A DNA stretch of 64,000 nucleotides from Stutzerimonas balearica DSM 6083. GTDB lineage: Bacteria > Pseudomonadota > Gammaproteobacteria > Pseudomonadales > Pseudomonadaceae. Under the pieces are notes generated by a model, which worked only from the letters and a program-made list of their open reading frames with translations, was not told the origin of the DNA and did no database searches. The number at the start of each line of letters is the position of its first letter. The stretch's first letter is position 1. Positions 1 through 64,000 of this stretch are shown here, piece by piece. Location of the stretch: NCBI RefSeq assembly GCF_000818015.1, contig NZ_CP007511.1:3606501-3670500 (forward strand), in the 5' to 3' direction. A program made the translations under genes and the position numbers.

Positions 1-1
1 C

Positions 2-874
2 CCGCTGCCCTACCCCTTCCGCAGCGCCGGCGAACTGCTCGCCCTGTGCCAGCAGCACGCGCTGTCGATCAGCCAGCTGATGCTCGCCAACGAAGGCGCC
101 TGGCGCCCCGAGGCCGAGACGCGCCAGGGCCTGCTGCACATCTGGCAGGTGATGCAGGACTGCGTCGCCGCGGGCTGCCGCAACGAAGGCGTGATGCCGG
201 GCGGGCTGAAGGTGGCGCGCCGTGCCGCCGCCCTCAACCGCCAGTTGCGCGAACACCCGGAAGCCAACCTGCGCGACGCGCTGAACGTGCTCGACTGGGT
301 AGACCTCTATGCGCTGGCGGTCAACGAGGAAAACGCCAGCGGCGGTCGCGTCGTCACCGCCCCGACCAATGGCGCGGCCGGCATCGTCCCGGCGCTGCTG
401 CACTACTACTGGCGCTTCGTGCCCGGTGCCAGCGAGGACGGCGTGGTGCGCTTCCTGCTCACCGCCGCGGCGATCGGCATCCTCTACAAGGAGAACGCCT
501 CGATCTCCGGCGCCGAGGTCGGCTGCCAGGGTGAGGTCGGCGTGGCCTGCTCGATGGCCGCCGGCGCGCTGTGCGAGGTGCTCGGCGGTACGCCGCAACA
601 GGTCGAGAACGCCGCCGAGATCGGCATGGAACACAATCTCGGGCTGACCTGCGATCCGGTCGGCGGACTGGTCCAGGTGCCGTGCATCGAGCGCAACGCG
701 ATGGGGGCGGTCAAGGCGCTCAATGCGGCGCGCATGGCCCTGCGTGGCGATGGCCGGCACTTCGTCTCGCTGGACAAGGTGATCCGCACGATGCGCCAGA
801 CCGGCGCCGACATGAAGAGCAAGTACAAGGAGACCGCCCGCGGCGGCCTGGCGGTGAACATCATCGAGTGCTGA
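2..874 (+). CDS. sdaA: L-serine ammonia-lyase, iron-sulfur type (3' part)
   Basis: Converts L-serine to pyruvate and ammonia in the cytoplasm. The reading frame is open from the left edge, so the N-terminal part is missing and about 290 residues are visible. The [4Fe-4S] ligands have the family spacing: Cys in GCQGEVG, then 42 residues to TCDPVGG, then 11 to PCIERN. The protein ends in NIIEC, the C-terminal cysteine that caps the cluster in the resting enzyme. In Pseudomonas sdaA often belongs to a glycine-cleavage operon, which would lie to the left; that is inference from family context, not visible here. The next gene starts 87 bp downstream. Confidence 0.95.
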
Positions 875-961
875 GCGCCGCGATGCGATGAACGGCACCC
901 ATCAGCCCAGCGGCGCAGCGGTCCCTACAGTAGGGATGATCCGAAGGGAGAACAGCCAGCC

Positions 962-3472
962 ATGTGCAGCGCGCCCAGCGACACCGGCGGTGGCCAGACC
1001 AGGCCGGCGCCCGCCGGCCAACCCTCATCACTGGCCGAGACGCATCGCCTGGCCGTGCAGCGGCACACGCCGGCCAGCATGCTGATCGATCGCAACGGGC
1101 AGATCCTGCACGTCAGCGAACGGGCTGGCCGTTATCTGCGCCACCCGGCCGGCGAACCCACGCTGCTGCTGACGCAGCTGGTGCTGCCCGAGCTGCGCCT
1201 CGAACTGCGCCTGGCCTTGCTCGATGCGGTGCGCCGCGGCGAGAGCGTCGAAGCCAAGCGCGTGCATGTGCTGCGCGACGGTGAATGGGTCTGGGTCAGC
1301 ATCTCGGTGCGCCCGGTCGAGCCAGGCCAGAGCGATCACCTGCTGGTGCTGTTCGACGAGATCCAGGCGCGCCGAGAACTGCCGAGCCCGCCGGACCAGC
1401 AGGACGGCCTGATGCGCCAGCTCGAAGCCGAGCTGCAGCAAACCCAGGACCAGCTGCTACAGGCCACCGCTCAGGCGCGTGGTGCCGCCGCGCCCTCGCT
1501 CGCGGGCGACGCGCCCCTGCCGGCAGCAATCGACAACGACCTGCAGGCCGCCAACGAACGGCTGCGCCAGCAGCTCGAACAGACCCGCCAGAGCGCCGAC
1601 GAGCTGCAGAACCTGATCGCCGCGGTGGATATCGCCACCCTGCTGGTCGACGGCGACCTGCGCGTCACATGGTGCTCGCCACGCCTGCGCGAGATGCTGG
1701 CGCTGGCCGCCGGCGACATCGAGCGCAGCCTGGAGCGGATCGCACGGCGCCTGGACTACCCACAGCTGTTCGACCACCTGCGCAGCGTCTGCACGCACAA
1801 CGTGCGGATGCGCCGCGAGGTCCCCGACCAGGACGGCCGCTGGTATCTGGCGCGGCTGGCGCCCTACCGCGCCGGCCGCGAGGCCTGCGGCGCGGTGCTC
1901 AGCCTGATCGACGTCAGCGACCGCCGCGAAGCCGAAGACCGCGCGCGTGCCGGCGAAGCCCACATGCGCCGGCTGGCGCAGAGCATGCGCGGCTACGCCA
2001 TCATCACCATGGACCCGGACGGCCGGGTCACCAGCTGGAACGGCGGCGCTGAAACCATCTTCGGCTTCAGCGAGGGCGAAATGCTCGGCCAGCCGGTCGA
2101 GCGCATCTACAGCGAACAGGACCGCCAGCAGGACGTTCCGCAAAAGGAGCGGCAGCGCGCCCTGGCAGACGGCTCGGCGTCGGACGAGCGCTGGCACCTG
2201 CGCGAGGACGGCCAGCAGATCTACTGCAGCGGGCTGGTCAATCCACTGCTCGACGGCGATCGCCTGCTGGGCTTCGCCAAGATCGCCCGCGACCTCACCG
2301 AGCAGAAACGCCAGAGCAGCGAACAGGCCAGCCGCCTGGAGCATGCGCAGAGCACCAGCGAGCAGAAGGACCAGTTCTTCGCCGTGCTCTCTCACGAACT
2401 CAAGCACCCGCTGAACCTCATCCAGCTCAACAGCGACCTGATCATCCGCGCCCCGGTGGTCAAGCAGTCGCCCGCGCTGAGCAAGGCCGCCAGGGGCATC
2501 CAGGCCGCGGTGCGCAGCCAGTCGCGCATCATCGACGACCTGATGGACGTCTCGCGCCTGCGTACCGGCAAGCTCAAGCTCTACTTCGACACCTTGCACT
2601 ACCAGGCGCTGCTCGAGGGCATCGAAGCGGTGTTTCGCCCGCTGACCCAGGCCGACGGCGTGGTCTTCGACAGCGAACACGACCCCGAGCCGCTGTACGT
2701 CGAGGCGGACCCGACCCGGCTGGAACAGATCGTCTGGAACCTGCTGAACAATGCCTGGAAGTTCACCCCGCCCGGCGGGCGCATCAGCCTGCGCCTGAGC
2801 CGCGACGGCGAGCACGCCCGGCTCGAGGTGAGCGATACCGGGCATGGCATCAGCGAAGACTTCCTGCCCAAGGTCTTCGACCTGTTCGGCCAGGCCGAAG
2901 TGCAGCACAGCCAGCGCGGCCGACAGGGGCTGGGCATCGGCCTGGCGCTGGTGCAGCAGCTGGTCGAACTGCACCGCGGGCGTATCGAGGCGCATTCGGA
3001 CGGGCTCGGTCGCGGCGCGCGCTTCACCGTCTGGCTGCCGCTCTACCTGCAGGCGCAGCTGGAGCTCGGCGACCAGCCCCTGGCCCATGACAACGGCCAG
3101 CTGCAGGGCGTGCGCATCCTGCTGGTGGACGACAGCCCCGAAGTGCTGGAAATGCTCGACGACCTGCTGCGCAGCGAGGGTGCCGAGATCGAAACCGCCG
3201 GCAGCGGCAAAGAGGCGCTGGCACGCTGCGCCGCCAGCCGCTACGACGTGATCCTTTCCGATGTCGGCATGCCCGGGCTGGACGGCTACCAGACGATCAG
3301 CGCAATCCGTGCGAAATCGCTCAACCGCCACACCCCGGCTATCGCGCTCAGCGGCTATGGCTCGCGAGACGCGCTGGAGCAGGCGCGCAGCGCCGGCTTC
3401 GACCTGCACCTGCGCAAGCCTGTCGACCTGGATTCGCTGGTCAGTGCGGTGCGCCAGGTGCGCCGGCGCTGA
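962..3472 (+). CDS. Hybrid sensor histidine kinase resembling the C-terminal half of a CheB/CheR-fusion kinase
   Basis: 836-residue soluble kinase with no membrane segment. The order is: a PAS-like region (about 40-125, ASMLIDRNGQILHVSERAGR), a Gln-rich coiled coil (about 150-215), a PAS_10-type domain (about 215-325), a PAS domain (about 335-455), HisKA with His478 in FFAVLSHELKHPLN, HATPase with NLLNNAWKF and GLGIGLALVQ, and a C-terminal receiver with Asp767 in ILSDVGMPG. The N-terminal motif is the one that normally follows CheR in CheB-CheR-PAS-kinase fusions, but no CheB or CheR domain is present. The AGGGAG site at about 943-948 supports the start, and a short palindrome CCCTACAGTAGGG lies at 923-935. 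The stop overlaps the convergent phhR end by 32 bp. Ligand and output are unknown. Confidence 0.9.
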   Translation: MCSAPSDTGGGQTRPAPAGQPSSLAETHRLAVQRHTPASMLIDRNGQILHVSERAGRYLRHPAGEPTLLLTQLVLPELRLELRLALLDAVRRGESVEAKRVHVLRDGEWVWVSISVRPVEPGQSDHLLVLFDEIQARRELPSPPDQQDGLMRQLEAELQQTQDQLLQATAQARGAAAPSLAGDAPLPAAIDNDLQAANERLRQQLEQTRQSADELQNLIAAVDIATLLVDGDLRVTWCSPRLREMLALAAGDIERSLERIARRLDYPQLFDHLRSVCTHNVRMRREVPDQDGRWYLARLAPYRAGREACGAVLSLIDVSDRREAEDRARAGEAHMRRLAQSMRGYAIITMDPDGRVTSWNGGAETIFGFSEGEMLGQPVERIYSEQDRQQDVPQKERQRALADGSASDERWHLREDGQQIYCSGLVNPLLDGDRLLGFAKIARDLTEQKRQSSEQASRLEHAQSTSEQKDQFFAVLSHELKHPLNLIQLNSDLIIRAPVVKQSPALSKAARGIQAAVRSQSRIIDDLMDVSRLRTGKLKLYFDTLHYQALLEGIEAVFRPLTQADGVVFDSEHDPEPLYVEADPTRLEQIVWNLLNNAWKFTPPGGRISLRLSRDGEHARLEVSDTGHGISEDFLPKVFDLFGQAEVQHSQRGRQGLGIGLALVQQLVELHRGRIEAHSDGLGRGARFTVWLPLYLQAQLELGDQPLAHDNGQLQGVRILLVDDSPEVLEMLDDLLRSEGAEIETAGSGKEALARCAASRYDVILSDVGMPGLDGYQTISAIRAKSLNRHTPAIALSGYGSRDALEQARSAGFDLHLRKPVDLDSLVSAVRQVRRR

Positions 3473-5012
3473 TGCCGTATTCGCGCAGCTTGTTGGCGAT
3501 GGTGGTGTGCGACACGCCGAGGCGCTTGCCCAGCAGCCGGCTGCTCGGGTGCTGCTTGTAGAGGCTCTCCAGCACCGCCTTCTCGAAACGGCCCATGATC
3601 CGCCCCAGGTCGCCGTCGAGCGAGAATTCGCCGAGCGGCTGCGCCGCGCCGTAGCCAGGCAGGCGAATGTGCTCCGGGCCGATGGTGTCGCCGTCGCACA
3701 GCGACACCGCCTGGAACAGCGTGTTTTCCAGCTGCCTGACATTGCCCGGCCAGTGATAGCCGGCCAGCCGCTCGAGCGCCTGCGGCGCCAGCCGTGGCAG
3801 CGGGCAGCCGATCTGCCGGCTGGCCTGGTCGATGAAGTGGCGTGTCAACGGCTCGAGGCCGTCCAGGCATTCGCGCAGCGGCGGGATGTGCAGCGAGAGC
3901 ACGTTGAGCCGGTGGTAGAGGTCCTGGCGGAACTGCCCGCTGGCGCAGAGCTCGGAGAGGTCCTGCTGGGTCGCGCAGATCACCCGCACATCGAGGTAGA
4001 CCTCCTCGTCGCTGCCGACCCGACGGAAGCCGCCGTCCTGCAGGAAGCGCAGCAGCTTGGCCTGCAGGCGCGGGCTCATTTCGCCGACCCCGTCGAGAAA
4101 CAGCGTGCCGCCTGCGGTCAGCTCGAGCAGGCCGAGCTTGCCTTCCGGGCGCGCGCCCTCGAAGGCACCGGGGCCGTAGCCGAACAATTCGGTCTCGGCC
4201 ATCGACTCGGGCAGCCCGGCACAGTTGAGCGCCATGAACGGCGCCTGCCCGCGCGGGCTGGACAGGTGGCAGGCGCGCGCCAGCAGCTCCTTGCCGGTGC
4301 CGGTTTCGCCCTCGATCAACAAGGGCGCGTCCAGCGGTGCCATGCGCCGTGCTTCACGCACCACCGCAGCCATCATTTTCGAGCTCTGGAAGATGCTGTC
4401 GAAGCCGCGCAGCTCCTGGCGCCTGACGTTGTAGATGCGCTCGCCGAGCTGGTCGGCGCGGTGCAGCGCCAACACCGCCCCGGCCAGGGCTTCGCTGTCG
4501 TCGTGCTGCGACTGCAGCGGTGCGATGTCGGCGAGAAACACCTGGCCCTTGACCTGCACACGCAGGCCGTTGATGCGCGCCTTGTTGCTGCGTACCAGCT
4601 CCGGCAGGTCGAAATCCTCGGCATAGCGCGACAGGCTCATGCCCGGCACCTCGTCGACGCGCACCCCGAGCAGCTGCGCCGCGGCCCGGTTGGCGGCGAC
4701 GATGGCACCACTCATGTCGATCGACAGCACCGGAAAATCCAGCGCACCGAGCAGCGCATTGAGTTCCAGCGAATGCCGCTCGCTGGGCATCAGCCCGACC
4801 TTGCGCACCTCGAACACCCCGGGCAGCGCCTCGATCTTTGGCCGCAGCGCCTGCAGCTGCAGGTTCATCAGGTTCGGGCAGTGCAGGTAGATGGCATTGC
4901 CCTGCTCGCCGCCGACTTCGCCGCGGGCGACGTTGATGCCGTAATCGACGAGCAGGTTGAGCATGTCGCGCAGGATGCCGACACGGTTCTGGCAGAGCAC
5001 ACGGATACGCAT
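3441..5012 (-). CDS. phhR: TyrR-family regulator of aromatic amino acid catabolism PhhR
   Basis: 523-residue activator of phenylalanine and tyrosine catabolism that responds to aromatic amino acids. It has an N-terminal ACT domain (1-75, MRIRVLCQNRVGILRDML), a PAS domain (about 80-190), an AAA+ domain (about 205-430) with Walker A GETGTGKE, and a C-terminal HTH (GVSHTTIANKLREYGI). The AAA+ loop reads GAFEGA instead of the GAFTGA that contacts sigma-54. That is typical of TyrR/PhhR proteins acting with sigma-70 promoters, and it argues against the glycine regulator GcsR. The gene is divergent from phhA across a 255-bp region with two palindromes. An A-rich Crc-type motif lies just upstream of its start. 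Confidence 0.93.
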   Translation of the reverse strand: MRIRVLCQNRVGILRDMLNLLVDYGINVARGEVGGEQGNAIYLHCPNLMNLQLQALRPKIEALPGVFEVRKVGLMPSERHSLELNALLGALDFPVLSIDMSGAIVAANRAAAQLLGVRVDEVPGMSLSRYAEDFDLPELVRSNKARINGLRVQVKGQVFLADIAPLQSQHDDSEALAGAVLALHRADQLGERIYNVRRQELRGFDSIFQSSKMMAAVVREARRMAPLDAPLLIEGETGTGKELLARACHLSSPRGQAPFMALNCAGLPESMAETELFGYGPGAFEGARPEGKLGLLELTAGGTLFLDGVGEMSPRLQAKLLRFLQDGGFRRVGSDEEVYLDVRVICATQQDLSELCASGQFRQDLYHRLNVLSLHIPPLRECLDGLEPLTRHFIDQASRQIGCPLPRLAPQALERLAGYHWPGNVRQLENTLFQAVSLCDGDTIGPEHIRLPGYGAAQPLGEFSLDGDLGRIMGRFEKAVLESLYKQHPSSRLLGKRLGVSHTTIANKLREYGISAGAPGAPH

Positions 5013-5022
5013 GGCATGGGCC

Positions 5023-5033
5023 TTCTTGTTTTT
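5023..5033 (-). promoter_or_regulatory. Crc/Hfq-type CA motif in the phhR leader
   Basis: Read in the phhR direction the bases are AAAAACAAGAA, which contains two overlapping AAnAAnAA matches (AAAAACAA and AACAAGAA) 11-21 nt upstream of the start codon. AAnAAnAA is the Hfq/Crc target of Pseudomonas catabolite repression. The assignment rests on sequence match and position only. Confidence 0.65.
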
Positions 5034-5052
5034 CGCGGCGGGCCGCTTTTGT

Positions 5053-5070
5053 CGTCAAGAATATTTGACG
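5053..5070. promoter_or_regulatory. Perfect 6-6-6 palindrome, candidate PhhR operator near phhR
   Basis: CGTCAA-N6-TTGACG is a perfect inverted repeat with the same geometry as the TyrR box (TGTAAA-N6-TTTACA). It starts 41 bp upstream of phhR, a position suited to autoregulation. Confidence 0.55.
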
Positions 5071-5114
5071 GCTTCGATGCCCGCCAGCGCCGTTCGTTCT
5101 GCTTTCGCCCGTTG

Positions 5115-5132
5115 CGTAATGATTTTTTTACA
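5115..5132. promoter_or_regulatory. TyrR-box-like PhhR operator for phhA
   Basis: CGTAAT-N6-TTTACA matches the TyrR-box arms TGTAAA-N6-TTTACA at 10 of 12 positions. It lies 135 bp upstream of phhA, consistent with an upstream activator site, and 45 bp from the second palindrome of this divergent region. Confidence 0.65.
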
Positions 5133-5214
5133 AAATGCTCCCCATGCTTGCGGCAAGCTGTCGCAGCCGGGGCTGCCCAAGGCTCCGTTGGCGGGTTCAG
5201 ATGAGGCATCCGAT

Positions 5215-5224
5215 AACAACAACA
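5215..5224 (+). promoter_or_regulatory. Crc/Hfq-type CA motif in the phhA leader
   Basis: AACAACAACA contains AAnAAnAA and lies 44-53 nt upstream of the phhA ATG, farther from the ribosome-binding site than in the other genes of this set. Confidence 0.55.
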
Positions 5225-5267
5225 TTGCCTCACAGACGCGCCTTGCCGCGTCGGGCCAGGAGGTCAG

Positions 5268-6053
5268 ATGAAAACCACGCGATACGTCGCCCGCGAACCG
5301 GACGCCGAGGGCATCATCCATTATCCGGACAGCGAACATGCGGTGTGGAACACCCTCATCGAGCGCCAGCTGAAACTGCTGCCGGGGCGCGCCTGCGACG
5401 AATACCTCGACGGCCTCGACCAGCTCGCCCTGCCCAACGACCGCGTCCCGCAGCTTGGCGAAGTCAACCGCGTGCTCGAACGGACCACCGGCTGGCAGGT
5501 GGCCCGCGTGCCGGCGCTGATTCCCTTCCAGACCTTTTTCGAACTGCTGGCCAGCAAGCGCTTTCCGGTGGCTACCTTCATCCGCACGCCGGAGGAGCTG
5601 GACTACCTGCAGGAGCCGGACATCTTTCACGAGATCTTCGGCCACTGCCCGTTGCTGACCAACCCCTGGTTCGCCGAGTTCACCCACACCTACGGCCAGC
5701 TGGGCCTGGCGGCGAGCAAGGAGGAACGCGTGTACCTGGCGCGGCTGTACTGGATGACCGTGGAATTCGGCCTGGTCGATACCCCGGCCGGCCGGCGCAT
5801 CTACGGCGGCGGCATCCTCTCCTCGCCGAAGGAGACGCTTTACAGCCTGTCCAGCGAACCCGAGCAGCAGGCCTTCGACCCCTTGGAGGCGATGCGCACG
5901 CCGTATCGCATCGATATCCTGCAGCCACTGTATTTCGTCCTGCCGGACCTGCACCGGCTGTTCGAACTGGCCCGCGAGGACATCATGGCGCTGGTCCGGC
6001 AGGCCATGCGCCTGGGCCTGCACCAGCCGAAGTTTCCACCCAAGGCGGCGTAG
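5268..6053 (+). CDS. phhA: Phenylalanine-4-hydroxylase
   Basis: Monomeric-type, non-heme-iron, pterin-dependent enzyme that hydroxylates L-phenylalanine to L-tyrosine. 261 residues is normal for bacterial PAH. The iron ligands are visible as His121 and His126 in HEIFGHCP and Glu166 in YWMTVEFGL. The start follows a strong CAGGAGG-type site (GCCAGGAGGTCAG). It is the first gene of phhABC. The TAG stop is the beginning of a dispersed palindromic repeat that separates it from phhB by 223 bp, so phhB and phhC may be partly uncoupled from phhA. Confidence 0.97.
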   Translation: MKTTRYVAREPDAEGIIHYPDSEHAVWNTLIERQLKLLPGRACDEYLDGLDQLALPNDRVPQLGEVNRVLERTTGWQVARVPALIPFQTFFELLASKRFPVATFIRTPEELDYLQEPDIFHEIFGHCPLLTNPWFAEFTHTYGQLGLAASKEERVYLARLYWMTVEFGLVDTPAGRRIYGGGILSSPKETLYSLSSEPEQQAFDPLEAMRTPYRIDILQPLYFVLPDLHRLFELAREDIMALVRQAMRLGLHQPKFPPKAA

Positions 6054-6214
6054 GGTGGAAAACCGCAAGGCGTTTTCCACGCGCCGGTTCGGCTGCCACC
6101 AAGCAGCAGGTGGATGACGCCGCAAGGCTCATCCACCGACCGCAACCCGATCTATCGACAGCGAGGCGGAGCGAACCCGACGCGTGGACAAGCCTGCGGC
6201 GTTGTCCACCCTAC
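6050..6214. repeat. GTAGGGTGG...CCACCCTAC palindromic repeat between phhA and phhB
   Basis: A 165-bp element that begins with GTAGGGTGGAAAAC at the phhA stop codon and ends in TTGTCCACCCTAC. It holds three hairpins: GTGGAAAAC/GTTTTCCAC, GGTGGATGA/TCATCCACC and GTGGACAA/TTGTCCAC. It belongs to the same family as the copies near 18.5, 20.8, 22.3, 38.7-39.4 and 46.2-46.9 kb. Confidence 0.85.
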
Positions 6215-6276
6215 GGCCTTTCATTCGCCTAGGCTTTCCAATGACCTTCACCCAACAGACCAAAGGGACCGACACC

Positions 6277-6633
6277 ATGACCGCCCTCGCCCAAGCCCAA
6301 TGCGAAGCCTGCCGCGCCGATGCGCCCAAGGTATCCGACGAAGAACTGGCCGAGCTGATCCGCGAGATTCCCGACTGGAACATCGAGGTACGCGGCGACC
6401 ACATGGAGCTGGAACGCGTCTTCCTGTTCCGCACTTTCCGCCACGCCCTGGCCTTCACCAACGCGGTCGGCGCCATCGCCGAGGAAGTCGGCCACCATCC
6501 GGCCCTGCTCACCGAATGGGGCAAGGTCACCGTGACCTGGTGGAGCCACGAGATGCGCGGCCTGCACCGCAACGACTTCATCATGGCCGCGCGCACCGAC
6601 CAGCTCGCCGCCAGCGCCGAGGGCCGCAAGTGA
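6277..6633 (+). CDS. phhB: Pterin-4a-carbinolamine dehydratase
   Basis: 118-residue enzyme that dehydrates the 4a-hydroxytetrahydropterin formed by PhhA, so the cofactor can be reduced again. The family signature is clear: [11 protein letters not shown] followed by VTVTWWSHE. The ATG at 6277 is chosen because it starts at the conserved N-terminus and follows AAAGGGAC; an in-frame start at 6184 lies inside the upstream repeat. The stop overlaps the phhC start as TGATG, which suggests translational coupling. Confidence 0.95.
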
Positions 6634-7826
6634 TGCATTTCGGCCAGATACCCCGCGTGCCCGGCGACCCGATCCTCGGCCTGCTGGACGCCTACCGCGC
6701 CGACCCCAACCCGGCCAAGCTCGACCTGGGCGTCGGCGTTTACAAGGACGCCCGCGGGCTGACGCCCATTCCACGGGCGGTCAAGCTGGCCGAGCAGCGC
6801 CTGGTCGACAGCGAAGAAACCAAGAGCTACATCGGCGGCCACGGCGATGCCCTGTTCGGCGCGCAGTTGCTGCGCCTGGTGTTGAGCCCGCGTGCGCTGG
6901 CGCTGACCGAGGAGCGCGCCGGTTGCACCCAGGCCCCCGGGGGCACCGGCGCCTTGCGCCTGGCCGGCGAGTTCATTGCCCGCTGCCTGCCCGGGCGCAG
7001 CCTCTGGCTGAGCGACCCGACCTGGCCGATCCATGAAACGCTGTTCGCCGCGGCGGGCGTGCCGCTGCGCCATTACCCCTACGTCGGCGCCGACAACCGC
7101 CTGGACCGCGACGGCCTGTTCGCCACGCTGGAGCGCATTCCACCCGGCGACGTGGTGCTGCTGCACGCCTGCTGTCACAACCCGACCGGCTTCGACCTGA
7201 GCCAGGACGACTGGCTGCGGGTGCTCGACATCGTGCGTCGCCGCGAACTGCTGCCGCTGTTCGACTTCGCCTACCAGGGCTTCGGCGATGGCCTGGACGA
7301 GGACGCCTGGGCGGTGCGGCTGTTCGCCGAGACGCTGCCGGAGCTGCTGATCACCAGTTCGTGCTCGAAGAACTTCGGCCTGTACCGCGAGCGCACCGGC
7401 GGGCTGATCGTGCTCGCCGCCGACAGCGAACGGCTGCTCGATGTACGCAGCCAGCTGGCGGCGCTGGCCCGCGGCCTGTGGTCGACGCCGCCGGCACACG
7501 GCGCCGCGGTGGTGGCCGCCATCCTCAGCGACGATCCGCTGCGGCAGATCTGGCAGGACGAGGTAGAAACGATGCGCCGGCGCATCGCCAGCCTGCGCCA
7601 GGGTCTGGTCGAGGCGCTGATGCCCTACGGGCTGGCCGAACGCTTCGCGCACATCGCCGAGCAGCGCGGGATGTTCTCCTACACCGGGCTGACCGCCGAA
7701 CAGGTGCGCCGGCTGCGCGCCGAGCATTCGGTGTACCTGGTCGAAAGCGGCCGCGCCAGCGTCGCCGGGCTCGATGCCGAACGCCTCGATGCCCTGGCCG
7801 CCGCCATCGCCCGGGTAGTCGCCTGA
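6633..7826 (+). CDS. phhC: Aromatic amino acid aminotransferase
   Basis: 397-residue fold-type I PLP enzyme that transaminates tyrosine to 4-hydroxyphenylpyruvate (also phenylalanine and tryptophan), linking PhhA to HppD. Features seen are the substrate-side GVYKDARG, CHNPTGFD, the PLP Asp in LFDFAYQGF, and the PLP lysine in SSCSKNFGLYRERTG. The ATG at 6633 overlaps the phhB stop. It is convergent with the AraC-type gene downstream. Confidence 0.94.
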   Translation: MHFGQIPRVPGDPILGLLDAYRADPNPAKLDLGVGVYKDARGLTPIPRAVKLAEQRLVDSEETKSYIGGHGDALFGAQLLRLVLSPRALALTEERAGCTQAPGGTGALRLAGEFIARCLPGRSLWLSDPTWPIHETLFAAAGVPLRHYPYVGADNRLDRDGLFATLERIPPGDVVLLHACCHNPTGFDLSQDDWLRVLDIVRRRELLPLFDFAYQGFGDGLDEDAWAVRLFAETLPELLITSSCSKNFGLYRERTGGLIVLAADSERLLDVRSQLAALARGLWSTPPAHGAAVVAAILSDDPLRQIWQDEVETMRRRIASLRQGLVEALMPYGLAERFAHIAEQRGMFSYTGLTAEQVRRLRAEHSVYLVESGRASVAGLDAERLDALAAAIARVVA

Positions 7827-7862
7827 GCCTCGCGGCGCTCACCGGCGGGCGGCGACCTCCGG

Positions 7863-8819
7863 CTAGACGCGCGCGCGCAACTGCCGCGGGCTGACGCCGA
7901 ACTGGCGCTTGAAGGCGGTGGCGAAGTTGGCCGGGCTGCTGTAGCCGGCACGCCAGGCCGCCTCGCTGACGCTGACACCGTCGCGTTCGAGCGCCTCGCG
8001 GGCCTGCTGCAGGCGCCGTTGGCGCTGATACTCGAACACCGAAAGGCCGCGCAGCGCCCGGAACTGGCGCTGCAGCGTCGTGGCGTTGCAACCGATCTCA
8101 CGGGCGATCCCCGCCAGTGACAGGCCGTCCGCCGCGCCGCTGTCGAGCAGTTCGGTCAGCCGCTGCACACGCAGGTGCTCGTGCGGGCGCAGGCCATGCG
8201 CGGGCGGCGGCTCGGCGAGGCTGCCCAAGGCTTCGCAGGCGATGTCCAGTGCCCGGCTCTCCAGGTACAGCCGTTCGAGCAGCGGGTCGTAGCCCGGCGG
8301 GCTGAGCATCTGCTCGGCCAGGGTCAGCAGGCGTGCCGAAGGTGTCCAGCGCCGCGGCACCAGATGGCTGTGCATGAAGCGATGCAGCGCACCGCCGGCC
8401 ACGTCCTGCGCACCGGCCCGCTCGAACCACTCCGGCGTCAGGCTCACCACCAGTTTGCGGATGCGCCGGCCACGTCGCGCCTGGCGGCGGAACAGCACCG
8501 GCTCGTTCATCGCCAGCGCCACGCCCTCGGGGCGGCGGCGATCGGGCTGGCCGAAGGTCAGCGCCAGGTCGCCGTACTGCACTTCGCTCTGCCCCTCGAG
8601 AAACAGCACGAACGATAGCCGCGGCCCGACCAAGTTCTCGGTGACGAAATCCTGCAGTTCCTCGTAATCGGACCAGTGCAGCGACAGGCCATCGCGCAGC
8701 TGCAACCACTGCACCCGCCCATAGAACAGCCGATCGTCATCCGGCCGCGCCAGGCGCAGGCCAGGCTGGCTCATGGCGGGCAGCTCATCGCGACGGATCA
8801 GGTGTACAGGCTGCTGCAT
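7863..8819 (-). CDS. AraC-family transcriptional regulator, probable siderophore regulator
   Basis: About 318 residues: an N-terminal sensing region and two C-terminal HTH motifs (LSLAGIAREIGCNATTLQRQ and VSVSEAAWRAGYSSPANFAT, then AFKRQFGVSPRQLRARV). Position suggests a PchR/FiuR-like role: it faces a TonB siderophore receptor across a region with a Fur-like box, and such regulators activate receptor genes when bound to the ferri-siderophore. The start at 8819 (MQQPVHLIRRDE) follows GGGGA; an in-frame ATG at 8879 is possible. The ligand is unknown. Confidence 0.85.
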   Translation of the reverse strand: MQQPVHLIRRDELPAMSQPGLRLARPDDDRLFYGRVQWLQLRDGLSLHWSDYEELQDFVTENLVGPRLSFVLFLEGQSEVQYGDLALTFGQPDRRRPEGVALAMNEPVLFRRQARRGRRIRKLVVSLTPEWFERAGAQDVAGGALHRFMHSHLVPRRWTPSARLLTLAEQMLSPPGYDPLLERLYLESRALDIACEALGSLAEPPPAHGLRPHEHLRVQRLTELLDSGAADGLSLAGIAREIGCNATTLQRQFRALRGLSVFEYQRQRRLQQAREALERDGVSVSEAAWRAGYSSPANFATAFKRQFGVSPRQLRARV

Positions 8820-8916
8820 GCGGCGGTCCCCGGTATGGCCGCGCAAAGCAAATGTTTGCGCGCGCAAAGGTTCGAGCAAGGTGCTGGTGGCAGACTACGC
8901 GCCGTCATTCTCGGAT

Positions 8917-8935
8917 GCAAATCGTTATCATTTGT
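8917..8935. promoter_or_regulatory. Fur-box-like operator
   Basis: GCAAATCGTTATCATTTGT matches the 19-bp Fur consensus at 11 positions, including the ATCATT half, and contains the inverted repeat CAAAT-N7-ATTTG. It lies 51 bp upstream of the TonB receptor and between it and the AraC gene, so it could control both. Confidence 0.6.
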
Positions 8936-8985
8936 AGAGCGAGGCAATCGCCAACCTGCCCGCCCTCTGCACCAGGAGCTGCCAC

Positions 8986-11136
8986 ATGGACACACGCACC
9001 CGCCCGCTTCGCCTTGCCCAGCGTTCCCGCCACCTGCTGCTCGCCGGCCTGCTCGCGCCTTTCCCGCTGAGCGCGCTGGCCCAGGGCGTGGCCGCGCCGG
9101 GCGATGCGGTTCAGCTGGAGAGCATCACCGTCGAGGGCAACCGCCTGTACGACATGCCGTCCTCCGAGCAGAGCGGCGGCTACACGGTGCCCGCCGCCAC
9201 CGTGGGCACCAAGACGCCGGCCGAGCTGCGCGACATCCCGCAGTCGATCAGCGTCTACACCCACGATTACATCCGCGACCGCCAGTTCGTGAACCTCGAC
9301 GACCTGGCCAAGTACTCCACCGGCCTGCGCACGCTGACCAACGACAGCGGACGCTCGTCGATCTATGCGCGCGGCTACGAGTACGACGAGTTCAACATCG
9401 ATGGCCTGCCGGCGCCGATGGCGAGCATCAACGGCACCCTGCCGTCGCTGTCGCCGTTCGATCGCGTCGAGGTCATGCGCGGGCCCTCCGGCCTGTTCAA
9501 CAGCACCAGCGAGATGGGTGGCATCGTCAACATGGTGCGCAAGCGCCCGACCCGCGAATTCCAGGGCAGCCTGACCGGCCGCTACGGCAGCTGGGACAGC
9601 CAATACCTTGAAGCCGACCTCGCCGGCCCGCTCGACGAACAGGGGCGCATCCGCGGCCGCACGGTGCTCTCGCGCGCCGACACCAATGGCGAGGTCGACT
9701 ACAACGCCAACACCAGCGAAAGCTTCTATGGTGCGCTGGACATCGACTTGACCGAGGCCACCACCCTGGCCTTCGGGCTGATCCACCAGACCAAGGACAT
9801 CGTCCCGCACAACGGCTACCCGGCGGCCATCGACGGCAGCCTCGAATCGTTCAGCCGCTCGACCTACCTGGGCGCCGACTGGGGTGACTTCGACGGTCGC
9901 ACCACCGATGCCGTGGCCGAACTCACCCATCGCTTCGACAATGGCGGCTACGGCCGCATCGCCGTGCGCGGCTCCAGGCGCGCGACCGACTACCTTTACG
10001 CGTTCACCGCGCGCAACGTGAACAGCGGAGCCACCAGCCTGGCCTACACCGCACGCGACCTGGAGCAGGACACCCTCGCCGTCGATGCCAACTACAGCCA
10101 GCCGTTCGAATGGCTTGGGCAGGTCAGCGAGTTCGTCATCGGCACCGACTACAAGCGCTACGACACCGAAACGGCCGATGCGCGCGGCAGCCTCGGCCCG
10201 ATCGACCTCGCCAGCTATCGACCGACCGACATCGCGCGGCCGGACGTCCGCTTCGGCACGCCGACCGAGACGAAGGAGCGCGAGGCCGGGCTCTACGCCA
10301 AGCTGACCTTTCGCCCGATCGAACGCCTGGCGCTGATCGGCGGTGCGCGGGTCAGCAGCTATGAAGGCGACAACAGCAGTGCCGCCCGCGATGTCAGCGA
10401 AACGGGCTACGTCACCCCCTACGGCGGCCTGGTGTTCGACCTGGATGCGCAGCACTCGCTGTACGCCAGCTACTCGCGGGTATTCAAGCCACAAAGCGAA
10501 GCCGGTGCGGACGGGCGCATCATCGACCCGCGCGAAGGCGATCAGTACGAGCTGGGCATCAAGGGCAGCTACTTCGGCGGCGACCTCAACGCCCGGCTCA
10601 GTGCCTTCCAGCTGACCGACGAGAACCGCGCTACCGGCGCCATCGACGCCAACGGCGTGCCGATCGGCGGCGTCTACGAAGCCAGCGGCAAGACGCGCAT
10701 CCGCGGCGGCGAGTTCGAGATCAGCGGCTATCTGACGCCCGACTGGGAAGTGCTGGCCGGCTACACCTACATGAAGACCGAGAACCTCGCCGGCGACGAC
10801 AACGCGCTGTTCGCGCTGATGCCCCGGCACCAGGCCTCGCTGTGGACCCAGTACACCCTGCCCGGCGGCAGCCTGCGCGGCCTGGGCATTGCTGGCGGCG
10901 TCACGGCGATGAGCGATTTTCACATCGAACGCGCCGGCAGCCCGCGCCTGAGCGCACCTGGCTATGCCGTGGTCGATGCCAAGCTGTCCTACCCGGTGAC
11001 CGAGCAGCTCACCGCGACCTTCGACGTGAACAACCTGCTGGACCGCAAGTACTACTCGCGGGTCGGCAGCGTCGGCACCTTCAACTTCTACGGCCCCTCG
11101 CGCAGCTTCAGCGTCGGCGCCCGCTACCAGTTCTGA
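8986..11136 (+). CDS. TonB-dependent ferric-siderophore outer-membrane receptor
   Basis: 716 residues. An N-terminal signal peptide probably ends near SALAQ (about 33). The TonB box region and plug follow (about 45-160, with DIPQSISVYT and the MRGPSGLF motif), then a 22-strand-type beta barrel ending in GPSRSFSVGARYQF with the terminal aromatic residue needed for outer-membrane insertion. The plug and C-terminus resemble hydroxamate/ferrioxamine-type siderophore receptors; the substrate cannot be fixed from sequence. It probably forms an operon with the DUF2218 and esterase genes downstream. Confidence 0.93.
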   Translation: MDTRTRPLRLAQRSRHLLLAGLLAPFPLSALAQGVAAPGDAVQLESITVEGNRLYDMPSSEQSGGYTVPAATVGTKTPAELRDIPQSISVYTHDYIRDRQFVNLDDLAKYSTGLRTLTNDSGRSSIYARGYEYDEFNIDGLPAPMASINGTLPSLSPFDRVEVMRGPSGLFNSTSEMGGIVNMVRKRPTREFQGSLTGRYGSWDSQYLEADLAGPLDEQGRIRGRTVLSRADTNGEVDYNANTSESFYGALDIDLTEATTLAFGLIHQTKDIVPHNGYPAAIDGSLESFSRSTYLGADWGDFDGRTTDAVAELTHRFDNGGYGRIAVRGSRRATDYLYAFTARNVNSGATSLAYTARDLEQDTLAVDANYSQPFEWLGQVSEFVIGTDYKRYDTETADARGSLGPIDLASYRPTDIARPDVRFGTPTETKEREAGLYAKLTFRPIERLALIGGARVSSYEGDNSSAARDVSETGYVTPYGGLVFDLDAQHSLYASYSRVFKPQSEAGADGRIIDPREGDQYELGIKGSYFGGDLNARLSAFQLTDENRATGAIDANGVPIGGVYEASGKTRIRGGEFEISGYLTPDWEVLAGYTYMKTENLAGDDNALFALMPRHQASLWTQYTLPGGSLRGLGIAGGVTAMSDFHIERAGSPRLSAPGYAVVDAKLSYPVTEQLTATFDVNNLLDRKYYSRVGSVGTFNFYGPSRSFSVGARYQF

Positions 11137-11189
11137 CCGCCCGTGCCGCCGCGGCCGGAAGGCCCGGCGGTCTGCACAGGAGACAACGC

Positions 11190-11504
11190 ATGCCCCAGTT
11201 CCATGCCCAGGTTCCCACGCCGCGCGCCGCACGCAACATGACGCGCCTGCACAAACACTTCGCCCACAAGGCCGAAGTGTGGGCCGACGAAACCGCGGCA
11301 AAGGTCGCCTTCGCCTTTGGCGAATGCCGGATGCACGCCGAAGCCGAGCGCCTGCTGATCGATTGCCAGGCCGAGGCCGGCGAGGCCGAGCGGCGCCTGC
11401 GCTTCGTCATCGCCGACCATCTCAAACGCTTCTCCGGCGACGAAGCGCTGGAAGTCCAATGGCGCGACGGCCCATTGCCGGCCCGGACCGAGGCGCACCC
11501 GTGA
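11190..11504 (+). CDS. DUF2218 family protein
   Basis: 104-residue protein with the DUF2218 pattern: RLHKHFAHK near the N-terminus, then FGECRMHAEAERLLIDCQA. These proteins recur in iron-uptake loci, and their biochemical role is not established. ACAGGAGAC precedes the ATG. The stop overlaps the GTG start of the esterase gene (GTGA), placing it in one operon with the receptor and esterase. Confidence 0.8.
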   Translation: MPQFHAQVPTPRAARNMTRLHKHFAHKAEVWADETAAKVAFAFGECRMHAEAERLLIDCQAEAGEAERRLRFVIADHLKRFSGDEALEVQWRDGPLPARTEAHP

Positions 11505-12436
11505 GGCGCCTCGTACTGGCCCTGCTCGCCACACTCGGGGCCGGCGGCGCCGCAGCCGAGGACGCCGCACCGGCCTGGCAGGCGGTGACGCTGGCGCATA
11601 CCGAACAGCGCAGCGTGCATTCGCGGCATACCGGCCGCGACTACCGCATCTTCGTGGCGCGACCACAGCAGGAGCCACCCGCCGCGGGCTACCCGGTGCT
11701 CTTCGTGCTCGACGGCAATGCGCTGTTCCCGACGCTCGCGCTGCAGGCCCAGGCACTCGAGGCTCGCCCCGCCCCGGCGCTACGCGACTCGGTGCTGGTG
11801 GTCGGCATCGGCTACCCGAACACCCAGCTCTACAACTTCGAGGCGCGGGCCGAGGACTACACGCCCGACGCCGCAGACCGCCAGCGGTTGCCCGGGCGCC
11901 CGGCGCCACCCGCTGGCGGCGCCGAGCGTTTCCTGGCGTTCATCGAGGACGAGCTCAAGCCGCTGATCGCCGCGCGCTATCGGGTCGATCCGTCGCGCCA
12001 GACCCTGTTCGGCCACTCCTATGGCGGGTTGTTCACCCTCTACGCCCTGCTCGAGCGCCCGCAGGCCTTCAGCGGCTATGTCGCCGCCAGCCCGTCGATC
12101 TGGTGGTATCAGGGCTTTGTCGAACGTCGCCTGAGCGCGTTCGAGCGCCGCGCCGGCAAGGACGCGCCTCGCGCGCAGCTGCTGATTACCGCGGGCAGTG
12201 CCGAGGAACCGCAGGCCGACGACCCGCTGAGCGACCCGCGCCAGCGGCACCTGGCCGAACGGCGCATGGTCGGCAACGCCCGCGAGACGGCGCAGCGCCT
12301 GGCCGCGGTGGCGGGCCTGCGTGTCGACCTGCGCATCAATGCCGGGGCCAACCATGGCACCAATGCGCAATACAGCACGGTTCAGGCGCTGGAACTGGCG
12401 AGTCGCGTCGGCCGGGCGGCCGCCGAGGCTGACTGA
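11501..12436 (+). CDS. Periplasmic alpha/beta hydrolase, IroE-like siderophore esterase
   Basis: 311 residues from the GTG at 11501, which yields a signal peptide (RRLVLALLATLGAGGAAA). The nucleophile elbow is FGHSYGGLF, the candidate acid lies in the following segment, and the catalytic His is probably in NAGANHGTN near the C-terminus. The family (COG2819, IroE/Fes-like) hydrolyses ester siderophores, so a periplasmic role in trimming an imported ferri-siderophore or analogue is plausible. A longer in-frame ATG at 11459 would lose the signal peptide. It is coupled to the DUF2218 gene by a GTGA overlap. Confidence 0.82.
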   Translation: MRRLVLALLATLGAGGAAAEDAAPAWQAVTLAHTEQRSVHSRHTGRDYRIFVARPQQEPPAAGYPVLFVLDGNALFPTLALQAQALEARPAPALRDSVLVVGIGYPNTQLYNFEARAEDYTPDAADRQRLPGRPAPPAGGAERFLAFIEDELKPLIAARYRVDPSRQTLFGHSYGGLFTLYALLERPQAFSGYVAASPSIWWYQGFVERRLSAFERRAGKDAPRAQLLITAGSAEEPQADDPLSDPRQRHLAERRMVGNARETAQRLAAVAGLRVDLRINAGANHGTNAQYSTVQALELASRVGRAAAEAD

Positions 12437-12598
12437 CCAGTCATCGAGGCGCCCTCGGTCAAGCGCTCAGGGTGGTCAAGAAAGCCGCCGAGGCGGCCGA
12501 CAACAGAAGGTAACCGTCACCGCGACCGGCAGCCGTTATGCTGCCGTCATCGCGCGGCCCTTCAGGCGCAATGGCCGCCAAGCACCCGAGGAACACCG

Positions 12599-13384
12599 AT
12601 GCCCCGCCGCTCCGCCTGCGACTCCGACCAGCCTGTCACCTGCGAGGGCTGCCGCAACGCCCAGCCGCTGGACTTCGCCTTTGCCTATGCCTACCAGCCG
12701 ATCGTCGATCTGGCGGCCCGCCAGGTCTTCGCGCATGAGGCGCTGATACGCGGCCCGGCCGGCGAACCGGCCCCGACCGTGCTGTCGCGGGTGACCGAGG
12801 AGAACCGCTATCGCTTCGACCAGGCCTGCCGCGTCGAGGCCATCCGCACGGCTGCGGCGCTCGACATGCAGAGCCGGCTGTCGATCAATTTCATGCCCAA
12901 TGCGATCTACCGCCCCGAGCTGTGCATCCGCTCGACGCTGCAGGCCGCGCGCGAGCACGACTTCCCGATCGAGCGGATCATCTTCGAGACGGTCGAGGGC
13001 GAAGAGGTGAGCGACGGCAAGTGGCTTGCCGAAGTCCTGCGCGAATACCAGCGCATCGGCTTTCTCACCGCGATCGACGATTTCGGCGCCGGCTTCGCCG
13101 GGCTCAACCTGCTGGCCGACTTCCAGCCGGACCTGATCAAGCTGGACATGGATCTGATACGCGGCATCGACGCCAGCCGCTCGCGCCAGGCGATCGTGCG
13201 CGGAGTCACGCAGATGTGCCGCGAGTTGAACATCCGGGTGATCGCCGAAGGCGTGGAAACCGCTGACGAATACCTGTGCCTGGCCGATCAGGGCATCGAG
13301 CTGATGCAGGGCTATCTGTTCAGCAAGCCGCTGTTCGGCGCCTGCGCCAGTGCCGATGCCCTGAGCTGGCCGGCCGCACGCTGA
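12599..13384 (+). CDS. EAL-domain protein, putative c-di-GMP phosphodiesterase
   Basis: 261 residues, an EAL domain with a short N-terminal cysteine segment and no GGDEF or membrane segment. Catalytic motifs look intact: HEALIRG (EAL), SINFMPN, IFETVEGE, TAIDDFGAGFAGL, LIKLDMDLI, IAEGVET and MQGYLFSKP. Enzymatic activity is therefore likely, but is not shown by sequence alone. The first 20 residues carry three cysteines (SACDSDQPVTCEGC) that could bind metal or sense redox state. It is a single-gene unit, and its stop directly abuts the convergent DJ-1 gene. Confidence 0.88.
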   Translation: MPRRSACDSDQPVTCEGCRNAQPLDFAFAYAYQPIVDLAARQVFAHEALIRGPAGEPAPTVLSRVTEENRYRFDQACRVEAIRTAAALDMQSRLSINFMPNAIYRPELCIRSTLQAAREHDFPIERIIFETVEGEEVSDGKWLAEVLREYQRIGFLTAIDDFGAGFAGLNLLADFQPDLIKLDMDLIRGIDASRSRQAIVRGVTQMCRELNIRVIAEGVETADEYLCLADQGIELMQGYLFSKPLFGACASADALSWPAAR

Positions 13385-14068
13385 TCAGCCGGCGCGCAGC
13401 AACTCCAGCAGCGCGTCGGCCGCGGCCTCCGAAGAGGCCGGGTTCTGCCCGGTCACCAGGTGTCCGTCGACCACCACGTAGGACGCCCAGTCCGGCCCCT
13501 TGCTGTAGTTGCCGCCGCGCGCCTTGAGCCGGTCCTCGAGCAGGAACGGCACCACCTCGGTCAGCTCGACCGCCGCCTCCTCGCTGTTGGTAAAGCCCGT
13601 CACGCCGCGCCCCTTGACCAGGAACTCGCCGTCCGGCCCGCGCACCTCGCAGAGTACCGCCGGGGCATGGCACACCGCGGCCACCGGCTTGCCGGCCCGT
13701 ACGAAGGCTTCGATCAGGCCGATCGAGTGGCGATCCTGCGCCAGGTCCCAGAGCGGGCCATGCCCGCCGGGAAAGAACACCGCGTCGAAGTCCTCGGCAG
13801 ACATCTCGTCCAGCTTGTGCGTGCTGGCCAGCGCCCGCTGCGCCTCGGCGTCTTCCTTGAAGCGCCGGGTGGCCTCGGTCTGCGCGTCAGGTGCATCGCT
13901 CTTCGGGTCCAGCGGCGGCTGCCCGCCCTTGGGCGAGGCGAGGGTGATGTCGGCGCCGGCATCGCGCAGGACGAAGTACGGCGCGGCGAACTCCTCGAGC
14001 CAGAAGCCAGTGGGCTTGCCGGTGTCGCCCAGGCGGTCGTGCGAGGTGAGAACGATCAGTACCTTCAT
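13385..14068 (-). CDS. DJ-1/PfpI superfamily protein (class I glutamine amidotransferase-like)
   Basis: 227 residues, close to the HchA/YhbO-type glyoxalase III or deglycase group. The nucleophile is Cys in AAVCHAPAVL, with the partner Glu in PTGFWLEEFAAP and the FFPGGHGPLWDL strand. It probably detoxifies methylglyoxal or glycation adducts. The start MKVLIVLTSHDRL follows GGGAGGTTTCTTC. That ribosome-binding site is the 3' arm of a perfect 8-bp inverted repeat, so translation may be gated by RNA structure. Confidence 0.88.
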   Translation of the reverse strand: MKVLIVLTSHDRLGDTGKPTGFWLEEFAAPYFVLRDAGADITLASPKGGQPPLDPKSDAPDAQTEATRRFKEDAEAQRALASTHKLDEMSAEDFDAVFFPGGHGPLWDLAQDRHSIGLIEAFVRAGKPVAAVCHAPAVLCEVRGPDGEFLVKGRGVTGFTNSEEAAVELTEVVPFLLEDRLKARGGNYSKGPDWASYVVVDGHLVTGQNPASSEAAADALLELLRAG

Positions 14069-14071
14069 GAA

Positions 14072-14107
14072 GAAACCTCCCATGGTCATGTTGCCCTGAG
14101 AGGTTTC
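14072..14107 (-). promoter_or_regulatory. Hairpin sequestering the ribosome-binding site of the DJ-1 gene
   Basis: In the mRNA, GAAACCTC (14107-14100) can pair with GAGGTTTC (14079-14072), a perfect 8-bp stem with a 20-nt loop. The 3' arm contains the AGG core of the Shine-Dalgarno sequence, three bases before the ATG. This geometry is that of a translational switch or RNA thermometer; function is not shown. Confidence 0.45.
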
Positions 14108-14115
14108 GACCGCAA

Positions 14116-14143
14116 CCGGCCGCCGCTGCTCCACGGCGGCCGG
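14116..14143 (-). terminator. Hairpin downstream of the chemoreceptor gene
   Basis: CCGGCCGCCG/CGGCGGCCGG is a perfect 10-bp stem with an 8-nt loop just past the chemoreceptor stop. No T-run follows, so efficiency as an intrinsic terminator is doubtful. Confidence 0.45.
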
Positions 14144-14155
14144 ACGGAAGGCGCG

Positions 14156-16045
14156 CTAGATGCGGAAGCTGTCCACCAGCTGCTTGAGGCGGCCGGCCTG
14201 GCGCTCGAGGTCGCCACAGGCACGCAGGGTCGCCTCGAGGTTCTCCACGCCCTGCTGGTTGAGCGTGTTGATTTCGATGATGTCCATGTTCAGCGACTCG
14301 ATCACCGCAGTCTGCTCTTCGGTGGCGGTGGCAACCGACTGGTTCATCGCGTCGATCTCACCGATGCTGCGGGTCACCGCGACCAGTCGCTCGCCCGCCT
14401 GGTCGGCGATGCCCACGCTGCTTTCGCTCTGACGCTGGCTCTCGGTCATGGTGGTGACCGACTGCCGCGCATCGACCTGCAGTTGCTCGATCATCTGCTG
14501 GATTTCCTGTGCCGAGCTCTGCGTGCGATGCGCCAGGCTGCGCACCTCGTCGGCGACCACGGCGAAGCCGCGCCCGGCCTCGCCGGCCCGTGCCGCCTCG
14601 ATGGCCGCGTTGAGCGCCAGCAGGTTGGTCTGCTCGGAGATGCCCTTGATGACCTCGAGGATGTGGCCGATGTCGACCGTCTTGGCGTTGAGCGTCTCTA
14701 TCTGCCGGCAGGAGTCGCTGATCTTCGCCGAGAGTTCACGCATCGCGGCGATGTTGCGCTCGACCACCTGGCGCCCGTCGTCGGCCTCGCCGCTCGCGCC
14801 GCTGGCCTGCTGCGAGGCGTCGGCGGCGTTGCGTGCGATCTCCTGGGCAGCGGCGCCCAGCTCGTTGATCGCCGCGGCCACGCTGTTGGTACGGCTGGCC
14901 TGCTCGCCCGAGTTGGCCATCGACGAGTTGGACGCGGCGAGCACCAGGTTGACCACTTCATGCACCTGCTGGGTCGCCGAGGACACCTCGCGGATGGAGC
15001 CGTGGATGCGCTCGACGAAGCGGTTGAAGGCACCGGCCAGCTGGCCGAACTCGTCGTTCGACTGCACCGCCAGGCGGCGGGTCAGGTCGCCCTCGCCCTC
15101 GGCGATGTTGGCCATGGCCCGGCCCATGTCGGTCAGCGGGCGCATCAGCACGCGAATCAGCATGCCCAGCAGGGTGATGATGAACAGCACCGCCACGGCC
15201 GTGGCGACAAAGGCCGAGGTACGGAAGCTGGCCAGGCTGGCATAGGCCTTGTCACGGTCGACCGAGATGCCGACGTACCACTTCACCGACGGCAGGCCCT
15301 CGACCGGGCTGAAGGCGAGGATGCGCTCGTTGCCGTCGAGGCTCGCCTCGGCGTAGCGGCTGGTCAGGCTCGGGGTGTTCTGCGGGTAGAGCTCGCTCAG
15401 CGTCCTGTTGACCTTGGTCTTGTCCGGGTGGACGAGGATCTTGCCGTCGGCACTGACGAGAAACGCATGGCCCATGCCGTTGAAGTCGAGCGAGTTGATG
15501 ATGTCGACCAGCACCTTCAGGCTCAGGTCGCCGCCGATCACGCCAAGGGTCTGGCCGCCGGCCTGCGCCGGGGTCGCCACGGTGATGATCAGCTCGTTGG
15601 TCGCCGCATCCTCGTAGGGCTCGGTCAGCGTGGTCCGGCCGGCGGCCACGGCATCCTTGTACCAGGGGCGCTGGCGCGGGTCGTAGCCCGGCGGCAGCTC
15701 GAAGCGCGGATGCACGAGGAATTCGCCGTCGGCACGCCCCAGGTAGCTGAAGGCAAAGGTCGAACTGAGCGCCGGCTGGCGGACCAGGGCTTCGACCTGT
15801 TCGGTCGAGTTGTCGCGCGCGACGGTCTGCGCAAGGCTCTCGAGCAGCACCAGGCGGCCGGACAGCCAGTTGGCGATATTGTCGGCGGTGACCACGCCCA
15901 TCTCGTCGAGATAGCTCTGCAGGTTCGCGCGGATGGCGTTGCGCTGCAGGTAGTCGTTGTAAAGCGTGAACAGCGCGAAGGCGACGACCACGACCAGCGA
16001 GGCGGCCAGCAGGATCTTGTGGCTGAACTTGAGCTGTTTGGGCAT
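14156..16045 (-). CDS. Methyl-accepting chemotaxis protein, PctA-like amino-acid receptor
   Basis: 629 residues: a TM segment at about 8-30, a periplasmic dCache_1 domain (about 35-270), a second TM (about 275-300), HAMP, and a cytoplasmic signalling hairpin with [18 protein letters not shown]. The sensor carries the amino-acid-binding pattern of Pct-type receptors, with [11 protein letters not shown], then TEPYED and GVIGGDLSL. It therefore probably senses free amino acids. The start [11 protein letters not shown] is chosen over an upstream ATG at 16090 because it places the TM segment normally. It lies beside the aromatic amino-acid catabolic island. Confidence 0.88.
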
Positions 16046-16208
16046 TTGCGGAACATCCGGTTGGCTGAGCGGGGCTCGCATCCTGCGCACGGTGCATTCC
16101 GTTGATCTCGGTCAAGTTTTCGGCTGTTTTCGGCAGAACTTGACCGCCGGCCGTCCTGCGCCCGCAACGCGCTTGCCCAAGGCCACCGCCGCAGCGGAGG
16201 CGCGCGCC

Positions 16209-16236
16209 CATAAAAAACGCCAGCCCGAAGGCTGGC
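16209..16236 (-). terminator. Rho-independent terminator of the NSS transporter gene
   Basis: ACGCCAGCC/GGCTGGCGT is a perfect 9-bp stem with a 4-nt loop. It is followed in the minus-strand direction by TTTTTT, about 23 bp past the transporter stop. Confidence 0.9.
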
Positions 16237-16258
16237 GTCTGCTCGTCACGCGCTGGGC

Positions 16259-17719
16259 TCAGCGGCCGGCCAGGGCTGGCATCACCCGCGGGCGAAAGCC
16301 TTCGCCGACGATCGTCAGCAACGCGATGGCGCTGGCGATCCAGTACCAGCGCTCGAGCGGGTCGAAGCCCAGCCAGCCGAGCGCATGCAGGAACACCATG
16401 AGGATCAGCACCGGGCTGACGTAGCGCACCATGAACAGCCACAGCGCGTAGCCGGCCGGCGACAGCTCCAGCTCGTCGCGCATGATTTCGGCGCGCAGGC
16501 AGTAGCCGGCCAGTACCGCCATGAAGATCCCGCCCAGCGGCATCATCCAGCGCGAGGTCAGGTAGTCCAGGGCATCGAACAGAGTGGTGCCGAACAGCTT
16601 CCAGTCGGCGCCGACGTTGAAGGAGAGCATCGCCAGCAGGCTGATCACCAGCAGCACCGTCCCCGAGCCGATGGCGGCCTTGCCGCGGCTGATGCCGTGC
16701 TTTTCGTTGAGGTAGGCGACGGTCGCCTCGATCATCGAGATCGCCGAGGACAGCGCGGCAACCGACACCATGGCGAAGAACAGCACGCCGAACAGCGTGC
16801 CGAACGGCATCTGCTGGAAGGCCAGCGGCAGGCTCATGAAGATCAGCCCCGGCCCGGCGCTCGGGCTCATGCCATTGGCGAAAATCACCGGGAAGATCGC
16901 CAGCCCCGCGAGCAACGCCACGCAGGTATCGGCGATCGCCACCATGAAGGTGGTGCGCGCGATGGACTGGCCATCCGGCAGGTAGGAGCCATAGGTGAGG
17001 ATCGCCCCGGAGGCCAGGCTGAGGGTGAAGAAGGCGTGGCCCAGGGCGGCCAGCAGCGCTTCACCGCTGAGCTTGGAGGCATCGAAACTGAACAGGAAGG
17101 CAAAGCCCTCGTCGAAGCCGCCGCTGGTCAGGCCGTAACCGACCAGCACCAGCAGCATCACCGCCAGCCCGGGCATCATCCAGCGGAACGCACGCTCGAC
17201 CCCGGCCTGTACGCCGCGGCCGACGATGAACAGCGTCAGCAGCGCCACCAGCACGCTCCAGCCACCGAGCACCCAGGGGTTGGCGTTGTGCGCCTCGAAG
17301 GTCTGTGCCAGGCCCTCGACGCTGCTGGCCGCGAGCGAGCCGTCGAGCATCTTGACCGTATAGGCGAAGGCCCAGCCGGCGACCACCACGTAGAAGCAAA
17401 GGATCATGAAGCCGGCGAGCATCGCCATGCTGCCGACCAGTTTCCAGGCCGGGTTGCCGTTGTTCTCGCGCACCACGCGGGCGATGGCGTCGATCGGGCT
17501 GCCGCGCCCGCGGCGGCCAATGGCGATCTCGGTCATCATCACCGGAATGCCGATGGCGAGGATGCAGACCAGGTACATGAGCACAAAGGCGCCGCCGCCG
17601 TACTCGCCGGTTATGTAGGGGAATTTCCAGATATTGCCGAGCCCGACCGCCGAGCCGGTCGCGGCGAGAATGAAGCCCCAGCGGGACAGCCAGAGATTCT
17701 TCGGTTTTTCACGAGTCAT
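16259..17719 (-). CDS. Sodium-dependent amino-acid transporter, NSS family (first copy)
   Basis: 486-residue LeuT-fold symporter of the inner membrane with about 11-12 hydrophobic segments. The family signature GSAVGLGNIWKFPY lies in TM1 with its unwound region, followed by GGGAFVLMYL and the GRRGRGSP loop. It is the last gene downstream of hppD/hmgA/fah/maiA and has its own terminator. Its leader has a Crc-type motif. Context points to uptake of tyrosine, phenylalanine or tryptophan; the substrate is inferred. Confidence 0.92.
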   Translation of the reverse strand: MTREKPKNLWLSRWGFILAATGSAVGLGNIWKFPYITGEYGGGAFVLMYLVCILAIGIPVMMTEIAIGRRGRGSPIDAIARVVRENNGNPAWKLVGSMAMLAGFMILCFYVVVAGWAFAYTVKMLDGSLAASSVEGLAQTFEAHNANPWVLGGWSVLVALLTLFIVGRGVQAGVERAFRWMMPGLAVMLLVLVGYGLTSGGFDEGFAFLFSFDASKLSGEALLAALGHAFFTLSLASGAILTYGSYLPDGQSIARTTFMVAIADTCVALLAGLAIFPVIFANGMSPSAGPGLIFMSLPLAFQQMPFGTLFGVLFFAMVSVAALSSAISMIEATVAYLNEKHGISRGKAAIGSGTVLLVISLLAMLSFNVGADWKLFGTTLFDALDYLTSRWMMPLGGIFMAVLAGYCLRAEIMRDELELSPAGYALWLFMVRYVSPVLILMVFLHALGWLGFDPLERWYWIASAIALLTIVGEGFRPRVMPALAGR

Positions 17720-17730
17720 GCGTCACCTGC

Positions 17731-17738
17731 TTGTTTTT
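17731..17738 (-). promoter_or_regulatory. Crc/Hfq-type CA motif of the first NSS gene
   Basis: AAAAACAA (AAnAAnAA) lies 12-19 nt upstream of the ATG and directly before the GCAGGTGAC ribosome-binding region. Confidence 0.6.
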
Positions 17739-17803
17739 ATCTGTGACGGATCGAACCCGCCGCGCTTGTGGCATGGCGGAGTGGCACGCAAGGTTGTGGG
17801 TAG

Positions 17804-18454
17804 TCAGCCAGCGTCGGGTTGCACCTCCGGGGCGGCATGGGTGAATGCCTCCAGCGCCTCGCAGCGAGCAACCCGCGCGAGGATACGTGGATAGGCGTCC
17901 ATTGGGCAGTCGAAACGGCGGGCGTTGTACACCTGCGGCACCAGGCAGGCTTCGAGATAGCCGGGCCGCTGGCCCAGCGACAGCTCGTCACCAAAGGCTT
18001 CCAGCCCCACCTCCACCGACGCCAGGCCCTCGGTGACCCAGTGCCGGTACCAGGCATTCTTCGCCTCGTCGTCGACGCCGAGCTCGCCGGACAGGTACTT
18101 GAGCACGCGCAGGTTGTTCAACGGGTGGATATCGCAGGCGATGTGCATGGCCAGTGCGCGCACCTGGGCGCGGCGCACCGGATCGTCCGGCAGCAGCGCC
18201 GGCACCGGAAACACCTCGTCGAGGTACTCGAGGATCGCCAGCGACTGGGCGATGCGCGCGCCGCCGTTGACCTCGTCGACCAGCAGCGGCACCAGCCTCT
18301 GCGGGTTGAGCGCGCGGTACTCGGCGGCGTGCTGCTGGCCGCCGTCCTTGACCAGATGCACCGGCACCTGGCGATAGGCCAGGCCCTTGAGGTTCAGCGC
18401 GATGCGCACGCGGTAGGCGGCGCTGGAGCGCCAGTAGCCGTAGAGTTTCAACAT
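17804..18454 (-). CDS. maiA: Maleylacetoacetate isomerase (zeta-class GST)
   Basis: 216 residues. Isomerises maleylacetoacetate to fumarylacetoacetate using glutathione, the fifth step of tyrosine breakdown. The zeta-class signature SSAAYRVRIALNLKG gives the Ser-Ser-Cys/Ala active-site region, and the C-terminal helical domain has CDIHPLNNLRVL. It lies 90 bp downstream of fah, separated by a palindromic repeat, in the order hmgA-fah-maiA. Confidence 0.95.
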   Translation of the reverse strand: MLKLYGYWRSSAAYRVRIALNLKGLAYRQVPVHLVKDGGQQHAAEYRALNPQRLVPLLVDEVNGGARIAQSLAILEYLDEVFPVPALLPDDPVRRAQVRALAMHIACDIHPLNNLRVLKYLSGELGVDDEAKNAWYRHWVTEGLASVEVGLEAFGDELSLGQRPGYLEACLVPQVYNARRFDCPMDAYPRILARVARCEALEAFTHAAPEVQPDAG

Positions 18455-18472
18455 GGCGAACCACCCTGAGCC

Positions 18473-18548
18473 GTGGGGTGGAAAGCCGCGCAGCGATCTC
18501 CACCGGCTGCCTGTTCCGCGCGGTGGCTGTGAAGACCCTCCACCCTAG
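18473..18548. repeat. Palindromic repeat overlapping the fah stop codon
   Basis: A degenerate copy of the GTAGGGTGG...CCACCCTAC family: GTGGGGTGGAAAGC at one end and CCACCCTAG at the other, with GGTGGAAAG/TCTCCACC inside. The CTA of the right end is the fah stop codon (TAG on the coding strand). Confidence 0.65.
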
Positions 18549-19528
18549 CCTTCATATTTCTCCACCTGCTGATCGATGGCGCCAAAGATGCTCTGCCCGG
18601 CGGCGTCGAACATCTCGATACGCACCCGGTCGCCGAACTTGAGGAACGGCGTCTTCGCCTCGCCGTGCTCGATGACCTCGAGCATGCGCTTCTCGGCCAG
18701 GCAGGACGAGCCGGCACTGCGATCGTAGTTCGACACCGTGCCCGAGCCGATGATGGTCCCGGCGCCCAGCGGGCGGGTGCGCGCGGCGTGGGCGACCAGG
18801 GTCGGGAAGTTGAAGGTCATGTCGGTGCCGGCATCCGGCTGGCCGAACAGCTCGCCGTTGATGTGCGAAACCAAAGGCCGATGCACCTTGCCGTCGCGCC
18901 AGGTTTCGCCCAGCTCGTCCGGGGTCACCGCCACCGGCGAGAAGCTCGACGAAGGCTTGCTCTGGTAGAAGCCGAAGCCCTTGGCCAGCTCGCCGGGAAT
19001 CAGGTTGCGCAGCGACACGTCGTTGACCAGCATCAGCAGCTGGATGTGCGACGCCGCCTCGGCCGGCGTCGCGCCCATCGGCACGTCGCTGGTGATCACC
19101 GCCAGCTCGCCTTCCAGGTCGATGCCCCAGGCCTCGTCGGCCAGCCGGATCGGGCTGTGCGGCGGGATAAAGGCATCGGCGCCGCCCTGGTACATCAGCG
19201 GGTCGTGCCAGAAGGATTCCGGCATCTCGGCGCCGCGCGCCTTGCGCACCAGCTCGACGTGGTTGACGTAGGCGCTGCCATCGGCCCAGTGATAGGCGCG
19301 CGGCAGCGGGCTGTGGCAGGCGGTCTGGTCGAAGGCGAAGGCGCCCTCCTCCAGCCCGTCGTTGAGGCGCTGGTAGACCGCCTCCAGCTTCGGCTTGCAG
19401 TAGTTCCAGTCATCCAGCGCGGCCTGCAGCGTGGCGGCGATCTGCGGCACTTTCACCGCCTGGGCGAGATCACGGGAGACGACGACGAGCACGCCGTCGC
19501 GGCCCTGGTTGAGGGTTGCGAGTTTCAT
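18545..19528 (-). CDS. fahA: Fumarylacetoacetate hydrolase (short bacterial type)
   Basis: 327 residues, FAH fold. Cleaves fumarylacetoacetate to fumarate and acetoacetate. Motifs include EGELAVIT, the metal-site acidic residues around WGIDLEGE, LLMLVNDVSLRN and GTIIGSGTVSN. It is the short type of about 325 residues, not the 430-residue type common in P. putida. The ATG overlaps the hmgA stop (TGATG), so the two are coupled. The stop codon is provided by a repeat end. The longer in-frame start at 19714 lies inside hmgA and is not used. Confidence 0.93.
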   Translation of the reverse strand: MKLATLNQGRDGVLVVVSRDLAQAVKVPQIAATLQAALDDWNYCKPKLEAVYQRLNDGLEEGAFAFDQTACHSPLPRAYHWADGSAYVNHVELVRKARGAEMPESFWHDPLMYQGGADAFIPPHSPIRLADEAWGIDLEGELAVITSDVPMGATPAEAASHIQLLMLVNDVSLRNLIPGELAKGFGFYQSKPSSSFSPVAVTPDELGETWRDGKVHRPLVSHINGELFGQPDAGTDMTFNFPTLVAHAARTRPLGAGTIIGSGTVSNYDRSAGSSCLAEKRMLEVIEHGEAKTPFLKFGDRVRIEMFDAAGQSIFGAIDQQVEKYEG

Positions 19529-20667
19529 CAGGATTCCTTGCCCGGCGCACGCCAGGAGTTGACGTATTCGGGGACATCGACGGCTGCAGCGGCCTCGCCG
19601 ACCTCCAGCGCGCGGCGGGTGTCGATCATCACCGCCACCTCGTCGGCAAAGGTCGCCGGGTCGGTGCTGGCCTTCTTCAGCGCCTTCGGGTGCGGCCCGT
19701 GGGGGAAGCCGCAAGGGTGGAAGGTCACCATGCCCTGCTCGATGTTGTCGCGGCTGAAGAAGTTGCCGCGGTGGTAGAACAGCACTTCGTCGTAGTCGTC
19801 GTTGTTATGGAAGAACGGCACCTTCAGCGCACCCGGATCGGATTCCACCGGCCGCGGGGTGAAGGTGCAGACCACGAAACCGTTGGCGACGAAGGTGGTG
19901 TGCGCCGACGGCGGCAGGTGGTAGCGATGGCTCATCAGCGGGCGGATGTCGCGCCAGTTGAGCCGTACCACGGTGTTGTCGCCGTGCCAGCCGACCACGT
20001 CCAGCGGGTTGTACGGGTAGGTCACGGTGGTGATCTGGTCTCGCCGCTTGATGCGGATCTGCCAGGGGTTCTCGTCCTGCTGCGCGCGGAAGGCGTCGTC
20101 CAGCCGCGGATGGTCGAGCACCGCGGCGTCGAAGATGGCGTGCGGGCCGACCAGGCCTTTTTCCGGCAGCTGGTAGGCGCCGTCGGTGTTCTCGATCAAC
20201 AGCATGAACACCGGCTGCGTCGCCTCGATGCGCCAGGCGGTGCCGCGCGGGATCATCAGGTAGTCGCCGTCGCGGAATTCCAGGTGGCCGAAGTCGCAGT
20301 ACAGATGCCCGGCGCCCTCGTGAATGAACAAGAGCTCGTCACCGTCGCCGTTGCGCACCAGATGACGCATGGCGCCGTTGGTCTTCCACAGGCGCAGCTT
20401 GACGTCGGCATTGTGCAGCGCCAGCGGCGCCTGCAGCGGGCAGTCGCCTTCGCTGGGGATCTGATTGAAGTTGAAGGCGTGCGGACGCAGAGGCCCTTCC
20501 CAGTCGATCCAGCCGGTCGGCGGATGCTTGTGATGCAGGTGCGAAGCCGGGCCGAAGAAGCCTTCCCGGCCCATTTCGCGCTCGTAGGTGCCCTGCGGAA
20601 AATCGCAGTGCGCCTGACGCGAACTCTCACCCTCGCGGATGGGGAAACTGATCCATTTGCGGCTCAT
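19528..20667 (-). CDS. hmgA: Homogentisate 1,2-dioxygenase (short type)
   Basis: 379-residue cupin that opens the homogentisate ring to maleylacetoacetate. Iron ligands are expected in the C-terminal barrel around PFFHNNDDYDEVLFYHRG (a Glu and a His) and in FHPCGFPHGPH. It begins MSRKWISFPIREGE after a good CGAGGAGAG site; the in-frame ATG at 20769 is inside a repeat. The length is that of the short bacterial group, matching the short Fah next door. It lies 198 bp from hppD across a palindromic repeat, so it may have its own promoter. No CA motif is seen. Confidence 0.93.
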   Translation of the reverse strand: MSRKWISFPIREGESSRQAHCDFPQGTYEREMGREGFFGPASHLHHKHPPTGWIDWEGPLRPHAFNFNQIPSEGDCPLQAPLALHNADVKLRLWKTNGAMRHLVRNGDGDELLFIHEGAGHLYCDFGHLEFRDGDYLMIPRGTAWRIEATQPVFMLLIENTDGAYQLPEKGLVGPHAIFDAAVLDHPRLDDAFRAQQDENPWQIRIKRRDQITTVTYPYNPLDVVGWHGDNTVVRLNWRDIRPLMSHRYHLPPSAHTTFVANGFVVCTFTPRPVESDPGALKVPFFHNNDDYDEVLFYHRGNFFSRDNIEQGMVTFHPCGFPHGPHPKALKKASTDPATFADEVAVMIDTRRALEVGEAAAAVDVPEYVNSWRAPGKES

Positions 20668-20722
20668 GTGCCTCTCCTCGTGATACCGCGTGATCTCAAT
20701 GCGAAGCGGTGGTTTCCGGTGC

Positions 20723-20842
20723 GTAGGGTGGATGGCGCGTAGGGTGGAAGACTGCGAAGCATCTTCCACGCGTCTGTGTCGGCCACGCGTCCGTGTCAGG
20801 CCTACCGAAACGCGTGGATGTGCTTCGCGACATCCACCCTAC
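20723..20842. repeat. Palindromic repeat between hmgA and hppD
   Basis: Two GTAGGGTGG starts (20723 and 20739), then GTGGAAGA/TCTTCCAC and CGTGGATGT/ACATCCACCCTAC hairpins, ending at 20842. Same family as the 6.1-kb copy. Confidence 0.8.
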
Positions 20843-20865
20843 GCAACCCCACCTCGACGCCGGCC

Positions 20866-21951
20866 TTACTCGCCCGCCTTGATCACGCCGCGGCGCACCT
20901 GGTCTTCCTCGATGGATTCGAACAGCGCCTTGAAGTTGCCTTCACCGAAGCCCTGGTTGCCCTTGCGCTGGATGATCTCGAAGAAGATCGGGCCGATCAC
21001 CGTGTTGGTGAAGATCTGCAGGAGGATGCCGTCATCCCCCGGCGCGCCGTCGATCAGCAGGTTCAGCTCGCGTAGCTGGTCGAGCGGCTCGCCGTGGCCG
21101 GCGACGCGGGTATCGACCTTCTCGTAGTAGGTCGCGGGGGTTGTCATGAAATCCACGCCGTTGCCACGCAGGCGGCGCACGGTCTCGTAGATGTCGTCGG
21201 TGGACAGCGCGATGTGCTGGATGCCCTCGCCGTGGTATTCGCGGATGAATTCCTCGATCTGCGATTTGTCGTCGGCCGACTCGTTGATCGGGATGCGGAT
21301 CTTGCCGCAGGGCGCGGTCATGGCACGGGAGAACAGACCGGTCAGCTTGCCTTCGATGTCGAAGTAGCGAATCTCGCGGAAGTTGGCGATGCGCTCGTAG
21401 AAACCGGACCAGACATCCATCTGCCCGCGCTTGACGTTGTGGGTCAGGTGATCGATGCACATCAGGCCGACGGCGTTGTCGTTCGGCGTACGGCCTTCGA
21501 TGTACTCGAAGTCGACGTCGTAGATGCTCTTGTCGCCGTAGCGGTCGACGAGATACAGCAGCGAGCCGCCGATGCCTTCGACGCAGGGGATGTTCAGCTC
21601 GCCGAAGTTGGCGTGGCTGCCGACCAGCTTGGCGCCCTGGGATTCGACGTAGGCGGCGGCCTGCGCGGCATTCTTCACCCGGAAGGCCATGGCGCAGGCG
21701 CTCGGGCCGTGCTTCTCGCCGAACTCGCGCACATGCCCGGTGGGGCTGCCGTTGAGCACGATGTTGATGTCGTGCTGCTGGAACAGCCAGACCTCCTTGG
21801 AACGGTGCTTGGCGGTTTCGGTAAAGCCCATTTGGGTGAACAGCGTGCGCAGCTGCTCGATGCCTTCGGCATTCGGCGCGGTGAATTCGACGAACTCGAA
21901 GCCGTCTGTGCCGATGGGGTTGTGCTGTTCGATCTTGGTCACGGCGTTCAT
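20866..21951 (-). CDS. hppD: 4-hydroxyphenylpyruvate dioxygenase
   Basis: 361 residues, two vicinal-oxygen-chelate modules. Converts 4-hydroxyphenylpyruvate to homogentisate. The facial iron triad is visible in CIDHLTHNVKRG (His), GIQHIALSTDD (His) and FFEIIQRKGNQGFG (Glu). The C-terminal gating helix is present. An AACAAGAA Crc-type motif sits directly before the AGGAGGCG ribosome-binding site, and a perfect 7-bp hairpin lies just beyond it. Transcription runs towards hmgA. Confidence 0.97.
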   Translation of the reverse strand: MNAVTKIEQHNPIGTDGFEFVEFTAPNAEGIEQLRTLFTQMGFTETAKHRSKEVWLFQQHDINIVLNGSPTGHVREFGEKHGPSACAMAFRVKNAAQAAAYVESQGAKLVGSHANFGELNIPCVEGIGGSLLYLVDRYGDKSIYDVDFEYIEGRTPNDNAVGLMCIDHLTHNVKRGQMDVWSGFYERIANFREIRYFDIEGKLTGLFSRAMTAPCGKIRIPINESADDKSQIEEFIREYHGEGIQHIALSTDDIYETVRRLRGNGVDFMTTPATYYEKVDTRVAGHGEPLDQLRELNLLIDGAPGDDGILLQIFTNTVIGPIFFEIIQRKGNQGFGEGNFKALFESIEEDQVRRGVIKAGE

Positions 21952-21963
21952 CTCGCCTCCTGG

Positions 21964-21971
21964 TTCTTGTT
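21964..21971 (-). promoter_or_regulatory. Crc/Hfq-type CA motif of hppD
   Basis: AACAAGAA lies 13-20 nt upstream of the ATG and touches the ribosome-binding site (CCAGGAGGCGAG). Confidence 0.7.
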
Positions 21972-21980
21972 ATCGGTTCA

Positions 21981-22000
21981 AGGGGGTTCACAGACCCCCT
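21981..22000 (-). other. Short perfect hairpin upstream of hppD
   Basis: AGGGGGT/ACCCCCT with a 6-nt loop, 30 bp upstream of the hppD start. It could be a 5'-leader structure or an operator; nothing in the sequence decides between them. Confidence 0.4.
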
Positions 22001-22087
22001 GCACGGGGTGGCTGGGCCCATGACAAACCAGCGCCGGCAGGCAAACAAGCCGTCCGCGCCGGCCTCGGCAGCGCCGCGCCCGCAATC

Positions 22088-22171
22088 GGTTGTCAGCTTT
22101 TCCTTACACCGCGCCGGCCGGGCCTTGGCGCGTTCGTTTGCCTTTCCACCCGTAACGAAAAGCTGACAACC
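22088..22171. repeat. Perfect 15-bp inverted repeat in the hppD/NSS intergenic region
   Basis: GGTTGTCAGCTTTTC (22088-22102) and GAAAAGCTGACAACC (22157-22171) are exact inverse copies 54 bp apart. A second interleaved pair, AGGCAAAC (22039-22046) and GTTTGCCT (22136-22143), crosses it. No open reading frame is credible here. The rest of 21972-22433 holds only this, two short repeat copies and an A-rich direct repeat. Confidence 0.7.
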
Positions 22172-22212
22172 AAGTGCGACAAGCTGCCGCACTACCGCTC
22201 CATATGCGGCCC

Positions 22213-22342
22213 GGCACAAAAAAACGGGCACAAAAAAAGTGGGCTGAAGCCCACCCTACGAGGCAGCAGGCCGGATTCCGAGGCGACAAAAGCGACCTCG
22301 CGACAAGTCCGACCAGCGCTGTAGGGTGGGCTTCAGCCCACC
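22213..22342. repeat. A-rich direct repeat and two inverted GGTGGGC/GCCCACC repeat copies
   Basis: GGCACAAAAAAA occurs twice (22213-22224, 22227-22238). It is followed by GTGGGC-TGAA-GCCCACCCTAC (22239-22259) and, in inverse orientation, GTAGGGTGGGC-TTCA-GCCCACC (22321-22342). These are short members of the window-wide CCACCCTAC family. Confidence 0.75.
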
Positions 22343-22433
22343 GGCCATGCCCACCAAGCCCATCTCACCGTGATGCGGGCTTCAGCTCAGCAATGCCTCC
22401 TCTATTGCATCCAGGGCCATCCGGGCGCTCGCC

Positions 22434-23843
22434 TCAGACGAGCCCGATGAGGTTGAGAAAGACCAGCACGATGGCCACCGGGGTGCCGTAGCGCAGCAGG
22501 TTCCACCAGAGGCTGAACCAGCCCGGCCGGCCGATGCCGACCGCCTCATGGACCAGCTCGCGGCGCAGCACCCAGCCGGTGAACAGCACGGTACCCAGCC
22601 CGCCGAGCGGCATCAGCCAGTTGGCCGTGAGGTAGTCCATGGTGTCGAACACCGTGCGGCCGAACAGCTGGTACTCGGCCCAGTGGTTGAACGACAGCAG
22701 GCAGGCCGTGCCCAGCAGCGCGAGCAGCGAACCGGTGAGCAGCACCGCGCGGCCACGGCGGATGCCGAAGCGCTCGGTCAGCCAGGCAATGCCCGGCTCG
22801 GACAGCGAGATCGTCGAGGTCACCGCGGCGAGCACCAGCATGACGAAGAACAGCCCGCCGACCAGCTGGCCGAGCGGCATCTGGCCAAAGGCGATCGGCA
22901 GGGTGACGAAGATCAGCCCCGGCCCGGCGCCGGGCTCCAGGCCGTTGGCGAACACCAGCGGGAAGATCGCCAGGCCGGCCAGCAGCGCGACCACGGTGTC
23001 GGCCAGCGCCACCAGCAGCGAGGTGCGCGCGATGGAGGTGCCCTCCGGCAGGTAGGAGCCGTAGGCCATCATCGCGCCGCAACCCAGGCTCAGGGTGAAG
23101 AACGCATGGCCCAGGGCAAGCAGCACACCCTTGGCGCTCAGCTGAGAGAAATCCGGCACGAACAGAAAGCGCAGCGCGGCGGCGAAATCGCCAGCCACCG
23201 CGGCATAGCCGACCAGCCCCAGCAGCAGCACGAACAGCCCGGGCATCAGCAGGCGCAGCGCGCGCTCCAGCCCGTCGCGCACGCCGAGGCCGACGATCAG
23301 CAGGGTCGCCGCGAGCACCGCCAGGCCGTAAAGCGCGAGCCGGCCGGGGTCGGCGAGCAGCCCTTCGAACAGTGCGCCGCTGGCCTGGCCGTCGACGCCG
23401 CTGAAGGCACCGCTCAGCGCCGTCGGCACATAGGCCAGCGCCCAGCCGGCCACCACCAGATAGAAGCCGAGGATCAGGAAGCCGGTGAAGGCGCCGAGCC
23501 AGCCGACCTTGCGCCAGTGCGGGCTGGCCCCGGCTTCGCGCGCCAGGCGGCCCATGGCGCCGGCCGGATTCTGCCGCCCACGGCGGCCGATCATGACTTC
23601 GGCCATCAGCAGCGGTATGCCGATGGTCAGGATGCAGGCGATGTAGACCAGCACGAAGGCACCGCCGCCGTTGGCGCCGGTGATATAGGGGAATTTCCAG
23701 ATGTTGCCCAGGCCCACGGCCGAGCCGGTGGCGGCGAGAAAGAACACCCAGCGCGAGGACCAGAGGCCACGGCTGGAGGCGGAACGGGCAGTTGCGGACG
23801 CGCCGGCGAAGCTGCCGGCAGTGAGGCGGGACGGTTCGGTCAT
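22434..23843 (-). CDS. Sodium-dependent amino-acid transporter, NSS family (second copy)
   Basis: 469 residues, about 11-12 TM segments, with the same TM1 signature GSAVGLGNIWKFPY and the GRRGRQNP loop as the copy at 16-17.7 kb. It is clearly a paralogue rather than a recent duplicate, since many positions differ. It lies just downstream of the Leu/Phe-type dehydrogenase and indolepyruvate oxidoreductase genes, so its substrate may be an aromatic or branched-chain amino acid. The leader has a double Crc-type motif next to GCAGGAAAC. Confidence 0.9.
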   Translation of the reverse strand: MTEPSRLTAGSFAGASATARSASSRGLWSSRWVFFLAATGSAVGLGNIWKFPYITGANGGGAFVLVYIACILTIGIPLLMAEVMIGRRGRQNPAGAMGRLAREAGASPHWRKVGWLGAFTGFLILGFYLVVAGWALAYVPTALSGAFSGVDGQASGALFEGLLADPGRLALYGLAVLAATLLIVGLGVRDGLERALRLLMPGLFVLLLGLVGYAAVAGDFAAALRFLFVPDFSQLSAKGVLLALGHAFFTLSLGCGAMMAYGSYLPEGTSIARTSLLVALADTVVALLAGLAIFPLVFANGLEPGAGPGLIFVTLPIAFGQMPLGQLVGGLFFVMLVLAAVTSTISLSEPGIAWLTERFGIRRGRAVLLTGSLLALLGTACLLSFNHWAEYQLFGRTVFDTMDYLTANWLMPLGGLGTVLFTGWVLRRELVHEAVGIGRPGWFSLWWNLLRYGTPVAIVLVFLNLIGLV

Positions 23844-23856
23844 TGCGGTTTCCTGC

Positions 23857-23869
23857 TTGTTGTTCTTGT
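23857..23869 (-). promoter_or_regulatory. Crc/Hfq-type CA motif of the second NSS gene
   Basis: ACAAGAACAACAA in the gene direction has overlapping AAnAAnAA matches (AAGAACAA, AACAACAA), 14-26 nt upstream of the ATG. Confidence 0.7.
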
Positions 23870-23893
23870 CAGGTCGGGCGAAGTGACGGAAGT

Positions 23894-23913
23894 GGGCGGC
23901 CGTGCGGCCGCCC
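23894..23913 (-). terminator. GC-rich hairpin after the amino-acid dehydrogenase gene
   Basis: GGGCGGCCG/CGGCCGCCC, a perfect 9-bp stem with a 2-nt loop, 7 bp past the stop. It has no T-run, so it may act only as an attenuator or as an mRNA 3'-end stabiliser. Confidence 0.45.
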
Positions 23914-23920
23914 GGGGGTA

Positions 23921-25006
23921 TCAGGCGTGCAAGCGCAGGGCCTCCGGCTGGCTGCCGCTGTCGAGCCGCTCGAGTGCCAGGCGGTCGGCGATCACCGAGG
24001 TCGGCTCGCCGCTGGCGGCGGCACGGGTGAAGATCTGCTGCAGGGTGTCACCAATGGCGCGCACATGGCCGTCTATCTGCGCGGCACTGCCGCCGATGCG
24101 CTGGTAGTAGACGTCGATGATGCCGCCGGCATTGATCGCGTAGTCCGGGGCGTACAGCTGGTTGCGGCGCTGCAGCTCGGCGCCGACCTGCGGCGTGGCC
24201 AGCTGGTTGTTCGCCGCCCCGGCGATCACCGGCGCGCGCAGCACCTCGAGGGTCTGCTCGTTGAGGATCGCACCCATGGCGCAGGGCGCGAAGACGTCCA
24301 CGTCCAGGCCGTAGATGTCCTGCGGGCGCACCACCTGGGCGCCCAGCTCGTCCATCGCCTGCTTGACGTTGGCATCGAAGATGTCGGCCACCCACAGCTC
24401 GGCGCCCGCGGCTTTCAGATGCCGCGCCAGACCCAGGCCGACATGCCCAACGCCCTGGATCGCCACTTTCAACCCGCCGAGGTCGTCACGCCCGAGCCGG
24501 TGGCGCACCGCTGCCTTGAGCCCGACGAAGACGCCCAGCGCCGTGGATGGCGACGGGTCGCCGCTGGTGATGCTGCCGTCGAGGGTCGCGCGCGGCGTGG
24601 CGCCGACCACATGGCGGGTGCGCTGGGCGAAGGCCTGCATTTCGGCATCGCCGGTGCCCGAATCGGCGGCGGTGATGTAGCGCCCGCCGAGGCTGTCGAC
24701 GAAGTCGCCCATGGCGTGTAGCAGCGCCTGGCTCTTGCCAGTATGCGGGTCGCCGATGATCACCGCCTTGCCGCCGCCGAGCTTGAGCCCGGCCAGCGAG
24801 GATTTCAGCGTCATCCCGCGCGACAGCCGCAGCACATCGCGCAGGGCCTCGTCGTCACTGGCGTAGGGGAACATCCGGCAGCCACCCAGCGCCGGCCCGA
24901 GGCGCGTGTCGTGGATGGCGATGATGGCCTTGAGCCCCGAAACCTGGTCATGGCAGAAGACCACCTGCTCGTGGCGGTCGAAGTCAGGATGAGCGAAGAC
25001 GGACAT
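23921..25006 (-). CDS. Leucine/phenylalanine-type amino acid dehydrogenase
   Basis: 361 residues of the Glu/Leu/Phe/Val dehydrogenase family; NAD-dependent oxidative deamination of an amino acid to its 2-oxo acid. The catalytic lysine region is GLKLGGGKAVI, and the Rossmann glycines are in AIQGVGHVGLG. The start MSVFAHPDFDRHE follows ACGAGGTAAC; a longer in-frame ATG at 25072 would put the CA motif inside the coding region. Together with the oxidoreductase next to it, it could feed aromatic or branched keto acids into acyl-CoA. Substrate choice is not settled by sequence. Confidence 0.88.
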   Translation of the reverse strand: MSVFAHPDFDRHEQVVFCHDQVSGLKAIIAIHDTRLGPALGGCRMFPYASDDEALRDVLRLSRGMTLKSSLAGLKLGGGKAVIIGDPHTGKSQALLHAMGDFVDSLGGRYITAADSGTGDAEMQAFAQRTRHVVGATPRATLDGSITSGDPSPSTALGVFVGLKAAVRHRLGRDDLGGLKVAIQGVGHVGLGLARHLKAAGAELWVADIFDANVKQAMDELGAQVVRPQDIYGLDVDVFAPCAMGAILNEQTLEVLRAPVIAGAANNQLATPQVGAELQRRNQLYAPDYAINAGGIIDVYYQRIGGSAAQIDGHVRAIGDTLQQIFTRAAASGEPTSVIADRLALERLDSGSQPEALRLHA

Positions 25007-25019
25007 TGGGGTTACCTCG

Positions 25020-25027
25020 TTCTTGTT
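25020..25027 (-). promoter_or_regulatory. Crc/Hfq-type CA motif of the amino-acid dehydrogenase
   Basis: AACAAGAA, 14-21 nt upstream of the ATG at 25006 and directly before the CGAGGTAA ribosome-binding site. Its position supports that start. Confidence 0.68.
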
Positions 25028-25144
25028 GGTCTGGCGCCCTGCCATGGGCAGGGCCTGCTTGTTCGGTATCACCGGGCGATGGGCCCGGCGGGTTCATCTG
25101 GCCCTGGGCGAACAGGGTGACGGGCCGCTGCTGCGTGCCCTGCC

Positions 25145-25162
25145 GGTGGGTTGAAGCCCACC
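25145..25162. repeat. Short GGTGGG/CCCACC hairpin repeat
   Basis: GGTGGG-TTGAAG-CCCACC lies 43 bp past the oxidoreductase stop. It resembles the GGTGGGC/GCCCACC copies near 22.3 kb. Confidence 0.6.
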
Positions 25163-25205
25163 GAACAACGCTGCCCGACGCGACGAGCGCCCAGCGCCGG
25201 GGCGC

Positions 25206-28200
25206 TCAGGCCGCCGGCTGGAACAGCCGCACGCTCTGCACCTCGTCGCCCTTGGCCAGCTGCTCGCGGAGCAACTTTTCCTGCTGGCGGGCCTTGGCGA
25301 TGGCGCGTTCCTTCACCGGGCCGTAGCCACGGATCAGCTCCGGCAGCGCGGCGATGGCCACGGCGGTGCGGTAGTTGCTCGGCTTGAGCTGGGCCAGCAG
25401 CTCGTCCACGGTCTTCTCGTATTCGCTGATCAGCTGGCGTTCGACGCGACGGTCGTGGCCATAGCCGAACGGGTCCAGCGGCGTGCCACGCAGGAAGCGC
25501 AGCTTGGCCAGCACACCGAAGGCGTTGAGCATCCAGGGGCCGAACTCGCGCTTGCGTGGCTCGCCAGTGACGGGGTCACGCTTGGCCAGCCAGGCCGGAG
25601 CCAGGTGGAACTGCAGCTTGTAGTCGCCCTCGAACTGCGCCTCGAGCTGCTGGCGGAAGTCCGGCTCGCTGTAGAGGCGTGCGACCTCGTACTCGTCCTT
25701 GTAGGCCAGCAGCTTGAAGTAGTAGCGCGCGACGGCCTTGGACAGCGCCAGATCGTCCGCCGTATCGGCATCGCGCACGCGCTCGACCAGCTGGCGATAG
25801 CGGCGCGCCAGCCCGGCGTTCTGGTAGCGGGTAAGGAAGTCCACGCGCCACTCGACGATCTCTTCCAGGGTTTTACAGAGTGGTTCGGCGACCTCGACTG
25901 GGCGCGCCAGACCTTCCACCGCTTCGCGCTCTAGCACCGCACGGCGGCCCCAGCGGAAGGCCTGCAGATTCAGCTTGGCGGCAACGCCATTGAGTTCGAT
26001 GGCTTTCTCGATGGCCTCGGCGCTGATCGGCAGCAGCCCCTGCTGATAGGCGAAGCCGAGCAGGAACAGGTTGGTGGCGATGCTGTCGCCCAACAGCCGG
26101 GTGGCCAGGCGGGTGGCGTCGACGAAGTGGGTCTTCTCCGCGCCGACCGCGTCGCTGATCGCCTGGCGCATGGCCGCGCCGGGCACCTGGGCATCCGGGT
26201 TGCGGGTGAACTCGGCGGTGGCCGATTCGTGGCTGTTCACCACGGCATTGCTGATCTGCTCATTGAGCCGGGTCAGCGACTCGTCACCGGCCGCCACCAC
26301 CAGGTCGCAGCCGAGCAGCAGGTCGGCTTCACCGGCGGCGATGCGCACCGCGTAGATGTCGCTCTGCTTCGCAGCGATGCGCACGTGAGTGGTCACCGGG
26401 CCGAATTTCTGCGCCAGGCCGGCCTGGTCGAGCACGGTGCAGCCCTTGCCTTCCAGGTGCGCGGCCATGCCGAGCAGCGCGCCGAGGGTGGTCACGCCGC
26501 TGCCGCCGACGCCGGGGATCAGCACGTTCCACGGCCGCTCCAGCGACGGATGCTGCGGCTCGGGCAGCGCGCCGGCCTCGATGCCATGGCCGACCGCCTC
26601 GGGCTTGCGCAACCCGCCGCCATGCACGGTGACAAAGCTCGGGCAGAAGCCTTCGACGCAGGAGTAGTCCTTGTTGCAGGCGTTCTGGTCGATCTCGCGC
26701 TTGCGCCCCAGCTCGGTTTCCTTCGGCAGCACCGACAGGCAGTTGGACTTCTCGCCGCAGTCGCCGCAGCCCTCGCATACCGCAGCATTGATGAATACGC
26801 GCTTGGCCGGGTCTTCCAGCTTGCCGCGCTTGCGCCGGCGGCGCTTCTCGGTGGCGCAGGTCTGGTCGTAGATGATCACCGAGACGCCCTTGAATTCGCG
26901 CAGCTCGCGCTGCACGGCGTCCAGTTCGCGGCGATGGTGGAAAGTGGTGATCGGCGCGAAGCCGTCGCGGCTCGGGTACTTGTCCGGCTCGTCGCTGACC
27001 AGGGCGATGCGCCGGACGCCCTCGTCGGCGATCTGCCGGCTGAGCTGGTCGACGCGCAGTTCGCCGTCGATCGGCTGGCCGCCGGTCATCGCCACGGCGT
27101 CGTTGTAGAGCACCTTGTAGGTGATGTTGACGCCCGCCGCCACGGCGGCGCGGATCGCCAGGCTGCCGGAGTGGAAGTAGGTGCCGTCGCCGAGGTTCTG
27201 GAACATGTGCGGGGTGTCGGTGAACGGCGCCTGGCCGATCCAGTTGACGCCCTCGCCGCCCATCTGGGTGAAGGTCTCGGTGCGCCGGTCCATCCACTGC
27301 ACCATGTAGTGGCAGCCGATGCCGGCCGAGGCGCGGCTGCCCTCGGGCACCTTGGTGGAGGTGTTGTGCGGGCAGCCGGAGCAGTAGTGCGGGGTGCGCA
27401 CGGTGCTGTAGCTGCGCGCGGCCAGGGCCTTTTCCTTGGCGGCCAGGAAGGCCAGGCGGGTCTGGATGCTGTCGCTGGTGTAGATCGGCGCGAGGCGCTT
27501 GGCGATCACCCGGGCGATCATCGCCGGGGTCAGCTCGGAGAGGTTCGGCAGCAATGAATTGCCCTGCTCGTCGAATTCGCCGACCACCCGCGGACGCTTG
27601 CTGACGGGCCAGTTGTAGAGCTGTCCGGTGAGCTGGTCCTCGATGATGCTGCGCTTCTCCTCGACCACCAGAATCTCGTCCAGCCCCTGGGCGAACTCGT
27701 GCACCGAGACCGGCTCCAGCGGCCAGCTCATGCCGACCTTGAGCACCCGCAGGCCGACCGAGGCGCACAGCGCTTCGTCCAGGCCCAGGTCATCCAGCGC
27801 CTGCCGCACGTCGAGATAGGACTTGCCGGTGGTGATGATGCCAAGGCGCGGGTTCGGCGAATCGAGCATCACCCGGTTCAGGTTGTTGGCCCGGGCGAAG
27901 GCGCGTGCGGCGTAGATCTTGTACAGGTTGAGGCGCTTTTCCTGAGCCAGCGGCGGGTCCGGCCAGCGGATGTGCACGCCGTCCTCGGGCAGCTCGAAAT
28001 CGTCCGGGATGCGCGTCTGCACGCGCAGCGGGTCGACTTCCACCACGGCGGAGGAATCGACATTTTCAGCGATGGTCTTCAGCGCCACCCAGCAACCGGA
28101 GTAGCGCGACAGCTCCCAGCCGATGATGCCGTAGTCGAGGATTTCCTGGACGTTGGCCGGATTCAGCACCGGAATCGAGGCGGCGATGAAGGCATGCTCG

Positions 28201-28676
28201 CTCTGGTGCGGCAGCGTCGAGGATTTGCAGCCGTGATCGTCACCCGCCAGCAGCAGCACGCCGCCATGCGGGGAGACACCCGCCGCATTCGCATGCTTGA
28301 ACACGTCGCCGGCACGGTCGACGCCCGGCCCCTTGCCGTACCACATGGCGAACACGCCGTCGTACCGGGCGCCGGGGAACAGGTTGGCCTGCTGGCTGCC
28401 CCACACCGCGGTGGCGGCCAGCTCTTCGTTGACGCCCGGCTGGAAGTGGATGGCGTGTTGCTTGAGGTAGTCGCGGGCTTCCCAGAGGCTCTTGTCCAGC
28501 CCGCCCAGGGGCGAGCCGCGATAGCCGGAAATGAAGCCGCCGGTGTTCAGGCCACGCGCCTGGTCGCGCTGATGCTGGAGCATCGGCAGACGGGTCAGGG
28601 CCTGGGTACCGGTGAGGTACAGGTGCCCGGTGGCAAGGCGGTACTTGTCGTCCAGACGGATCTCGGCCAGAGACAT
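25206..28676 (-). CDS. Indolepyruvate ferredoxin oxidoreductase family protein (fused alpha/beta/gamma type)
   Basis: 1156-residue fused 2-oxoacid oxidoreductase, cytoplasmic. Oxidatively decarboxylates aryl-pyruvates (indolepyruvate, phenylpyruvate) or related keto acids to acyl-CoA with ferredoxin. Visible parts are the N-terminal PFOR-like domain (GFISGYRGSPLGGLD), the TPP domain (CSGCPHNTSTKVPEGS, then MGGEGVNWIGQAP), Fe-S cysteines (CEGCGDCGEKSNC and CNKDYSCVEGFCPS), and the C-terminal gamma part (GVGGSGVTTLGALLGMAA). The start MSLAEIRLDDKY follows TTAGGAGCG with a CA motif just upstream. It is divergent from the Lrp/AsnC regulator. Confidence 0.93.
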   Translation of the reverse strand: MSLAEIRLDDKYRLATGHLYLTGTQALTRLPMLQHQRDQARGLNTGGFISGYRGSPLGGLDKSLWEARDYLKQHAIHFQPGVNEELAATAVWGSQQANLFPGARYDGVFAMWYGKGPGVDRAGDVFKHANAAGVSPHGGVLLLAGDDHGCKSSTLPHQSEHAFIAASIPVLNPANVQEILDYGIIGWELSRYSGCWVALKTIAENVDSSAVVEVDPLRVQTRIPDDFELPEDGVHIRWPDPPLAQEKRLNLYKIYAARAFARANNLNRVMLDSPNPRLGIITTGKSYLDVRQALDDLGLDEALCASVGLRVLKVGMSWPLEPVSVHEFAQGLDEILVVEEKRSIIEDQLTGQLYNWPVSKRPRVVGEFDEQGNSLLPNLSELTPAMIARVIAKRLAPIYTSDSIQTRLAFLAAKEKALAARSYSTVRTPHYCSGCPHNTSTKVPEGSRASAGIGCHYMVQWMDRRTETFTQMGGEGVNWIGQAPFTDTPHMFQNLGDGTYFHSGSLAIRAAVAAGVNITYKVLYNDAVAMTGGQPIDGELRVDQLSRQIADEGVRRIALVSDEPDKYPSRDGFAPITTFHHRRELDAVQRELREFKGVSVIIYDQTCATEKRRRRKRGKLEDPAKRVFINAAVCEGCGDCGEKSNCLSVLPKETELGRKREIDQNACNKDYSCVEGFCPSFVTVHGGGLRKPEAVGHGIEAGALPEPQHPSLERPWNVLIPGVGGSGVTTLGALLGMAAHLEGKGCTVLDQAGLAQKFGPVTTHVRIAAKQSDIYAVRIAAGEADLLLGCDLVVAAGDESLTRLNEQISNAVVNSHESATAEFTRNPDAQVPGAAMRQAISDAVGAEKTHFVDATRLATRLLGDSIATNLFLLGFAYQQGLLPISAEAIEKAIELNGVAAKLNLQAFRWGRRAVLEREAVEGLARPVEVAEPLCKTLEEIVEWRVDFLTRYQNAGLARRYRQLVERVRDADTADDLALSKAVARYYFKLLAYKDEYEVARLYSEPDFRQQLEAQFEGDYKLQFHLAPAWLAKRDPVTGEPRKREFGPWMLNAFGVLAKLRFLRGTPLDPFGYGHDRRVERQLISEYEKTVDELLAQLKPSNYRTAVAIAALPELIRGYGPVKERAIAKARQQEKLLREQLAKGDEVQSVRLFQPAA

Positions 28677-28690
28677 GGGGCGCTCCTAAT

Positions 28691-28698
28691 TTGTTGTT
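28691..28698 (-). promoter_or_regulatory. Crc/Hfq-type CA motif of the oxidoreductase gene
   Basis: AACAACAA, 15-22 nt upstream of the ATG, next to the TTAGGAGCG ribosome-binding site. Confidence 0.7.
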
Positions 28699-28804
28699 AT
28701 CGGAGTCAGGGTGGTCGCGTTCGGCGCCACCCGCCTTTTTCGCGGCAGGGGATCGCCCCGCCGGCACGTGATTACAGTCTGGCCGTGACGAGGGGAGATT
28801 TTCT

Positions 28805-28823
28805 TTCTACTTTTGCGCTAGAA
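28805..28823. promoter_or_regulatory. Inverted repeat between oxidoreductase and Lrp genes
   Basis: TTCTA-N9-TAGAA, 19 bp, 53 bp upstream of the regulator start. Position and dyad symmetry suit an Lrp/AsnC operator. The short arms make this a weak call. Confidence 0.4.
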
Positions 28824-28854
28824 CCACGTTCGCTTGCATGAACGATTCGCCGAC

Positions 28855-28862
28855 AACAACAA
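28855..28862 (+). promoter_or_regulatory. Crc/Hfq-type CA motif of the Lrp/AsnC gene
   Basis: AACAACAA, 14-21 nt upstream of the ATG at 28876. Confidence 0.6.
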
Positions 28863-28875
28863 AACTGGAATGAAC

Positions 28876-29343
28876 ATGCAGACCCCGCTGAGCACCGTCG
28901 ACCGCAAGATCCTCCGCCTGCTGCAACACAACGCCGACCTGTCGGCCGCCGAGATCGCCGAAAAGGTCGAGCTCTCGCAGTCGCCCTGCTGGCGACGCAT
29001 CCACCGCATGCAGGAAGAAGGGCTGATCGAGCGCAAGGTCGCCCTGCTCAACCCGAAGAAGCTCGGGCTGGACATGACGGTGTTCGTCAACATCAAGCTC
29101 TCGGCCCATGGGCGCAGCAACCTCGACGAATTCGAGCAGGCCGTGGTCGGCTACCCCGAGGTGCTCGAATGCCACACCATGGCCGGCGAGTCGGACTACC
29201 TGCTCAAGGTGGTGGCGCGCGATATCGACAGCTACGAGCGCTTCCTGCGCGACCAGCTACTGCAGCGCCCACACGTGCAGGAAGCGCACTCGCACATCGC
29301 CATGAGCGAGGTGAAGCGGACCACGGAGCTGCCGCTGGATTGA
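28876..29343 (+). CDS. Lrp/AsnC-family transcriptional regulator
   Basis: 155 residues: an N-terminal HTH (LSAAEIAEKVELSQSPCWRR) and a C-terminal RAM domain (HTMAGESDYLLKVVARDI), the amino-acid-sensing part. It is divergent from the indolepyruvate oxidoreductase gene and probably controls it in response to an amino acid, as BkdR-like regulators do for branched keto-acid genes. The start at 28876 is preferred because CTGGAA sits 6 nt before it. An ATG at 28870 leaves no spacer, and an in-frame TTG at 28834 would read through the CA motif. Confidence 0.9.
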   Translation: MQTPLSTVDRKILRLLQHNADLSAAEIAEKVELSQSPCWRRIHRMQEEGLIERKVALLNPKKLGLDMTVFVNIKLSAHGRSNLDEFEQAVVGYPEVLECHTMAGESDYLLKVVARDIDSYERFLRDQLLQRPHVQEAHSHIAMSEVKRTTELPLD

Positions 29344-29491
29344 GCGGCCGCTGCCGCTTGTAGGAAAGATTTAAGGTCCCGGCCCTGCCGGTCGATATTA
29401 CGGGCGATGCCTATCGCCCCAGGCAGCCCCTTCGACGCCCCACCCTTCCATTGCCCATCGGCAGCCTTCCTACTGCCGGGAGTTCCAGAGC

Positions 29492-31402
29492 ATGCTCGCC
29501 AATATCCGCATCGGACAGCGCATCGCGATCAGTATCGTGCTGCTGCTGATCGTCACCGTCACGACCCTGACCGCCCTGTTCTTCAGCCGCTTCGAAAGCC
29601 TGCTGGCCGACGCCGAGCGCCGCGAGCTGCGCGGCATCTTCGACAACGTCAGCACCACCATCGCCGCCGAAAGCCTCACCGCCGAGCGCCTCGCCGCCCT
29701 GGTGGCGAACATCCCCGAGGTGCAGCAGGCGATGGCCGACGATGACCGTGAACGACTCTCGGCGCTGTTCGTGCCGGGCTATGCGAAGCTGGCGAACGAC
29801 TATGGCCTGACCCAGTTCCAGTTCCACAAGGCACCGGCCACCTCCTTCCTGCGCGTGCACAAGCCGGCGCAGTTCGGTGACGACCTTTCCGCGATCCGCC
29901 AGACCATCGTCGACACCAACGCCCGCCAGACGCCGGTGCGGGGTGTCGAGTCCGGCGTCGCCGGCCTGGGCATTCGCGGCCTCGTGCCGATCAGCCATCA
30001 GGGCCGGCCGGTTGGCTCGGTGGAGTTCGGCCTGTCCTTGGGCCAGGCGTTCTTCGACGCCTTCAAGGCGCGCTACCACGTCGACGTCGGCCTGGTGCTG
30101 CGCGAGGCCAGCGGCAGCTTCAAGCCCTTCGCCACCACATTTGGCAGCCCCCTGGTCAGCGATGAGCAGCGCGGCCAGGCGCTCGCCGGCAATGACGTGA
30201 TCTTCCAGGCCGAGGCCGACGGCCAGCCGGTGGCGGTTCTGGTATCGGCGGTCGAGGACTTCTCCGGCAAGCCGCTGGGCGTGCTGGAAGTGGCGATGGA
30301 CCGCACCCGCTACGCCGACGCACTGGCCTCGATGCGCAACACCGCACTGGTCGTCGCCGGCATCGCGCTGGCCATCGGCCTGCTGGTCGCGGCCCTGGTG
30401 GCGCGCGGCATCGTCAGCCCGATCCGGGTCGCGGTCGATGCGATGCGCGATATCGCCGCCGGCGAAGGCGACCTCACTCGGCGCTTGGAACAGCGCGGGC
30501 GCAACGAGGTAGCCGAGCTGGCCGGTGCCTTCAACCTGTTCGTCGAGAAGGTGCGCCGGCTGGTCAGCGAGGTGGCCGGCTCGACGACGCAAGTGGCCGC
30601 CGCGGCCGAGGAGATGTCGGCGATCACCGACGAGTTCAACCGCGACGTCGCACAACAGCGCCACGAGATCGAGCTGGTGGCCACGGCAATGAACGAGATG
30701 ACCGCCACCGTGCAGGACGTCGCGCGTAACGCCGCACTGGCGGCCGAATCGGCCCAGGCCGCCGATGAGCAGGCCCAGCAGGGCCAGCAGGTGGTGCAGC
30801 AGACGGTCAGCTCGATCGAAAACGTCTCGGCCGAGGTCGAGCGTACCGCTGCCGCCATCCAGCGGCTGGAGGCCGACAGCCAGAGCATCAGCGCCGTGCT
30901 GGACGTGATCCGCGGCGTCGCCGAGCAGACCAACCTGCTGGCGCTGAACGCTGCCATCGAGGCGGCGCGGGCTGGCGAACAGGGCCGCGGCTTCGCCGTG
31001 GTGGCCGACGAGGTTCGCACGCTCGCCTCGCGCACCCAGCAGTCGACGGTGGAAATCCAGCAGGTGATCGAGCAGCTGCAGGCCGGCGCGCGCGACTCCG
31101 CCGCGGTGATGCTGCGGGGCCGTGCCCAGGTCGAGGTCAGCGTGCGCCAGGCCCAGCAGGCCGGTGACTCGCTGAGCGGCATCACTGGCGCGGTCACCCG
31201 CATCAGCGACATGAACACCCAGATCGCCAGCGCCGCCGAGCAGCAGAGCGCGGTGGCTGACGAAATCAGCCAGAACGTGGTGAACATCAATCAGGTGGCC
31301 GATCGCGTCACCGAATCGGCCGGCCAGACCGCGCAGGCCAGCAGCCAGCTCGCGCATCTCGCGGTGGGCCTGCAAACGCTGGTCGGGCAGTTCCGCTACT
31401 GA
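29492..31402 (+). CDS. Methyl-accepting chemotaxis protein with double-Cache-like sensor
   Basis: 636 residues: TM1 at about 11-32, a periplasmic region (about 33-284) of the dCache_3-like type with [17 protein letters not shown] and a [14 protein letters not shown] segment, TM2 at about 287-309, HAMP with [11 protein letters not shown], and a signalling hairpin ([20 protein letters not shown]). No amino-acid-type RxxWY motif is present, so its ligand differs from the receptor at 14-16 kb and is unknown. GGGAG precedes the ATG. It is a single-gene unit. Confidence 0.9.
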
Positions 31403-31408
31403 GCGGCG

Positions 31409-31428
31409 GCGCCGGCGCGAGCCGGCGC
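31409..31428. terminator. Bidirectional hairpin between chemoreceptor and DUF192 genes
   Basis: GCGCCGGC-GCGA-GCCGGCGC, a perfect 8-bp stem with a tetraloop between two convergent stops. No T-run on either side. Confidence 0.5.
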
Positions 31429-31856
31429 TAGTCCGCAGGCAATCCCTCCACCCGTGCGCCCGGGCCGATGGCGTGCTCGGCGAACCAGCCCTGGTTCACC
31501 TCCAGCGCATAACGCGCCGGCGCTTGCGAGCAGCGGATCTCGGTGCTCAGCGGCTCGAGGTCGATCAGATCGACGATCCGCCCGGCGTCGTCGATGAACG
31601 CCGCCGACAGCGGCAACGGCGTGTTCTTCATCCACAGGCAATGGCGCCCGGGGCGCTCGAAGCGCAGCAGCATGCCGGCGTCGGCCGGCAGCTCGGTGCG
31701 CGCCATCAGCCCGCGGGCGCGCTCGAGGTCGCTGGCAGCCAGCTCCACCCGCAGCGTTTCCCCACCGATGCGCAGCGCCAGGCGGTCCTGCGCCAGCGCG
31801 GGCGGCAGCTCCCAGAGCAGAGCGGTCGAGACGATCAGCCAAGCCAGTGCGCGCAT
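31428..31856 (-). CDS. DUF192 family exported protein
   Basis: 142 residues from MRALAWLIVSTALLW, a signal peptide probably ending near ALAQ. The DUF192 core is present, with RARGLMARTELP, the CLWMKNTPLPLSAAFID strand, and the C-terminal EVNQGWFAEHAIGPGARV. The family's function is not established. The start at 31856 gives the signal peptide directly; an in-frame ATG at 31904 would add 16 polar residues. It lies between the chemoreceptor and the atoE-type gene and shares no obvious function with either. Confidence 0.82.
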   Translation of the reverse strand: MRALAWLIVSTALLWELPPALAQDRLALRIGGETLRVELAASDLERARGLMARTELPADAGMLLRFERPGRHCLWMKNTPLPLSAAFIDDAGRIVDLIDLEPLSTEIRCSQAPARYALEVNQGWFAEHAIGPGARVEGLPAD

Positions 31857-31937
31857 GCCATGAACCTTTGACGAACCCGGGGAACGGCGATCCTCGCGCC
31901 GCACTCAATAACCGAAGCGGGCACGCCCGCCATGGAC

Positions 31938-31948
31938 AAGAACAACAA
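31938..31948 (+). promoter_or_regulatory. Crc/Hfq-type CA motif of the atoE-type gene
   Basis: AAGAACAACAA holds two AAnAAnAA matches, 15-25 nt upstream of the ATG and right before ACGAGGACC. Short-chain fatty-acid use is a plausible Crc target. Confidence 0.68.
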
Positions 31949-31962
31949 ACGAGGACCTTCCG

Positions 31963-33303
31963 ATGCTCAACAGAATAACCGCCGCCAGCGTCTACCTGGT
32001 GCAGCGTTTCCTGCCCTCGCCCTTCGTCTTCGCCATCCTGCTGACGCTGATCGTGCTGGTCGCCGCGATGCTCGCCACCGGCCAGGGGCTGACGGCGATG
32101 GCGCAGCACTGGGGCAACGGCTTCTGGAACCTGCTGGCCTTCACCATGCAGATGTCGCTGATCCTGGTCACCGGCCATGCCCTGGCCCGCGCGCCGGCGA
32201 TCAATCGACTGCTCGACCGCATGGCCCGGGTGCCGCAGTCTCCGGGGCAGGCGATCATTCTGGTGACCCTGGTGGCGCTGGCCGGTTCCTGGATCAACTG
32301 GGGCTTCGGCCTGGTGATCGGCGCGGTGTTCGCCCGCGCGCTGGCCCGCCAGGTGCGCGGCGTCGACTACCCGCTGCTGGTCGCCGCGGCCTATTCGGGC
32401 TTTCTCATCTGGCACGGCGGCTTTTCCGGCTCGATCCCGCTGTCGCTGGCCAGCGGCGGCGCGGACCTGGCGAAGATGACCGGCGGTGCGCTGAGCGAAG
32501 CCATCGACGTCGGCCAGACCATGTTCGCCTCCTACAACCTGATCATCATCGCCGTGCTGGTGGTCGGCCTGCCGCTGCTCAACTGGGCGATGCAGCCCAG
32601 GCAGCCGAAGCAGGTCGACCCGGCGCTGCTGAAGGAGCCGGAAGCCGACGCGGTGCCACGCGAGACCGCCGTGCAGCGCCTGGACGACAGCCGCATCCTC
32701 GGCCTGGTCGTCGTCGCGCTGGCACTGCTGTTCTTCTACCGCTACTTCAGCGAGAACGGCCTGGCGCTGAGCCTGAACATCGTCATCTCGATCTTTCTCT
32801 TCGCCGGCCTGCTGCTGCACGGCACGCCGGAGCGCTACATGCGCGCCATCGAGGAGAGCATTCGTGGCATCGCCGGGATCGTCGTGCAGTTCCCCTTCTA
32901 CGCCGGGATCATGGGCATGATGGTCGGCGCCAATGCCGCCGGGCTGTCGCTCGGTCGCCTGGTCACCGACCGCTTCGTCGCCTGGTCGACGGCCGACACC
33001 TTTCCGGTGCTGGCCTTTCTCAGCGCCGGGCTGGTCAACGTCTTCGTGCCCTCCGGCGGCGGCCAGTGGGCGGTGCAGGGGCCGATCATGCTGCCGGCCG
33101 GCGCGGCGCTGGGCGTGCCGCCGCAGGTCACCGCCATGGCGATTGCCTGGGGCGATGCCTGGACCAACATGATCCAGCCGTTCTGGGCGCTGCCGCTGCT
33201 GGGTATTGCCGGGCTCGGCGCGCGTGACATCATGGGCTACTGCCTGCTGACGCTGGTCTTCTCCGGCCTGGTGATCGCCGGCGGGCTCTATTTCCTCACC
33301 TGA
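31963..33303 (+). CDS. atoE: Short-chain fatty acid transporter, AtoE family
   Basis: 446-residue inner-membrane permease with about 11-12 hydrophobic segments, family TIGR00366/AtoE. The N-terminus FLPSPFVFAILLTLIV is typical, as are the internal SGFLIWHGGFSGSIPL and VNVFVPSGGGQWAVQGPI segments. It imports acetoacetate, butyrate or related short-chain acids. A sigma-54 activator follows 50 bp downstream on the same strand and probably controls it. No metabolic genes for acetoacetate lie beside it, although acetoacetate is an end product of the tyrosine route in this window. Confidence 0.93.
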   Translation: MLNRITAASVYLVQRFLPSPFVFAILLTLIVLVAAMLATGQGLTAMAQHWGNGFWNLLAFTMQMSLILVTGHALARAPAINRLLDRMARVPQSPGQAIILVTLVALAGSWINWGFGLVIGAVFARALARQVRGVDYPLLVAAAYSGFLIWHGGFSGSIPLSLASGGADLAKMTGGALSEAIDVGQTMFASYNLIIIAVLVVGLPLLNWAMQPRQPKQVDPALLKEPEADAVPRETAVQRLDDSRILGLVVVALALLFFYRYFSENGLALSLNIVISIFLFAGLLLHGTPERYMRAIEESIRGIAGIVVQFPFYAGIMGMMVGANAAGLSLGRLVTDRFVAWSTADTFPVLAFLSAGLVNVFVPSGGGQWAVQGPIMLPAGAALGVPPQVTAMAIAWGDAWTNMIQPFWALPLLGIAGLGARDIMGYCLLTLVFSGLVIAGGLYFLT

Positions 33304-33353
33304 CCCTGCCAGGCGCCCGTGCCGGAGTCGCCGGCGCGGGCGCACGGAGCCGC

Positions 33354-34754
<1,401 letters not shown>

Positions 34755-34760
34755 ACGCGC

Positions 34761-36035
34761 TCAGTGCATCTCGTCGGTGGCCGGCTCGGCGCGGCGACCG
34801 TAGAGCGCACAGACCACGCGGCCGACGGTGAGCCCCTGCAGCAGGATCGACATCAGCACCACCAGGTAGGTCAGCGTCAGCACCAGGTCGCGCTGTTCGC
34901 CGAGCGGTAAGGACAGCGCCAGCGCCAGCGAGACGCCGCCGCGCAGCCCGCCCCAGGTCAGCAAGCGCACCGCACCGGGGCCGGTGCGCCGGTCGCCGCC
35001 GCGCAACCGGCGCAGCAGGTTGATGATGCTCGCCACGGTGACGAAGCGCGACGCCAGCACCGCGGCGCCCAGCAGCAAGGCGGCGAGCAGCGGCAGCCAG
35101 CCGAACGGCAGCACCAGCAGTTCCAGGCCGATCAGCGCGAACAGCAGGGCGTTGAGCACCTCGTCGACCAGCTCCCAGAAGCCATCGACATAGCGCCGTG
35201 CATCCTCGTCCATCGCCTTGCGCCGGCCCTGGTTGCCGATGATCAGCCCGGCCACGACCATGCTGATCGGCGCCGAGACGTGCAGGTGCGTGGCCAGCGC
35301 CGAGCCACCGAAGACCAGCGCCAGGGTCAGCATCACCGTGGGCTGGTGCTCGTCGACACGGCGCATGAGCAGGAACACCCCGAAGCCCAGCACCAGGCCG
35401 AAGAGCACACCGCCCACCGCCTCCTCGAGAAACAGCAGGCCGACTGCCCCGGCAGTCGGCGTCTGCCCCAGGGTGAGCACGCCGAGCAGGATGCTGAACA
35501 CCACCACCGCGGTGCCGTCATTGAACAGCGATTCGCCGACGATGGTGGTCTGCAGCGGCCCTGGCGCGCCGCTGGTCTTGAGAATGCCCATCACCGCGAT
35601 CGGGTCGGTCGGTGAGATCAGCGCACCGAGCAGCAGGCAGTAGATGAAATCCAGGCGCCAGCCGAACGCGCCGACGATGGCATAGGCCAGGCCGGCGACC
35701 ACGAAGGTGGAGAGCAGCACCCCGGCGGTGGCGAGCAGGCCGATCGGCCAGCGGTAGTGACGCAGATCGTCGAGGTTGACGTGCAGCGCACCGGCGAACA
35801 GCAGTGCAGGCAGAAACCAGGTCATCAGCACGTCGGAGAAGTCGATCTGGCGGATCAGCTCCTGCGCCTCCACCTCCAGCACCGGAAAGCCCAGCGCCGC
35901 CAGGCCCTGCAGAAGCAGCGAGAGCAGCAGCGCGGTGACCATCACGCCGATACTCGGCGGCAGGCGGATGAAGCGGTAGTTGAGGTAGGTGAAAAAGGTC
36001 GTCAGCGCGATAAATGCAGCCGCCAGATCGAGCAT
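34761..36035 (-). CDS. Monovalent cation/proton antiporter, CPA1 (NhaP) family
   Basis: 424 residues, about 12 hydrophobic segments. CPA1 motifs are visible: SPTDPIAVMGIL, the GESLFNDGTAVVVF segment with the conserved Asn-Asp pair, and the LLTWGGLRGGVSLALAL helix. Exchanges Na+ or K+ for protons across the inner membrane. The start MLDLAAAFIAL follows CGGAGAA; an in-frame ATG at 36137 adds a polar stretch before TM1 and is disfavoured. It is divergent from the phosphorylase gene. Confidence 0.9.
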   Translation of the reverse strand: MLDLAAAFIALTTFFTYLNYRFIRLPPSIGVMVTALLLSLLLQGLAALGFPVLEVEAQELIRQIDFSDVLMTWFLPALLFAGALHVNLDDLRHYRWPIGLLATAGVLLSTFVVAGLAYAIVGAFGWRLDFIYCLLLGALISPTDPIAVMGILKTSGAPGPLQTTIVGESLFNDGTAVVVFSILLGVLTLGQTPTAGAVGLLFLEEAVGGVLFGLVLGFGVFLLMRRVDEHQPTVMLTLALVFGGSALATHLHVSAPISMVVAGLIIGNQGRRKAMDEDARRYVDGFWELVDEVLNALLFALIGLELLVLPFGWLPLLAALLLGAAVLASRFVTVASIINLLRRLRGGDRRTGPGAVRLLTWGGLRGGVSLALALSLPLGEQRDLVLTLTYLVVLMSILLQGLTVGRVVCALYGRRAEPATDEMH

Positions 36036-36208
36036 GGGTTCTCCGATGGTTAGCGGTTGATCGCCGGGCGATCGCGCGCGGCGGGTATATGACGTGGGAC
36101 AAGGCCAGCCGGCAAAAAGCTTCCTTGCGCTTGGCAAGCCGCTGCGGCGGCGTTACATAACACCGGAGCCGCCTTGCGGCCGCCCCACGACAGCAACGGA
36201 CCCGCGCC

Positions 36209-37789
36209 ATGACCAGCCTTTCCAACCAGACCCCGAGCGCCAGCCTGCAGCCCGTGCACCTGGCGCTGCGCCGGGTCGCCATCGACACCTACCGCGAGAA
36301 CGTCGCCTACCTGCACCGCGACTGCGCCGCCTGCCGTGCCGAAGGCTTCCAGGCGCTGGCCAAGGTCGAGGTGCGGGTCAACGGCAAGCGCATCCTGGCC
36401 AGCCTCAACCTGGTGGACGACCCCGCGATCGTCGGCTGCGACGAGCTGGGCCTGTCCGAGGACGCCTTCGCCCAGCTCGGCGCCGAGGCTGGCGTGCCCG
36501 CCTCGATCGCCCAGGCCGAGCCGGCCCTGTCGATCCCGGCGCTACACCGCAAGATCGCCGGCGAGCGCCTGCGCCGCGAGGACTTCCGGGCGATCGTGCG
36601 CGACGTCGCCGAGCACCGCTATTCGAAGATCGAGCTGACCGCCTTCGTGGTCGCCTGCAACCAGGGCGAGCTGGACCGCGAGGAGGTGTACTTCCTCACC
36701 GACGCGATGATCCGCGTCGGCCGCCAGCTGGACTGGCGTGAGCACCCGGTGGTGGACAAGCACTGCATCGGCGGCATCCCCGGCAACCGCACCTCGATGC
36801 TGGTGGTGCCGATCGTCGCGGCGCACGGCATGCTCTGCCCGAAGACCAGCTCGCGGGCGATCACCTCGCCGGCCGGTACCGCCGACACCATGGAAGTGCT
36901 GGCCAACGTCGAACTGCCGTTCGAGCGCCTCTGCGAGATGGTCCGCGAGGAACGCGGCTGCCTGGCCTGGGGCGGGACCAGCGACCTGTCGCCGGCCGAC
37001 GATGTGCTGATCGCCGTCGAACGCCCGCTGTCGATCGACTCGCCCGGGCAGATGGTCGCCTCGATCCTGTCGAAGAAGGTCGCCGCCGGCTCCACCCATC
37101 TGCTGCTCGACATTCCCATCGGCCCGACCGCCAAGGTCCGCTCGATGGCCGAAGCGCAGCGCCTGCGCAAGCTGTTCGAATTCGTCGCCGCGCGCCTGGG
37201 CCTGACCCTCGACGTGGTGATTACCGACGGCCGCCAGCCGATCGGCAACGGCATCGGCCCGGTGCTCGAGGCACGCGACGTGATGCGCGTGCTGCAGAAC
37301 GACCCGCGCGCGCCGAACGACCTGCGGCAGAAGGCCCTGCGCCTGGCCGGGCGCATGCTCGAGTTCGACCCGGACGTGCGCGGCGGCGACGGCTACGCCA
37401 TCGCCCGTGACATCCTCGAGTCGGGCCGCGCACTGAAGAAGATGCAATCGATCATCGCCGCCCAGGGCGCACGGCCGTTCGACCACAACCAGCCGGCGCT
37501 GGCCAGGCTCAGTTTCGACGTGCTCGCCGAACGCGACGGCGTGGTCACCGGCATCGACAATCTGCAGCTGGCGCGCATCGCCAACCTGGCCGGCGCGCCC
37601 AAGGTGCAGGGCGCCGGGGTCGACCTGCTGCGCAAGCTCGGCGAACCGGTGCACACGGGCGACTGTCTTTATCGCGTCTACGCGGACTTTCCCGCCGACC
37701 TCGCCTTTGCCCGCCAGGCCACCGAGCGGGCCAATGGCGTCAGCCTCGGCCGCGCCGATCAGGTGCCGGCCGTATTCGTGGAGTTCTGA
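36209..37789 (+). CDS. Thymidine/AMP phosphorylase family protein (archaeal-type, TIGR02645-like)
   Basis: 526 residues. An N-terminal extension (about 1-100, with a beta-rich [20 protein letters not shown] region) precedes the PyNP core: [15 protein letters not shown] is the phosphate/glycosyl loop, then [35 protein letters not shown] and the C-terminal barrel-sandwich domain. Archaeal members phosphorolyse AMP and other NMPs to ribose-1,5-bisphosphate and base; bacterial ones are often annotated as thymidine phosphorylase. Its stop overlaps the next start (TGATG), tying it to a PRPP-synthase-like gene, which favours a nucleotide rather than thymidine substrate. That is inference. Confidence 0.85.
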
Positions 37790-38685
37790 TGCAAAGCCTG
37801 CTGCTGTATTTCGATGACGAACGCGCCGCCGCGCTGCGCCTGGCCGAGGCCTGCGGCCTGCCTGCCGCCGCGGTCGAACGCCACCGCTTCCCTGACGACG
37901 AACTGCGCCTGCGCCTGCCACTCGCCGAGGGCCAGGCGCTGGCCGAGCAACTGGTGCTCTACCGCGGCCTCGACCACCCCAACGAAAAGCTCGTCGAGCT
38001 GCTGCTGGTGGCCGGCGAAGCGCGCCGCCTGGGCGCCAAGCGGCTGATCCTGGTCACGCCCTATCTGGCCTACATGCGCCAGGACATCGCCTTCAACCCG
38101 GGGGAAGTGGTCAGCCAGCGGGTGATCGGCCGGCTGCTGGCCGACCATTTCGACGGCCTGATCACCGTCGACCCGCACCTGCACCGCGTCGCGACCCTGC
38201 AGGAGGCCGTGCCGCTGGCCGATGCCGTCACCCTCTGCGCGGCGCCGGCGCTGGCGCGCCTGATCGCCGAGCGGCATCCCGACGCGCTGCTGATCGGCCC
38301 GGATGCCGAAGCCAGGCAATGGATCGAGGCGGCTGCGGCCGAGCATGGTTTCGAATATGGCGTGTGCAACAAGCTGCGCCACGGCGACCATCAGGTCGAG
38401 ATCGCCCTGCCCGAATTGCCGTTCGCCGGGCGCCGCGTGGTGCTGCTCGATGACGTCGCCAGCTCCGGGCGCACGCTCGCCGAGGCCGCGCAGAAGCTGC
38501 TCGCCGCCGGCGCCGCCTCGGTGGACGTCGCGGTGACCCACGCGCTGTTCGCCGGCGATGCGCTGCAGGTCATCCGCGAGGCCGGCGTCGAGCACGTCTG
38601 GAGCACCGACTGCATCGCCCACGAGAGCAACGCCGTGGCGATGGCGCCGCAGCTGGCCGAGGCGCTCAGGCCGCTGCTGCATTGA
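37789..38685 (+). CDS. Ribose-phosphate pyrophosphokinase-like protein
   Basis: 298 residues, type I PRT fold. Recognisable Prs elements are RFPDDELRLRLP (flexible loop), PYLAYMRQDIAF (ATP site), TVDPHLHR (catalytic region) and the PRPP loop VVLLDDVASSGRTL. It is shorter and more divergent than housekeeping Prs (about 315 residues), so it is a second, specialised copy. Translational overlap with the phosphorylase gene suggests it handles ribose-1,5-bisphosphate or ribose-5-phosphate released from nucleotides. Its exact reaction is unproven. A repeat array starts 5 bp after the stop. Confidence 0.85.
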   Translation: MQSLLLYFDDERAAALRLAEACGLPAAAVERHRFPDDELRLRLPLAEGQALAEQLVLYRGLDHPNEKLVELLLVAGEARRLGAKRLILVTPYLAYMRQDIAFNPGEVVSQRVIGRLLADHFDGLITVDPHLHRVATLQEAVPLADAVTLCAAPALARLIAERHPDALLIGPDAEARQWIEAAAAEHGFEYGVCNKLRHGDHQVEIALPELPFAGRRVVLLDDVASSGRTLAEAAQKLLAAGAASVDVAVTHALFAGDALQVIREAGVEHVWSTDCIAHESNAVAMAPQLAEALRPLLH

Positions 38686-38689
38686 AACC

Positions 38690-39379
38690 GTAGGGTGGAA
38701 AACGTGCGCAGCACTTTTCCACTTAAGCCAGGCACCCGGTAGCGCCGGACCAACCGCGTGGACAAGGCTGCGCCGTTGTCCACCCTACGAGCACCCTGCC
38801 TGCCCCGACCCTCTGCGCTCCAACGCCGTGCCCGCCGCAGGGTGGAAAACGCGAAGCTTTTCCACCGAAACCCGGCGAACCAGCTCGGTGGCGGCGGACC
38901 AACCGCGTGGACAAGGCTGCGCCGTTGTCCACCCTACGAGCACCCTGCCTAGGCCGACCGTCTGCACCTCAACGCCGAACCCACCGTAGGGTGGAAAACG
39001 CGCAGCTTTTCCACCGAAACCCGGCGAGCCAACTCGGTGGCGGCGGATCAACCGCGTGGACAAGGCGCTGCCGTTGTCCACCCTACGAGCCCCCTGCCTG
39101 CCCCGACCCTCTGCGGCCCAACGCCGTGCCCACCGTAGGGTGGAAAACGCGCAGCTTTTCCACCGAAACCCGGCGAGCCAACTCGGTGGCGGCGGATCAA
39201 CCGCGTGGCCAAGGCGTTGCCGTTGTCCACCCTACGAGCCCCTGCCTGCCCCGACCTCTGCGCCCCAACGCCGTGCCCGCCGTAGGGTGGAAAACGTGCG
39301 CAGCACTTTTCCACCTAAGCCAGGCACCCGGCAGCGCCGAACCAACCGAGTGGAAAAGGCTGCGCCGCCGCCACCCTAC
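38690..39379. repeat. Tandem array of five ~148-bp palindromic repeat units
   Basis: Units start with GTAGGGTGG (GCAGGGTGG in the second) at 38690, 38837, 38986, 39135 and 39282, so the period is 147-149 bp. Each has a hairpin GGTGGAAAA...TTTTCCACC and, about 40 bp on, a hairpin GTGGACAA...TTGTCCAC that ends CCACCCTACG, followed by a ~48-bp spacer (CCCTGCCTGCCCCGACC). Units 3 and 4 are nearly identical; 1 and 5 share a variant hairpin loop. The array lies between the convergent Prs-like and nei genes and overlaps the nei stop. No gene is present. Confidence 0.92.
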
Positions 39380-40158
39380 CCCTCATCCACCGCGCTCGGC
39401 TCGTCGGGGCTGAGCTGCGTGGCATCACCGTAGCGCTTCTGGCAGCGTTCGCAGAAGAATGCCCGGCGCCGGGCGCGGCCCAGTGCCTTGGCCTTGACCA
39501 ACGGGATTCGGCAGCGCACGCAAGTGCTCTTGCCATGCGCCAGCCAGTTGGCCTTGAGCACGCCGGCCTTCTTCCAGTCGAGGAATTCGAAGCTGTAGCG
39601 GCGCGCCTCACGTACCAGCTCGCGCAGCTTCGCCGGTGGCAGTTCGCCGATCAGCGACAGCGGGTGCACGCGGATGCGGTAGAGCACCTCGTTCTTGATG
39701 ATGTTGCCGGAGCCGGCGAACAGCGTCTGGTCGAGCAGCGCGTCACAGGCCAGCAGGCGCGGACGCTCGCGCAGGCGCTTGAGCGTGGCTCGCGGGCGCC
39801 AGGCGGTGCTCATCAGATCGCGGCTCCAGTCGTAGGCCGCCTCCAGCGGCCCTTCGATCAACTGCACGGAACAGGCGTAGAAATTCAACTCGCCCTCGGC
39901 AAAGCGCAGGCGCAGACGTGGCTTCGAATCCTTGCGCTCATCGATCCGGTAACTGCCGAACAGCAGCAGATGAATGCGAACCGAGACATCCTCCAATTCG
40001 ATCAGCAAGTGCTTGCCCCAGCTGCGTATCGCACGCAGCCGCTGGCCTGACAGGCGCGCCTGATCGATGCGGGCACTGCCTTCGACGCGCGCGATGCGGC
40101 GACCGACGAACGGCGCCAGTTCTTCGCGCAGGATGACAATCGACGGACCTTCGGGCAT
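39376..40158 (-). CDS. nei: Endonuclease VIII-like DNA glycosylase
   Basis: 260-residue Fpg/Nei-family base-excision glycosylase/AP lyase. The mature N-terminus PEGPSI gives the catalytic Pro and Glu, the conserved Lys is in SWGKHLLIEL, and the H2TH region follows (AGSGNIIKNEVLYRIRVHP). The C-terminal zinc finger has CVRCRIP and FFCERCQKRYG. It removes oxidised pyrimidines and related lesions. The TAG stop lies in the last CCACCCTAC of the repeat array, after which a further in-frame reading is not possible. Confidence 0.93.
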   Translation of the reverse strand: MPEGPSIVILREELAPFVGRRIARVEGSARIDQARLSGQRLRAIRSWGKHLLIELEDVSVRIHLLLFGSYRIDERKDSKPRLRLRFAEGELNFYACSVQLIEGPLEAAYDWSRDLMSTAWRPRATLKRLRERPRLLACDALLDQTLFAGSGNIIKNEVLYRIRVHPLSLIGELPPAKLRELVREARRYSFEFLDWKKAGVLKANWLAHGKSTCVRCRIPLVKAKALGRARRRAFFCERCQKRYGDATQLSPDEPSAVDEG

Positions 40159-40217
40159 GGCGGCCTCGCGGCTGTGGCGCTACCGATTCAGACCGACGCG
40201 CGCCGCCGTGGTGCGGT

Positions 40218-41102
40218 TCACCAGTCGAGCGTCAGGCCGCTCTCGAAGAGTCGCTCGGCGCCGCTCAGCGGATCGCGAAACTGCAGGCGGCGCGCCAGCA
40301 GCTTCAGCGGCCGCGCATAGTCGTCGCGCTCGCGCGCGCTGCGCTCGGCCAGTTGCGGATAGAAGGGATCGTTGCAGATGCCGGCACCCAGGCTGGCCAT
40401 GGTCAGGCGCAGCTGATGTTTGCGCCCGGTCACCGGTTCCAGCGCGTAACGCCACAGCTCGCCGCGGCGCTCGAGGACTTCGATGCGCGTCTCGCTATTG
40501 GGCTCGCCGTCGCCTTCGCGCATCAGAAAGAACGGCTCGCCAGGCACCATGCACAGCCGCTGCACGCGCGGGAATGGCAGCCCTGGCAGCGCCGGGCAGA
40601 TCGCCTCGTAGCGCTTGCTCACCGCACGCTCGCGAAACAGCGCCTGGTAGGCGCCACGGCTTTCACGGTTGGCCGAGAACAGCACCAGCCCGGCGGTCAG
40701 CCGGTCGATGCGGTGAATGGGCACCAGATCGGGATTGCCGAGGCGCCGGCACAGGCGTGCCAGCAGGGTCTGTTCGACGTACTCGCCGGCGGGCATCACC
40801 GCCAGGAAATGCGGCTTGTCGGCGACCACCAGGTGCTCGTCGACATGCAGGATGCGCTCCTCGAACGGCACGGGCGTCTCGTCTGGCACCTCGCGGAAGT
40901 AATGCACCTTGAGCCCCGCCCGGTACGGCCGGCTGGCATCGATCGGCCGGCCTTCGGCATCCAGCACGCGGCCGCGCGCCATGCGCTCGAGCCAGGTCTG
41001 GCGGTCGATGGCGGGAAAGCGCTGGCACAGGCAGTCGAGCACCGTAGGCCAGTCGCCGGGTGGCAGGTGCAGGGTACTGGGGCGGGCATCGGGGGGAAGC
41101 AT
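40218..41102 (-). CDS. RluA-family pseudouridine synthase
   Basis: 294 residues. Converts specific uridines of rRNA or tRNA to pseudouridine. An S4-like N-terminal region (about 15-70) precedes the catalytic domain; the motif HRIDRLTAGLVLFS has the catalytic Asp, and PVTGRKHQLRLTMASLG is the conserved RluA motif. The target RNA cannot be assigned from sequence. It lies 59 bp upstream of nei on the same strand, so the two could be cotranscribed. Confidence 0.88.
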   Translation of the reverse strand: MLPPDARPSTLHLPPGDWPTVLDCLCQRFPAIDRQTWLERMARGRVLDAEGRPIDASRPYRAGLKVHYFREVPDETPVPFEERILHVDEHLVVADKPHFLAVMPAGEYVEQTLLARLCRRLGNPDLVPIHRIDRLTAGLVLFSANRESRGAYQALFRERAVSKRYEAICPALPGLPFPRVQRLCMVPGEPFFLMREGDGEPNSETRIEVLERRGELWRYALEPVTGRKHQLRLTMASLGAGICNDPFYPQLAERSARERDDYARPLKLLARRLQFRDPLSGAERLFESGLTLDW

Positions 41103-41189
41103 GGGCGGCGCAACTGGAAGCGGTCGGGCCGGCGATGATACCTGGCTGGCAGGCGTGGCGCAGGGCGTGCTGCCCTGCGCCGGGGAGGG

Positions 41190-41450
41190 TCAGTCTTCCC
41201 TGTCGCGGGTGACTTCGCCGGTCTTGCCGTCGATGGTGAACTCGTACTTCTTGCCGTCGGCCTTCATCCCCTCGCCTTCCCAGCCGTCATTGTCGGCCTC
41301 GATCCCGTAAAGCTCGGTATAACCGGCGGCCTTGGCCTTCTCCACGGCCTGCTCCAGGCTGATCCAGCCTTGGCCCGGCTTGTCGGCGGCAAAGGCGGTC
41401 GCCGAACCGAGCATGGCGATGGCGGCAACGGTGGTCAGGGCTTTGATCAT
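41190..41450 (-). CDS. PepSY-domain periplasmic protein
   Basis: 86 residues: a signal peptide MIKALTTVAAIAMLGSATAFA followed by one small PepSY domain (ISLEQAVEKAKAAGY, then KKYEFTIDGKTGEVTRD). Such single-PepSY proteins are periplasmic; some are linked to metal or envelope-stress two-component systems. TGGAGGTTCACC precedes the ATG. It is one of three PepSY genes clustered around the two-component system at 42.7-44.7 kb, and is on the opposite strand. Confidence 0.85.
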   Translation of the reverse strand: MIKALTTVAAIAMLGSATAFAADKPGQGWISLEQAVEKAKAAGYTELYGIEADNDGWEGEGMKADGKKYEFTIDGKTGEVTRDRED

Positions 41451-41538
41451 GGTGAACCTCCAGGGTGATGACGAAAGGCTTACGGAGATACTGAGCCGGC
41501 CGGCGCTCGGGGAGTTCCGGCAGGGCCTGTAACAAGGT

Positions 41539-41913
41539 TCATCGCCGGGGATCGATTGCCACGATCGCCGCCGCCTCGCCGCTACCCTGGAACGAGAAGC
41601 GCACCTCATCGCCGGCACCCAGCCCGTCGAGCTGTTCGCGGATGACATGGAAACGATGCGTACCCGCAGGCCAGCCAAGTGCGGTTACCGGGTCATGCGC
41701 GATGGTCACGATGCCGCGGTCGCGATCGATGCGCTCGATACGCCCCTCGGCCATGATCAACGGCGCCGATTGCAGGCCTTCGACCGGCTCTTCGGGCAGC
41801 GCGGGCGGCTGGCCCTCGCCGGCCGGCTTGAGCAGGTCCTGGGCCTGCAGCGGAGAAAGCAATGGGCAGATCAGCACAGCCGCGGCGAATGCGGCGAGGA
41901 ACAGGCGCTTCAT
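41539..41913 (-). CDS. CusF-like copper-binding domain protein with altered metal site
   Basis: 124 residues: a signal peptide (MKRLFLAAFAAAVLICPLL, cleavage near LQAQ), a Pro/Glu-rich linker, and a CusF-type OB domain (about 60-124). The segment TIAHDPVTALGWPAGTHRF aligns with the CusF site, keeping the His and the Trp, but the two copper-binding methionines are replaced by Gly and His. Metal preference may therefore differ. CAGGAGAC precedes the ATG. It is divergent from the PepSY-regulator operon. Confidence 0.78.
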   Translation of the reverse strand: MKRLFLAAFAAAVLICPLLSPLQAQDLLKPAGEGQPPALPEEPVEGLQSAPLIMAEGRIERIDRDRGIVTIAHDPVTALGWPAGTHRFHVIREQLDGLGAGDEVRFSFQGSGEAAAIVAIDPRR

Positions 41914-42070
41914 GGGATCGTCTCCTGCGCGAGGGAGCTGCCGGGGACCACGCAGCTTTCGACAAGGCTGGCAGCTCAGCCGGTTTTGTCGAGCCGCACA
42001 GCCATTCAGCTTCATGTAAGCGATGCCCGGTAGCCTTTGAATCGTACCCACCCATTACGGAGATTCACTG

Positions 42071-42379
42071 ATGAAAACCTTCACTACCCTGATGACTGCG
42101 ACCGCTCTCGTTTTCGGCGCCAACCTGGCGATGGCCCGCGACCTGGGTCCCGACGAGGCGCTGAAGCTGCGTGACGCCGGCACCATCCAGTCGTTCGAGA
42201 AGCTCAACGAGGCGGCGCTGGCCAAGCACCCGGGCGCCAAGGTCGAGGAGACCGAGCTCGAGGAGGAGTACGGCCGTTACATCTACCAGGTTGAACTGCG
42301 CGACGACAAAGGTGTGCAATGGGATCTGGAACTCGACGCCAAGACCGGCGAAGTACTCAAGGATCACCAGGACGACTGA
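42071..42379 (+). CDS. PepSY-domain periplasmic protein, first gene of a two-component operon
   Basis: 102 residues: a signal peptide MKTFTTLMTATALVFGANLAM, then a PepSY domain with GPDEALKLRDAGTI and the paired strands YIYQVELRDDKGVQWDLEL and TGEVLKDHQ. TTACGGAGA precedes the ATG. The stop overlaps the next PepSY start (TGATG), and the order is PepSY-PepSY-response regulator-kinase. This is the arrangement in which the PepSY protein may sense or signal for the kinase. Confidence 0.87.
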   Translation: MKTFTTLMTATALVFGANLAMARDLGPDEALKLRDAGTIQSFEKLNEAALAKHPGAKVEETELEEEYGRYIYQVELRDDKGVQWDLELDAKTGEVLKDHQDD

Positions 42380-42684
42380 TGCCCTCTCCCCTGCTCTGGA
42401 CGCTTCCACTGGCCCTGCTGCTTGCCGCCACCCCGGCGGCAAGCCGCGATCTCGACCAGGACGAGGCCCTGCGGCTACGCCGCGAGGGCCTGATCCTGCC
42501 GCTCGATCGCTTGCTGCAACAGGCCCTGCAGCGCCACCCCGGCGCTCACCTGCTGGAGGCCGAACTGGAGGAGGAGGACGAACGCTACGTTTACGAGATC
42601 GAGCTGCTGACCGGTGAGGGCGTCGCCCGCGAGCTGGAGCTCGATGCCCGCACCGGCGAGGTGCTCAAGGATGAGGTGGACTGA
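42379..42684 (+). CDS. Second PepSY-domain periplasmic protein (tandem paralogue)
   Basis: 101 residues, a signal peptide ([18 protein letters not shown]) and a PepSY domain clearly paralogous to the preceding gene: [15 protein letters not shown] and the [20 protein letters not shown] strands. It overlaps both neighbours by TGATG, so it is coupled to the response regulator. The duplication is old, as identity is only moderate. Confidence 0.87.
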
Positions 42685-43349
42685 TGCGCCTGCTGGTCGT
42701 CGAAGACAACGTACCGCTGGCCGACGAGCTGGTCGCCAGCCTCAACCGCCAGGGTTACGCCACCGACTGGCTGGCCGATGGCCGCGATGCGGACTACCAG
42801 GGCACCAGCGAACCCTATGACCTGATCATTCTCGACCTCGGCCTGCCCGGCAAGCCGGGGCTGGAGGTGCTGCGCGCCTGGCGCGCCCGCGGCCTGACGG
42901 CGCCGGTGCTGATCCTGACCGCCCGCGGCTCGTGGGCCGAGCGCATCGAGGGCCTCAAGGCCGGTGCCGACGATTACCTGACCAAGCCTTTTCACCCGGA
43001 GGAGCTGCTGCTGCGCGTGCAGGCCCTGCTGCGCCGCGCGCACGGCCTGGCCAACCAGCCGCTGCTCGAAGCCGGCGGGCTGGCGCTGGACGAGGCCCGG
43101 CAGAGCTGTCGGCGCAACGGCGAGGATGTCGAGCTGACCGCCGGGGAGTTCCGCCTGCTGCGCTATTTCATGCTGCACCCGGGGCAGGTCCTGTCCAAGA
43201 CCCAGCTCGCCGAGCATCTGTATGACGGCGAAACCGAGCGCGACTCCAACGTCATCGAGGTGCACATCAATCGCCTGCGCGGCAAGCTCGGCCGCGAGCT
43301 GATCCAGACCCGCCGCGGCCAGGGCTATTGCTTCGGCAGCGCCTCGTGA
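42684..43349 (+). CDS. OmpR-family response regulator
   Basis: 221 residues: a receiver domain with phospho-acceptor Asp in [17 protein letters not shown] and Lys in [12 protein letters not shown], then a winged-helix DNA-binding domain ([20 protein letters not shown] and [17 protein letters not shown]). Closest in pattern to the QseB/PmrA/TctD group. It is coupled to the kinase by a GTGA overlap and to the PepSY gene by TGATG. Confidence 0.93.
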
Positions 43350-44683
43350 GGTCCATCCAGCGCAGCCTCAGCCTGGGCCTGGCGGCGGTTCTGGTGATCG
43401 TCGGCCTGGTGCTGCTGCAGACCAGCCTCTGGCTGTTCGAGAGCGGGCTGCAACGCAGCCTGGAGACCGACCTGCGCGAGGAAACCGAAGGCCTGCTGCT
43501 GGCCGTGGTGCGCGGCAGCGACGGCATGAAGCTCGACACCCAGCGGCTCAATCCGCGTTACCAGCGGGCCTTTTCCGGCCACTACTTTCGCATCGAACTG
43601 CCGGGCCGCACCTGGCGTTCGCGCTCGCTCTGGGACGCCAGCCCCGACTGGCCGGACGCAACGGGCCTGGCGCCGGAGCTGCTCGCCGGCCCGCAGGGCC
43701 AGCGGCTGCTCGCCTATACCGCGCATTACCGACGCGAGGGCCAGCCGATCGTGATCAGCGTCGCCCAGGACTACAGCCCGATTCTCGACAGCTTCGCGCG
43801 GGTGCGCCTGGGCGGCCTGGGCCTGGTCGGCGTGGCGCTGCTGGTGTTCGTGCTGCTGCAGCGCTATGCGGTGAGCCTGGCGCTGCGCCCGCTGGAGCGC
43901 GCCCGCCAGCAGATCGCCCAGCTACAGCAGGGCCAGCGCCAGCAGCTCGAAGGCGACGTGCCGCTGGAGCTGCAGCCGCTGGTCGAACAGATCAACCACC
44001 TGCTGCAGCACACCGATGAAACCCTCAAGCGCTCGCGCAATGCCCTGGGCAACCTCGGTCATGCGTTGAAGACGCCGCTGGCCGTGCTGACCAGCCTGCT
44101 ACAGCGCGAGGAACTGGCGGCCCACCCCGAGCTGCGTGCGGCGCTGGCCGAGCAGCTGGGACAGATCCAGCAGCGTGTCAGCCGCGAGCTCGGCCGCGCG
44201 CGCCTGGCCGGCGAGGTGCTGCCCGGCGGGCACTTCGATTGCGATGCCGAGCTGCCGGCGCTGTTCGACACGCTTGCGGCGATCCACCGCCCGGGGCTTG
44301 ACCTGCGCTGGCAGGCACCGCCGGGCTGCCGCCTGCCGTGGGACCGCGAGGACATGCTCGAACTGCTCGGCAACCTCCTGGACAACGCGTGCAAATGGGC
44401 CGCCGGCCAGGTGCGGCTGAGCATCGCGCGCGACGAGCGCGGCTACGTGCTGGACGTGGACGACGACGGACCGGGCATCCCCGCCGATCGGCGCGAGCAG
44501 GCGCTGGCGCGCGGCGGCCGCCTGGACGAAAACGCCCAGGGGCACGGGCTGGGGCTGAGCATCGTCGGTGACATCGTCGCCGCCTGGCAGGGCGACTGGG
44601 AACTGGCGCAGGGCCCGCTCGGAGGGCTGCGGGTGCGCGTCGTGCTACCGCCGCCGGGGCGTCATCTGCGCCCGGCCGGCTGA
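43346..44683 (+). CDS. Sensor histidine kinase, PhoQ/QseC-like
   Basis: 445 residues from the GTG at 43346. TM1 lies at about 8-28 and TM2 at about 155-180, flanking a periplasmic sensor of about 120 residues. HAMP-like and HisKA regions follow with [16 protein letters not shown] (phospho-His), then the ATPase with [26 protein letters not shown] and [12 protein letters not shown]. The start is chosen for the overlap with the regulator stop; an upstream TTG at 43328 adds six residues. Probable signal: an envelope or metal cue linked to the PepSY proteins (inference). Confidence 0.92.
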
Positions 44684-44684
44684 C

Positions 44685-44900
44685 TCAGTGGGCGCGAGCC
44701 AGCTCGTTGCGAATGTCTTCGAGGATGGTTTCGACTAGCAGGGTGTTCTGAACCTGGCGACCGGTCATCACCCGCGTGGCCTCGGCTCCGTTGATCGGAT
44801 AGCCGACGTGGACCACCAGATAGCCGTCGGGTTGGGGTTCGACACGCGTCTTGTACTGCGAGGAGAAGTTTTCAGCCAAATGCCGGGACAACGTCTTCAT
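44685..44900 (-). CDS. Small hypothetical protein
   Basis: 71 residues, hydrophilic, no signal peptide or TM segment: MKTLSRHLAENFSSQ at the N-terminus and a C-terminal helix ETILEDIRNELARAH. Central strands look like PDGYLVVHVGYPINGAEATR. I do not recognise the family. It is convergent with the kinase gene, with 1 bp between stops, and its base composition and codon use look native. Confidence 0.65.
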   Translation of the reverse strand: MKTLSRHLAENFSSQYKTRVEPQPDGYLVVHVGYPINGAEATRVMTGRQVQNTLLVETILEDIRNELARAH

Positions 44901-45022
44901 GGAGCATCTCGGTGCGGGTTAGCCTGACTCAAAGACCATGCCCCACGCTCGGAGATTCAGACCGTTCATCGGGAAATGCAGCGAATTCTTCAACCTGTCA
45001 CATCCGGTCGGCATCCGGCTGG

Positions 45023-45112
45023 CTAGCGCTCGCGCTCGACATAGGCGAACCAGGCCAGCAACAGCATGGCGACCAGCGCCAGCACCGAAACCACCAGAGC
45101 CTGCAGCAACAT
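45023..45112 (-). CDS. 29-residue single-pass membrane microprotein
   Basis: Reads MLLQALVVSVLALVAMLL and on to FAYVERER, an N-terminal hydrophobic helix with a short charged tail. A strong AAGGAGGAGGCACC site precedes the ATG with ideal spacing, the best evidence that it is real. No family is recognised; size and topology resemble CydX/KdpF-class accessory peptides, but the sequence does not match them, and no partner enzyme is adjacent. The rest of 44901-45134 shows no other gene. Confidence 0.6.
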   Translation of the reverse strand: MLLQALVVSVLALVAMLLLAWFAYVERER

Positions 45113-45134
45113 GGTGCCTCCTCCTTCGCTCTCG

Positions 45135-45162
45135 TTGACTTGAAAGGCACCTGGAATATATG
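45135..45162 (+). promoter_or_regulatory. Candidate sigma-70 promoter of the WYL regulator
   Basis: TTGACT (45135-45140), a 16-bp spacer, then TATATG (45157-45162), about 64 bp upstream of the start. Close to TTGACA/TATAAT but not confirmed. Confidence 0.5.
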
Positions 45163-45184
45163 TAGCTTCGCGCGACACGTCGAG

Positions 45185-45202
45185 CATGCCGACAGAGGCA
45201 TG
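45185..45202. promoter_or_regulatory. 6-6-6 palindrome, candidate operator of the WYL regulator
   Basis: CATGCC-N6-GGCATG, perfect arms, between the candidate promoter and the start codon. BrxR/CapW-type WYL regulators bind inverted repeats upstream of their own gene, so autorepression is a reasonable reading. Confidence 0.5.
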
Positions 45203-45225
45203 TAAGCTTTTGGAGCAGGTTGCGC

Positions 45226-46098
45226 ATGAAACGGAAACAGTCGATCAGCCACATCCGCTGGGATCTCGCCCTCCGCTATCGTCTGATCGAGACCGTCGCC
45301 TGGTGGGAAGGCCGCCTGACCACGGGGCATCTGATGCAGAGCTTCGGCATCAGCCGCCAGCAGGCGTCGAAGGACATCAACACCTACCTCAACGAACATG
45401 CGTCGAAAAACCTGACATATGACCGCCATCTGAAGGGCTACAAGCCGGCCAAGAACTTCCGCCCGCTGTTCATCGATGGCAGCGCCAGCGCCTACCTGCA
45501 CCTGCTCGACCAGAACCGCATGCGTGCCCCACACATCGAAGGCCTGGCGCTGGCCTACGCGCATACCGAGGTGCTGCAGGTGCCGGACCGCAGCATCCGC
45601 CCGGAAGTGCTGCGGCCGATCCTGCAGGCCTGCCGCGAAGGGTTGCGCCTGGAGACCGAGTACGTCTCGCTGGCCAACCCGGCGGTGGAAATCCGTGTGA
45701 TGGCGCCGCACACCCTGGTCTATACCGGCATGCGCTGGCACGTGCGCGCCTACTGCGAGAAGAACCGCGAGTACCGCGACTTCGTGCTCAGCCGCTTCCG
45801 CGGCGAGCCGGACCTGATGGATGTGAGCGAGCACACCCGCGAACAGGACGAGGCGTGGAACACGCCAGTGACCGTGCTGATCGAGCCGGATGCGCGACTG
45901 AGCCCGGCGCAGAAGGCGATCATCGAGGTGGATTTCGGCATGGCCGACGGCCAACTGCCCGTCGAGACGCGCGGCGCCCTGGTGCAGTACGTGCTGCAAC
46001 GCTTCGGCATTGACCCGAACACCGTGCAGGCCAATGCGGCGGCGCAGCAGCTGCAGGTGGGGAATCTGCAGGCGTTGAAGGGGTGGTTGTACTCGTGA
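45226..46098 (+). CDS. WYL-domain transcriptional regulator, BrxR/CapW-like
   Basis: 290 residues: an N-terminal winged HTH (WEGRLTTGHLMQSFGISRQQ, then a DINTYL wing), a central WYL domain (about 120-195, ending TGMRWHVRAYCEKNREY) and a C-terminal WCX-like dimerisation domain. Architecture and length match BrxR and CapW, which repress BREX, CBASS and other defence genes and are thought to respond to DNA or nucleotide signals. GGAGCAGG precedes the ATG at 45226. No defence module follows in the window; the next gene on this strand, about 960 bp on and beyond a palindromic element, is sbcD. Confidence 0.85.
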   Translation: MKRKQSISHIRWDLALRYRLIETVAWWEGRLTTGHLMQSFGISRQQASKDINTYLNEHASKNLTYDRHLKGYKPAKNFRPLFIDGSASAYLHLLDQNRMRAPHIEGLALAYAHTEVLQVPDRSIRPEVLRPILQACREGLRLETEYVSLANPAVEIRVMAPHTLVYTGMRWHVRAYCEKNREYRDFVLSRFRGEPDLMDVSEHTREQDEAWNTPVTVLIEPDARLSPAQKAIIEVDFGMADGQLPVETRGALVQYVLQRFGIDPNTVQANAAAQQLQVGNLQALKGWLYS

Positions 46099-46140
46099 GG
46101 GATTGGCTTGGCTCGGCAGCGGCCACAGAGTGCGCCTTGT

Positions 46141-46156
46141 ACGGCGCCTCACTTTT
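46141..46156 (+). repeat. Outlying copy of the palindromic element end
   Basis: ACGGCGCCTCACTTTT is exactly repeated at 46276-46291 inside the large element. The outer copy lies 19 bp before the terminal inverted repeat and may be a remnant of an earlier copy. Confidence 0.6.
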
Positions 46157-46175
46157 TCCAGTCGCGGAAGAGGCC

Positions 46176-46936
46176 GTAGGGTGGAAAACCGCAGAGCGTT
46201 TTCCACCGGGGGTGGCGCGCACGCTTGTGGCTGACGTGGGGCTTTCCTCGGCTCGGGCTACAGGTCGCGCCTCTCACGGCGCCTCACTTTTCTTTGCACG
46301 CGGATCGCCGCCCGGCGCAAAGAAAAGTAAGCAAAAGAAAGCGCGCCCCTTCATCCGGGTCCGGGAGCTTCGCCCCCGGACTCCCCTCCTTCCGCCAGCA
46401 CTCCGGGGGCCGGCGTACAAGGGCCATCCTTGGCCCTTTATCGCGGGGACGCCTAGTCCTCTCGCGGTATCCATGCCGCTCGTCCCCCTGCGCGCTGGCT
46501 CCACTCGGCCGTCTGCAAGGGGAAGGGTGATATCGCCTGTTGGGGTGTGCATGGAAAAGCAGAGCGAAGCTGGCTTTCGATCCTTCAGGCAACTCGGACT
46601 TCCTTCCCCTTCAGGAGGCCGAACGCAGGCGTTGTGCAGGGGGACGCGAGGCATGGACGCCGAGCGAGGAACGAAGGGGCAGGGATGCCCCTTCGTGACG
46701 TGCCCCCGGAGCAATGCCGGAGTGAGGGAAGTCTGGCCGTGTAGCAGCCAGACCCGGATGCAGGGGGCGCCTTCTCTTTGGTTACTTTTGCTTGGCACGG
46801 GCGGCGTTCCGCAGACAAGAGAAAGTGACGCGCCGTTCCAGGCGCAACCTGTAGCTCCGGCCGAGGAAATCGCTGCGCCGTTCGCGGGCATAGGCGTCCA
46901 ACAAGGTGGAAAACGCTGCGCGGTTTTCCACCCTAC
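46176..46936. mobile_element. 761-bp palindromic, non-coding MITE-like element
   Basis: The ends are 32-bp inverted repeats (46176-46207 and 46905-46936) beginning GTAGGGTGGAAAACCGC and matching at 30 of 32 positions. Between them the two halves are an imperfect palindrome about position 46556: TTTCCTCGG (46243) mirrors CCGAGGAAA (46861), CTCACTTTTCTTTG mirrors the GAGAAAGTGAC end, and GCATCCGGGTC-type, GTCCCCCTGC and AAGGGGAAGG blocks recur in inverse order. Small local hairpins (AAGGGCC/GGCCCTT; GAAGGGGCA/TGCCCCTTC) decorate each arm. Open frames on both strands are by-products of this symmetry. It carries no transposase, so mobility would need help in trans. Confidence 0.75.
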
Positions 46937-47056
46937 GGAAAGCGCCACACCCAGACACCGGGCATTGCGCTCCGCCCCACCAAAATCTCCAAACAAATTG
47001 CGTCCCGTCCCAACGTCACGGCGCGCCCACCTTCGCTCAACAAGAGCCCAAAGCCC

Positions 47057-48292
47057 ATGCGCCTGATCCACACCTCCGACTGGCACCTCGGCCAGACCCT
47101 CCACGGCCAGGACCGCGACCACGAGCATGCGCAGTTCCTCGCCTGGCTGCTCGACCAGCTGGTCGCCCACCGCGCCGACGCCCTGCTGATCGCCGGCGAC
47201 GTGTTCGACACGGTCAACCCGCCACTCAAGGCCCAGGAGCGCCTCTACGACTTCATCGTCCGCGCCCACGAAAAACTCCCGCAGCTGGACATCGTGATGA
47301 TCGCCGGCAACCACGACTCGGGCGGGCGCATCGAGCTGCCGGCGCCGCTGATGAAGCGCCTCAATGCCCATGCCGTCGGCCGCATCAGCTGGGTCGCCGA
47401 GGGCCAGCTCGACCATCAGCGGCTGCTGGTGCCGCTGCACGACGTCAATGGCAATACTGCCGCCTGGTGCCTCACCCTACCCTTCCTGCGCCCGGCCGAG
47501 GTCACTGGCTTGGAACTGGGCGACGACTACATGGCCGGCATTCGTCAGGTGCATGAACGCCTCATCGCCGCCGCCGAGGCCGTGCGCCAGCCCGGCCAGG
47601 CGCTGGTTGCCATGAGCCATGCGCACATGGCCGGCGGCGCGGTGTCGGAGGAGTCCGAGCGCAATATCGTCATCGGCAATGCCGAGGCCCTGCCGGCCAG
47701 CCTGTTTCCCGAATCGGTCGCCTACGTCGCCCTCGGCCATCTGCACAAACCGCAGCAGGTCGCCGGGCAGGTGCGCGTCCGCTACAGCGGCTCGCCACTG
47801 CCGCTGTCCTTCGCCGAGGTCAATTACCCGCATCAGGTGCTGCTCGTCGAGCTCGATGGCGAGGCCCTGAAACAGGTCGACAGCCTGGCGGTGCCGCGTG
47901 CGGTGGAGATGATCCGCATCGGCCGCGCCCCGCTGGCCGAGGTGATCGCCGCGCTGGAGGCGCTGCCGCCCACCGGCCTGTTCGACGAACACCTGCCCTG
48001 GCTCGAGGTACGCGTACTGCTCGACGAACCGCTGCCGGACCTGCGCCAGCGCATCGAAACCGCGATAACCGGCAAGGCCTGCCGGCTGGTGCGCATCGCC
48101 AGCGAATACGCCGGCAAGCGTGGCGAGACGGAATCGGACGTGCTGCTCGGCCTCGACCAGATCACCCCGCAGGAGCTGTTCGCCCGCGCCTGGGAAGAAC
48201 AGTACGGCAACCCGGCGGACGAACAGGCGCTGGACGATTTCGCCACCTTGCTGCAACGCGTCGAGTTCGCCCATGCGGAGGATGACCGATGA
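47057..48292 (+). CDS. sbcD: Exonuclease SbcCD, nuclease subunit SbcD
   Basis: 411 residues, Mre11-type metallophosphoesterase. Motifs: HTSDWHLG (I), AGDVFDTVNPP (II), AGNHDSGGRIE (III), MSHAHMAGG (IV) and LGHLHKPQ (V). With SbcC it cleaves DNA hairpins and long palindromes at replication forks. The ATG overlaps nothing upstream; its ribosome-binding site is weak. The stop overlaps sbcC (ATGA), so the pair is coupled. It lies 120 bp downstream of the palindromic element. Confidence 0.95.
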   Translation: MRLIHTSDWHLGQTLHGQDRDHEHAQFLAWLLDQLVAHRADALLIAGDVFDTVNPPLKAQERLYDFIVRAHEKLPQLDIVMIAGNHDSGGRIELPAPLMKRLNAHAVGRISWVAEGQLDHQRLLVPLHDVNGNTAAWCLTLPFLRPAEVTGLELGDDYMAGIRQVHERLIAAAEAVRQPGQALVAMSHAHMAGGAVSEESERNIVIGNAEALPASLFPESVAYVALGHLHKPQQVAGQVRVRYSGSPLPLSFAEVNYPHQVLLVELDGEALKQVDSLAVPRAVEMIRIGRAPLAEVIAALEALPPTGLFDEHLPWLEVRVLLDEPLPDLRQRIETAITGKACRLVRIASEYAGKRGETESDVLLGLDQITPQELFARAWEEQYGNPADEQALDDFATLLQRVEFAHAEDDR

Positions 48293-51200
48293 AAATCCTC
48301 GCCATCCGCCTGAAGAACCTGGCATCGCTGGCCGGGGAGCAGGTCATCGACTTCACCGCCGAACCGCTGGCCAGCGCCGGGCTGTTCGCCATCACCGGGC
48401 CCACCGGCGCGGGCAAGAGCACCATTCTCGACGCCCTGTGCCTGGCGCTGTTCGGCAGCACGCCGCGGCTGGACGGCGTGTCACCGCTGAACAAGGTCCC
48501 CGATGTGGAGGCCGAAATCGGCGGTGGCGATGAGCGCAACCTGCTGCGCCGCGGCTGCGGCAGCGGCTACGCCGAGGTGGATTTCGTCGGTGTCGACGGC
48601 CACCGCTACCGCGCGCGCTGGGAGGTCAAGCGCGCCCGCGAGAAGATCGACGGCCGCCTGCAGGCCAGCAGCCAAAGCCTTACGGATCTCGACAGCGGCA
48701 CGCTGCTGGCCAGCGGCAAGAAACGCGAGTTCAAGGAACTGCTCGAAGCGCGCCTGGGACTGACCCTGGCCCAGTTCACCCGCGCCGTGCTGCTGGCGCA
48801 GAGCGAGTTTTCCGCCTTTCTCAAGGCCGATGACAACGAGCGCGGCACCCTCCTGGAAAAGCTCACCGATACCGGCCTCTACAGCCGCCTGGGCCAGGCC
48901 GCCTTCGAGGCCGCCAAAGAGGCGAAGGAAGGCCTCGCCCGCTTGGAGCAGCAGGCCGGCGGCCTGCAGCCACTGGAGCCCGAGCAGCGTGACGAACTGG
49001 AGCGCGAACATCAGGCTCAGCTCGACGCGCTGAAAGCGCTGCAGCAGCAGCTCAAGGCGCTGGAAGCGCAGCGGCAATGGCTCAGCGAACTGCAGCGCCT
49101 GGAAAACGAGCGCGAAGCGGCATGCCAGCAACTGCAGGATGCCGAAGACGAGCGCGAAAACCTCGCCGAGGCCCGGCGCATCCTCGACCTGTTCGAGCAA
49201 CTGGCGCCGCAACGCCATCGTTTCTTGCGCCTGCAGGATCTCGGCCCGCTGCTGGACAAGGCGGCCGACAGCCTGGCGCGCCTGCAGCATGAGGAACAGG
49301 CCGTGCAGCAGCGCCTGGCCGAGCTGCAGAGCCAATGCAGCGCCGCCAGCGAGCAACTGCGTTCGGCCGAACAGGCGCGCCAGGACGCCGAACCGCGGCT
49401 GGCCCAGGCGCGCCGTGAAGAGGAACGCCTGCAGCATCTGAACGCCGACCTGGCCACTATCCGCGAGGACAGCACCCAGGCCAATGCCGAGGTGACTGCG
49501 GGCGCAGCGACGCTCACGCAGCTCACCGAGCGCCAGCAGCGCGCCGCGGCGGAACTTGCCGCGCTGAGCCAGCAACTGGACAAGAGCGCCGCGCTGCAAC
49601 CGCTGTGCAGCGCCTGGGACGGCTATCGCCCGCGCCTGCAACAGGCCGTGCAGCTGGCGGCACGACTGCAGCAAGGTCAGGGCGAACTCCCGGCACTGGA
49701 AGCGCGGGCCAAGGCCGCCGAAAACCAGCAAAGCCTGGCCCGCGAGGCGCTGGACGCTCTGCAACGTGAGCGCGGCAGCGAAGTCGGCCTGGCCGAACAG
49801 CTCGCCCAACTGCACGGGCAGCTGGACCAATGGCGCCAGGCCGAGCGCGAAACCGCGACCCTGCGCGAGCTTTGGTCGCAGCAACGCGAGCTCGAAACCA
49901 GCCGACGCGAACTGGCCGACGCCACCACCGGCCAGCAGGCGGAGCTGGATGGCCTGGTGCCGCTGGGCAAGCAGGTTCGCGCCGAGCGCGACGCCGCCGA
50001 GCAGGCGCTGAACGTCACCCTCGCCTTGCTCGAACGCCAGCGCCTGGCGCGCAGTGCGAATGTCGAGGCGCTACGCGCCGCGCTGGTGCCGGGCGAGCCC
50101 TGCCCGGTCTGTGGCAGCCAGGAACATCCCTGGCATGCGGCCGATGCCATGCTCGCCGGCCTCGATCAGCAGGACGACCGCGAGGCCGAACGCGCCCGCG
50201 AAGCGCTGCAGGCCCAGGACCAGCGCCTGCAGGAACTGCGCGACCGCCACGTCGCGCTCAGCACCCAGTTGCGCCAGAGCCAGCAGCGTCAGAGCGAAGT
50301 CGAGGCGCAGCTACAGACGTTGGCGCCGCGTCTGCACGCCCTGCCAGCGCATGCCGAACTGCTTCGCCAACCCGAAGAAAAGCGCGCGGACTGGCTGGAA
50401 GCCCGCGTGGCGACCCTGAACCAGCAGATCGCCGATGCCAGCCGGCAGCAACAACAACTGCTCGGGTTGCAGCAGCGCAGCGAAGCCCTGCAGCAGGCCT
50501 GGCAGGCCGCGCGCGAGGCCTGCGTCGCAGCGACCCAGCAGCTCGAGCGCCAGCGCGATGCCCTCGCCCGCGACGGCCAGCAGCTCGACGCAGAGCTGAC
50601 GGCCTTCGCCGAGCTGCTGCCGGCCGAGCGTCTGCAGCGCTGGCGCGAAGACCCGGCGCAGACCTTTATGCAGCTGGACGCCGACATCGCCACGCGCCTG
50701 CAGCAACTGCAGGCGCAAGCCGAGCTGGCCGAGGAGCTGCGCCAGTGCGAGCAGCGCCAAAGCGACGAACAGCTGCAGCAGCGCCATCGCCAGGAGAAAC
50801 AGGCGAGCTGCCAGGCACGCCTGGCCGAACGCGAGAAGCTGCTGCTGGCCTGCCGGCAGGCGCTGCAGACCAGCCTCGGCGAGCAGCCCAGCGCCAGTAC
50901 CTGGCAGCTGCAACTGGACCAGGCCATCCAGACCGCGCGCCAGGCCCAGGTCGAAATCGACCGCCAACTCAACGACGGCAGGCTCGGCCTGACCCGCTTG
51001 CAGAGCGAACAGCAGAGCTGCCGGCAGCGCCACGCCGAGCTGCAGCAGGAGCGCGAGGCGCTGCAGGTCGAACTCGCCTCCTGGCGCAGCGCCCATCCGG
51101 CGCTGGACGACACCACCCTCGCCCAGTTGCTGCAGATGGACGAGGCACTGCTGACCGAGGCGCGCCAGCGCCTGCAGCAGAACGCCGAAACCCTGACCCG

Positions 51201-51942
51201 CTGTCGCGAGCGACTCGACGGCTGTCTCGCCCGCCTGGCCAGCCACCAGCAGCAACAGGCCGAGGTGCCGGAAGCCGAGCAGTTGCAACAGGCACATGCC
51301 GAACAGCTGCAGCGCTGCGAACAGGCCGAGCAGCGCTGCGCGGAAACCCGTGCTCAGCTGCTCGACGACGACAAGCGCCGCCGCCAGAGCCAGGCGCTGC
51401 TGGCGCAGATCGACAAGGCGCGCGCCGAAATGCAGCGCTGGGGGCGTATCGCCGCGCTGATCGGCTCGAGCGACGGCGGCGCCTTCCGCAAGATCGCCCA
51501 GGCCTACAACCTCGACCTGCTGGTGCAGCACGCCAACGTGCAGCTGCGCCAGCTGGCCCGCCGTTATCGGCTCAAGCGCGGCGGCAGCCCGCTGGGCCTC
51601 TTGGTGATGGATACCGAGATGGGCGACGAGCTGCGCTCGGTGCATTCGCTGTCCGGCGGCGAGACCTTTCTCGTCTCGCTGGCCCTGGCACTGGGCCTGG
51701 CCTCGATGGCCTCGAGCAAGCTCAGGATCGAATCGCTGTTCATCGACGAGGGCTTCGGCAGCCTCGACCCCGAGTCGCTGCAGATCGCCATGGACGCGCT
51801 GGATTCGCTGCAAGCCCAGGGCCGCAAGGTGGCGGTGATCAGCCACGTCGCCGAGATGCACGAACGCATTCCGGTGCAGATCCAGGTACAGCGCCAGGGC
51901 AACGGGCAGAGCGGGCTGAAGATCGTCGGCGCAGGGGGCTGA
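48289..51942 (+). CDS. sbcC: Exonuclease SbcCD, ATPase subunit SbcC
   Basis: 1217 residues, Rad50-type SMC ATPase. Walker A is GPTGAGKSTILDAL (about 38-50), the long Gln/Glu-rich coiled coils flank the zinc hook CPVCG (Cys605 and Cys608), and the C-terminal half has the signature SLSGGETFLVSLALALGLA and Walker B LFIDEGFGSLDPES. Length is slightly above E. coli SbcC. Very high CAG/GAG content in the coiled-coil produces long false frames on the other strand. It is the last gene of the sbcDC pair. Confidence 0.96.
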   Translation: MKILAIRLKNLASLAGEQVIDFTAEPLASAGLFAITGPTGAGKSTILDALCLALFGSTPRLDGVSPLNKVPDVEAEIGGGDERNLLRRGCGSGYAEVDFVGVDGHRYRARWEVKRAREKIDGRLQASSQSLTDLDSGTLLASGKKREFKELLEARLGLTLAQFTRAVLLAQSEFSAFLKADDNERGTLLEKLTDTGLYSRLGQAAFEAAKEAKEGLARLEQQAGGLQPLEPEQRDELEREHQAQLDALKALQQQLKALEAQRQWLSELQRLENEREAACQQLQDAEDERENLAEARRILDLFEQLAPQRHRFLRLQDLGPLLDKAADSLARLQHEEQAVQQRLAELQSQCSAASEQLRSAEQARQDAEPRLAQARREEERLQHLNADLATIREDSTQANAEVTAGAATLTQLTERQQRAAAELAALSQQLDKSAALQPLCSAWDGYRPRLQQAVQLAARLQQGQGELPALEARAKAAENQQSLAREALDALQRERGSEVGLAEQLAQLHGQLDQWRQAERETATLRELWSQQRELETSRRELADATTGQQAELDGLVPLGKQVRAERDAAEQALNVTLALLERQRLARSANVEALRAALVPGEPCPVCGSQEHPWHAADAMLAGLDQQDDREAERAREALQAQDQRLQELRDRHVALSTQLRQSQQRQSEVEAQLQTLAPRLHALPAHAELLRQPEEKRADWLEARVATLNQQIADASRQQQQLLGLQQRSEALQQAWQAAREACVAATQQLERQRDALARDGQQLDAELTAFAELLPAERLQRWREDPAQTFMQLDADIATRLQQLQAQAELAEELRQCEQRQSDEQLQQRHRQEKQASCQARLAEREKLLLACRQALQTSLGEQPSASTWQLQLDQAIQTARQAQVEIDRQLNDGRLGLTRLQSEQQSCRQRHAELQQEREALQVELASWRSAHPALDDTTLAQLLQMDEALLTEARQRLQQNAETLTRCRERLDGCLARLASHQQQQAEVPEAEQLQQAHAEQLQRCEQAEQRCAETRAQLLDDDKRRRQSQALLAQIDKARAEMQRWGRIAALIGSSDGGAFRKIAQAYNLDLLVQHANVQLRQLARRYRLKRGGSPLGLLVMDTEMGDELRSVHSLSGGETFLVSLALALGLASMASSKLRIESLFIDEGFGSLDPESLQIAMDALDSLQAQGRKVAVISHVAEMHERIPVQIQVQRQGNGQSGLKIVGAGG

Positions 51943-52055
51943 CCGGGCCGGCCGATGCAGGCGCAAAGCCGCATGCCGCGGGCGAGCAAACAGCGATTGA
52001 CTTTGCCGCCTCGGCGCCTCAAAGATGTGCGAAAAATTTTACGAGGCGTTCAATC

Positions 52056-53450
52056 ATGAGCTCCAGCGGCATCGGCGAACAGGCGGTCTCCCTTTTCACC
52101 CGGCGCGAGCGTGAGCGCTTCCTGGCTGCCAACCCGCGCTCGGCGGCGCTGGCCGAGCGCGCCCGGCACTCGCTGTTCGCCGGCGTGCCGATGCACTGGA
52201 TGAGCGACTGGTCGACGCCGGTGCCGCTGTTCGTCGAGAGCGCCCAGGGCGCGCGCTTTCGCGATGTCGACGGGCACGAGTACGTGGACTTCTGCCTCGG
52301 CGATACCGGCAGCATGTTCGGCCACTCGCCGGCGCCGATCGCCGCCGCCCTGGCCGAGCAGGCCGGGCGCGGGCTGACCACCATGCTGCCGGGCGAGGAT
52401 GCGGTGGTCTGCGGCGAGCGCCTGGCCGAGCGCTTCGGCCTGCCCTACTGGCAGGTGGCGACCACCGCCACCGATGCCAACCGCTTCGTCATCCGCTGGG
52501 CGCGCGCCATCACCGGGCGCAAGATGCTGCTGGTGATCGACGGCTGCTACCACGGCACCGTCGACGACACCCTGGTGCGCTACCGCGAAGGCCTGACCGT
52601 GCACCGCGCCGGGCTGATCGGCCAGGCGCGCAACCTGGCCAAGACCTGCCGCGCGGTGCCGTTCAACGATCTCGCCGCGCTCGAGGCCGCGCTGGCGCCG
52701 GGCGACGTCGCCGCGCTGCTGATGGAGCCGGCGATGACCAATATCGGCATGGTGCTGCCCGAGCCCGGCTACCTCGAGCAGGTGCGCGCGCTGACCCGTC
52801 GCCACGGTACCCTGCTGATCATCGACGAGACCCACACCATTTCCACCGGCCCCGGCGGCTGCACCCGCGCCTGGCATCTCGAGCCGGACTTCCTCACCCT
52901 CGGCAAACCCGTGGCCGGCGGCGTGCCGGCATCGGTCTACGGCTGCAGCGCGGCGATGGCGCAGGCCATGCAGATCGCCCGCCAGCATGCCAGCGAGATG
53001 AGCCACGGCCATGGCCACAGCGGCATGGGCACCACGCTCTCGGCCAACGCCCTGGCGATGCACTGCATGCGCGCCAACCTCGAACAGGTGATGACCGCCG
53101 AAGCCTACGCGCACATGCTGCCGCTTGCCGCCCGGCTGGCCGCGGGGCTGCGCGAGGTGATCGCGCGGCATGGCCTGGCCTGGTCGGTCAGCGAGCTGGG
53201 CGCGCGCTGCGAATTCCAGTTCTGCCCCAGCGCGCCGAAGAATGGCGCCGAGGCCGAAGCGGCCTTCCACGACAGCCTGCAGATGGCCCTGCACCTGTAC
53301 CTGATCAACCGCGGCATCCTCATCACGCCGTTCCACAACATGACGCTGTGCTGCCCGGACACCCGTCCCGAGGACGTCGACCAGCTGCTCGCCACCCTCG
53401 ACACCGGGCTCGGCGAACTGCTCGCACTGCCGGGTGCGCGGGAGGTCTGA
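52056..53450 (+). CDS. Class III aminotransferase (GSA-aminotransferase-like)
   Basis: 464 residues, fold-type I PLP enzyme. Motifs: DGHEYVDFCLGDTGSMFGHS near the N-terminus, the cofactor region CYHGTVDD, LIIDETHTISTGPGG, and the PLP lysine in TLGKPVAGGVPAS. It resembles glutamate-1-semialdehyde aminomutase but lies in an operon-like order with a glutamine-synthetase-like ligase and a dioxygenase, so amine or polyamine transamination is more likely than haem synthesis. ACGAGGCG precedes the ATG. The donor and acceptor are unknown. Confidence 0.85.
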   Translation: MSSSGIGEQAVSLFTRRERERFLAANPRSAALAERARHSLFAGVPMHWMSDWSTPVPLFVESAQGARFRDVDGHEYVDFCLGDTGSMFGHSPAPIAAALAEQAGRGLTTMLPGEDAVVCGERLAERFGLPYWQVATTATDANRFVIRWARAITGRKMLLVIDGCYHGTVDDTLVRYREGLTVHRAGLIGQARNLAKTCRAVPFNDLAALEAALAPGDVAALLMEPAMTNIGMVLPEPGYLEQVRALTRRHGTLLIIDETHTISTGPGGCTRAWHLEPDFLTLGKPVAGGVPASVYGCSAAMAQAMQIARQHASEMSHGHGHSGMGTTLSANALAMHCMRANLEQVMTAEAYAHMLPLAARLAAGLREVIARHGLAWSVSELGARCEFQFCPSAPKNGAEAEAAFHDSLQMALHLYLINRGILITPFHNMTLCCPDTRPEDVDQLLATLDTGLGELLALPGAREV

Positions 53451-53573
53451 GCATGGCGCTCTATCCTTCGGGCATCGCACCCGGGCGCTGAAAGCCTGCT
53501 CACGCTCCGCCTGCGTCGCTGGAAAGCCATCCTTCCAGCGACGGTACCGCCCCGTAGCCCTAAGGATTCAGCC

Positions 53574-54965
53574 ATGCGCTTCGCCGATCTCGCGGAAGCC
53601 GATGCCTTCCTCGCCGCCCACCCGGACGTGCAACGCATCGAACTGTTCATCATCGACCCCTGCGGCGTGCCGCGCGGCAAGCTCCTGCACCGCGACGAGC
53701 TGCGCGCGATCTATACCGACGGCCGCCCGCTGCCGAGCAGCATCCTCGGCCTGACCATCCGCGGCGAGGATGTCGACGCCACCGGCCTGGTGTGGGACGT
53801 CGCCGACGCCGACTGCTGGGCCTTCCCGCTGCCCGGCAGCCTGCAGCTGCAGACCTGGCGCCGGCCGGCCACCGCCCAGGTGCAGGTTTCGATGCACCCG
53901 GCGCGCGGCCTGCCGGCGTCGCTGGCCGACCCGCGCCACGTGCTGGCGCGCGCCATCGAGCGGCTGCAGGCCGCCGGCTACCACCCGGTGATGGCCGCCG
54001 AACTGGAGTTCTACCTGCTCGATGCCAAGCGCGACGCCGCAGGCCATCCTCAGCCGGCGGCCTTTGCCAACGGCGAGCGGCCGCAGGCACCGCAGGTCTA
54101 CGGAGTGCTCGAACTCGAACGCCTCGACGCCTTTCTCGACGACCTCTACCGCGCCTGCGAAGCCGGGGGCCTGCCGGTGCGCACGGCGATTTCCGAGTAC
54201 GCACCGGGGCAGCTGGAGATCACCCTGCAGCATCGCCACGATGCCCTACAGGCGATGGACGAGGCCGTACGCTACAAGCGCCTGGTGCGCGGCGTCGCGC
54301 TCAGCCACGGGCTGCAGGCCTGCTTCATGGCCAAGCCCTTCGCCGAGCTGGCCGGCAGCGGCCTGCACCTGCACGCCAGCCTGGCCGACGCAGAGGGCCG
54401 CAACCTGTTCGCCTGCGAGGTCGAGGCGCTCGAGCGCGGCGACGGCGACGGCGCGGCGACGCTGCTGCGCCAGTCCGTCGCCGGGCTGCTCGACACCCTG
54501 GCCGACGGCCTGGCGCTGTTCTGCCCGAACGCCAATTCCTACCGGCGCTTCCAGGCCAACAGTTATGCCCCGCTGGCGCGCAACTGGGGCATCAACAACC
54601 GTACCGTGTCGCTGCGCGTGCCCGGTGGGCCGGCGGCCAGCCGGCATATCGAACACCGCATCTGCGGCGCCGATGCCAACCCCTATCTGGCTGCCGCGCT
54701 GGTATTGCACGGCATGCTGCGGGGCCTCACGCTCGGCCTCGAGCCCGGTGCGCCGGTCACCGGCAACGGTTACGCGCAGACGGGCGAACGGCTCGGCTGC
54801 GACTGGCGCCAGGCACTGGGCGATCTCGAGCACTCTGCCTGGACACGCGAGGCGCTCGGCGAGGAATTCCACCGGGTCTACCTGGCGATCAAGCAGGCCG
54901 AGTACGCGCAGTTCATGGGTGAAGTCGGTGAACAGGACTGGCGCTGGTATCTCGGCCATGCCTGA
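53574..54965 (+). CDS. Glutamine-synthetase family protein, gamma-glutamylpolyamine synthetase-like
   Basis: 463 residues with the GS catalytic fold. ELFIIDPCGVPRGK in the N-terminal domain is typical of PauA/PuuA-type ligases, followed by AAELEFYLLD, EYAPGQLEITL, GSGLHLHASL and NRTVSLRVPGG in the ATP-grasp part. PauA-type enzymes gamma-glutamylate putrescine, spermidine or other amines as the first step of their breakdown. True GlnA is longer at the N-terminus and has a C-terminal adenylylation loop that is not seen here. It lies 123 bp after the aminotransferase gene. Confidence 0.87.
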   Translation: MRFADLAEADAFLAAHPDVQRIELFIIDPCGVPRGKLLHRDELRAIYTDGRPLPSSILGLTIRGEDVDATGLVWDVADADCWAFPLPGSLQLQTWRRPATAQVQVSMHPARGLPASLADPRHVLARAIERLQAAGYHPVMAAELEFYLLDAKRDAAGHPQPAAFANGERPQAPQVYGVLELERLDAFLDDLYRACEAGGLPVRTAISEYAPGQLEITLQHRHDALQAMDEAVRYKRLVRGVALSHGLQACFMAKPFAELAGSGLHLHASLADAEGRNLFACEVEALERGDGDGAATLLRQSVAGLLDTLADGLALFCPNANSYRRFQANSYAPLARNWGINNRTVSLRVPGGPAASRHIEHRICGADANPYLAAALVLHGMLRGLTLGLEPGAPVTGNGYAQTGERLGCDWRQALGDLEHSAWTREALGEEFHRVYLAIKQAEYAQFMGEVGEQDWRWYLGHA

Positions 54966-55023
54966 GCGGCCAGCGCAACCGGTCTAGGCTGAACGGGTAG
55001 CCAGCCACCGCAGGACCTTGCCG

Positions 55024-55779
55024 ATGGACAGCCAGACCCGCGAACGCCTCGCCGCCCTGCACCATCAGGGCTTCGTTCTGCTGCCCGCTGTACTTGCCCC
55101 GGCGCAGATCAGCGAGCTGCACGTGGCCATCGACCGGTTGACGCCGGTCGGCCTGGACTACCAGGGCCTGGTCGACGACCACTACAAGTGCGTGTTCAAC
55201 CGCGAGCCGTTCTGGCTGACCTTTCTCGACCTGCCGGAGGTGATCGAGCTGGCCGAGGCGGCGCTCGGCAGCGACTGCCACGTCATCGGCCAGACGGCCT
55301 GGCGCAGCCGCCCGGGATTCGTCGGCGGCGAGCTGCATGCCGACTACCTGGCCCTGGAGCTGCCGGAACGCCTGCTGGCCGACCCGGCGTTCGAGCTGCC
55401 GATGCAGGTCTGCACCGCGCACCTCTACCTCGACGACATCGACGCCGACCTCTGCCCGACCCTGGTGATTCCCGGCAGCCACCGCGCCGGGCGCAAGCCG
55501 CGCCCGGGCGAAACGCAGTGGCACGGCCGCGAGGCCGAGCCGGTGCTGTGCCGCGCCGGCGACGTGCTGTTCTTTCGCAGCGACCTCTGGCACGCCGGCA
55601 GCCGCAACCGGACCGCCGACCGCAGTCGCTACCTGTTGCAGGTGCATTACGGCCGGCGGATGGTCGCGCAGAAGTTCTCGCCCTATCTCCACTTCAGCTT
55701 CAACCCGGCGGTACTGGCCGCCGCCACGCCGCGCCAGCGGCGCCTGCTCGGCGAGCACGCGCCGGCCGAATACGACTGA
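55024..55779 (+). CDS. Phytanoyl-CoA dioxygenase (PhyH) family protein
   Basis: 251 residues, Fe(II)/2-oxoglutarate dioxygenase. The iron ligands fit the H-x-D...H pattern: GELHADYLALE and SDLWHAGSRNR, with an Arg (DRSRYLLQVHYG) to hold 2-oxoglutarate. Hydroxylates an unknown small substrate. ATG at 55024 follows GCAGGACC. It ends 79 bp before cynS. With the aminotransferase and ligase before it, it may act on an amine or amino-acid derivative; no closer hint is seen. Confidence 0.85.
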   Translation: MDSQTRERLAALHHQGFVLLPAVLAPAQISELHVAIDRLTPVGLDYQGLVDDHYKCVFNREPFWLTFLDLPEVIELAEAALGSDCHVIGQTAWRSRPGFVGGELHADYLALELPERLLADPAFELPMQVCTAHLYLDDIDADLCPTLVIPGSHRAGRKPRPGETQWHGREAEPVLCRAGDVLFFRSDLWHAGSRNRTADRSRYLLQVHYGRRMVAQKFSPYLHFSFNPAVLAAATPRQRRLLGEHAPAEYD

Positions 55780-55857
55780 CTGGCACGCGCCCTGCAACCT
55801 CCGGCGGCGAGCGCCGCATTCAGCGGCCCCGAGCATCCCAGCCAGAGAGGTATTGCC

Positions 55858-56307
55858 ATGATCACCAGCCGCGACCAGGTCACCGCCATGATCGTCGCCA
55901 GCAAGGTCCGCCAGGGCCTGAAATGGGCGCATGCCGCCGAAGCCATCGGCAAGTCGAAGGAGTGGACGACTGCCGGCTGCCTGGGCCAGATGGCCTTCGA
56001 CAAGACCCAGGCCGAAGCCCTCGGCCGGCTCTTCGAACTGCCCGATGAAGCGGTCGCCTGGCTGCAGATCGTGCCCCATAAGGGGTCACTGCCCAGCGCC
56101 GTGCCCAGCGACCCGCTGATCTACCGCTGGTACGAACTGGTCAACGTCTACGGCAGCACCATCAAGGAACTGATCCACGAGGAATTTGGCGACGGCATCA
56201 TGAGCGCCATCGACTTCTCCATGGATATCCAGCGCGAGCACGACCCCCGGGGCGACCGGGTGCACGTGGTGCTCTCGGGCAAGTTCCTGCCCTACAAGAG
56301 CTACTGA
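55858..56307 (+). CDS. cynS: Cyanate hydratase (cyanase)
   Basis: 149-residue decameric enzyme that converts cyanate and bicarbonate to ammonia and CO2. The N-terminal HTH-like domain and the C-terminal catalytic domain are complete; catalytic Arg, Glu and Ser are seen in IYRWYELVNVYG and AIDFSMDIQREH. AGAGAGG precedes the ATG. No cynT carbonic anhydrase is adjacent. It sits next to codA, as in E. coli, where cod and cyn genes are neighbours. Confidence 0.96.
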   Translation: MITSRDQVTAMIVASKVRQGLKWAHAAEAIGKSKEWTTAGCLGQMAFDKTQAEALGRLFELPDEAVAWLQIVPHKGSLPSAVPSDPLIYRWYELVNVYGSTIKELIHEEFGDGIMSAIDFSMDIQREHDPRGDRVHVVLSGKFLPYKSY

Positions 56308-56413
56308 GCGCCGCCGGCGGGCACCTGCCGAATGCCGCCCGGGGTTGTATGCTGCGGCGAGGGGTCGGCGTCACGCGCCGACGCCCCGCCCCGAATCGCC
56401 TGGAGGAAGCTCG

Positions 56414-57649
56414 ATGAACATCGTCAACGCCCGCCTGCGCGGCCGCGAAGGCCTGTACCGCTTGGAACTGGCCGGCGCGCGCATCGCCGCCATCACTGCG
56501 CAGCAGGCGCCGGCCGAAACCAGCGAGGGCGATATCGACGCCGCCAGCAACCTGGTGGTGCCGCCCTTCATCGAACCGCACATCCACCTCGACGCCACCC
56601 TCACCGCCGGCGAGCCGGCCTGGAACATGAGCGGCACGCTGTTCGAAGGCATCGAACGCTGGGGCGAGCGCAAGGCGCTGGTGACCCACGAAGACACCAA
56701 GGCGCGCGCGAAGAAAACCATCGACATGCTGGTCGACCACGGCATCCAGCATGTGCGCACGCATGTCGACGTCACCGACCCGACGCTGTCGGCGCTCAAA
56801 TCCATGCTCGAGGTGCGCGAGGAAACCCGTCACCTGATCGACCTGCAGATCGTCGCCTTTCCGCAGGAGGGCATCGAGTCGTTCAAGGGCGGCCGCGAGC
56901 TGATGACCGAGGCGATCGCCATGGGCGCCGATGTGGTCGGGGGCATTCCGCACTTCGAGAACACCCGCGACCAGGGCGTCAGCTCGATCCATTTCCTCAT
57001 GGACCTGGCCGAACGCACGGGCTGCCTGGTGGACGTGCACTGCGACGAAACCGACGACCCGCAGTCGCGCTTTCTCGAAGTGCTCGCCGAACAGGCGCGG
57101 GTACGCGAGATGGGCGAGCGCGTCACCGCCAGCCACACCACGGCAATGGGCTCCTACGACAACGCCTACTGCTCCAAGCTGTTCCGCCTGCTGAAGCTGA
57201 GTGGCATCAACTTCGTCTCCTGCCCGACCGAGAGCATCCACCTGCAGGGCCGCTTCGACACCTATCCCAAGCGCCGTGGCCTGACCCGCGTGGCCGAGCT
57301 CGACCGCGCCGGGATGAACGTCTGCTTCGGCCAGGATTCCATCGTCGATCCCTGGTACCCACTGGGCAACGGCAACATCCTGCGCATCCTCGAGGCGGGG
57401 TTGCACATCTGCCACATGCTCGGCTACGAGGACCTCGAGCGCTGCCTGGACCTGATCACCGACAACAGCGCACGCCCCCTGAACCTGGGCGAGCGCTACG
57501 GGCTGGAGGTGGGGCGCCCGGCGAACCTGCTGGTGCTGTCGGCGCCGGACGATTACGAGATGCTGCGCACCCAGGGCCATGCCCTGCTCTCGGTGCGCAA
57601 TGGTGAGGTGCTGATGCGCCGCACACCGGCGCGGACCGAGCGTTACTGA
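56414..57649 (+). CDS. codA: Cytosine deaminase
   Basis: 411 residues, amidohydrolase fold. Metal and catalytic residues are seen in EPHIHLDATLTAG (His-X-His), VDVHCDETDD, TASHTTAM (His) and CFGQDSIVDPWYPLGNGN (Asp). Deaminates cytosine to uracil and ammonia, and probably isocytosine or creatinine-like rings. TGGAGGAAGC precedes the ATG; an in-frame start at 56345 is not preferred. No codB permease is adjacent. The last 7 bp overlap the convergent cytochrome gene. Confidence 0.95.
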   Translation: MNIVNARLRGREGLYRLELAGARIAAITAQQAPAETSEGDIDAASNLVVPPFIEPHIHLDATLTAGEPAWNMSGTLFEGIERWGERKALVTHEDTKARAKKTIDMLVDHGIQHVRTHVDVTDPTLSALKSMLEVREETRHLIDLQIVAFPQEGIESFKGGRELMTEAIAMGADVVGGIPHFENTRDQGVSSIHFLMDLAERTGCLVDVHCDETDDPQSRFLEVLAEQARVREMGERVTASHTTAMGSYDNAYCSKLFRLLKLSGINFVSCPTESIHLQGRFDTYPKRRGLTRVAELDRAGMNVCFGQDSIVDPWYPLGNGNILRILEAGLHICHMLGYEDLERCLDLITDNSARPLNLGERYGLEVGRPANLLVLSAPDDYEMLRTQGHALLSVRNGEVLMRRTPARTERY

Positions 57650-58323
57650 GCGGCCGCGCTCATGATCCGGGCGATGCGCGCCTTTTCGTCGGCAGCGTCG
57701 AGCGACAACCGCGACAGGTAGGCGGCAACGGCATCGACATCCTCTTCGGAGAGTTTTGCCGCGACACCGATCATCACCGACCCCGCCCGGCTGGGGTCGT
57801 TGGTGCGGAAGCGGTTCAGCGCCTTGCGCAGGTACACGTCCGGCTGGCCGGCCAGGCGCGGGGTATTCTCCATGCCTTCGGCATGCTGGCCGTGGCAGCC
57901 GGTGCAGGTGTTGTGGAACAGCGTCTCGCCGCGACTGCGCAACCCTTCGCTCACCGGCACCGCCACCGGGTTGACCTGCTGCTGGCTGAAGTAGACGGCG
58001 ATGTTCACCCGGTCGTCCTGGGTGAGATTCTTCGCCAGCTTCGACATGACGTAGTCGATGCGCTGGCCGCTGGCGAACTTCTCGAAGGCGTTGAACAGGT
58101 ACAGCGGGTTCTGGCTGGCCAGATTGGGAATGTGCGGGCGCTTGCTGTTGCCGGTCTCGCCGTGACAGTAGGTGCAGAACACGGCCCGCTCCTGGCCGGC
58201 CGCATAGGCCTGCTGGCGGCTCGCCTCGTCGCCCATGACCTGGGCGAAACGCTTGGCGAGGCCTTCATCGGCATGGGCGAAGGCCGTCAGGCAGCTGAGC
58301 AATGCAATGGCGAAAATCCGCAT
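57643..58323 (-). CDS. Diheme cytochrome c4-like protein
   Basis: 226 residues: a signal peptide MRIFAIALLSCLTAFAHA and two heme c sites, CTYCH and CTGCH, in two cytochrome domains of similar size. It is a soluble periplasmic electron carrier of the c4 type that can feed a terminal oxidase. Met ligands lie in the second halves of each domain. GAAGGAC precedes the ATG. It is a single-gene unit, convergent with codA. Confidence 0.9.
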   Translation of the reverse strand: MRIFAIALLSCLTAFAHADEGLAKRFAQVMGDEASRQQAYAAGQERAVFCTYCHGETGNSKRPHIPNLASQNPLYLFNAFEKFASGQRIDYVMSKLAKNLTQDDRVNIAVYFSQQQVNPVAVPVSEGLRSRGETLFHNTCTGCHGQHAEGMENTPRLAGQPDVYLRKALNRFRTNDPSRAGSVMIGVAAKLSEEDVDAVAAYLSRLSLDAADEKARIARIMSAAAQ

Positions 58324-58595
58324 GGGTCCTTCCTGAGCTGAGGCTGTACCGGCGCGCGACTATAGAAGGCCGCACCCGGCCGGATACCGGCGCAGGTCAA
58401 CGAAATGCCCATCACCGCACTGGGCGCCTCGAAACTGTGACCTCGTTCACCTCAGCCACCCGAACGCCCCTGCGCGCCTCTGTCGCATTGACGAACGCGG
58501 CAGCCAATGAGCGAAACAGCCAGAAAAGGCGATACAGACGGTGAATATTCGACTAAAGTAGCGCCCCTCTGAACCACCCCAGGAGCCCCGACAAC

Positions 58596-59102
58596 ATGCC
58601 GCTCGATGGACATGCCGAACTGACCATGACCGTACTGATGACCCCGGACAAGGCGAACTTCTCCGGAAACGTCCACGGCGGCACGCTGCTCAAGTACCTC
58701 GATGAAGTCGCCTATGCCTGCGCCAGCCGCTACGCCGGCCAGTACGTCGTGACCTTGTCGGTCGATCAGGTGATCTTCCGCCAGCCGGTGCATGTCGGCG
58801 AACTGGTGACCTTTCTCGCCTCGGTCAACTACACCGGCACCACGTCGATGGAGATCGGCATCAAGGTCATCACCGAGGACATCCGGCGCAAGACGGTACG
58901 CCATACCAACAGCTGCTTCTTCACCATGGTCGCGCTCGGCGAGGACGGCAAGCCGGTCTCGGTCCCGCCGCTCAATCCGGTGACCCCCGAGCAGAAGCGT
59001 CGCTTCGCCCAGGCCTACCAGCGCCGCGAGATCCGCCGCGAACTGGAACAGCGTTACCAGGCCCTGCGTGCCGAAGGCGAAGCGGAGTCGACACCGGCCT
59101 GA
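58596..59102 (+). CDS. Acyl-CoA thioesterase, hotdog fold (YciA-like)
   Basis: 168 residues. The hotdog core shows [20 protein letters not shown] with the catalytic Asp/Asn region, [12 protein letters not shown], and the second strand set around [17 protein letters not shown]. Hydrolyses acyl-CoA, probably of short to medium or branched chains. AGGAG precedes the ATG with an 11-nt spacer. It is a single-gene unit; the 272 bp upstream show no gene. Confidence 0.88.
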
Positions 59103-59167
59103 GTCGCCCGGCGGCGGGCAAAACCCTATACAATGCGCGCCTTTTAGCCCCATCGAAGGTATCGCCC

Positions 59168-59512
59168 GTGAGCACCCTGCCGCCCTGCCCGAACTGCAAC
59201 AGCCCCTACACCTACGAGGACGGCGCCCTGTTGGTCTGCCCCGAATGCGCCCACGAGTGGACGCCTGGTGAGGCCGCCGGTGGTAGCGCCGAGGGCGAGA
59301 AGCAGGTCCGCGACTCGGTCGGCAACACGCTGCAGGACGGCGATACCGTCACCGTGATCAAGGACCTCAAGGTCAAGGGCTCGTCGCTGGTGGTCAAGGT
59401 CGGCACCAAGGTGAAGAACATCCGCCTGGTGGATGGCGACCACGACATCGACTGCAAGATCGACGGCATCGGCGCCATGAAGCTCAAGTCCGAGTTCGTC
59501 AAGAAGGCCTGA
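59168..59512 (+). CDS. yjdM: PhnA/YjdM-family zinc-ribbon protein
   Basis: 114 residues from a GTG start: an N-terminal zinc ribbon ([10 protein letters not shown]...CPECAHEW), then the YjdM domain with [20 protein letters not shown]. Despite the name PhnA, this family is not the phosphonoacetate hydrolase, and its role is unknown. A TATACAAT element lies at 59127-59134, about 33 bp upstream, and a strong hairpin follows the stop, so it is monocistronic. Confidence 0.88.
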
Positions 59513-59529
59513 GCCACACGCGCCATACC

Positions 59530-59555
59530 GACCGCCCGGCACCTGCCGGGCGGTC
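59530..59555 (+). terminator. Terminator hairpin of the yjdM gene
   Basis: GACCGCCCGGCA-CC-TGCCGGGCGGTC, a perfect 12-bp stem, 17 bp after the stop, followed by GCGTTT. Confidence 0.75.
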
Positions 59556-59779
59556 GCGTTTCCAGCCTCGCCCGCGGCGCCACGGCAGCCGCCTTCGCGC
59601 GCGGCAACGCCACTTCACACAGCCCCTCCCGTGCGCCGCGGCGACCACGGCAAGGGCCGTTCGCGGTGAACTATCCCCCGGCATCACGATCCCCCGTTAT
59701 GCACATTCAGCGCGTGCCTGGCGGGCCAAGCTTCCAAAAAGGCAGCCGGCCATGGCCGCCCAGCGACGAGGAGCCCCAC

Positions 59780-60208
59780 GTGACTGCAACCACCCCGCAC
59801 GTCTACCGAAGCACACCAAACCCGCTGCACGCGATCTTGCTGGCCGGCACCGTTCCGCTGTTTCTCGGCGCGCTGCTGAGCGACATCGCCTACTTTCGCA
59901 GCTACCAGATCCAGTGGAGCAACTTCTCGTCCTGGCTGATTGCCGGCGGCCTGGTGTTCTGCGGCCTGGCCCTGCTGTTCGCGCTGGCGGGCCTGGTGCG
60001 TGCCGCGCATGAGAAGGGACGCGCGCTGCTCTACCTGGCGCTGTTGCTGGCCACCTGGCTGCTCGGCTTCGTCAATTCCCTCGAGCATGCCAAGGATGCC
60101 TGGGCCACCATGCCCCTGGGGCTGGTGCTGTCGGTGATCGTCACCCTGCTGGCCTGCGCGGCGACCTGGGTCGGCCTAGGCCAGGCGCGCGCGGGAGGTG
60201 CCGCATGA
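59780..60208 (+). CDS. DUF2231 integral membrane protein
   Basis: 142 residues from the GTG at 59780 after CGAGGAG. Four hydrophobic segments are visible (about 15-35, 45-70, 80-100, 110-130), and NPLHAILLAGTVPLFLGA is the family's N-terminal signature. The function is unknown. The stop overlaps the next gene's start (ATGA), tying it to a sugar-dehydrogenase-like lipoprotein, so it may supply a membrane anchor or electron path. An in-frame ATG at 59666 is unlikely. Confidence 0.8.
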   Translation: MTATTPHVYRSTPNPLHAILLAGTVPLFLGALLSDIAYFRSYQIQWSNFSSWLIAGGLVFCGLALLFALAGLVRAAHEKGRALLYLALLLATWLLGFVNSLEHAKDAWATMPLGLVLSVIVTLLACAATWVGLGQARAGGAA

Positions 60209-61500
60209 AAACGACGCTGACCCTTTCCGCCCTGACCACCGCCCTGCTGCTGAGCGCCTGTGGCGATGGCAGCCAGACCGCCACCCAGGCGCACGGCGCC
60301 GACCCGAAGCTGCCCGAGCCCCAGCGCGGCCTGCTACCGAGCATGACGATCGCCGACCCCGCCGGCTGGGACGGCGACAAACCGACGGTCCCCGAAGGCT
60401 ATCGGATCAGCGCGATTGCCACCGACCTGCAGATCCCGCGGCAGACGCTCGTGCTGCCCAACGGTGACATCCTGGTGGCCGAAGGCCGTGGCGGCAATGC
60501 GCCAAAGCTCAAGCCCAAGGATGTGATCGCCGGCTACATCAAGGCCAAGGGCACCACCTCGGTGAAGAGCGGCAACCGTCTGACCCTGCTGCGCGACGCC
60601 GACGGCGATGGGCGCTACGAGCTGAACCAGGTGTTCGCCAAGGACCTCAATGCGCCCTACGGCCTGGCGTTCCACGACGGCGCCCTGTACGTCGCCAATC
60701 AGGATGCCCTGGTGCGCTTCGATTACCGGGAGGGCCAGACCGAGGCCAGCGGCCCGCCGGTGAAGGTCACCGACCTGCCTTCCGAGATCAATCACCACTG
60801 GACCAAGGCACTGACCGTCAGCCCCGACGGACGCTTTCTCTATGTAGGCATCGGTTCCAACAGCAACATCACCGAACGCGGCATGGAAGCCGAAGTCGAT
60901 CGTGCGATGATCTGGCAGATCGACGCCGAGACCGGTGCGCACCGACCCTACGCCACCGGCGTGCGCAACCCCACCGCGCTTGCGATCCAGCCGGGCAGCG
61001 ACCAGCTTTGGGCGGTGGCCAACGAGCGTGACGAACTGGGCCCGGACCTGGTGCCGGACTACCTGACGTCAGTCCAGGATGGCGGTTTCTACGGCTGGCC
61101 CTACAGCTACTGGGGCCAGAACGTCGATGACCGCGTCCGACCGCAGAAGCCCGACCTAGTGGCCTCGGCGATCAAGCCGGACTATGCCCTGGGCTCGCAT
61201 GTCGCCGCACTCGGCCTGGATTTCTCCGAGCCGGCGATGGGCGAGCGCTTCGCCGACGGCGTATTCATCGGCGAGCACGGCAGCTGGAACCGCGAGAACC
61301 CGGTGGGCTACAAGGTAGTGTTCGTGCGCTTCGAGAATGGCCGCCCCAGCGGGGAGCCGGTCGATTTCGTCACGGGCTTTCGCAGCGAAGATGGCAAGAC
61401 GCGCGGCCGGCCGGTCGGCGTGACGGTCGATCCGCGCGGTGCGCTGATCGTCGCCGACGACCTGTCCAACACCATCTGGCGCGTCACCCCAGCGCGCTGA
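60205..61500 (+). CDS. L-sorbosone/PQQ-dependent sugar dehydrogenase-like lipoprotein
   Basis: 431 residues. The N-terminus has a lipobox, TTALLLSAC, so it is probably membrane-anchored after signal peptidase II cleavage. Six-bladed beta-propeller repeats follow, of the GSDH/sorbosone type: RDADGDGRYEL, NAPYGLAFHDG, KALTVSPDGRFLYVGIGSNS, ATGVRNPTALAIQP, DGGFYGWPYSYWGQ and GVTVDPRGALIVADD. PQQ-binding and substrate are inferred from the family. It overlaps the DUF2231 gene by ATGA. Confidence 0.87.
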   Translation: MKTTLTLSALTTALLLSACGDGSQTATQAHGADPKLPEPQRGLLPSMTIADPAGWDGDKPTVPEGYRISAIATDLQIPRQTLVLPNGDILVAEGRGGNAPKLKPKDVIAGYIKAKGTTSVKSGNRLTLLRDADGDGRYELNQVFAKDLNAPYGLAFHDGALYVANQDALVRFDYREGQTEASGPPVKVTDLPSEINHHWTKALTVSPDGRFLYVGIGSNSNITERGMEAEVDRAMIWQIDAETGAHRPYATGVRNPTALAIQPGSDQLWAVANERDELGPDLVPDYLTSVQDGGFYGWPYSYWGQNVDDRVRPQKPDLVASAIKPDYALGSHVAALGLDFSEPAMGERFADGVFIGEHGSWNRENPVGYKVVFVRFENGRPSGEPVDFVTGFRSEDGKTRGRPVGVTVDPRGALIVADDLSNTIWRVTPAR

Positions 61501-61653
61501 GGCCGTGCCGAGAGGCCGGCGGCGCAACGGCCGCCGGCCTGCAATCTTCGGCCGTGGCGGGCGACCGGTGCGATTCGCGTCGGCCTCCGTCACACCTGGC
61601 CGCCGCGCCCGTCAGGCGCTATGGTCGTGGCATTGCCCCCTCAAGGACGCACC

Positions 61654-62472
61654 ATGGCCGCCAAACCCAGCCCGCTCAACAAGCAACGCCATCTGGCCGT
61701 ACTGATCGACGCCGACAATGCGCCCGCTGCCATCGTCGAAGGCCTCTTCGAGGAGATCGCCAAGTACGGCGTGGCCAGCGTCAAGCGCATCTATGGCGAC
61801 TGGACCAAGCCCAACCTGGGCAGCTGGAAAAAGGTCCTGCTCGACCACTCCATCCAGCCGATCCAGCAGTTCGCCTACACCTCGGGCAAGAACGCCACCG
61901 ACAGCGCCTTGATCATCGATGCCATGGACCTGCTCTATACGCGGCGCTTCGACGGCTTCTGCCTGGTGTCCAGCGACAGCGACTTCACCCGCCTGGCCGC
62001 CCGTATTCGCGAGGAGGGCCTGACGGTCTATGGCTTCGGCGAGCAGAAGACGCCTTCGCCGTTCGTGTCGGCCTGCGACAAGTTCGTCTACACCGAGATC
62101 CTTCGCCCCGACGCCAGAGCTGCCCAGGCACCGAGCGTGGAGAAGGCGGCCGCCGAAATCGCCCTGCCCGAGCCCAAGGCCGCCGCCGAACCGGCGCCCG
62201 GCTCGCTCGAAGGCCAGCCGGTGCCGGTCGACTTCATTGCCAAGGTGCTCGATGACATTTCCGAGGAGGACGACTGGGTGCAGCTCGGCACGCTTGGGCA
62301 GAACATCAGCAAGCTGCGCCCGGCGTTCGATCCGCGTCTGTACGGCTGCAAAAAGCTCAGCGACCTGATCCGCGCCCAACCCGGGCGCTTCGAGCTGGAA
62401 GCGCGCGGCAGCGGCAGCAGCGGCGGCAAGGACCTGTACGTGAAGATCCGCAAGCCGGGCAAGGCTGGCTAG
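61654..62472 (+). CDS. NYN-domain protein with C-terminal OST-HTH/LOTUS domain
   Basis: 272 residues. The NYN (PIN-like) domain spans about 12-160; acidic residues of the predicted nuclease site are seen in LAVLIDADNAP, NATDSALIIDAMDLLY and LVSSDSDFTRLA. A low-complexity Ala/Pro/Glu linker leads to a LOTUS domain (LGQNISKLRPAFDPRLYGCK). Predicted RNA-binding or RNA-cleaving protein; the biological role of such bacterial proteins is not known. AAGGACGC precedes the ATG; an in-frame ATG at 61621 adds 11 residues. Confidence 0.88.
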   Translation: MAAKPSPLNKQRHLAVLIDADNAPAAIVEGLFEEIAKYGVASVKRIYGDWTKPNLGSWKKVLLDHSIQPIQQFAYTSGKNATDSALIIDAMDLLYTRRFDGFCLVSSDSDFTRLAARIREEGLTVYGFGEQKTPSPFVSACDKFVYTEILRPDARAAQAPSVEKAAAEIALPEPKAAAEPAPGSLEGQPVPVDFIAKVLDDISEEDDWVQLGTLGQNISKLRPAFDPRLYGCKKLSDLIRAQPGRFELEARGSGSSGGKDLYVKIRKPGKAG

Positions 62473-62577
62473 CCCGGCCGGTGCGCCTAATGAAGCGTTG
62501 CACATTTGCCTGATCGATCGGCGAACCTCGCCCGCCCGGTCTCTTCTAAGCACTACCAATGCACGGAGGAGAGATTC

Positions 62578-62958
62578 ATGACCAAGCAGTTGCTGGCCGG
62601 CTGGAGCCTGATGATCACCGCGCCCCTCGCCCTGGCGCAGACGCCGCAGCCGGAGGTGGTCACCCACCTCAACGGGCTGGACGTCGAGATCAGCCCGATG
62701 GGCGTGCCGGCACAGACCGATGCCATCGCCGGCGAGTTGCTCGGCGTACGTGCCGTGAAAGTGATGAACAACACCGCCCAGCAGATCACCTGCGAATTCC
62801 ACGTGCCGGCCGAGGCCCGCTCGGATACCTCCGCACCGCCGGTGTTCAGCGTCGCACCCAACACCCAGCGCACCGAGCGCGTCCCCGGCGACTATTCGCC
62901 TGATCGGCCGTTCGCCGAAGTCACCTGCCGCTCCAGCGATGCACGCGGCGAACGCTGA
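62578..62958 (+). CDS. Conserved exported hypothetical protein
   Basis: 126 residues: a signal peptide MTKQLLAGWSLMITAPLALA, then a single small domain with VKVMNNTAQQITCEFHVPA and a second Cys in AEVTCRSSD, so one disulfide is possible. The strand pattern suggests a small beta sandwich. No function is recognised. CGGAGGAGAG precedes the ATG. A 10-bp hairpin follows its stop. Confidence 0.75.
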   Translation: MTKQLLAGWSLMITAPLALAQTPQPEVVTHLNGLDVEISPMGVPAQTDAIAGELLGVRAVKVMNNTAQQITCEFHVPAEARSDTSAPPVFSVAPNTQRTERVPGDYSPDRPFAEVTCRSSDARGER

Positions 62959-62983
62959 CGCGCCGCACACCTACCTGAACGAA

Positions 62984-63007
62984 GAGGCCGCACATCGGTG
63001 CGGCCTC
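62984..63007. terminator. Hairpin between convergent genes
   Basis: GAGGCCGCAC-ATCG-GTGCGGCCTC, a perfect 10-bp stem with a 4-nt loop, between the exported protein and the Cys-rich protein. No T-run in either direction. Confidence 0.6.
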
Positions 63008-63027
63008 CTGGTGATGCTGCAGCCACC

Positions 63028-63357
63028 TCAGGCGGCCATGCGCTCACACTCTTGCGCGCAACGTCGACACGCCTCGGCGCACTGGCGACAGTGCTCGGCC
63101 TCGTGCTTGCCACATTCCTCGGCGCAGGCGCGACAGACCTCTGCGCACAGTTTGCAGAAGGCCGCGGCGTAAGCGCTGTCGCGGGTCATCAGGCAGGCCG
63201 CCATGGCGCAGATGTCGGCGCAATCGCGGTCGAGTTCGATGCAGCGCGCCATCATCTTCACGTCATCCTCGCGCAGGCACGACGCCGCGCAGGTTTCGCA
63301 AGCCATGGCGCAGTTGGAACAGGCTTCGATGCAGGCCTGGTATCGGCTGTTGAGCAT
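63028..63357 (-). CDS. Cys-rich four-helix bundle copper-storage-like protein (DUF326)
   Basis: 109 residues with about 20 cysteines set in CxxC/CxxxC spacing over the whole length: CIEACSNCAMACETC, CRACAEECGKHEAEHC and CRRCAQEC. This is the Csp3/DUF326 pattern, a four-helix bundle that binds many Cu(I) ions in its core. No signal peptide, so it is cytosolic. GGGAGGTCC precedes the ATG. A copper-storage role is inferred from the family. Confidence 0.88.
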   Translation of the reverse strand: MLNSRYQACIEACSNCAMACETCAASCLREDDVKMMARCIELDRDCADICAMAACLMTRDSAYAAAFCKLCAEVCRACAEECGKHEAEHCRQCAEACRRCAQECERMAA

Positions 63358-63549
63358 GGGGACCTCCCTCGTGTCGTTAGGCCATCGGGCGGCGCCACGC
63401 CGTGGCGTCAGCGCCGCCCCTCATGACTAGGGGCAGGGCTCCCGATGCAAAGTTCAGCCCGATCGACCGAGCGGCGCCCATGGCCGCCGCGCTGCCACGC
63501 CATGCAGCCGTTACAATGGCGGCTCGTCCCGCCAGCCCGCCTCACCGCC

Positions 63550-64000
63550 ATGCCCTTTACCCTCGCCGGCCCCTGCGAATATCAGGAGCTGATCAACAAG
63601 AGCCGCTTTCTGGTGAAGGCGGCACCGATCCAGACGCCCGAGCAGGCGCAGACGTTTCTCCAGTCCGTCGCCGACCCCAGCGCCACGCACAACTGCTGGG
63701 CCTGGAAGATCGGCCAGCAGTATCGCTTCAGCGACGACGGCGAACCCGGCGGCACCGCCGGACGGCCGATGCTCAGCGCCATCGAGGGCCAGGATTGCGA
63801 TCGGGTCGTGGTGGTGGTGACACGCTGGTTCGGCGGCATCAAGCTCGGCACCGGCGGGCTGGCCCGCGCCTACGGCGGCACGGCGGCCAGGTGCCTGCAG
63901 CAAGCGGCGCGCATCGAGCTGGTGGCGCGTCGGCAAGCCAGCACGCATCTGCGCTTTGCCGAGCTGGCCCTGGTCAAGGCGCGCCTTGGCGAGTTCGAGG
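63550..64000 (+). CDS. yigZ: YigZ/IMPACT family protein (5' part)
   Basis: Starts MPFTLAGPCEYQELINKSRF and runs open off the right edge, 150 residues visible. The IMPACT signature is present, with ATHNCWAWKIG, FSDDGEPGGTAGRPML and VVTRWFGGIKLGTGGLARAY. Bacterial YigZ is a UPF0029 protein of uncertain role, possibly in translation control. No ribosome-binding site is obvious. The 192 bp between it and the Cys-rich gene show nothing else. Confidence 0.9.
   Translation, partial: MPFTLAGPCEYQELINKSRFLVKAAPIQTPEQAQTFLQSVADPSATHNCWAWKIGQQYRFSDDGEPGGTAGRPMLSAIEGQDCDRVVVVVTRWFGGIKLGTGGLARAYGGTAARCLQQAARIELVARRQASTHLRFAELALVKARLGEFE

Follow-up and report, generated by a model that had tools for sequence, protein, structure and literature searches.

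The 64-kb stretch of Stutzerimonas balearica DNA analyzed here (the window) contains nine genes for the uptake and breakdown of aromatic and other amino acids with the A-rich motif AAnAAnAA in their leaders, and all nine sites named in the preliminary description were found in place. On the reverse strand, phhR (3441-5012) is preceded by AAAAACAAGAA at 5023-5033, which holds two overlapping motifs starting at -21 and -18 relative to the start codon. On the forward strand, phhA (5268-6053) is preceded by AACAACAA at 5215-5222, starting at -53. The next tagged genes lie on the reverse strand: NSS1 (16259-17719) with AAAAACAA at 17731-17738 (start -19), hppD (20866-21951) with AACAAGAA at 21964-21971 (start -20), NSS2 (22434-23843) with AAGAACAACAA at 23857-23867 (two overlapping motifs, starts -24 and -21), a Glu/Leu/Phe/Val-type dehydrogenase gene (DH; 23921-25006) with AACAAGAA at 25020-25027 (start -21 from the ATG at 25006), and a gene of the indolepyruvate oxidoreductase family (IOR; 25206-28676) with AACAACAA at 28691-28698 (start -22). 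On the forward strand, AACAACAA at 28855-28862 precedes an Lrp/AsnC gene ending at 29343, at -21 or -15 depending on whether the ATG at 28876 or at 28870 is used, and AAGAACAACAA at 31938-31948 (two overlapping motifs, starts -25 and -22) precedes atoE (31963-33303). In all nine genes the motif lies within -70 to +16 of the start codon. Eight of the nine motifs adjoin the ribosome-binding site, the phhA motif at 45 nt before the start being the exception. The motif was predicted to be unpaired in eight leaders (0.93 to 0.99), with a value of 0.69 in the DH leader.

The window holds 13 matches to AANAANAA, where dinucleotide shuffles expect 2.1. Twelve of them lie within 5023-31948 and form nine clusters, each upstream of one named gene, and the thirteenth (50450) is inside a large ORF. 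The whole genome has 1,033 matches in 4.38 Mb, or about 15 per 64 kb. Because 13 per window is close to this genome average, the raw count was rejected as evidence, and the unusual feature of the window is the position of AAnAAnAA relative to genes. To measure the background, our own gene finder was run on 40 stretches of this genome, each 20 kb long and evenly spaced (800 kb, 18%), with positions -60 to -1 taken as the leader. The motif was present in 19/706 of these leaders (2.7%), and in 19/458 (4.1%) in the fairer comparison limited to genes preceded by 50 nt or more of intergenic DNA. In the region from 3.4 to 33.4 kb, 7/26 leaders carried the motif with automatic starts (Fisher P = 1.3e-5 versus background) and 9/25 after hand correction (P = 6e-8); this correction was made after the first count, changed the DH and Lrp starts, and dropped one spurious 50-aa ORF. 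The rest of the window had the motif in 0/30 leaders. The preliminary description had proposed the motif rate upstream of random genes as a check, and in the 18% sample this rate did not equal that of the region, so the claim survived. In the core from 16.2 to 33.4 kb, 7 of 13 genes had the motif (binomial P = 1.5e-8 at the 2.7% rate; about 6e-5 once multiplied by an assumed 4,000 positions), and the densest of the 40 background stretches had three motif leaders in 20 kb. In addition, AA.AA.AA ranked first of 15 six-A arrangements in both the sample (19 versus 8 for the next) and the region (7 versus 2), and an A at -2 was found in 18/28 leader motifs versus 30/138 motifs elsewhere.

Conservation was examined among same-genus orthologs. 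The denominators count those leaders that could be read in the best 30 loci of each search, with this genome itself among them, and therefore lean towards close relatives; the background motif rate in this comparison was 4.0%. The motif was present in 30/30 leaders for both NSS1 and IOR, 25/25 readable leaders for NSS2, 25/26 for hppD, 25/27 for phhA (at -53, -41/-40, or -34/-33), 28/30 for Lrp, and 23/30 for DH. For atoE and phhR, the strict motif was found in 14/29 and 7/30 leaders, and a motif with at most one mismatch in 29/29 and 26/30, respectively. Site conservation is thereby found for seven genes (at least 23/30) and is weak for atoE and phhR, which are the weakest cases among the nine. 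The surroundings of the Lrp motif were conserved too, the identity comparison being made among strict-motif leaders. In more distant Pseudomonadaceae, the strict motif was found in 0/5 phhR and 0/3 atoE leaders. Across families, the motif was present in 22/37 hppD leaders of Pseudomonadaceae versus 6/42 of others, in 17/18 versus 2/16 NSS1 leaders, and in 4/5 versus 1/18 phhA leaders. Only the NSS1 row is cited for the transporters, because one NSS gene in the hppD-anchored loci may appear twice, once as NSS1 and once as NSS2. One locus labelled Pseudotabrizicola (L073), with hppD and NSS1 motifs present, was excluded from both family groups, and one labelled only Gammaproteobacteria (L066) was placed with Pseudomonadaceae. 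The 15/37 Pseudomonadaceae hppD leaders without the motif and the six leaders of others that carry it speak against an Hfq/Crc reading, as do the low phhR and atoE counts and the conserved surroundings of the Lrp motif.

The genome contains genes for Hfq and Crc (matching the P. aeruginosa protein at E = 1e-163) and two CrcZ-family RNAs (RF01675) over the cut-off, in which the motif starts 11 and 14 times, overlaps counted. Searches for Crc and CrcZ covered the genomes of 26 of the 80 hppD loci. CrcZ was found in 10/10 Pseudomonadaceae versus 0/16 other genomes; against the Hfq/Crc reading, 7 of these 16 CrcZ-less genomes had a Crc-like protein with 40 to 48% identity. The sites had been described beforehand as Hfq/Crc targets, and as a prediction this stands: they are most likely ordinary Hfq/Crc sites, because they are enriched at this position, specific in spacing, and conserved, because the genome encodes Hfq, Crc, and two CrcZ-type RNAs, and because few hppD and NSS1 leaders from outside the Pseudomonadaceae carry the motif.

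Hfq might instead bind these leaders for pairing with other small RNAs or to affect mRNA stability, Crc and catabolite repression contributing little. This would agree with AAnAAnAA being a general Hfq distal-face site and with the reported enrichment of AANAANAA in Hfq eCLIP peaks of P. stutzeri A1501 (PMC11332353). However, the genes are catabolic, their orthologs phhA and PhhR are reported Crc targets (PMC6235884), and the same motif occurs on CrcZ and CrcY; we consider this alternative improbable. An A-rich translational enhancer, in which an open A-rich stretch beside the Shine-Dalgarno sequence aids ribosome loading without Hfq or Crc, appears slightly less probable still. The predicted unpaired state of the motif and its place beside the ribosome-binding site, each seen in 8/9 leaders, would suit such an enhancer. 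Four features argue against it: the AA.AA.AA spacing is favored over other six-A patterns; the n positions vary at conserved sites (NSS1); outside Pseudomonadaceae, most orthologs of hppD and NSS1 are without the motif despite more A+T-rich leaders; and the phhA site is kept in 25/27 leaders (best 30 loci) although it lies 45 nt from the start. Finally, A-rich octamers might stand before genes by coincidence in the stretch that the preliminary description selected. The region was indeed chosen after the fact and the window as a whole has just an average number of motifs for the genome, but the position of the motifs (about 6e-5 after correcting for the choice of place) and the ortholog conservation make chance very unlikely. 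On these sequence comparisons, chance is already refuted by conservation for most sites, but it may still account for the phhR site and, to some extent, for that of atoE.

The nine genes had also been proposed to form a regulon repressed as one unit, and this part of the proposal is unsupported, because about 3% of leaders across the genome carry the motif (19 of 706 in the sample) and the genes fall into two loci in several relatives. The positions of phhR and hppD are 0.96 and 3.82 Mb in one relative (G007) and 3.80 and 0.82 Mb in another (G010); the two genes are near each other in other relatives, such as G029. The low strict-motif counts of phhR and atoE also weigh against a single unit. 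The tagged background leaders include those of zwf-, benR/benA-, OprD-, and acyl-CoA-synthetase-like genes. The nine motifs are very probably Hfq-Crc repressor sites, as predicted from sequence, and the genes would represent a dense cluster within a regulon that spans the genome rather than a separate unit.

The maiA, fah-like, and hmgA-like genes (17804-20667, reverse strand) lack AAnAAnAA and are not targets by the motif test. This lack of the motif had been noted before and holds nearly always in relatives: the motif was found in 0/17 same-genus hmgA leaders (best 30 loci) and 0/25 in a second set, in 0/25 fah leaders, and in 2/28 same-genus maiA leaders (best 30 loci) and 1/30 in a second set. 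The P. putida hmgA gene itself is listed as raised in a crc mutant in a table of PMC3003667, and the exemption of hmgA may therefore fail at the output level. The three genes, without a site of their own, probably follow hppD by co-transcription. Sigma-54-like sites numbered 30 versus 36 expected, and a sigma-70-like scan of 16.0-32.1 kb found none. A terminator-like scan found 14 versus 7.2 expected, which does not fix the operon limits.

We also examined stems around the motif. In the NSS1 leader (17721-17748, reverse strand), CGTCAC (17743-17748) and GTGACG (17721-17726) enclose the motif and the Shine-Dalgarno sequence, with nearly invariant arms and no covariation. In the NSS2 leader, CCTG (23870-23873) and CAGG (23852-23855), on the same strand, flank the motif on either side. 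The IOR leader RNA (28671-28741, reverse strand) has a 5' hairpin with compensatory changes and then a putative CTCC/GGAG stem, which would pair the Shine-Dalgarno sequence and leave the motif in the loop; this structure was modeled on a single row of the alignment used to test it, and the top-scoring stem of the window IOR leader is an alternative, CCTGA/TTAGG. The arms in all three families are conserved, the motif stem is without covariation, and no enrichment was found over the 28 motif leaders. As general features, both a GC-rich hairpin immediately 5' of the motif (mean energy of -13.9 kcal/mol in the region and -13.2 kcal/mol in 676 leaders lacking the motif, P = 0.27) and a stem around the motif were rejected, the latter with score 8 in 12/28 motif leaders versus 57% of 677 non-motif leaders and 14.0/28 with shuffled flanks. 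Among the nine region leaders, eight reached score 8 versus 4.7 when shuffled (P = 0.013), and five reached score 10 versus 3.5 (P = 0.24). When leaders scoring at least 10 were counted per family against 5' and 3' shuffles, all leaders qualified for IOR (26/26 versus 12.0 and 9.6), NSS1 (17/17 versus 8.5 and 8.2), and NSS2 (30/30 versus 10.8 and 12.8), the NSS rows overlapping in that 2/17 NSS1 rows resemble NSS2 leaders and 9/30 NSS2 rows resemble NSS1 leaders. The counts were 16/29 for phhA (15.7 and 9.5), 23/39 for hppD (19.4 and 22.0), 5/23 for DH (2.9 and 5.2), 1/23 for Lrp (5.2 and 5.6), 5/14 for atoE (2.9 and 3.2), and 5/7 for phhR (3.7 and 4.2).

RNAalifold on the gapped leader alignments gave no structure for phhR, phhA, atoE, or DH. 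The NSS2 and hppD structures are probably in part gap artefacts, Lrp was close to its column-shuffled mean, and the non-target hmgA was also well below its column-shuffled mean, without compensatory cells. Rfam gave no gathering match in the window; the two matches near the IOR leader were weak and belonged to unrelated families. A covariance model of the IOR leader, run over 927 kb, found IOR itself (window and L052); its best other matches were all weak (window hppD, E = 0.012; L067 IOR, E = 0.13; window NSS1, E = 0.35), and L085 IOR was not reported. It is conceivable but rather doubtful that the motif of IOR, NSS1, and NSS2 forms an apical loop of about 14 to 16 nt and that Hfq/Crc clamps a ribosome-hiding hairpin instead of binding an unfolded leader, as a structured Hfq-gated RNA switch. 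The clamp pairings would be CUCC/GGAG with the adjacent covarying hairpin in IOR, CGUCAC/GUGACG in NSS1, and CCUG/CAGG in NSS2, and a loop this long could wrap around the ring that forms the distal face of Hfq. RsmA/CsrA sites are reported to be displayed in a hairpin loop at the ribosome-binding site (PMC8266614), as the motif may be in these three leaders; however, the RsmA/CsrA loop motif is GGA over the Shine-Dalgarno sequence, whereas here it is AAnAAnAA. The role of leader structure with Hfq/Crc was called unclear in a cryo-EM study of amiE, estA, and rbsB (PMC9890229), and the loop arrangement, if true, would show how the two cooperate.

The Hfq/Crc mechanism itself is already known. 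Its Pseudomonas targets (amiE, estA, rbsB, alkS, benR, and phhA; antagonists CrcZ/CrcY) have the same motif near the start and, as here, include catabolic genes and local regulators; Hfq, Crc, and CrcZ/CrcY are all encoded in this genome as well. In P. aeruginosa, control of phhA by Crc is reported from a translational fusion, and PhhR also appears to be repressed by Crc (PMC6235884). Browne et al. (2010; PMC3003667) used the same motif rule (-70 to +16) and reported 84 to 215 candidates per species, with phhA in the predicted core Crc regulon. Stutzerimonas is absent from that study, and its counts require conservation among strains, whereas ours are a sample of one genome. Its main text does not contain "atoE," "short-chain," or "indolepyruvate." The article texts on Pseudomonas Hfq/Crc considered here do not name the NSS transporters, IOR, DH, this Lrp, or atoE as targets; the absence of these six genes is no proof of novelty.

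Following published work, when a preferred carbon source is present, the distal face of Hfq would grip the AAN/ARN repeats beside the ribosome-binding site (45 nt before the start in phhA) and Crc would stabilize the Hfq-mRNA complex. Poor translation would then affect the uptake genes (NSS1, NSS2, and atoE), the first enzymes (phhA, hppD, DH, and IOR), and the local regulators (phhR and Lrp). When the preferred carbon is exhausted, CrcZ and CrcY would titrate Hfq and relieve the repression, again as published work suggests. Altogether, these results support naming the nine genes as likely Hfq/Crc targets in Stutzerimonas, with tags on the genes for uptake, for first enzymes, and for local regulation. 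The genes for homogentisate clearance (hmgA, fah, and maiA) are untagged, which would prevent the build-up of a reactive intermediate.

The strict (mismatch-free) Hfq/Crc target motif AAnAAnAA was present in all nine leaders named in the preliminary description, those of phhR, phhA, two symporter genes (NSS1 and NSS2), hppD, a Glu/Leu/Phe/Val-type dehydrogenase gene (DH), an indolepyruvate oxidoreductase family gene (IOR), Lrp and atoE. The genome is complete (4.38 Mb), and the window, its positions 3606501-3670500, holds 13 motifs, which is no excess over the genome total of 1033 on both strands; the unusual aspect is the position of the motifs, not their number. Our own simple gene finder was run on the window and on a sample of 40 evenly spaced 20-kb stretches of the same genome, with leaders taken as -60 to -1. 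The motif was commoner in the region at 3.4-33.4 kb (7/26 leaders, or 9/25 once two starts were hand-corrected and one spurious ORF was dropped) than in the sample (19/706) in the kind of frequency comparison proposed earlier, and it was found in 0/30 leaders of the remainder of the window. When the sample was limited to genes preceded by 50 nt or more of intergenic DNA, 19 of 458 carried it. Because the region had been chosen by eye, the 13-gene core at 16.2-33.4 kb was tested separately, and 7 of its 13 leaders had the motif (p = 1.5e-8; about 6e-5 when multiplied by an assumed 4000 positions). Extrapolated from the 2.7% rate, roughly 100 genes would bear the motif genome-wide; Browne et al. 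(PMC3003667) predicted 84-215 candidates per species.

Gene names of the window were verified against Pfam and NCBIfam. Model cut-offs were exceeded by phhA, hppD and maiA, and by IOR for PRK13029, while NSS1 and NSS2 are SNF-family symporters and the remaining motif genes match Lrp/AsnC and SCFA_trans (atoE). The TyrR-like phhR product has the TyrR/PhhR helix-turn-helix and scored under the TyrR cut-off; DH belongs to the ELFV family, and its closest model, ScyB, was matched under the cut-off. HppD shares 98-99% identity with its counterparts in Stutzerimonas stutzeri BAL361 and 24a13 and in S. kunmingensis. The hmgA-like and fah-like genes (18545-20667, minus strand) are remote from classical models, with a weak TIGR01015 match for the former (85 bits against a cut-off of 511) and matches limited to Pfam FAA hydrolase domains for the latter, which makes this homogentisate branch one of divergent type. 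Separately, a gene at 36209-37789 (plus strand) exceeded the PRK04350 and TIGR02645 cut-offs of the archaeal-type thymidine phosphorylase family.

In the readable same-genus leaders of the best 30 loci (-70 to +16), the strict motif was kept at IOR (30/30), NSS1 (30/30), NSS2 (25/25), Lrp (28/30), hppD (25/26), phhA (25/27) and DH (23/30). It was kept less at atoE (14/29; 2.6 expected from shuffled leaders) and phhR (7/30; 1.9 expected). With one mismatch allowed, these two reached 29/29 and 26/30, which may mean that degenerate sites remain at both; in the background leaders of this genome the rates are 4.0% for the strict motif and 19% when one mismatch is tolerated. Among strict-motif leaders only, motif identity exceeded that of the surroundings at phhA (0.98 versus 0.39-0.49) and DH (0.87 versus 0.34-0.54), and at Lrp the leader around the motif was conserved as well. 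The phhA site shifts among relatives (-53, -41/-40 or -34/-33), and the NSS1 block from -29 to -2 hardly varies outside the n positions (32 leaders with the motif at -19).

Hfq is encoded in the genome, together with a 259-aa Crc (E = 1e-163 against P. aeruginosa Crc chains) whose gene neighbors resemble rph and pyrE by eye. Two CrcZ-family RNAs (257 and 250 bits, cut-off 95) contain 11 and 14 overlapping motif starts, and one sits between genes resembling, by eye, cbrB and pcnB. Crc and CrcZ were also sought in 26 of the genomes behind 80 loci. CrcZ was present in 10/10 Pseudomonadaceae, with Crc at 74-95% identity, and was found in 0/16 of the other genomes checked, where the best Crc-like protein had at most 48% identity (40-48% in seven). 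The strict motif occurred more often in Pseudomonadaceae than in others at hppD (22/37 versus 6/42, p = 3e-5; shuffles expect 0.4 and 2.2), NSS1 (17/18 versus 2/16, p = 1e-6) and phhA (4/5 versus 1/18); at phhR it was found in neither set (0/5 and 0/18). The reported lack of the motif before hmgA, fah and maiA was largely borne out in relatives, both in the same genus (hmgA 0/17, maiA 2/28) and in the family comparison (hmgA 0/25 and 0/23 in others; fah 0/25 versus 3/25).

Among 15 six-A patterns with fixed ends, AA.AA.AA was the most frequent in sample leaders (19, runner-up 8) and in the region (7, runner-up 2). Its n positions in sample leaders were C in 23/46, compared with 112/358 across the whole sample. 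An A at -2 (18/28 leader motifs of window and sample versus 30/138 elsewhere) and GAY immediately 5' of the motif (10/28 versus 8/138) hint at an Hfq footprint exceeding eight bases. The 19 sample genes include those for glucose-6-phosphate dehydrogenase, an OprD porin, tannase, a TonB receptor, zinc alcohol dehydrogenase, PQQ dehydrogenase, an AMP-binding enzyme, urease gamma, MdcG and an AraC regulator adjoining a ring-hydroxylating dioxygenase (benR/benA-like, named from position). Excerpts of published work list zwf, benR and amiE among the targets of Crc (PMC11332353, PMC3003667, PMC6235884). Motifs of GGDEF/EAL proteins, two thioesterases and a pseudouridine synthase were also in the sample, and some of these may be false positives.

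The IOR leader (28671-28741, minus strand) has, across ortholog loci L219-L248, a 5' hairpin beside a stem that pairs the Shine-Dalgarno sequence. Six of eight pairs of the 5' hairpin change on both sides, with 29 compensatory cells where shuffles gave 9.5 and slid controls 2-8. The CTCC/GGAG helix, invariant in 20/20 distinct leaders, pairs the Shine-Dalgarno sequence and leaves the motif in its loop. In the more distant L067 and L085 the leader differs, and can be drawn alike by eye as CGCTC..GAGCG; the covariance model reported L067 at E = 0.13 only and did not report L085, and Rfam gave no match at the gathering cut-off within the window. Arms enclosing the motif at NSS1 (CGTCAC/GTGACG) and NSS2 (CCTG/CAGG) are kept though the flanks diverge. 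A predicted hairpin that closes over the Shine-Dalgarno sequence and presents the motif in its loop at IOR, NSS1 and NSS2 is conceivable, and we consider it rather unlikely because the motif stems are short, lack covariation and are not general to motif leaders; a stem around the motif was rejected as a general trait of such leaders. In the excerpts of the literature searched (including PMC9890229 and PMC8266614), hairpins are mostly Hfq proximal-side contacts or amiE features, and a Shine-Dalgarno clamp of this kind was not found; no wider absence is claimed. A GC-rich hairpin also lies directly 5' of the DH motif (25027-25055, minus strand; L189-L218), with different sequence in several relatives showing one; RNAalifold gave no consensus on the gapped alignment.

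According to the excerpts consulted, ARN repeats are bound by the Hfq distal face, the Crc-stabilized complex bars the ribosome (PMC9890229, PMC8266614), and CrcZ titrates Hfq. As judged from sequence, the predicted sites are real and conserved and the mechanism is known. Excerpts report phhA and PhhR as Crc targets in P. aeruginosa (PMC6235884); the NSS genes, IOR, DH, Lrp and atoE were not named as such in the main-text excerpts searched, and several of the candidates are perhaps new. The proposal that the nine genes form one unit did not hold, as phhR and hppD are far apart in several relatives. NSS1 is the last gene in the same direction as hmgA, fah and maiA and has its own site, which those three lack, so entry would be gated while homogentisate clearance is kept available. 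Against such an exemption, mutation of crc in P. putida is reported to raise hmgA (PMC3003667), perhaps indirectly or from a different hmgA. At this locus, a preferred carbon source would jointly repress substrate uptake, the opening steps of catabolism and the regulators encoded nearby.
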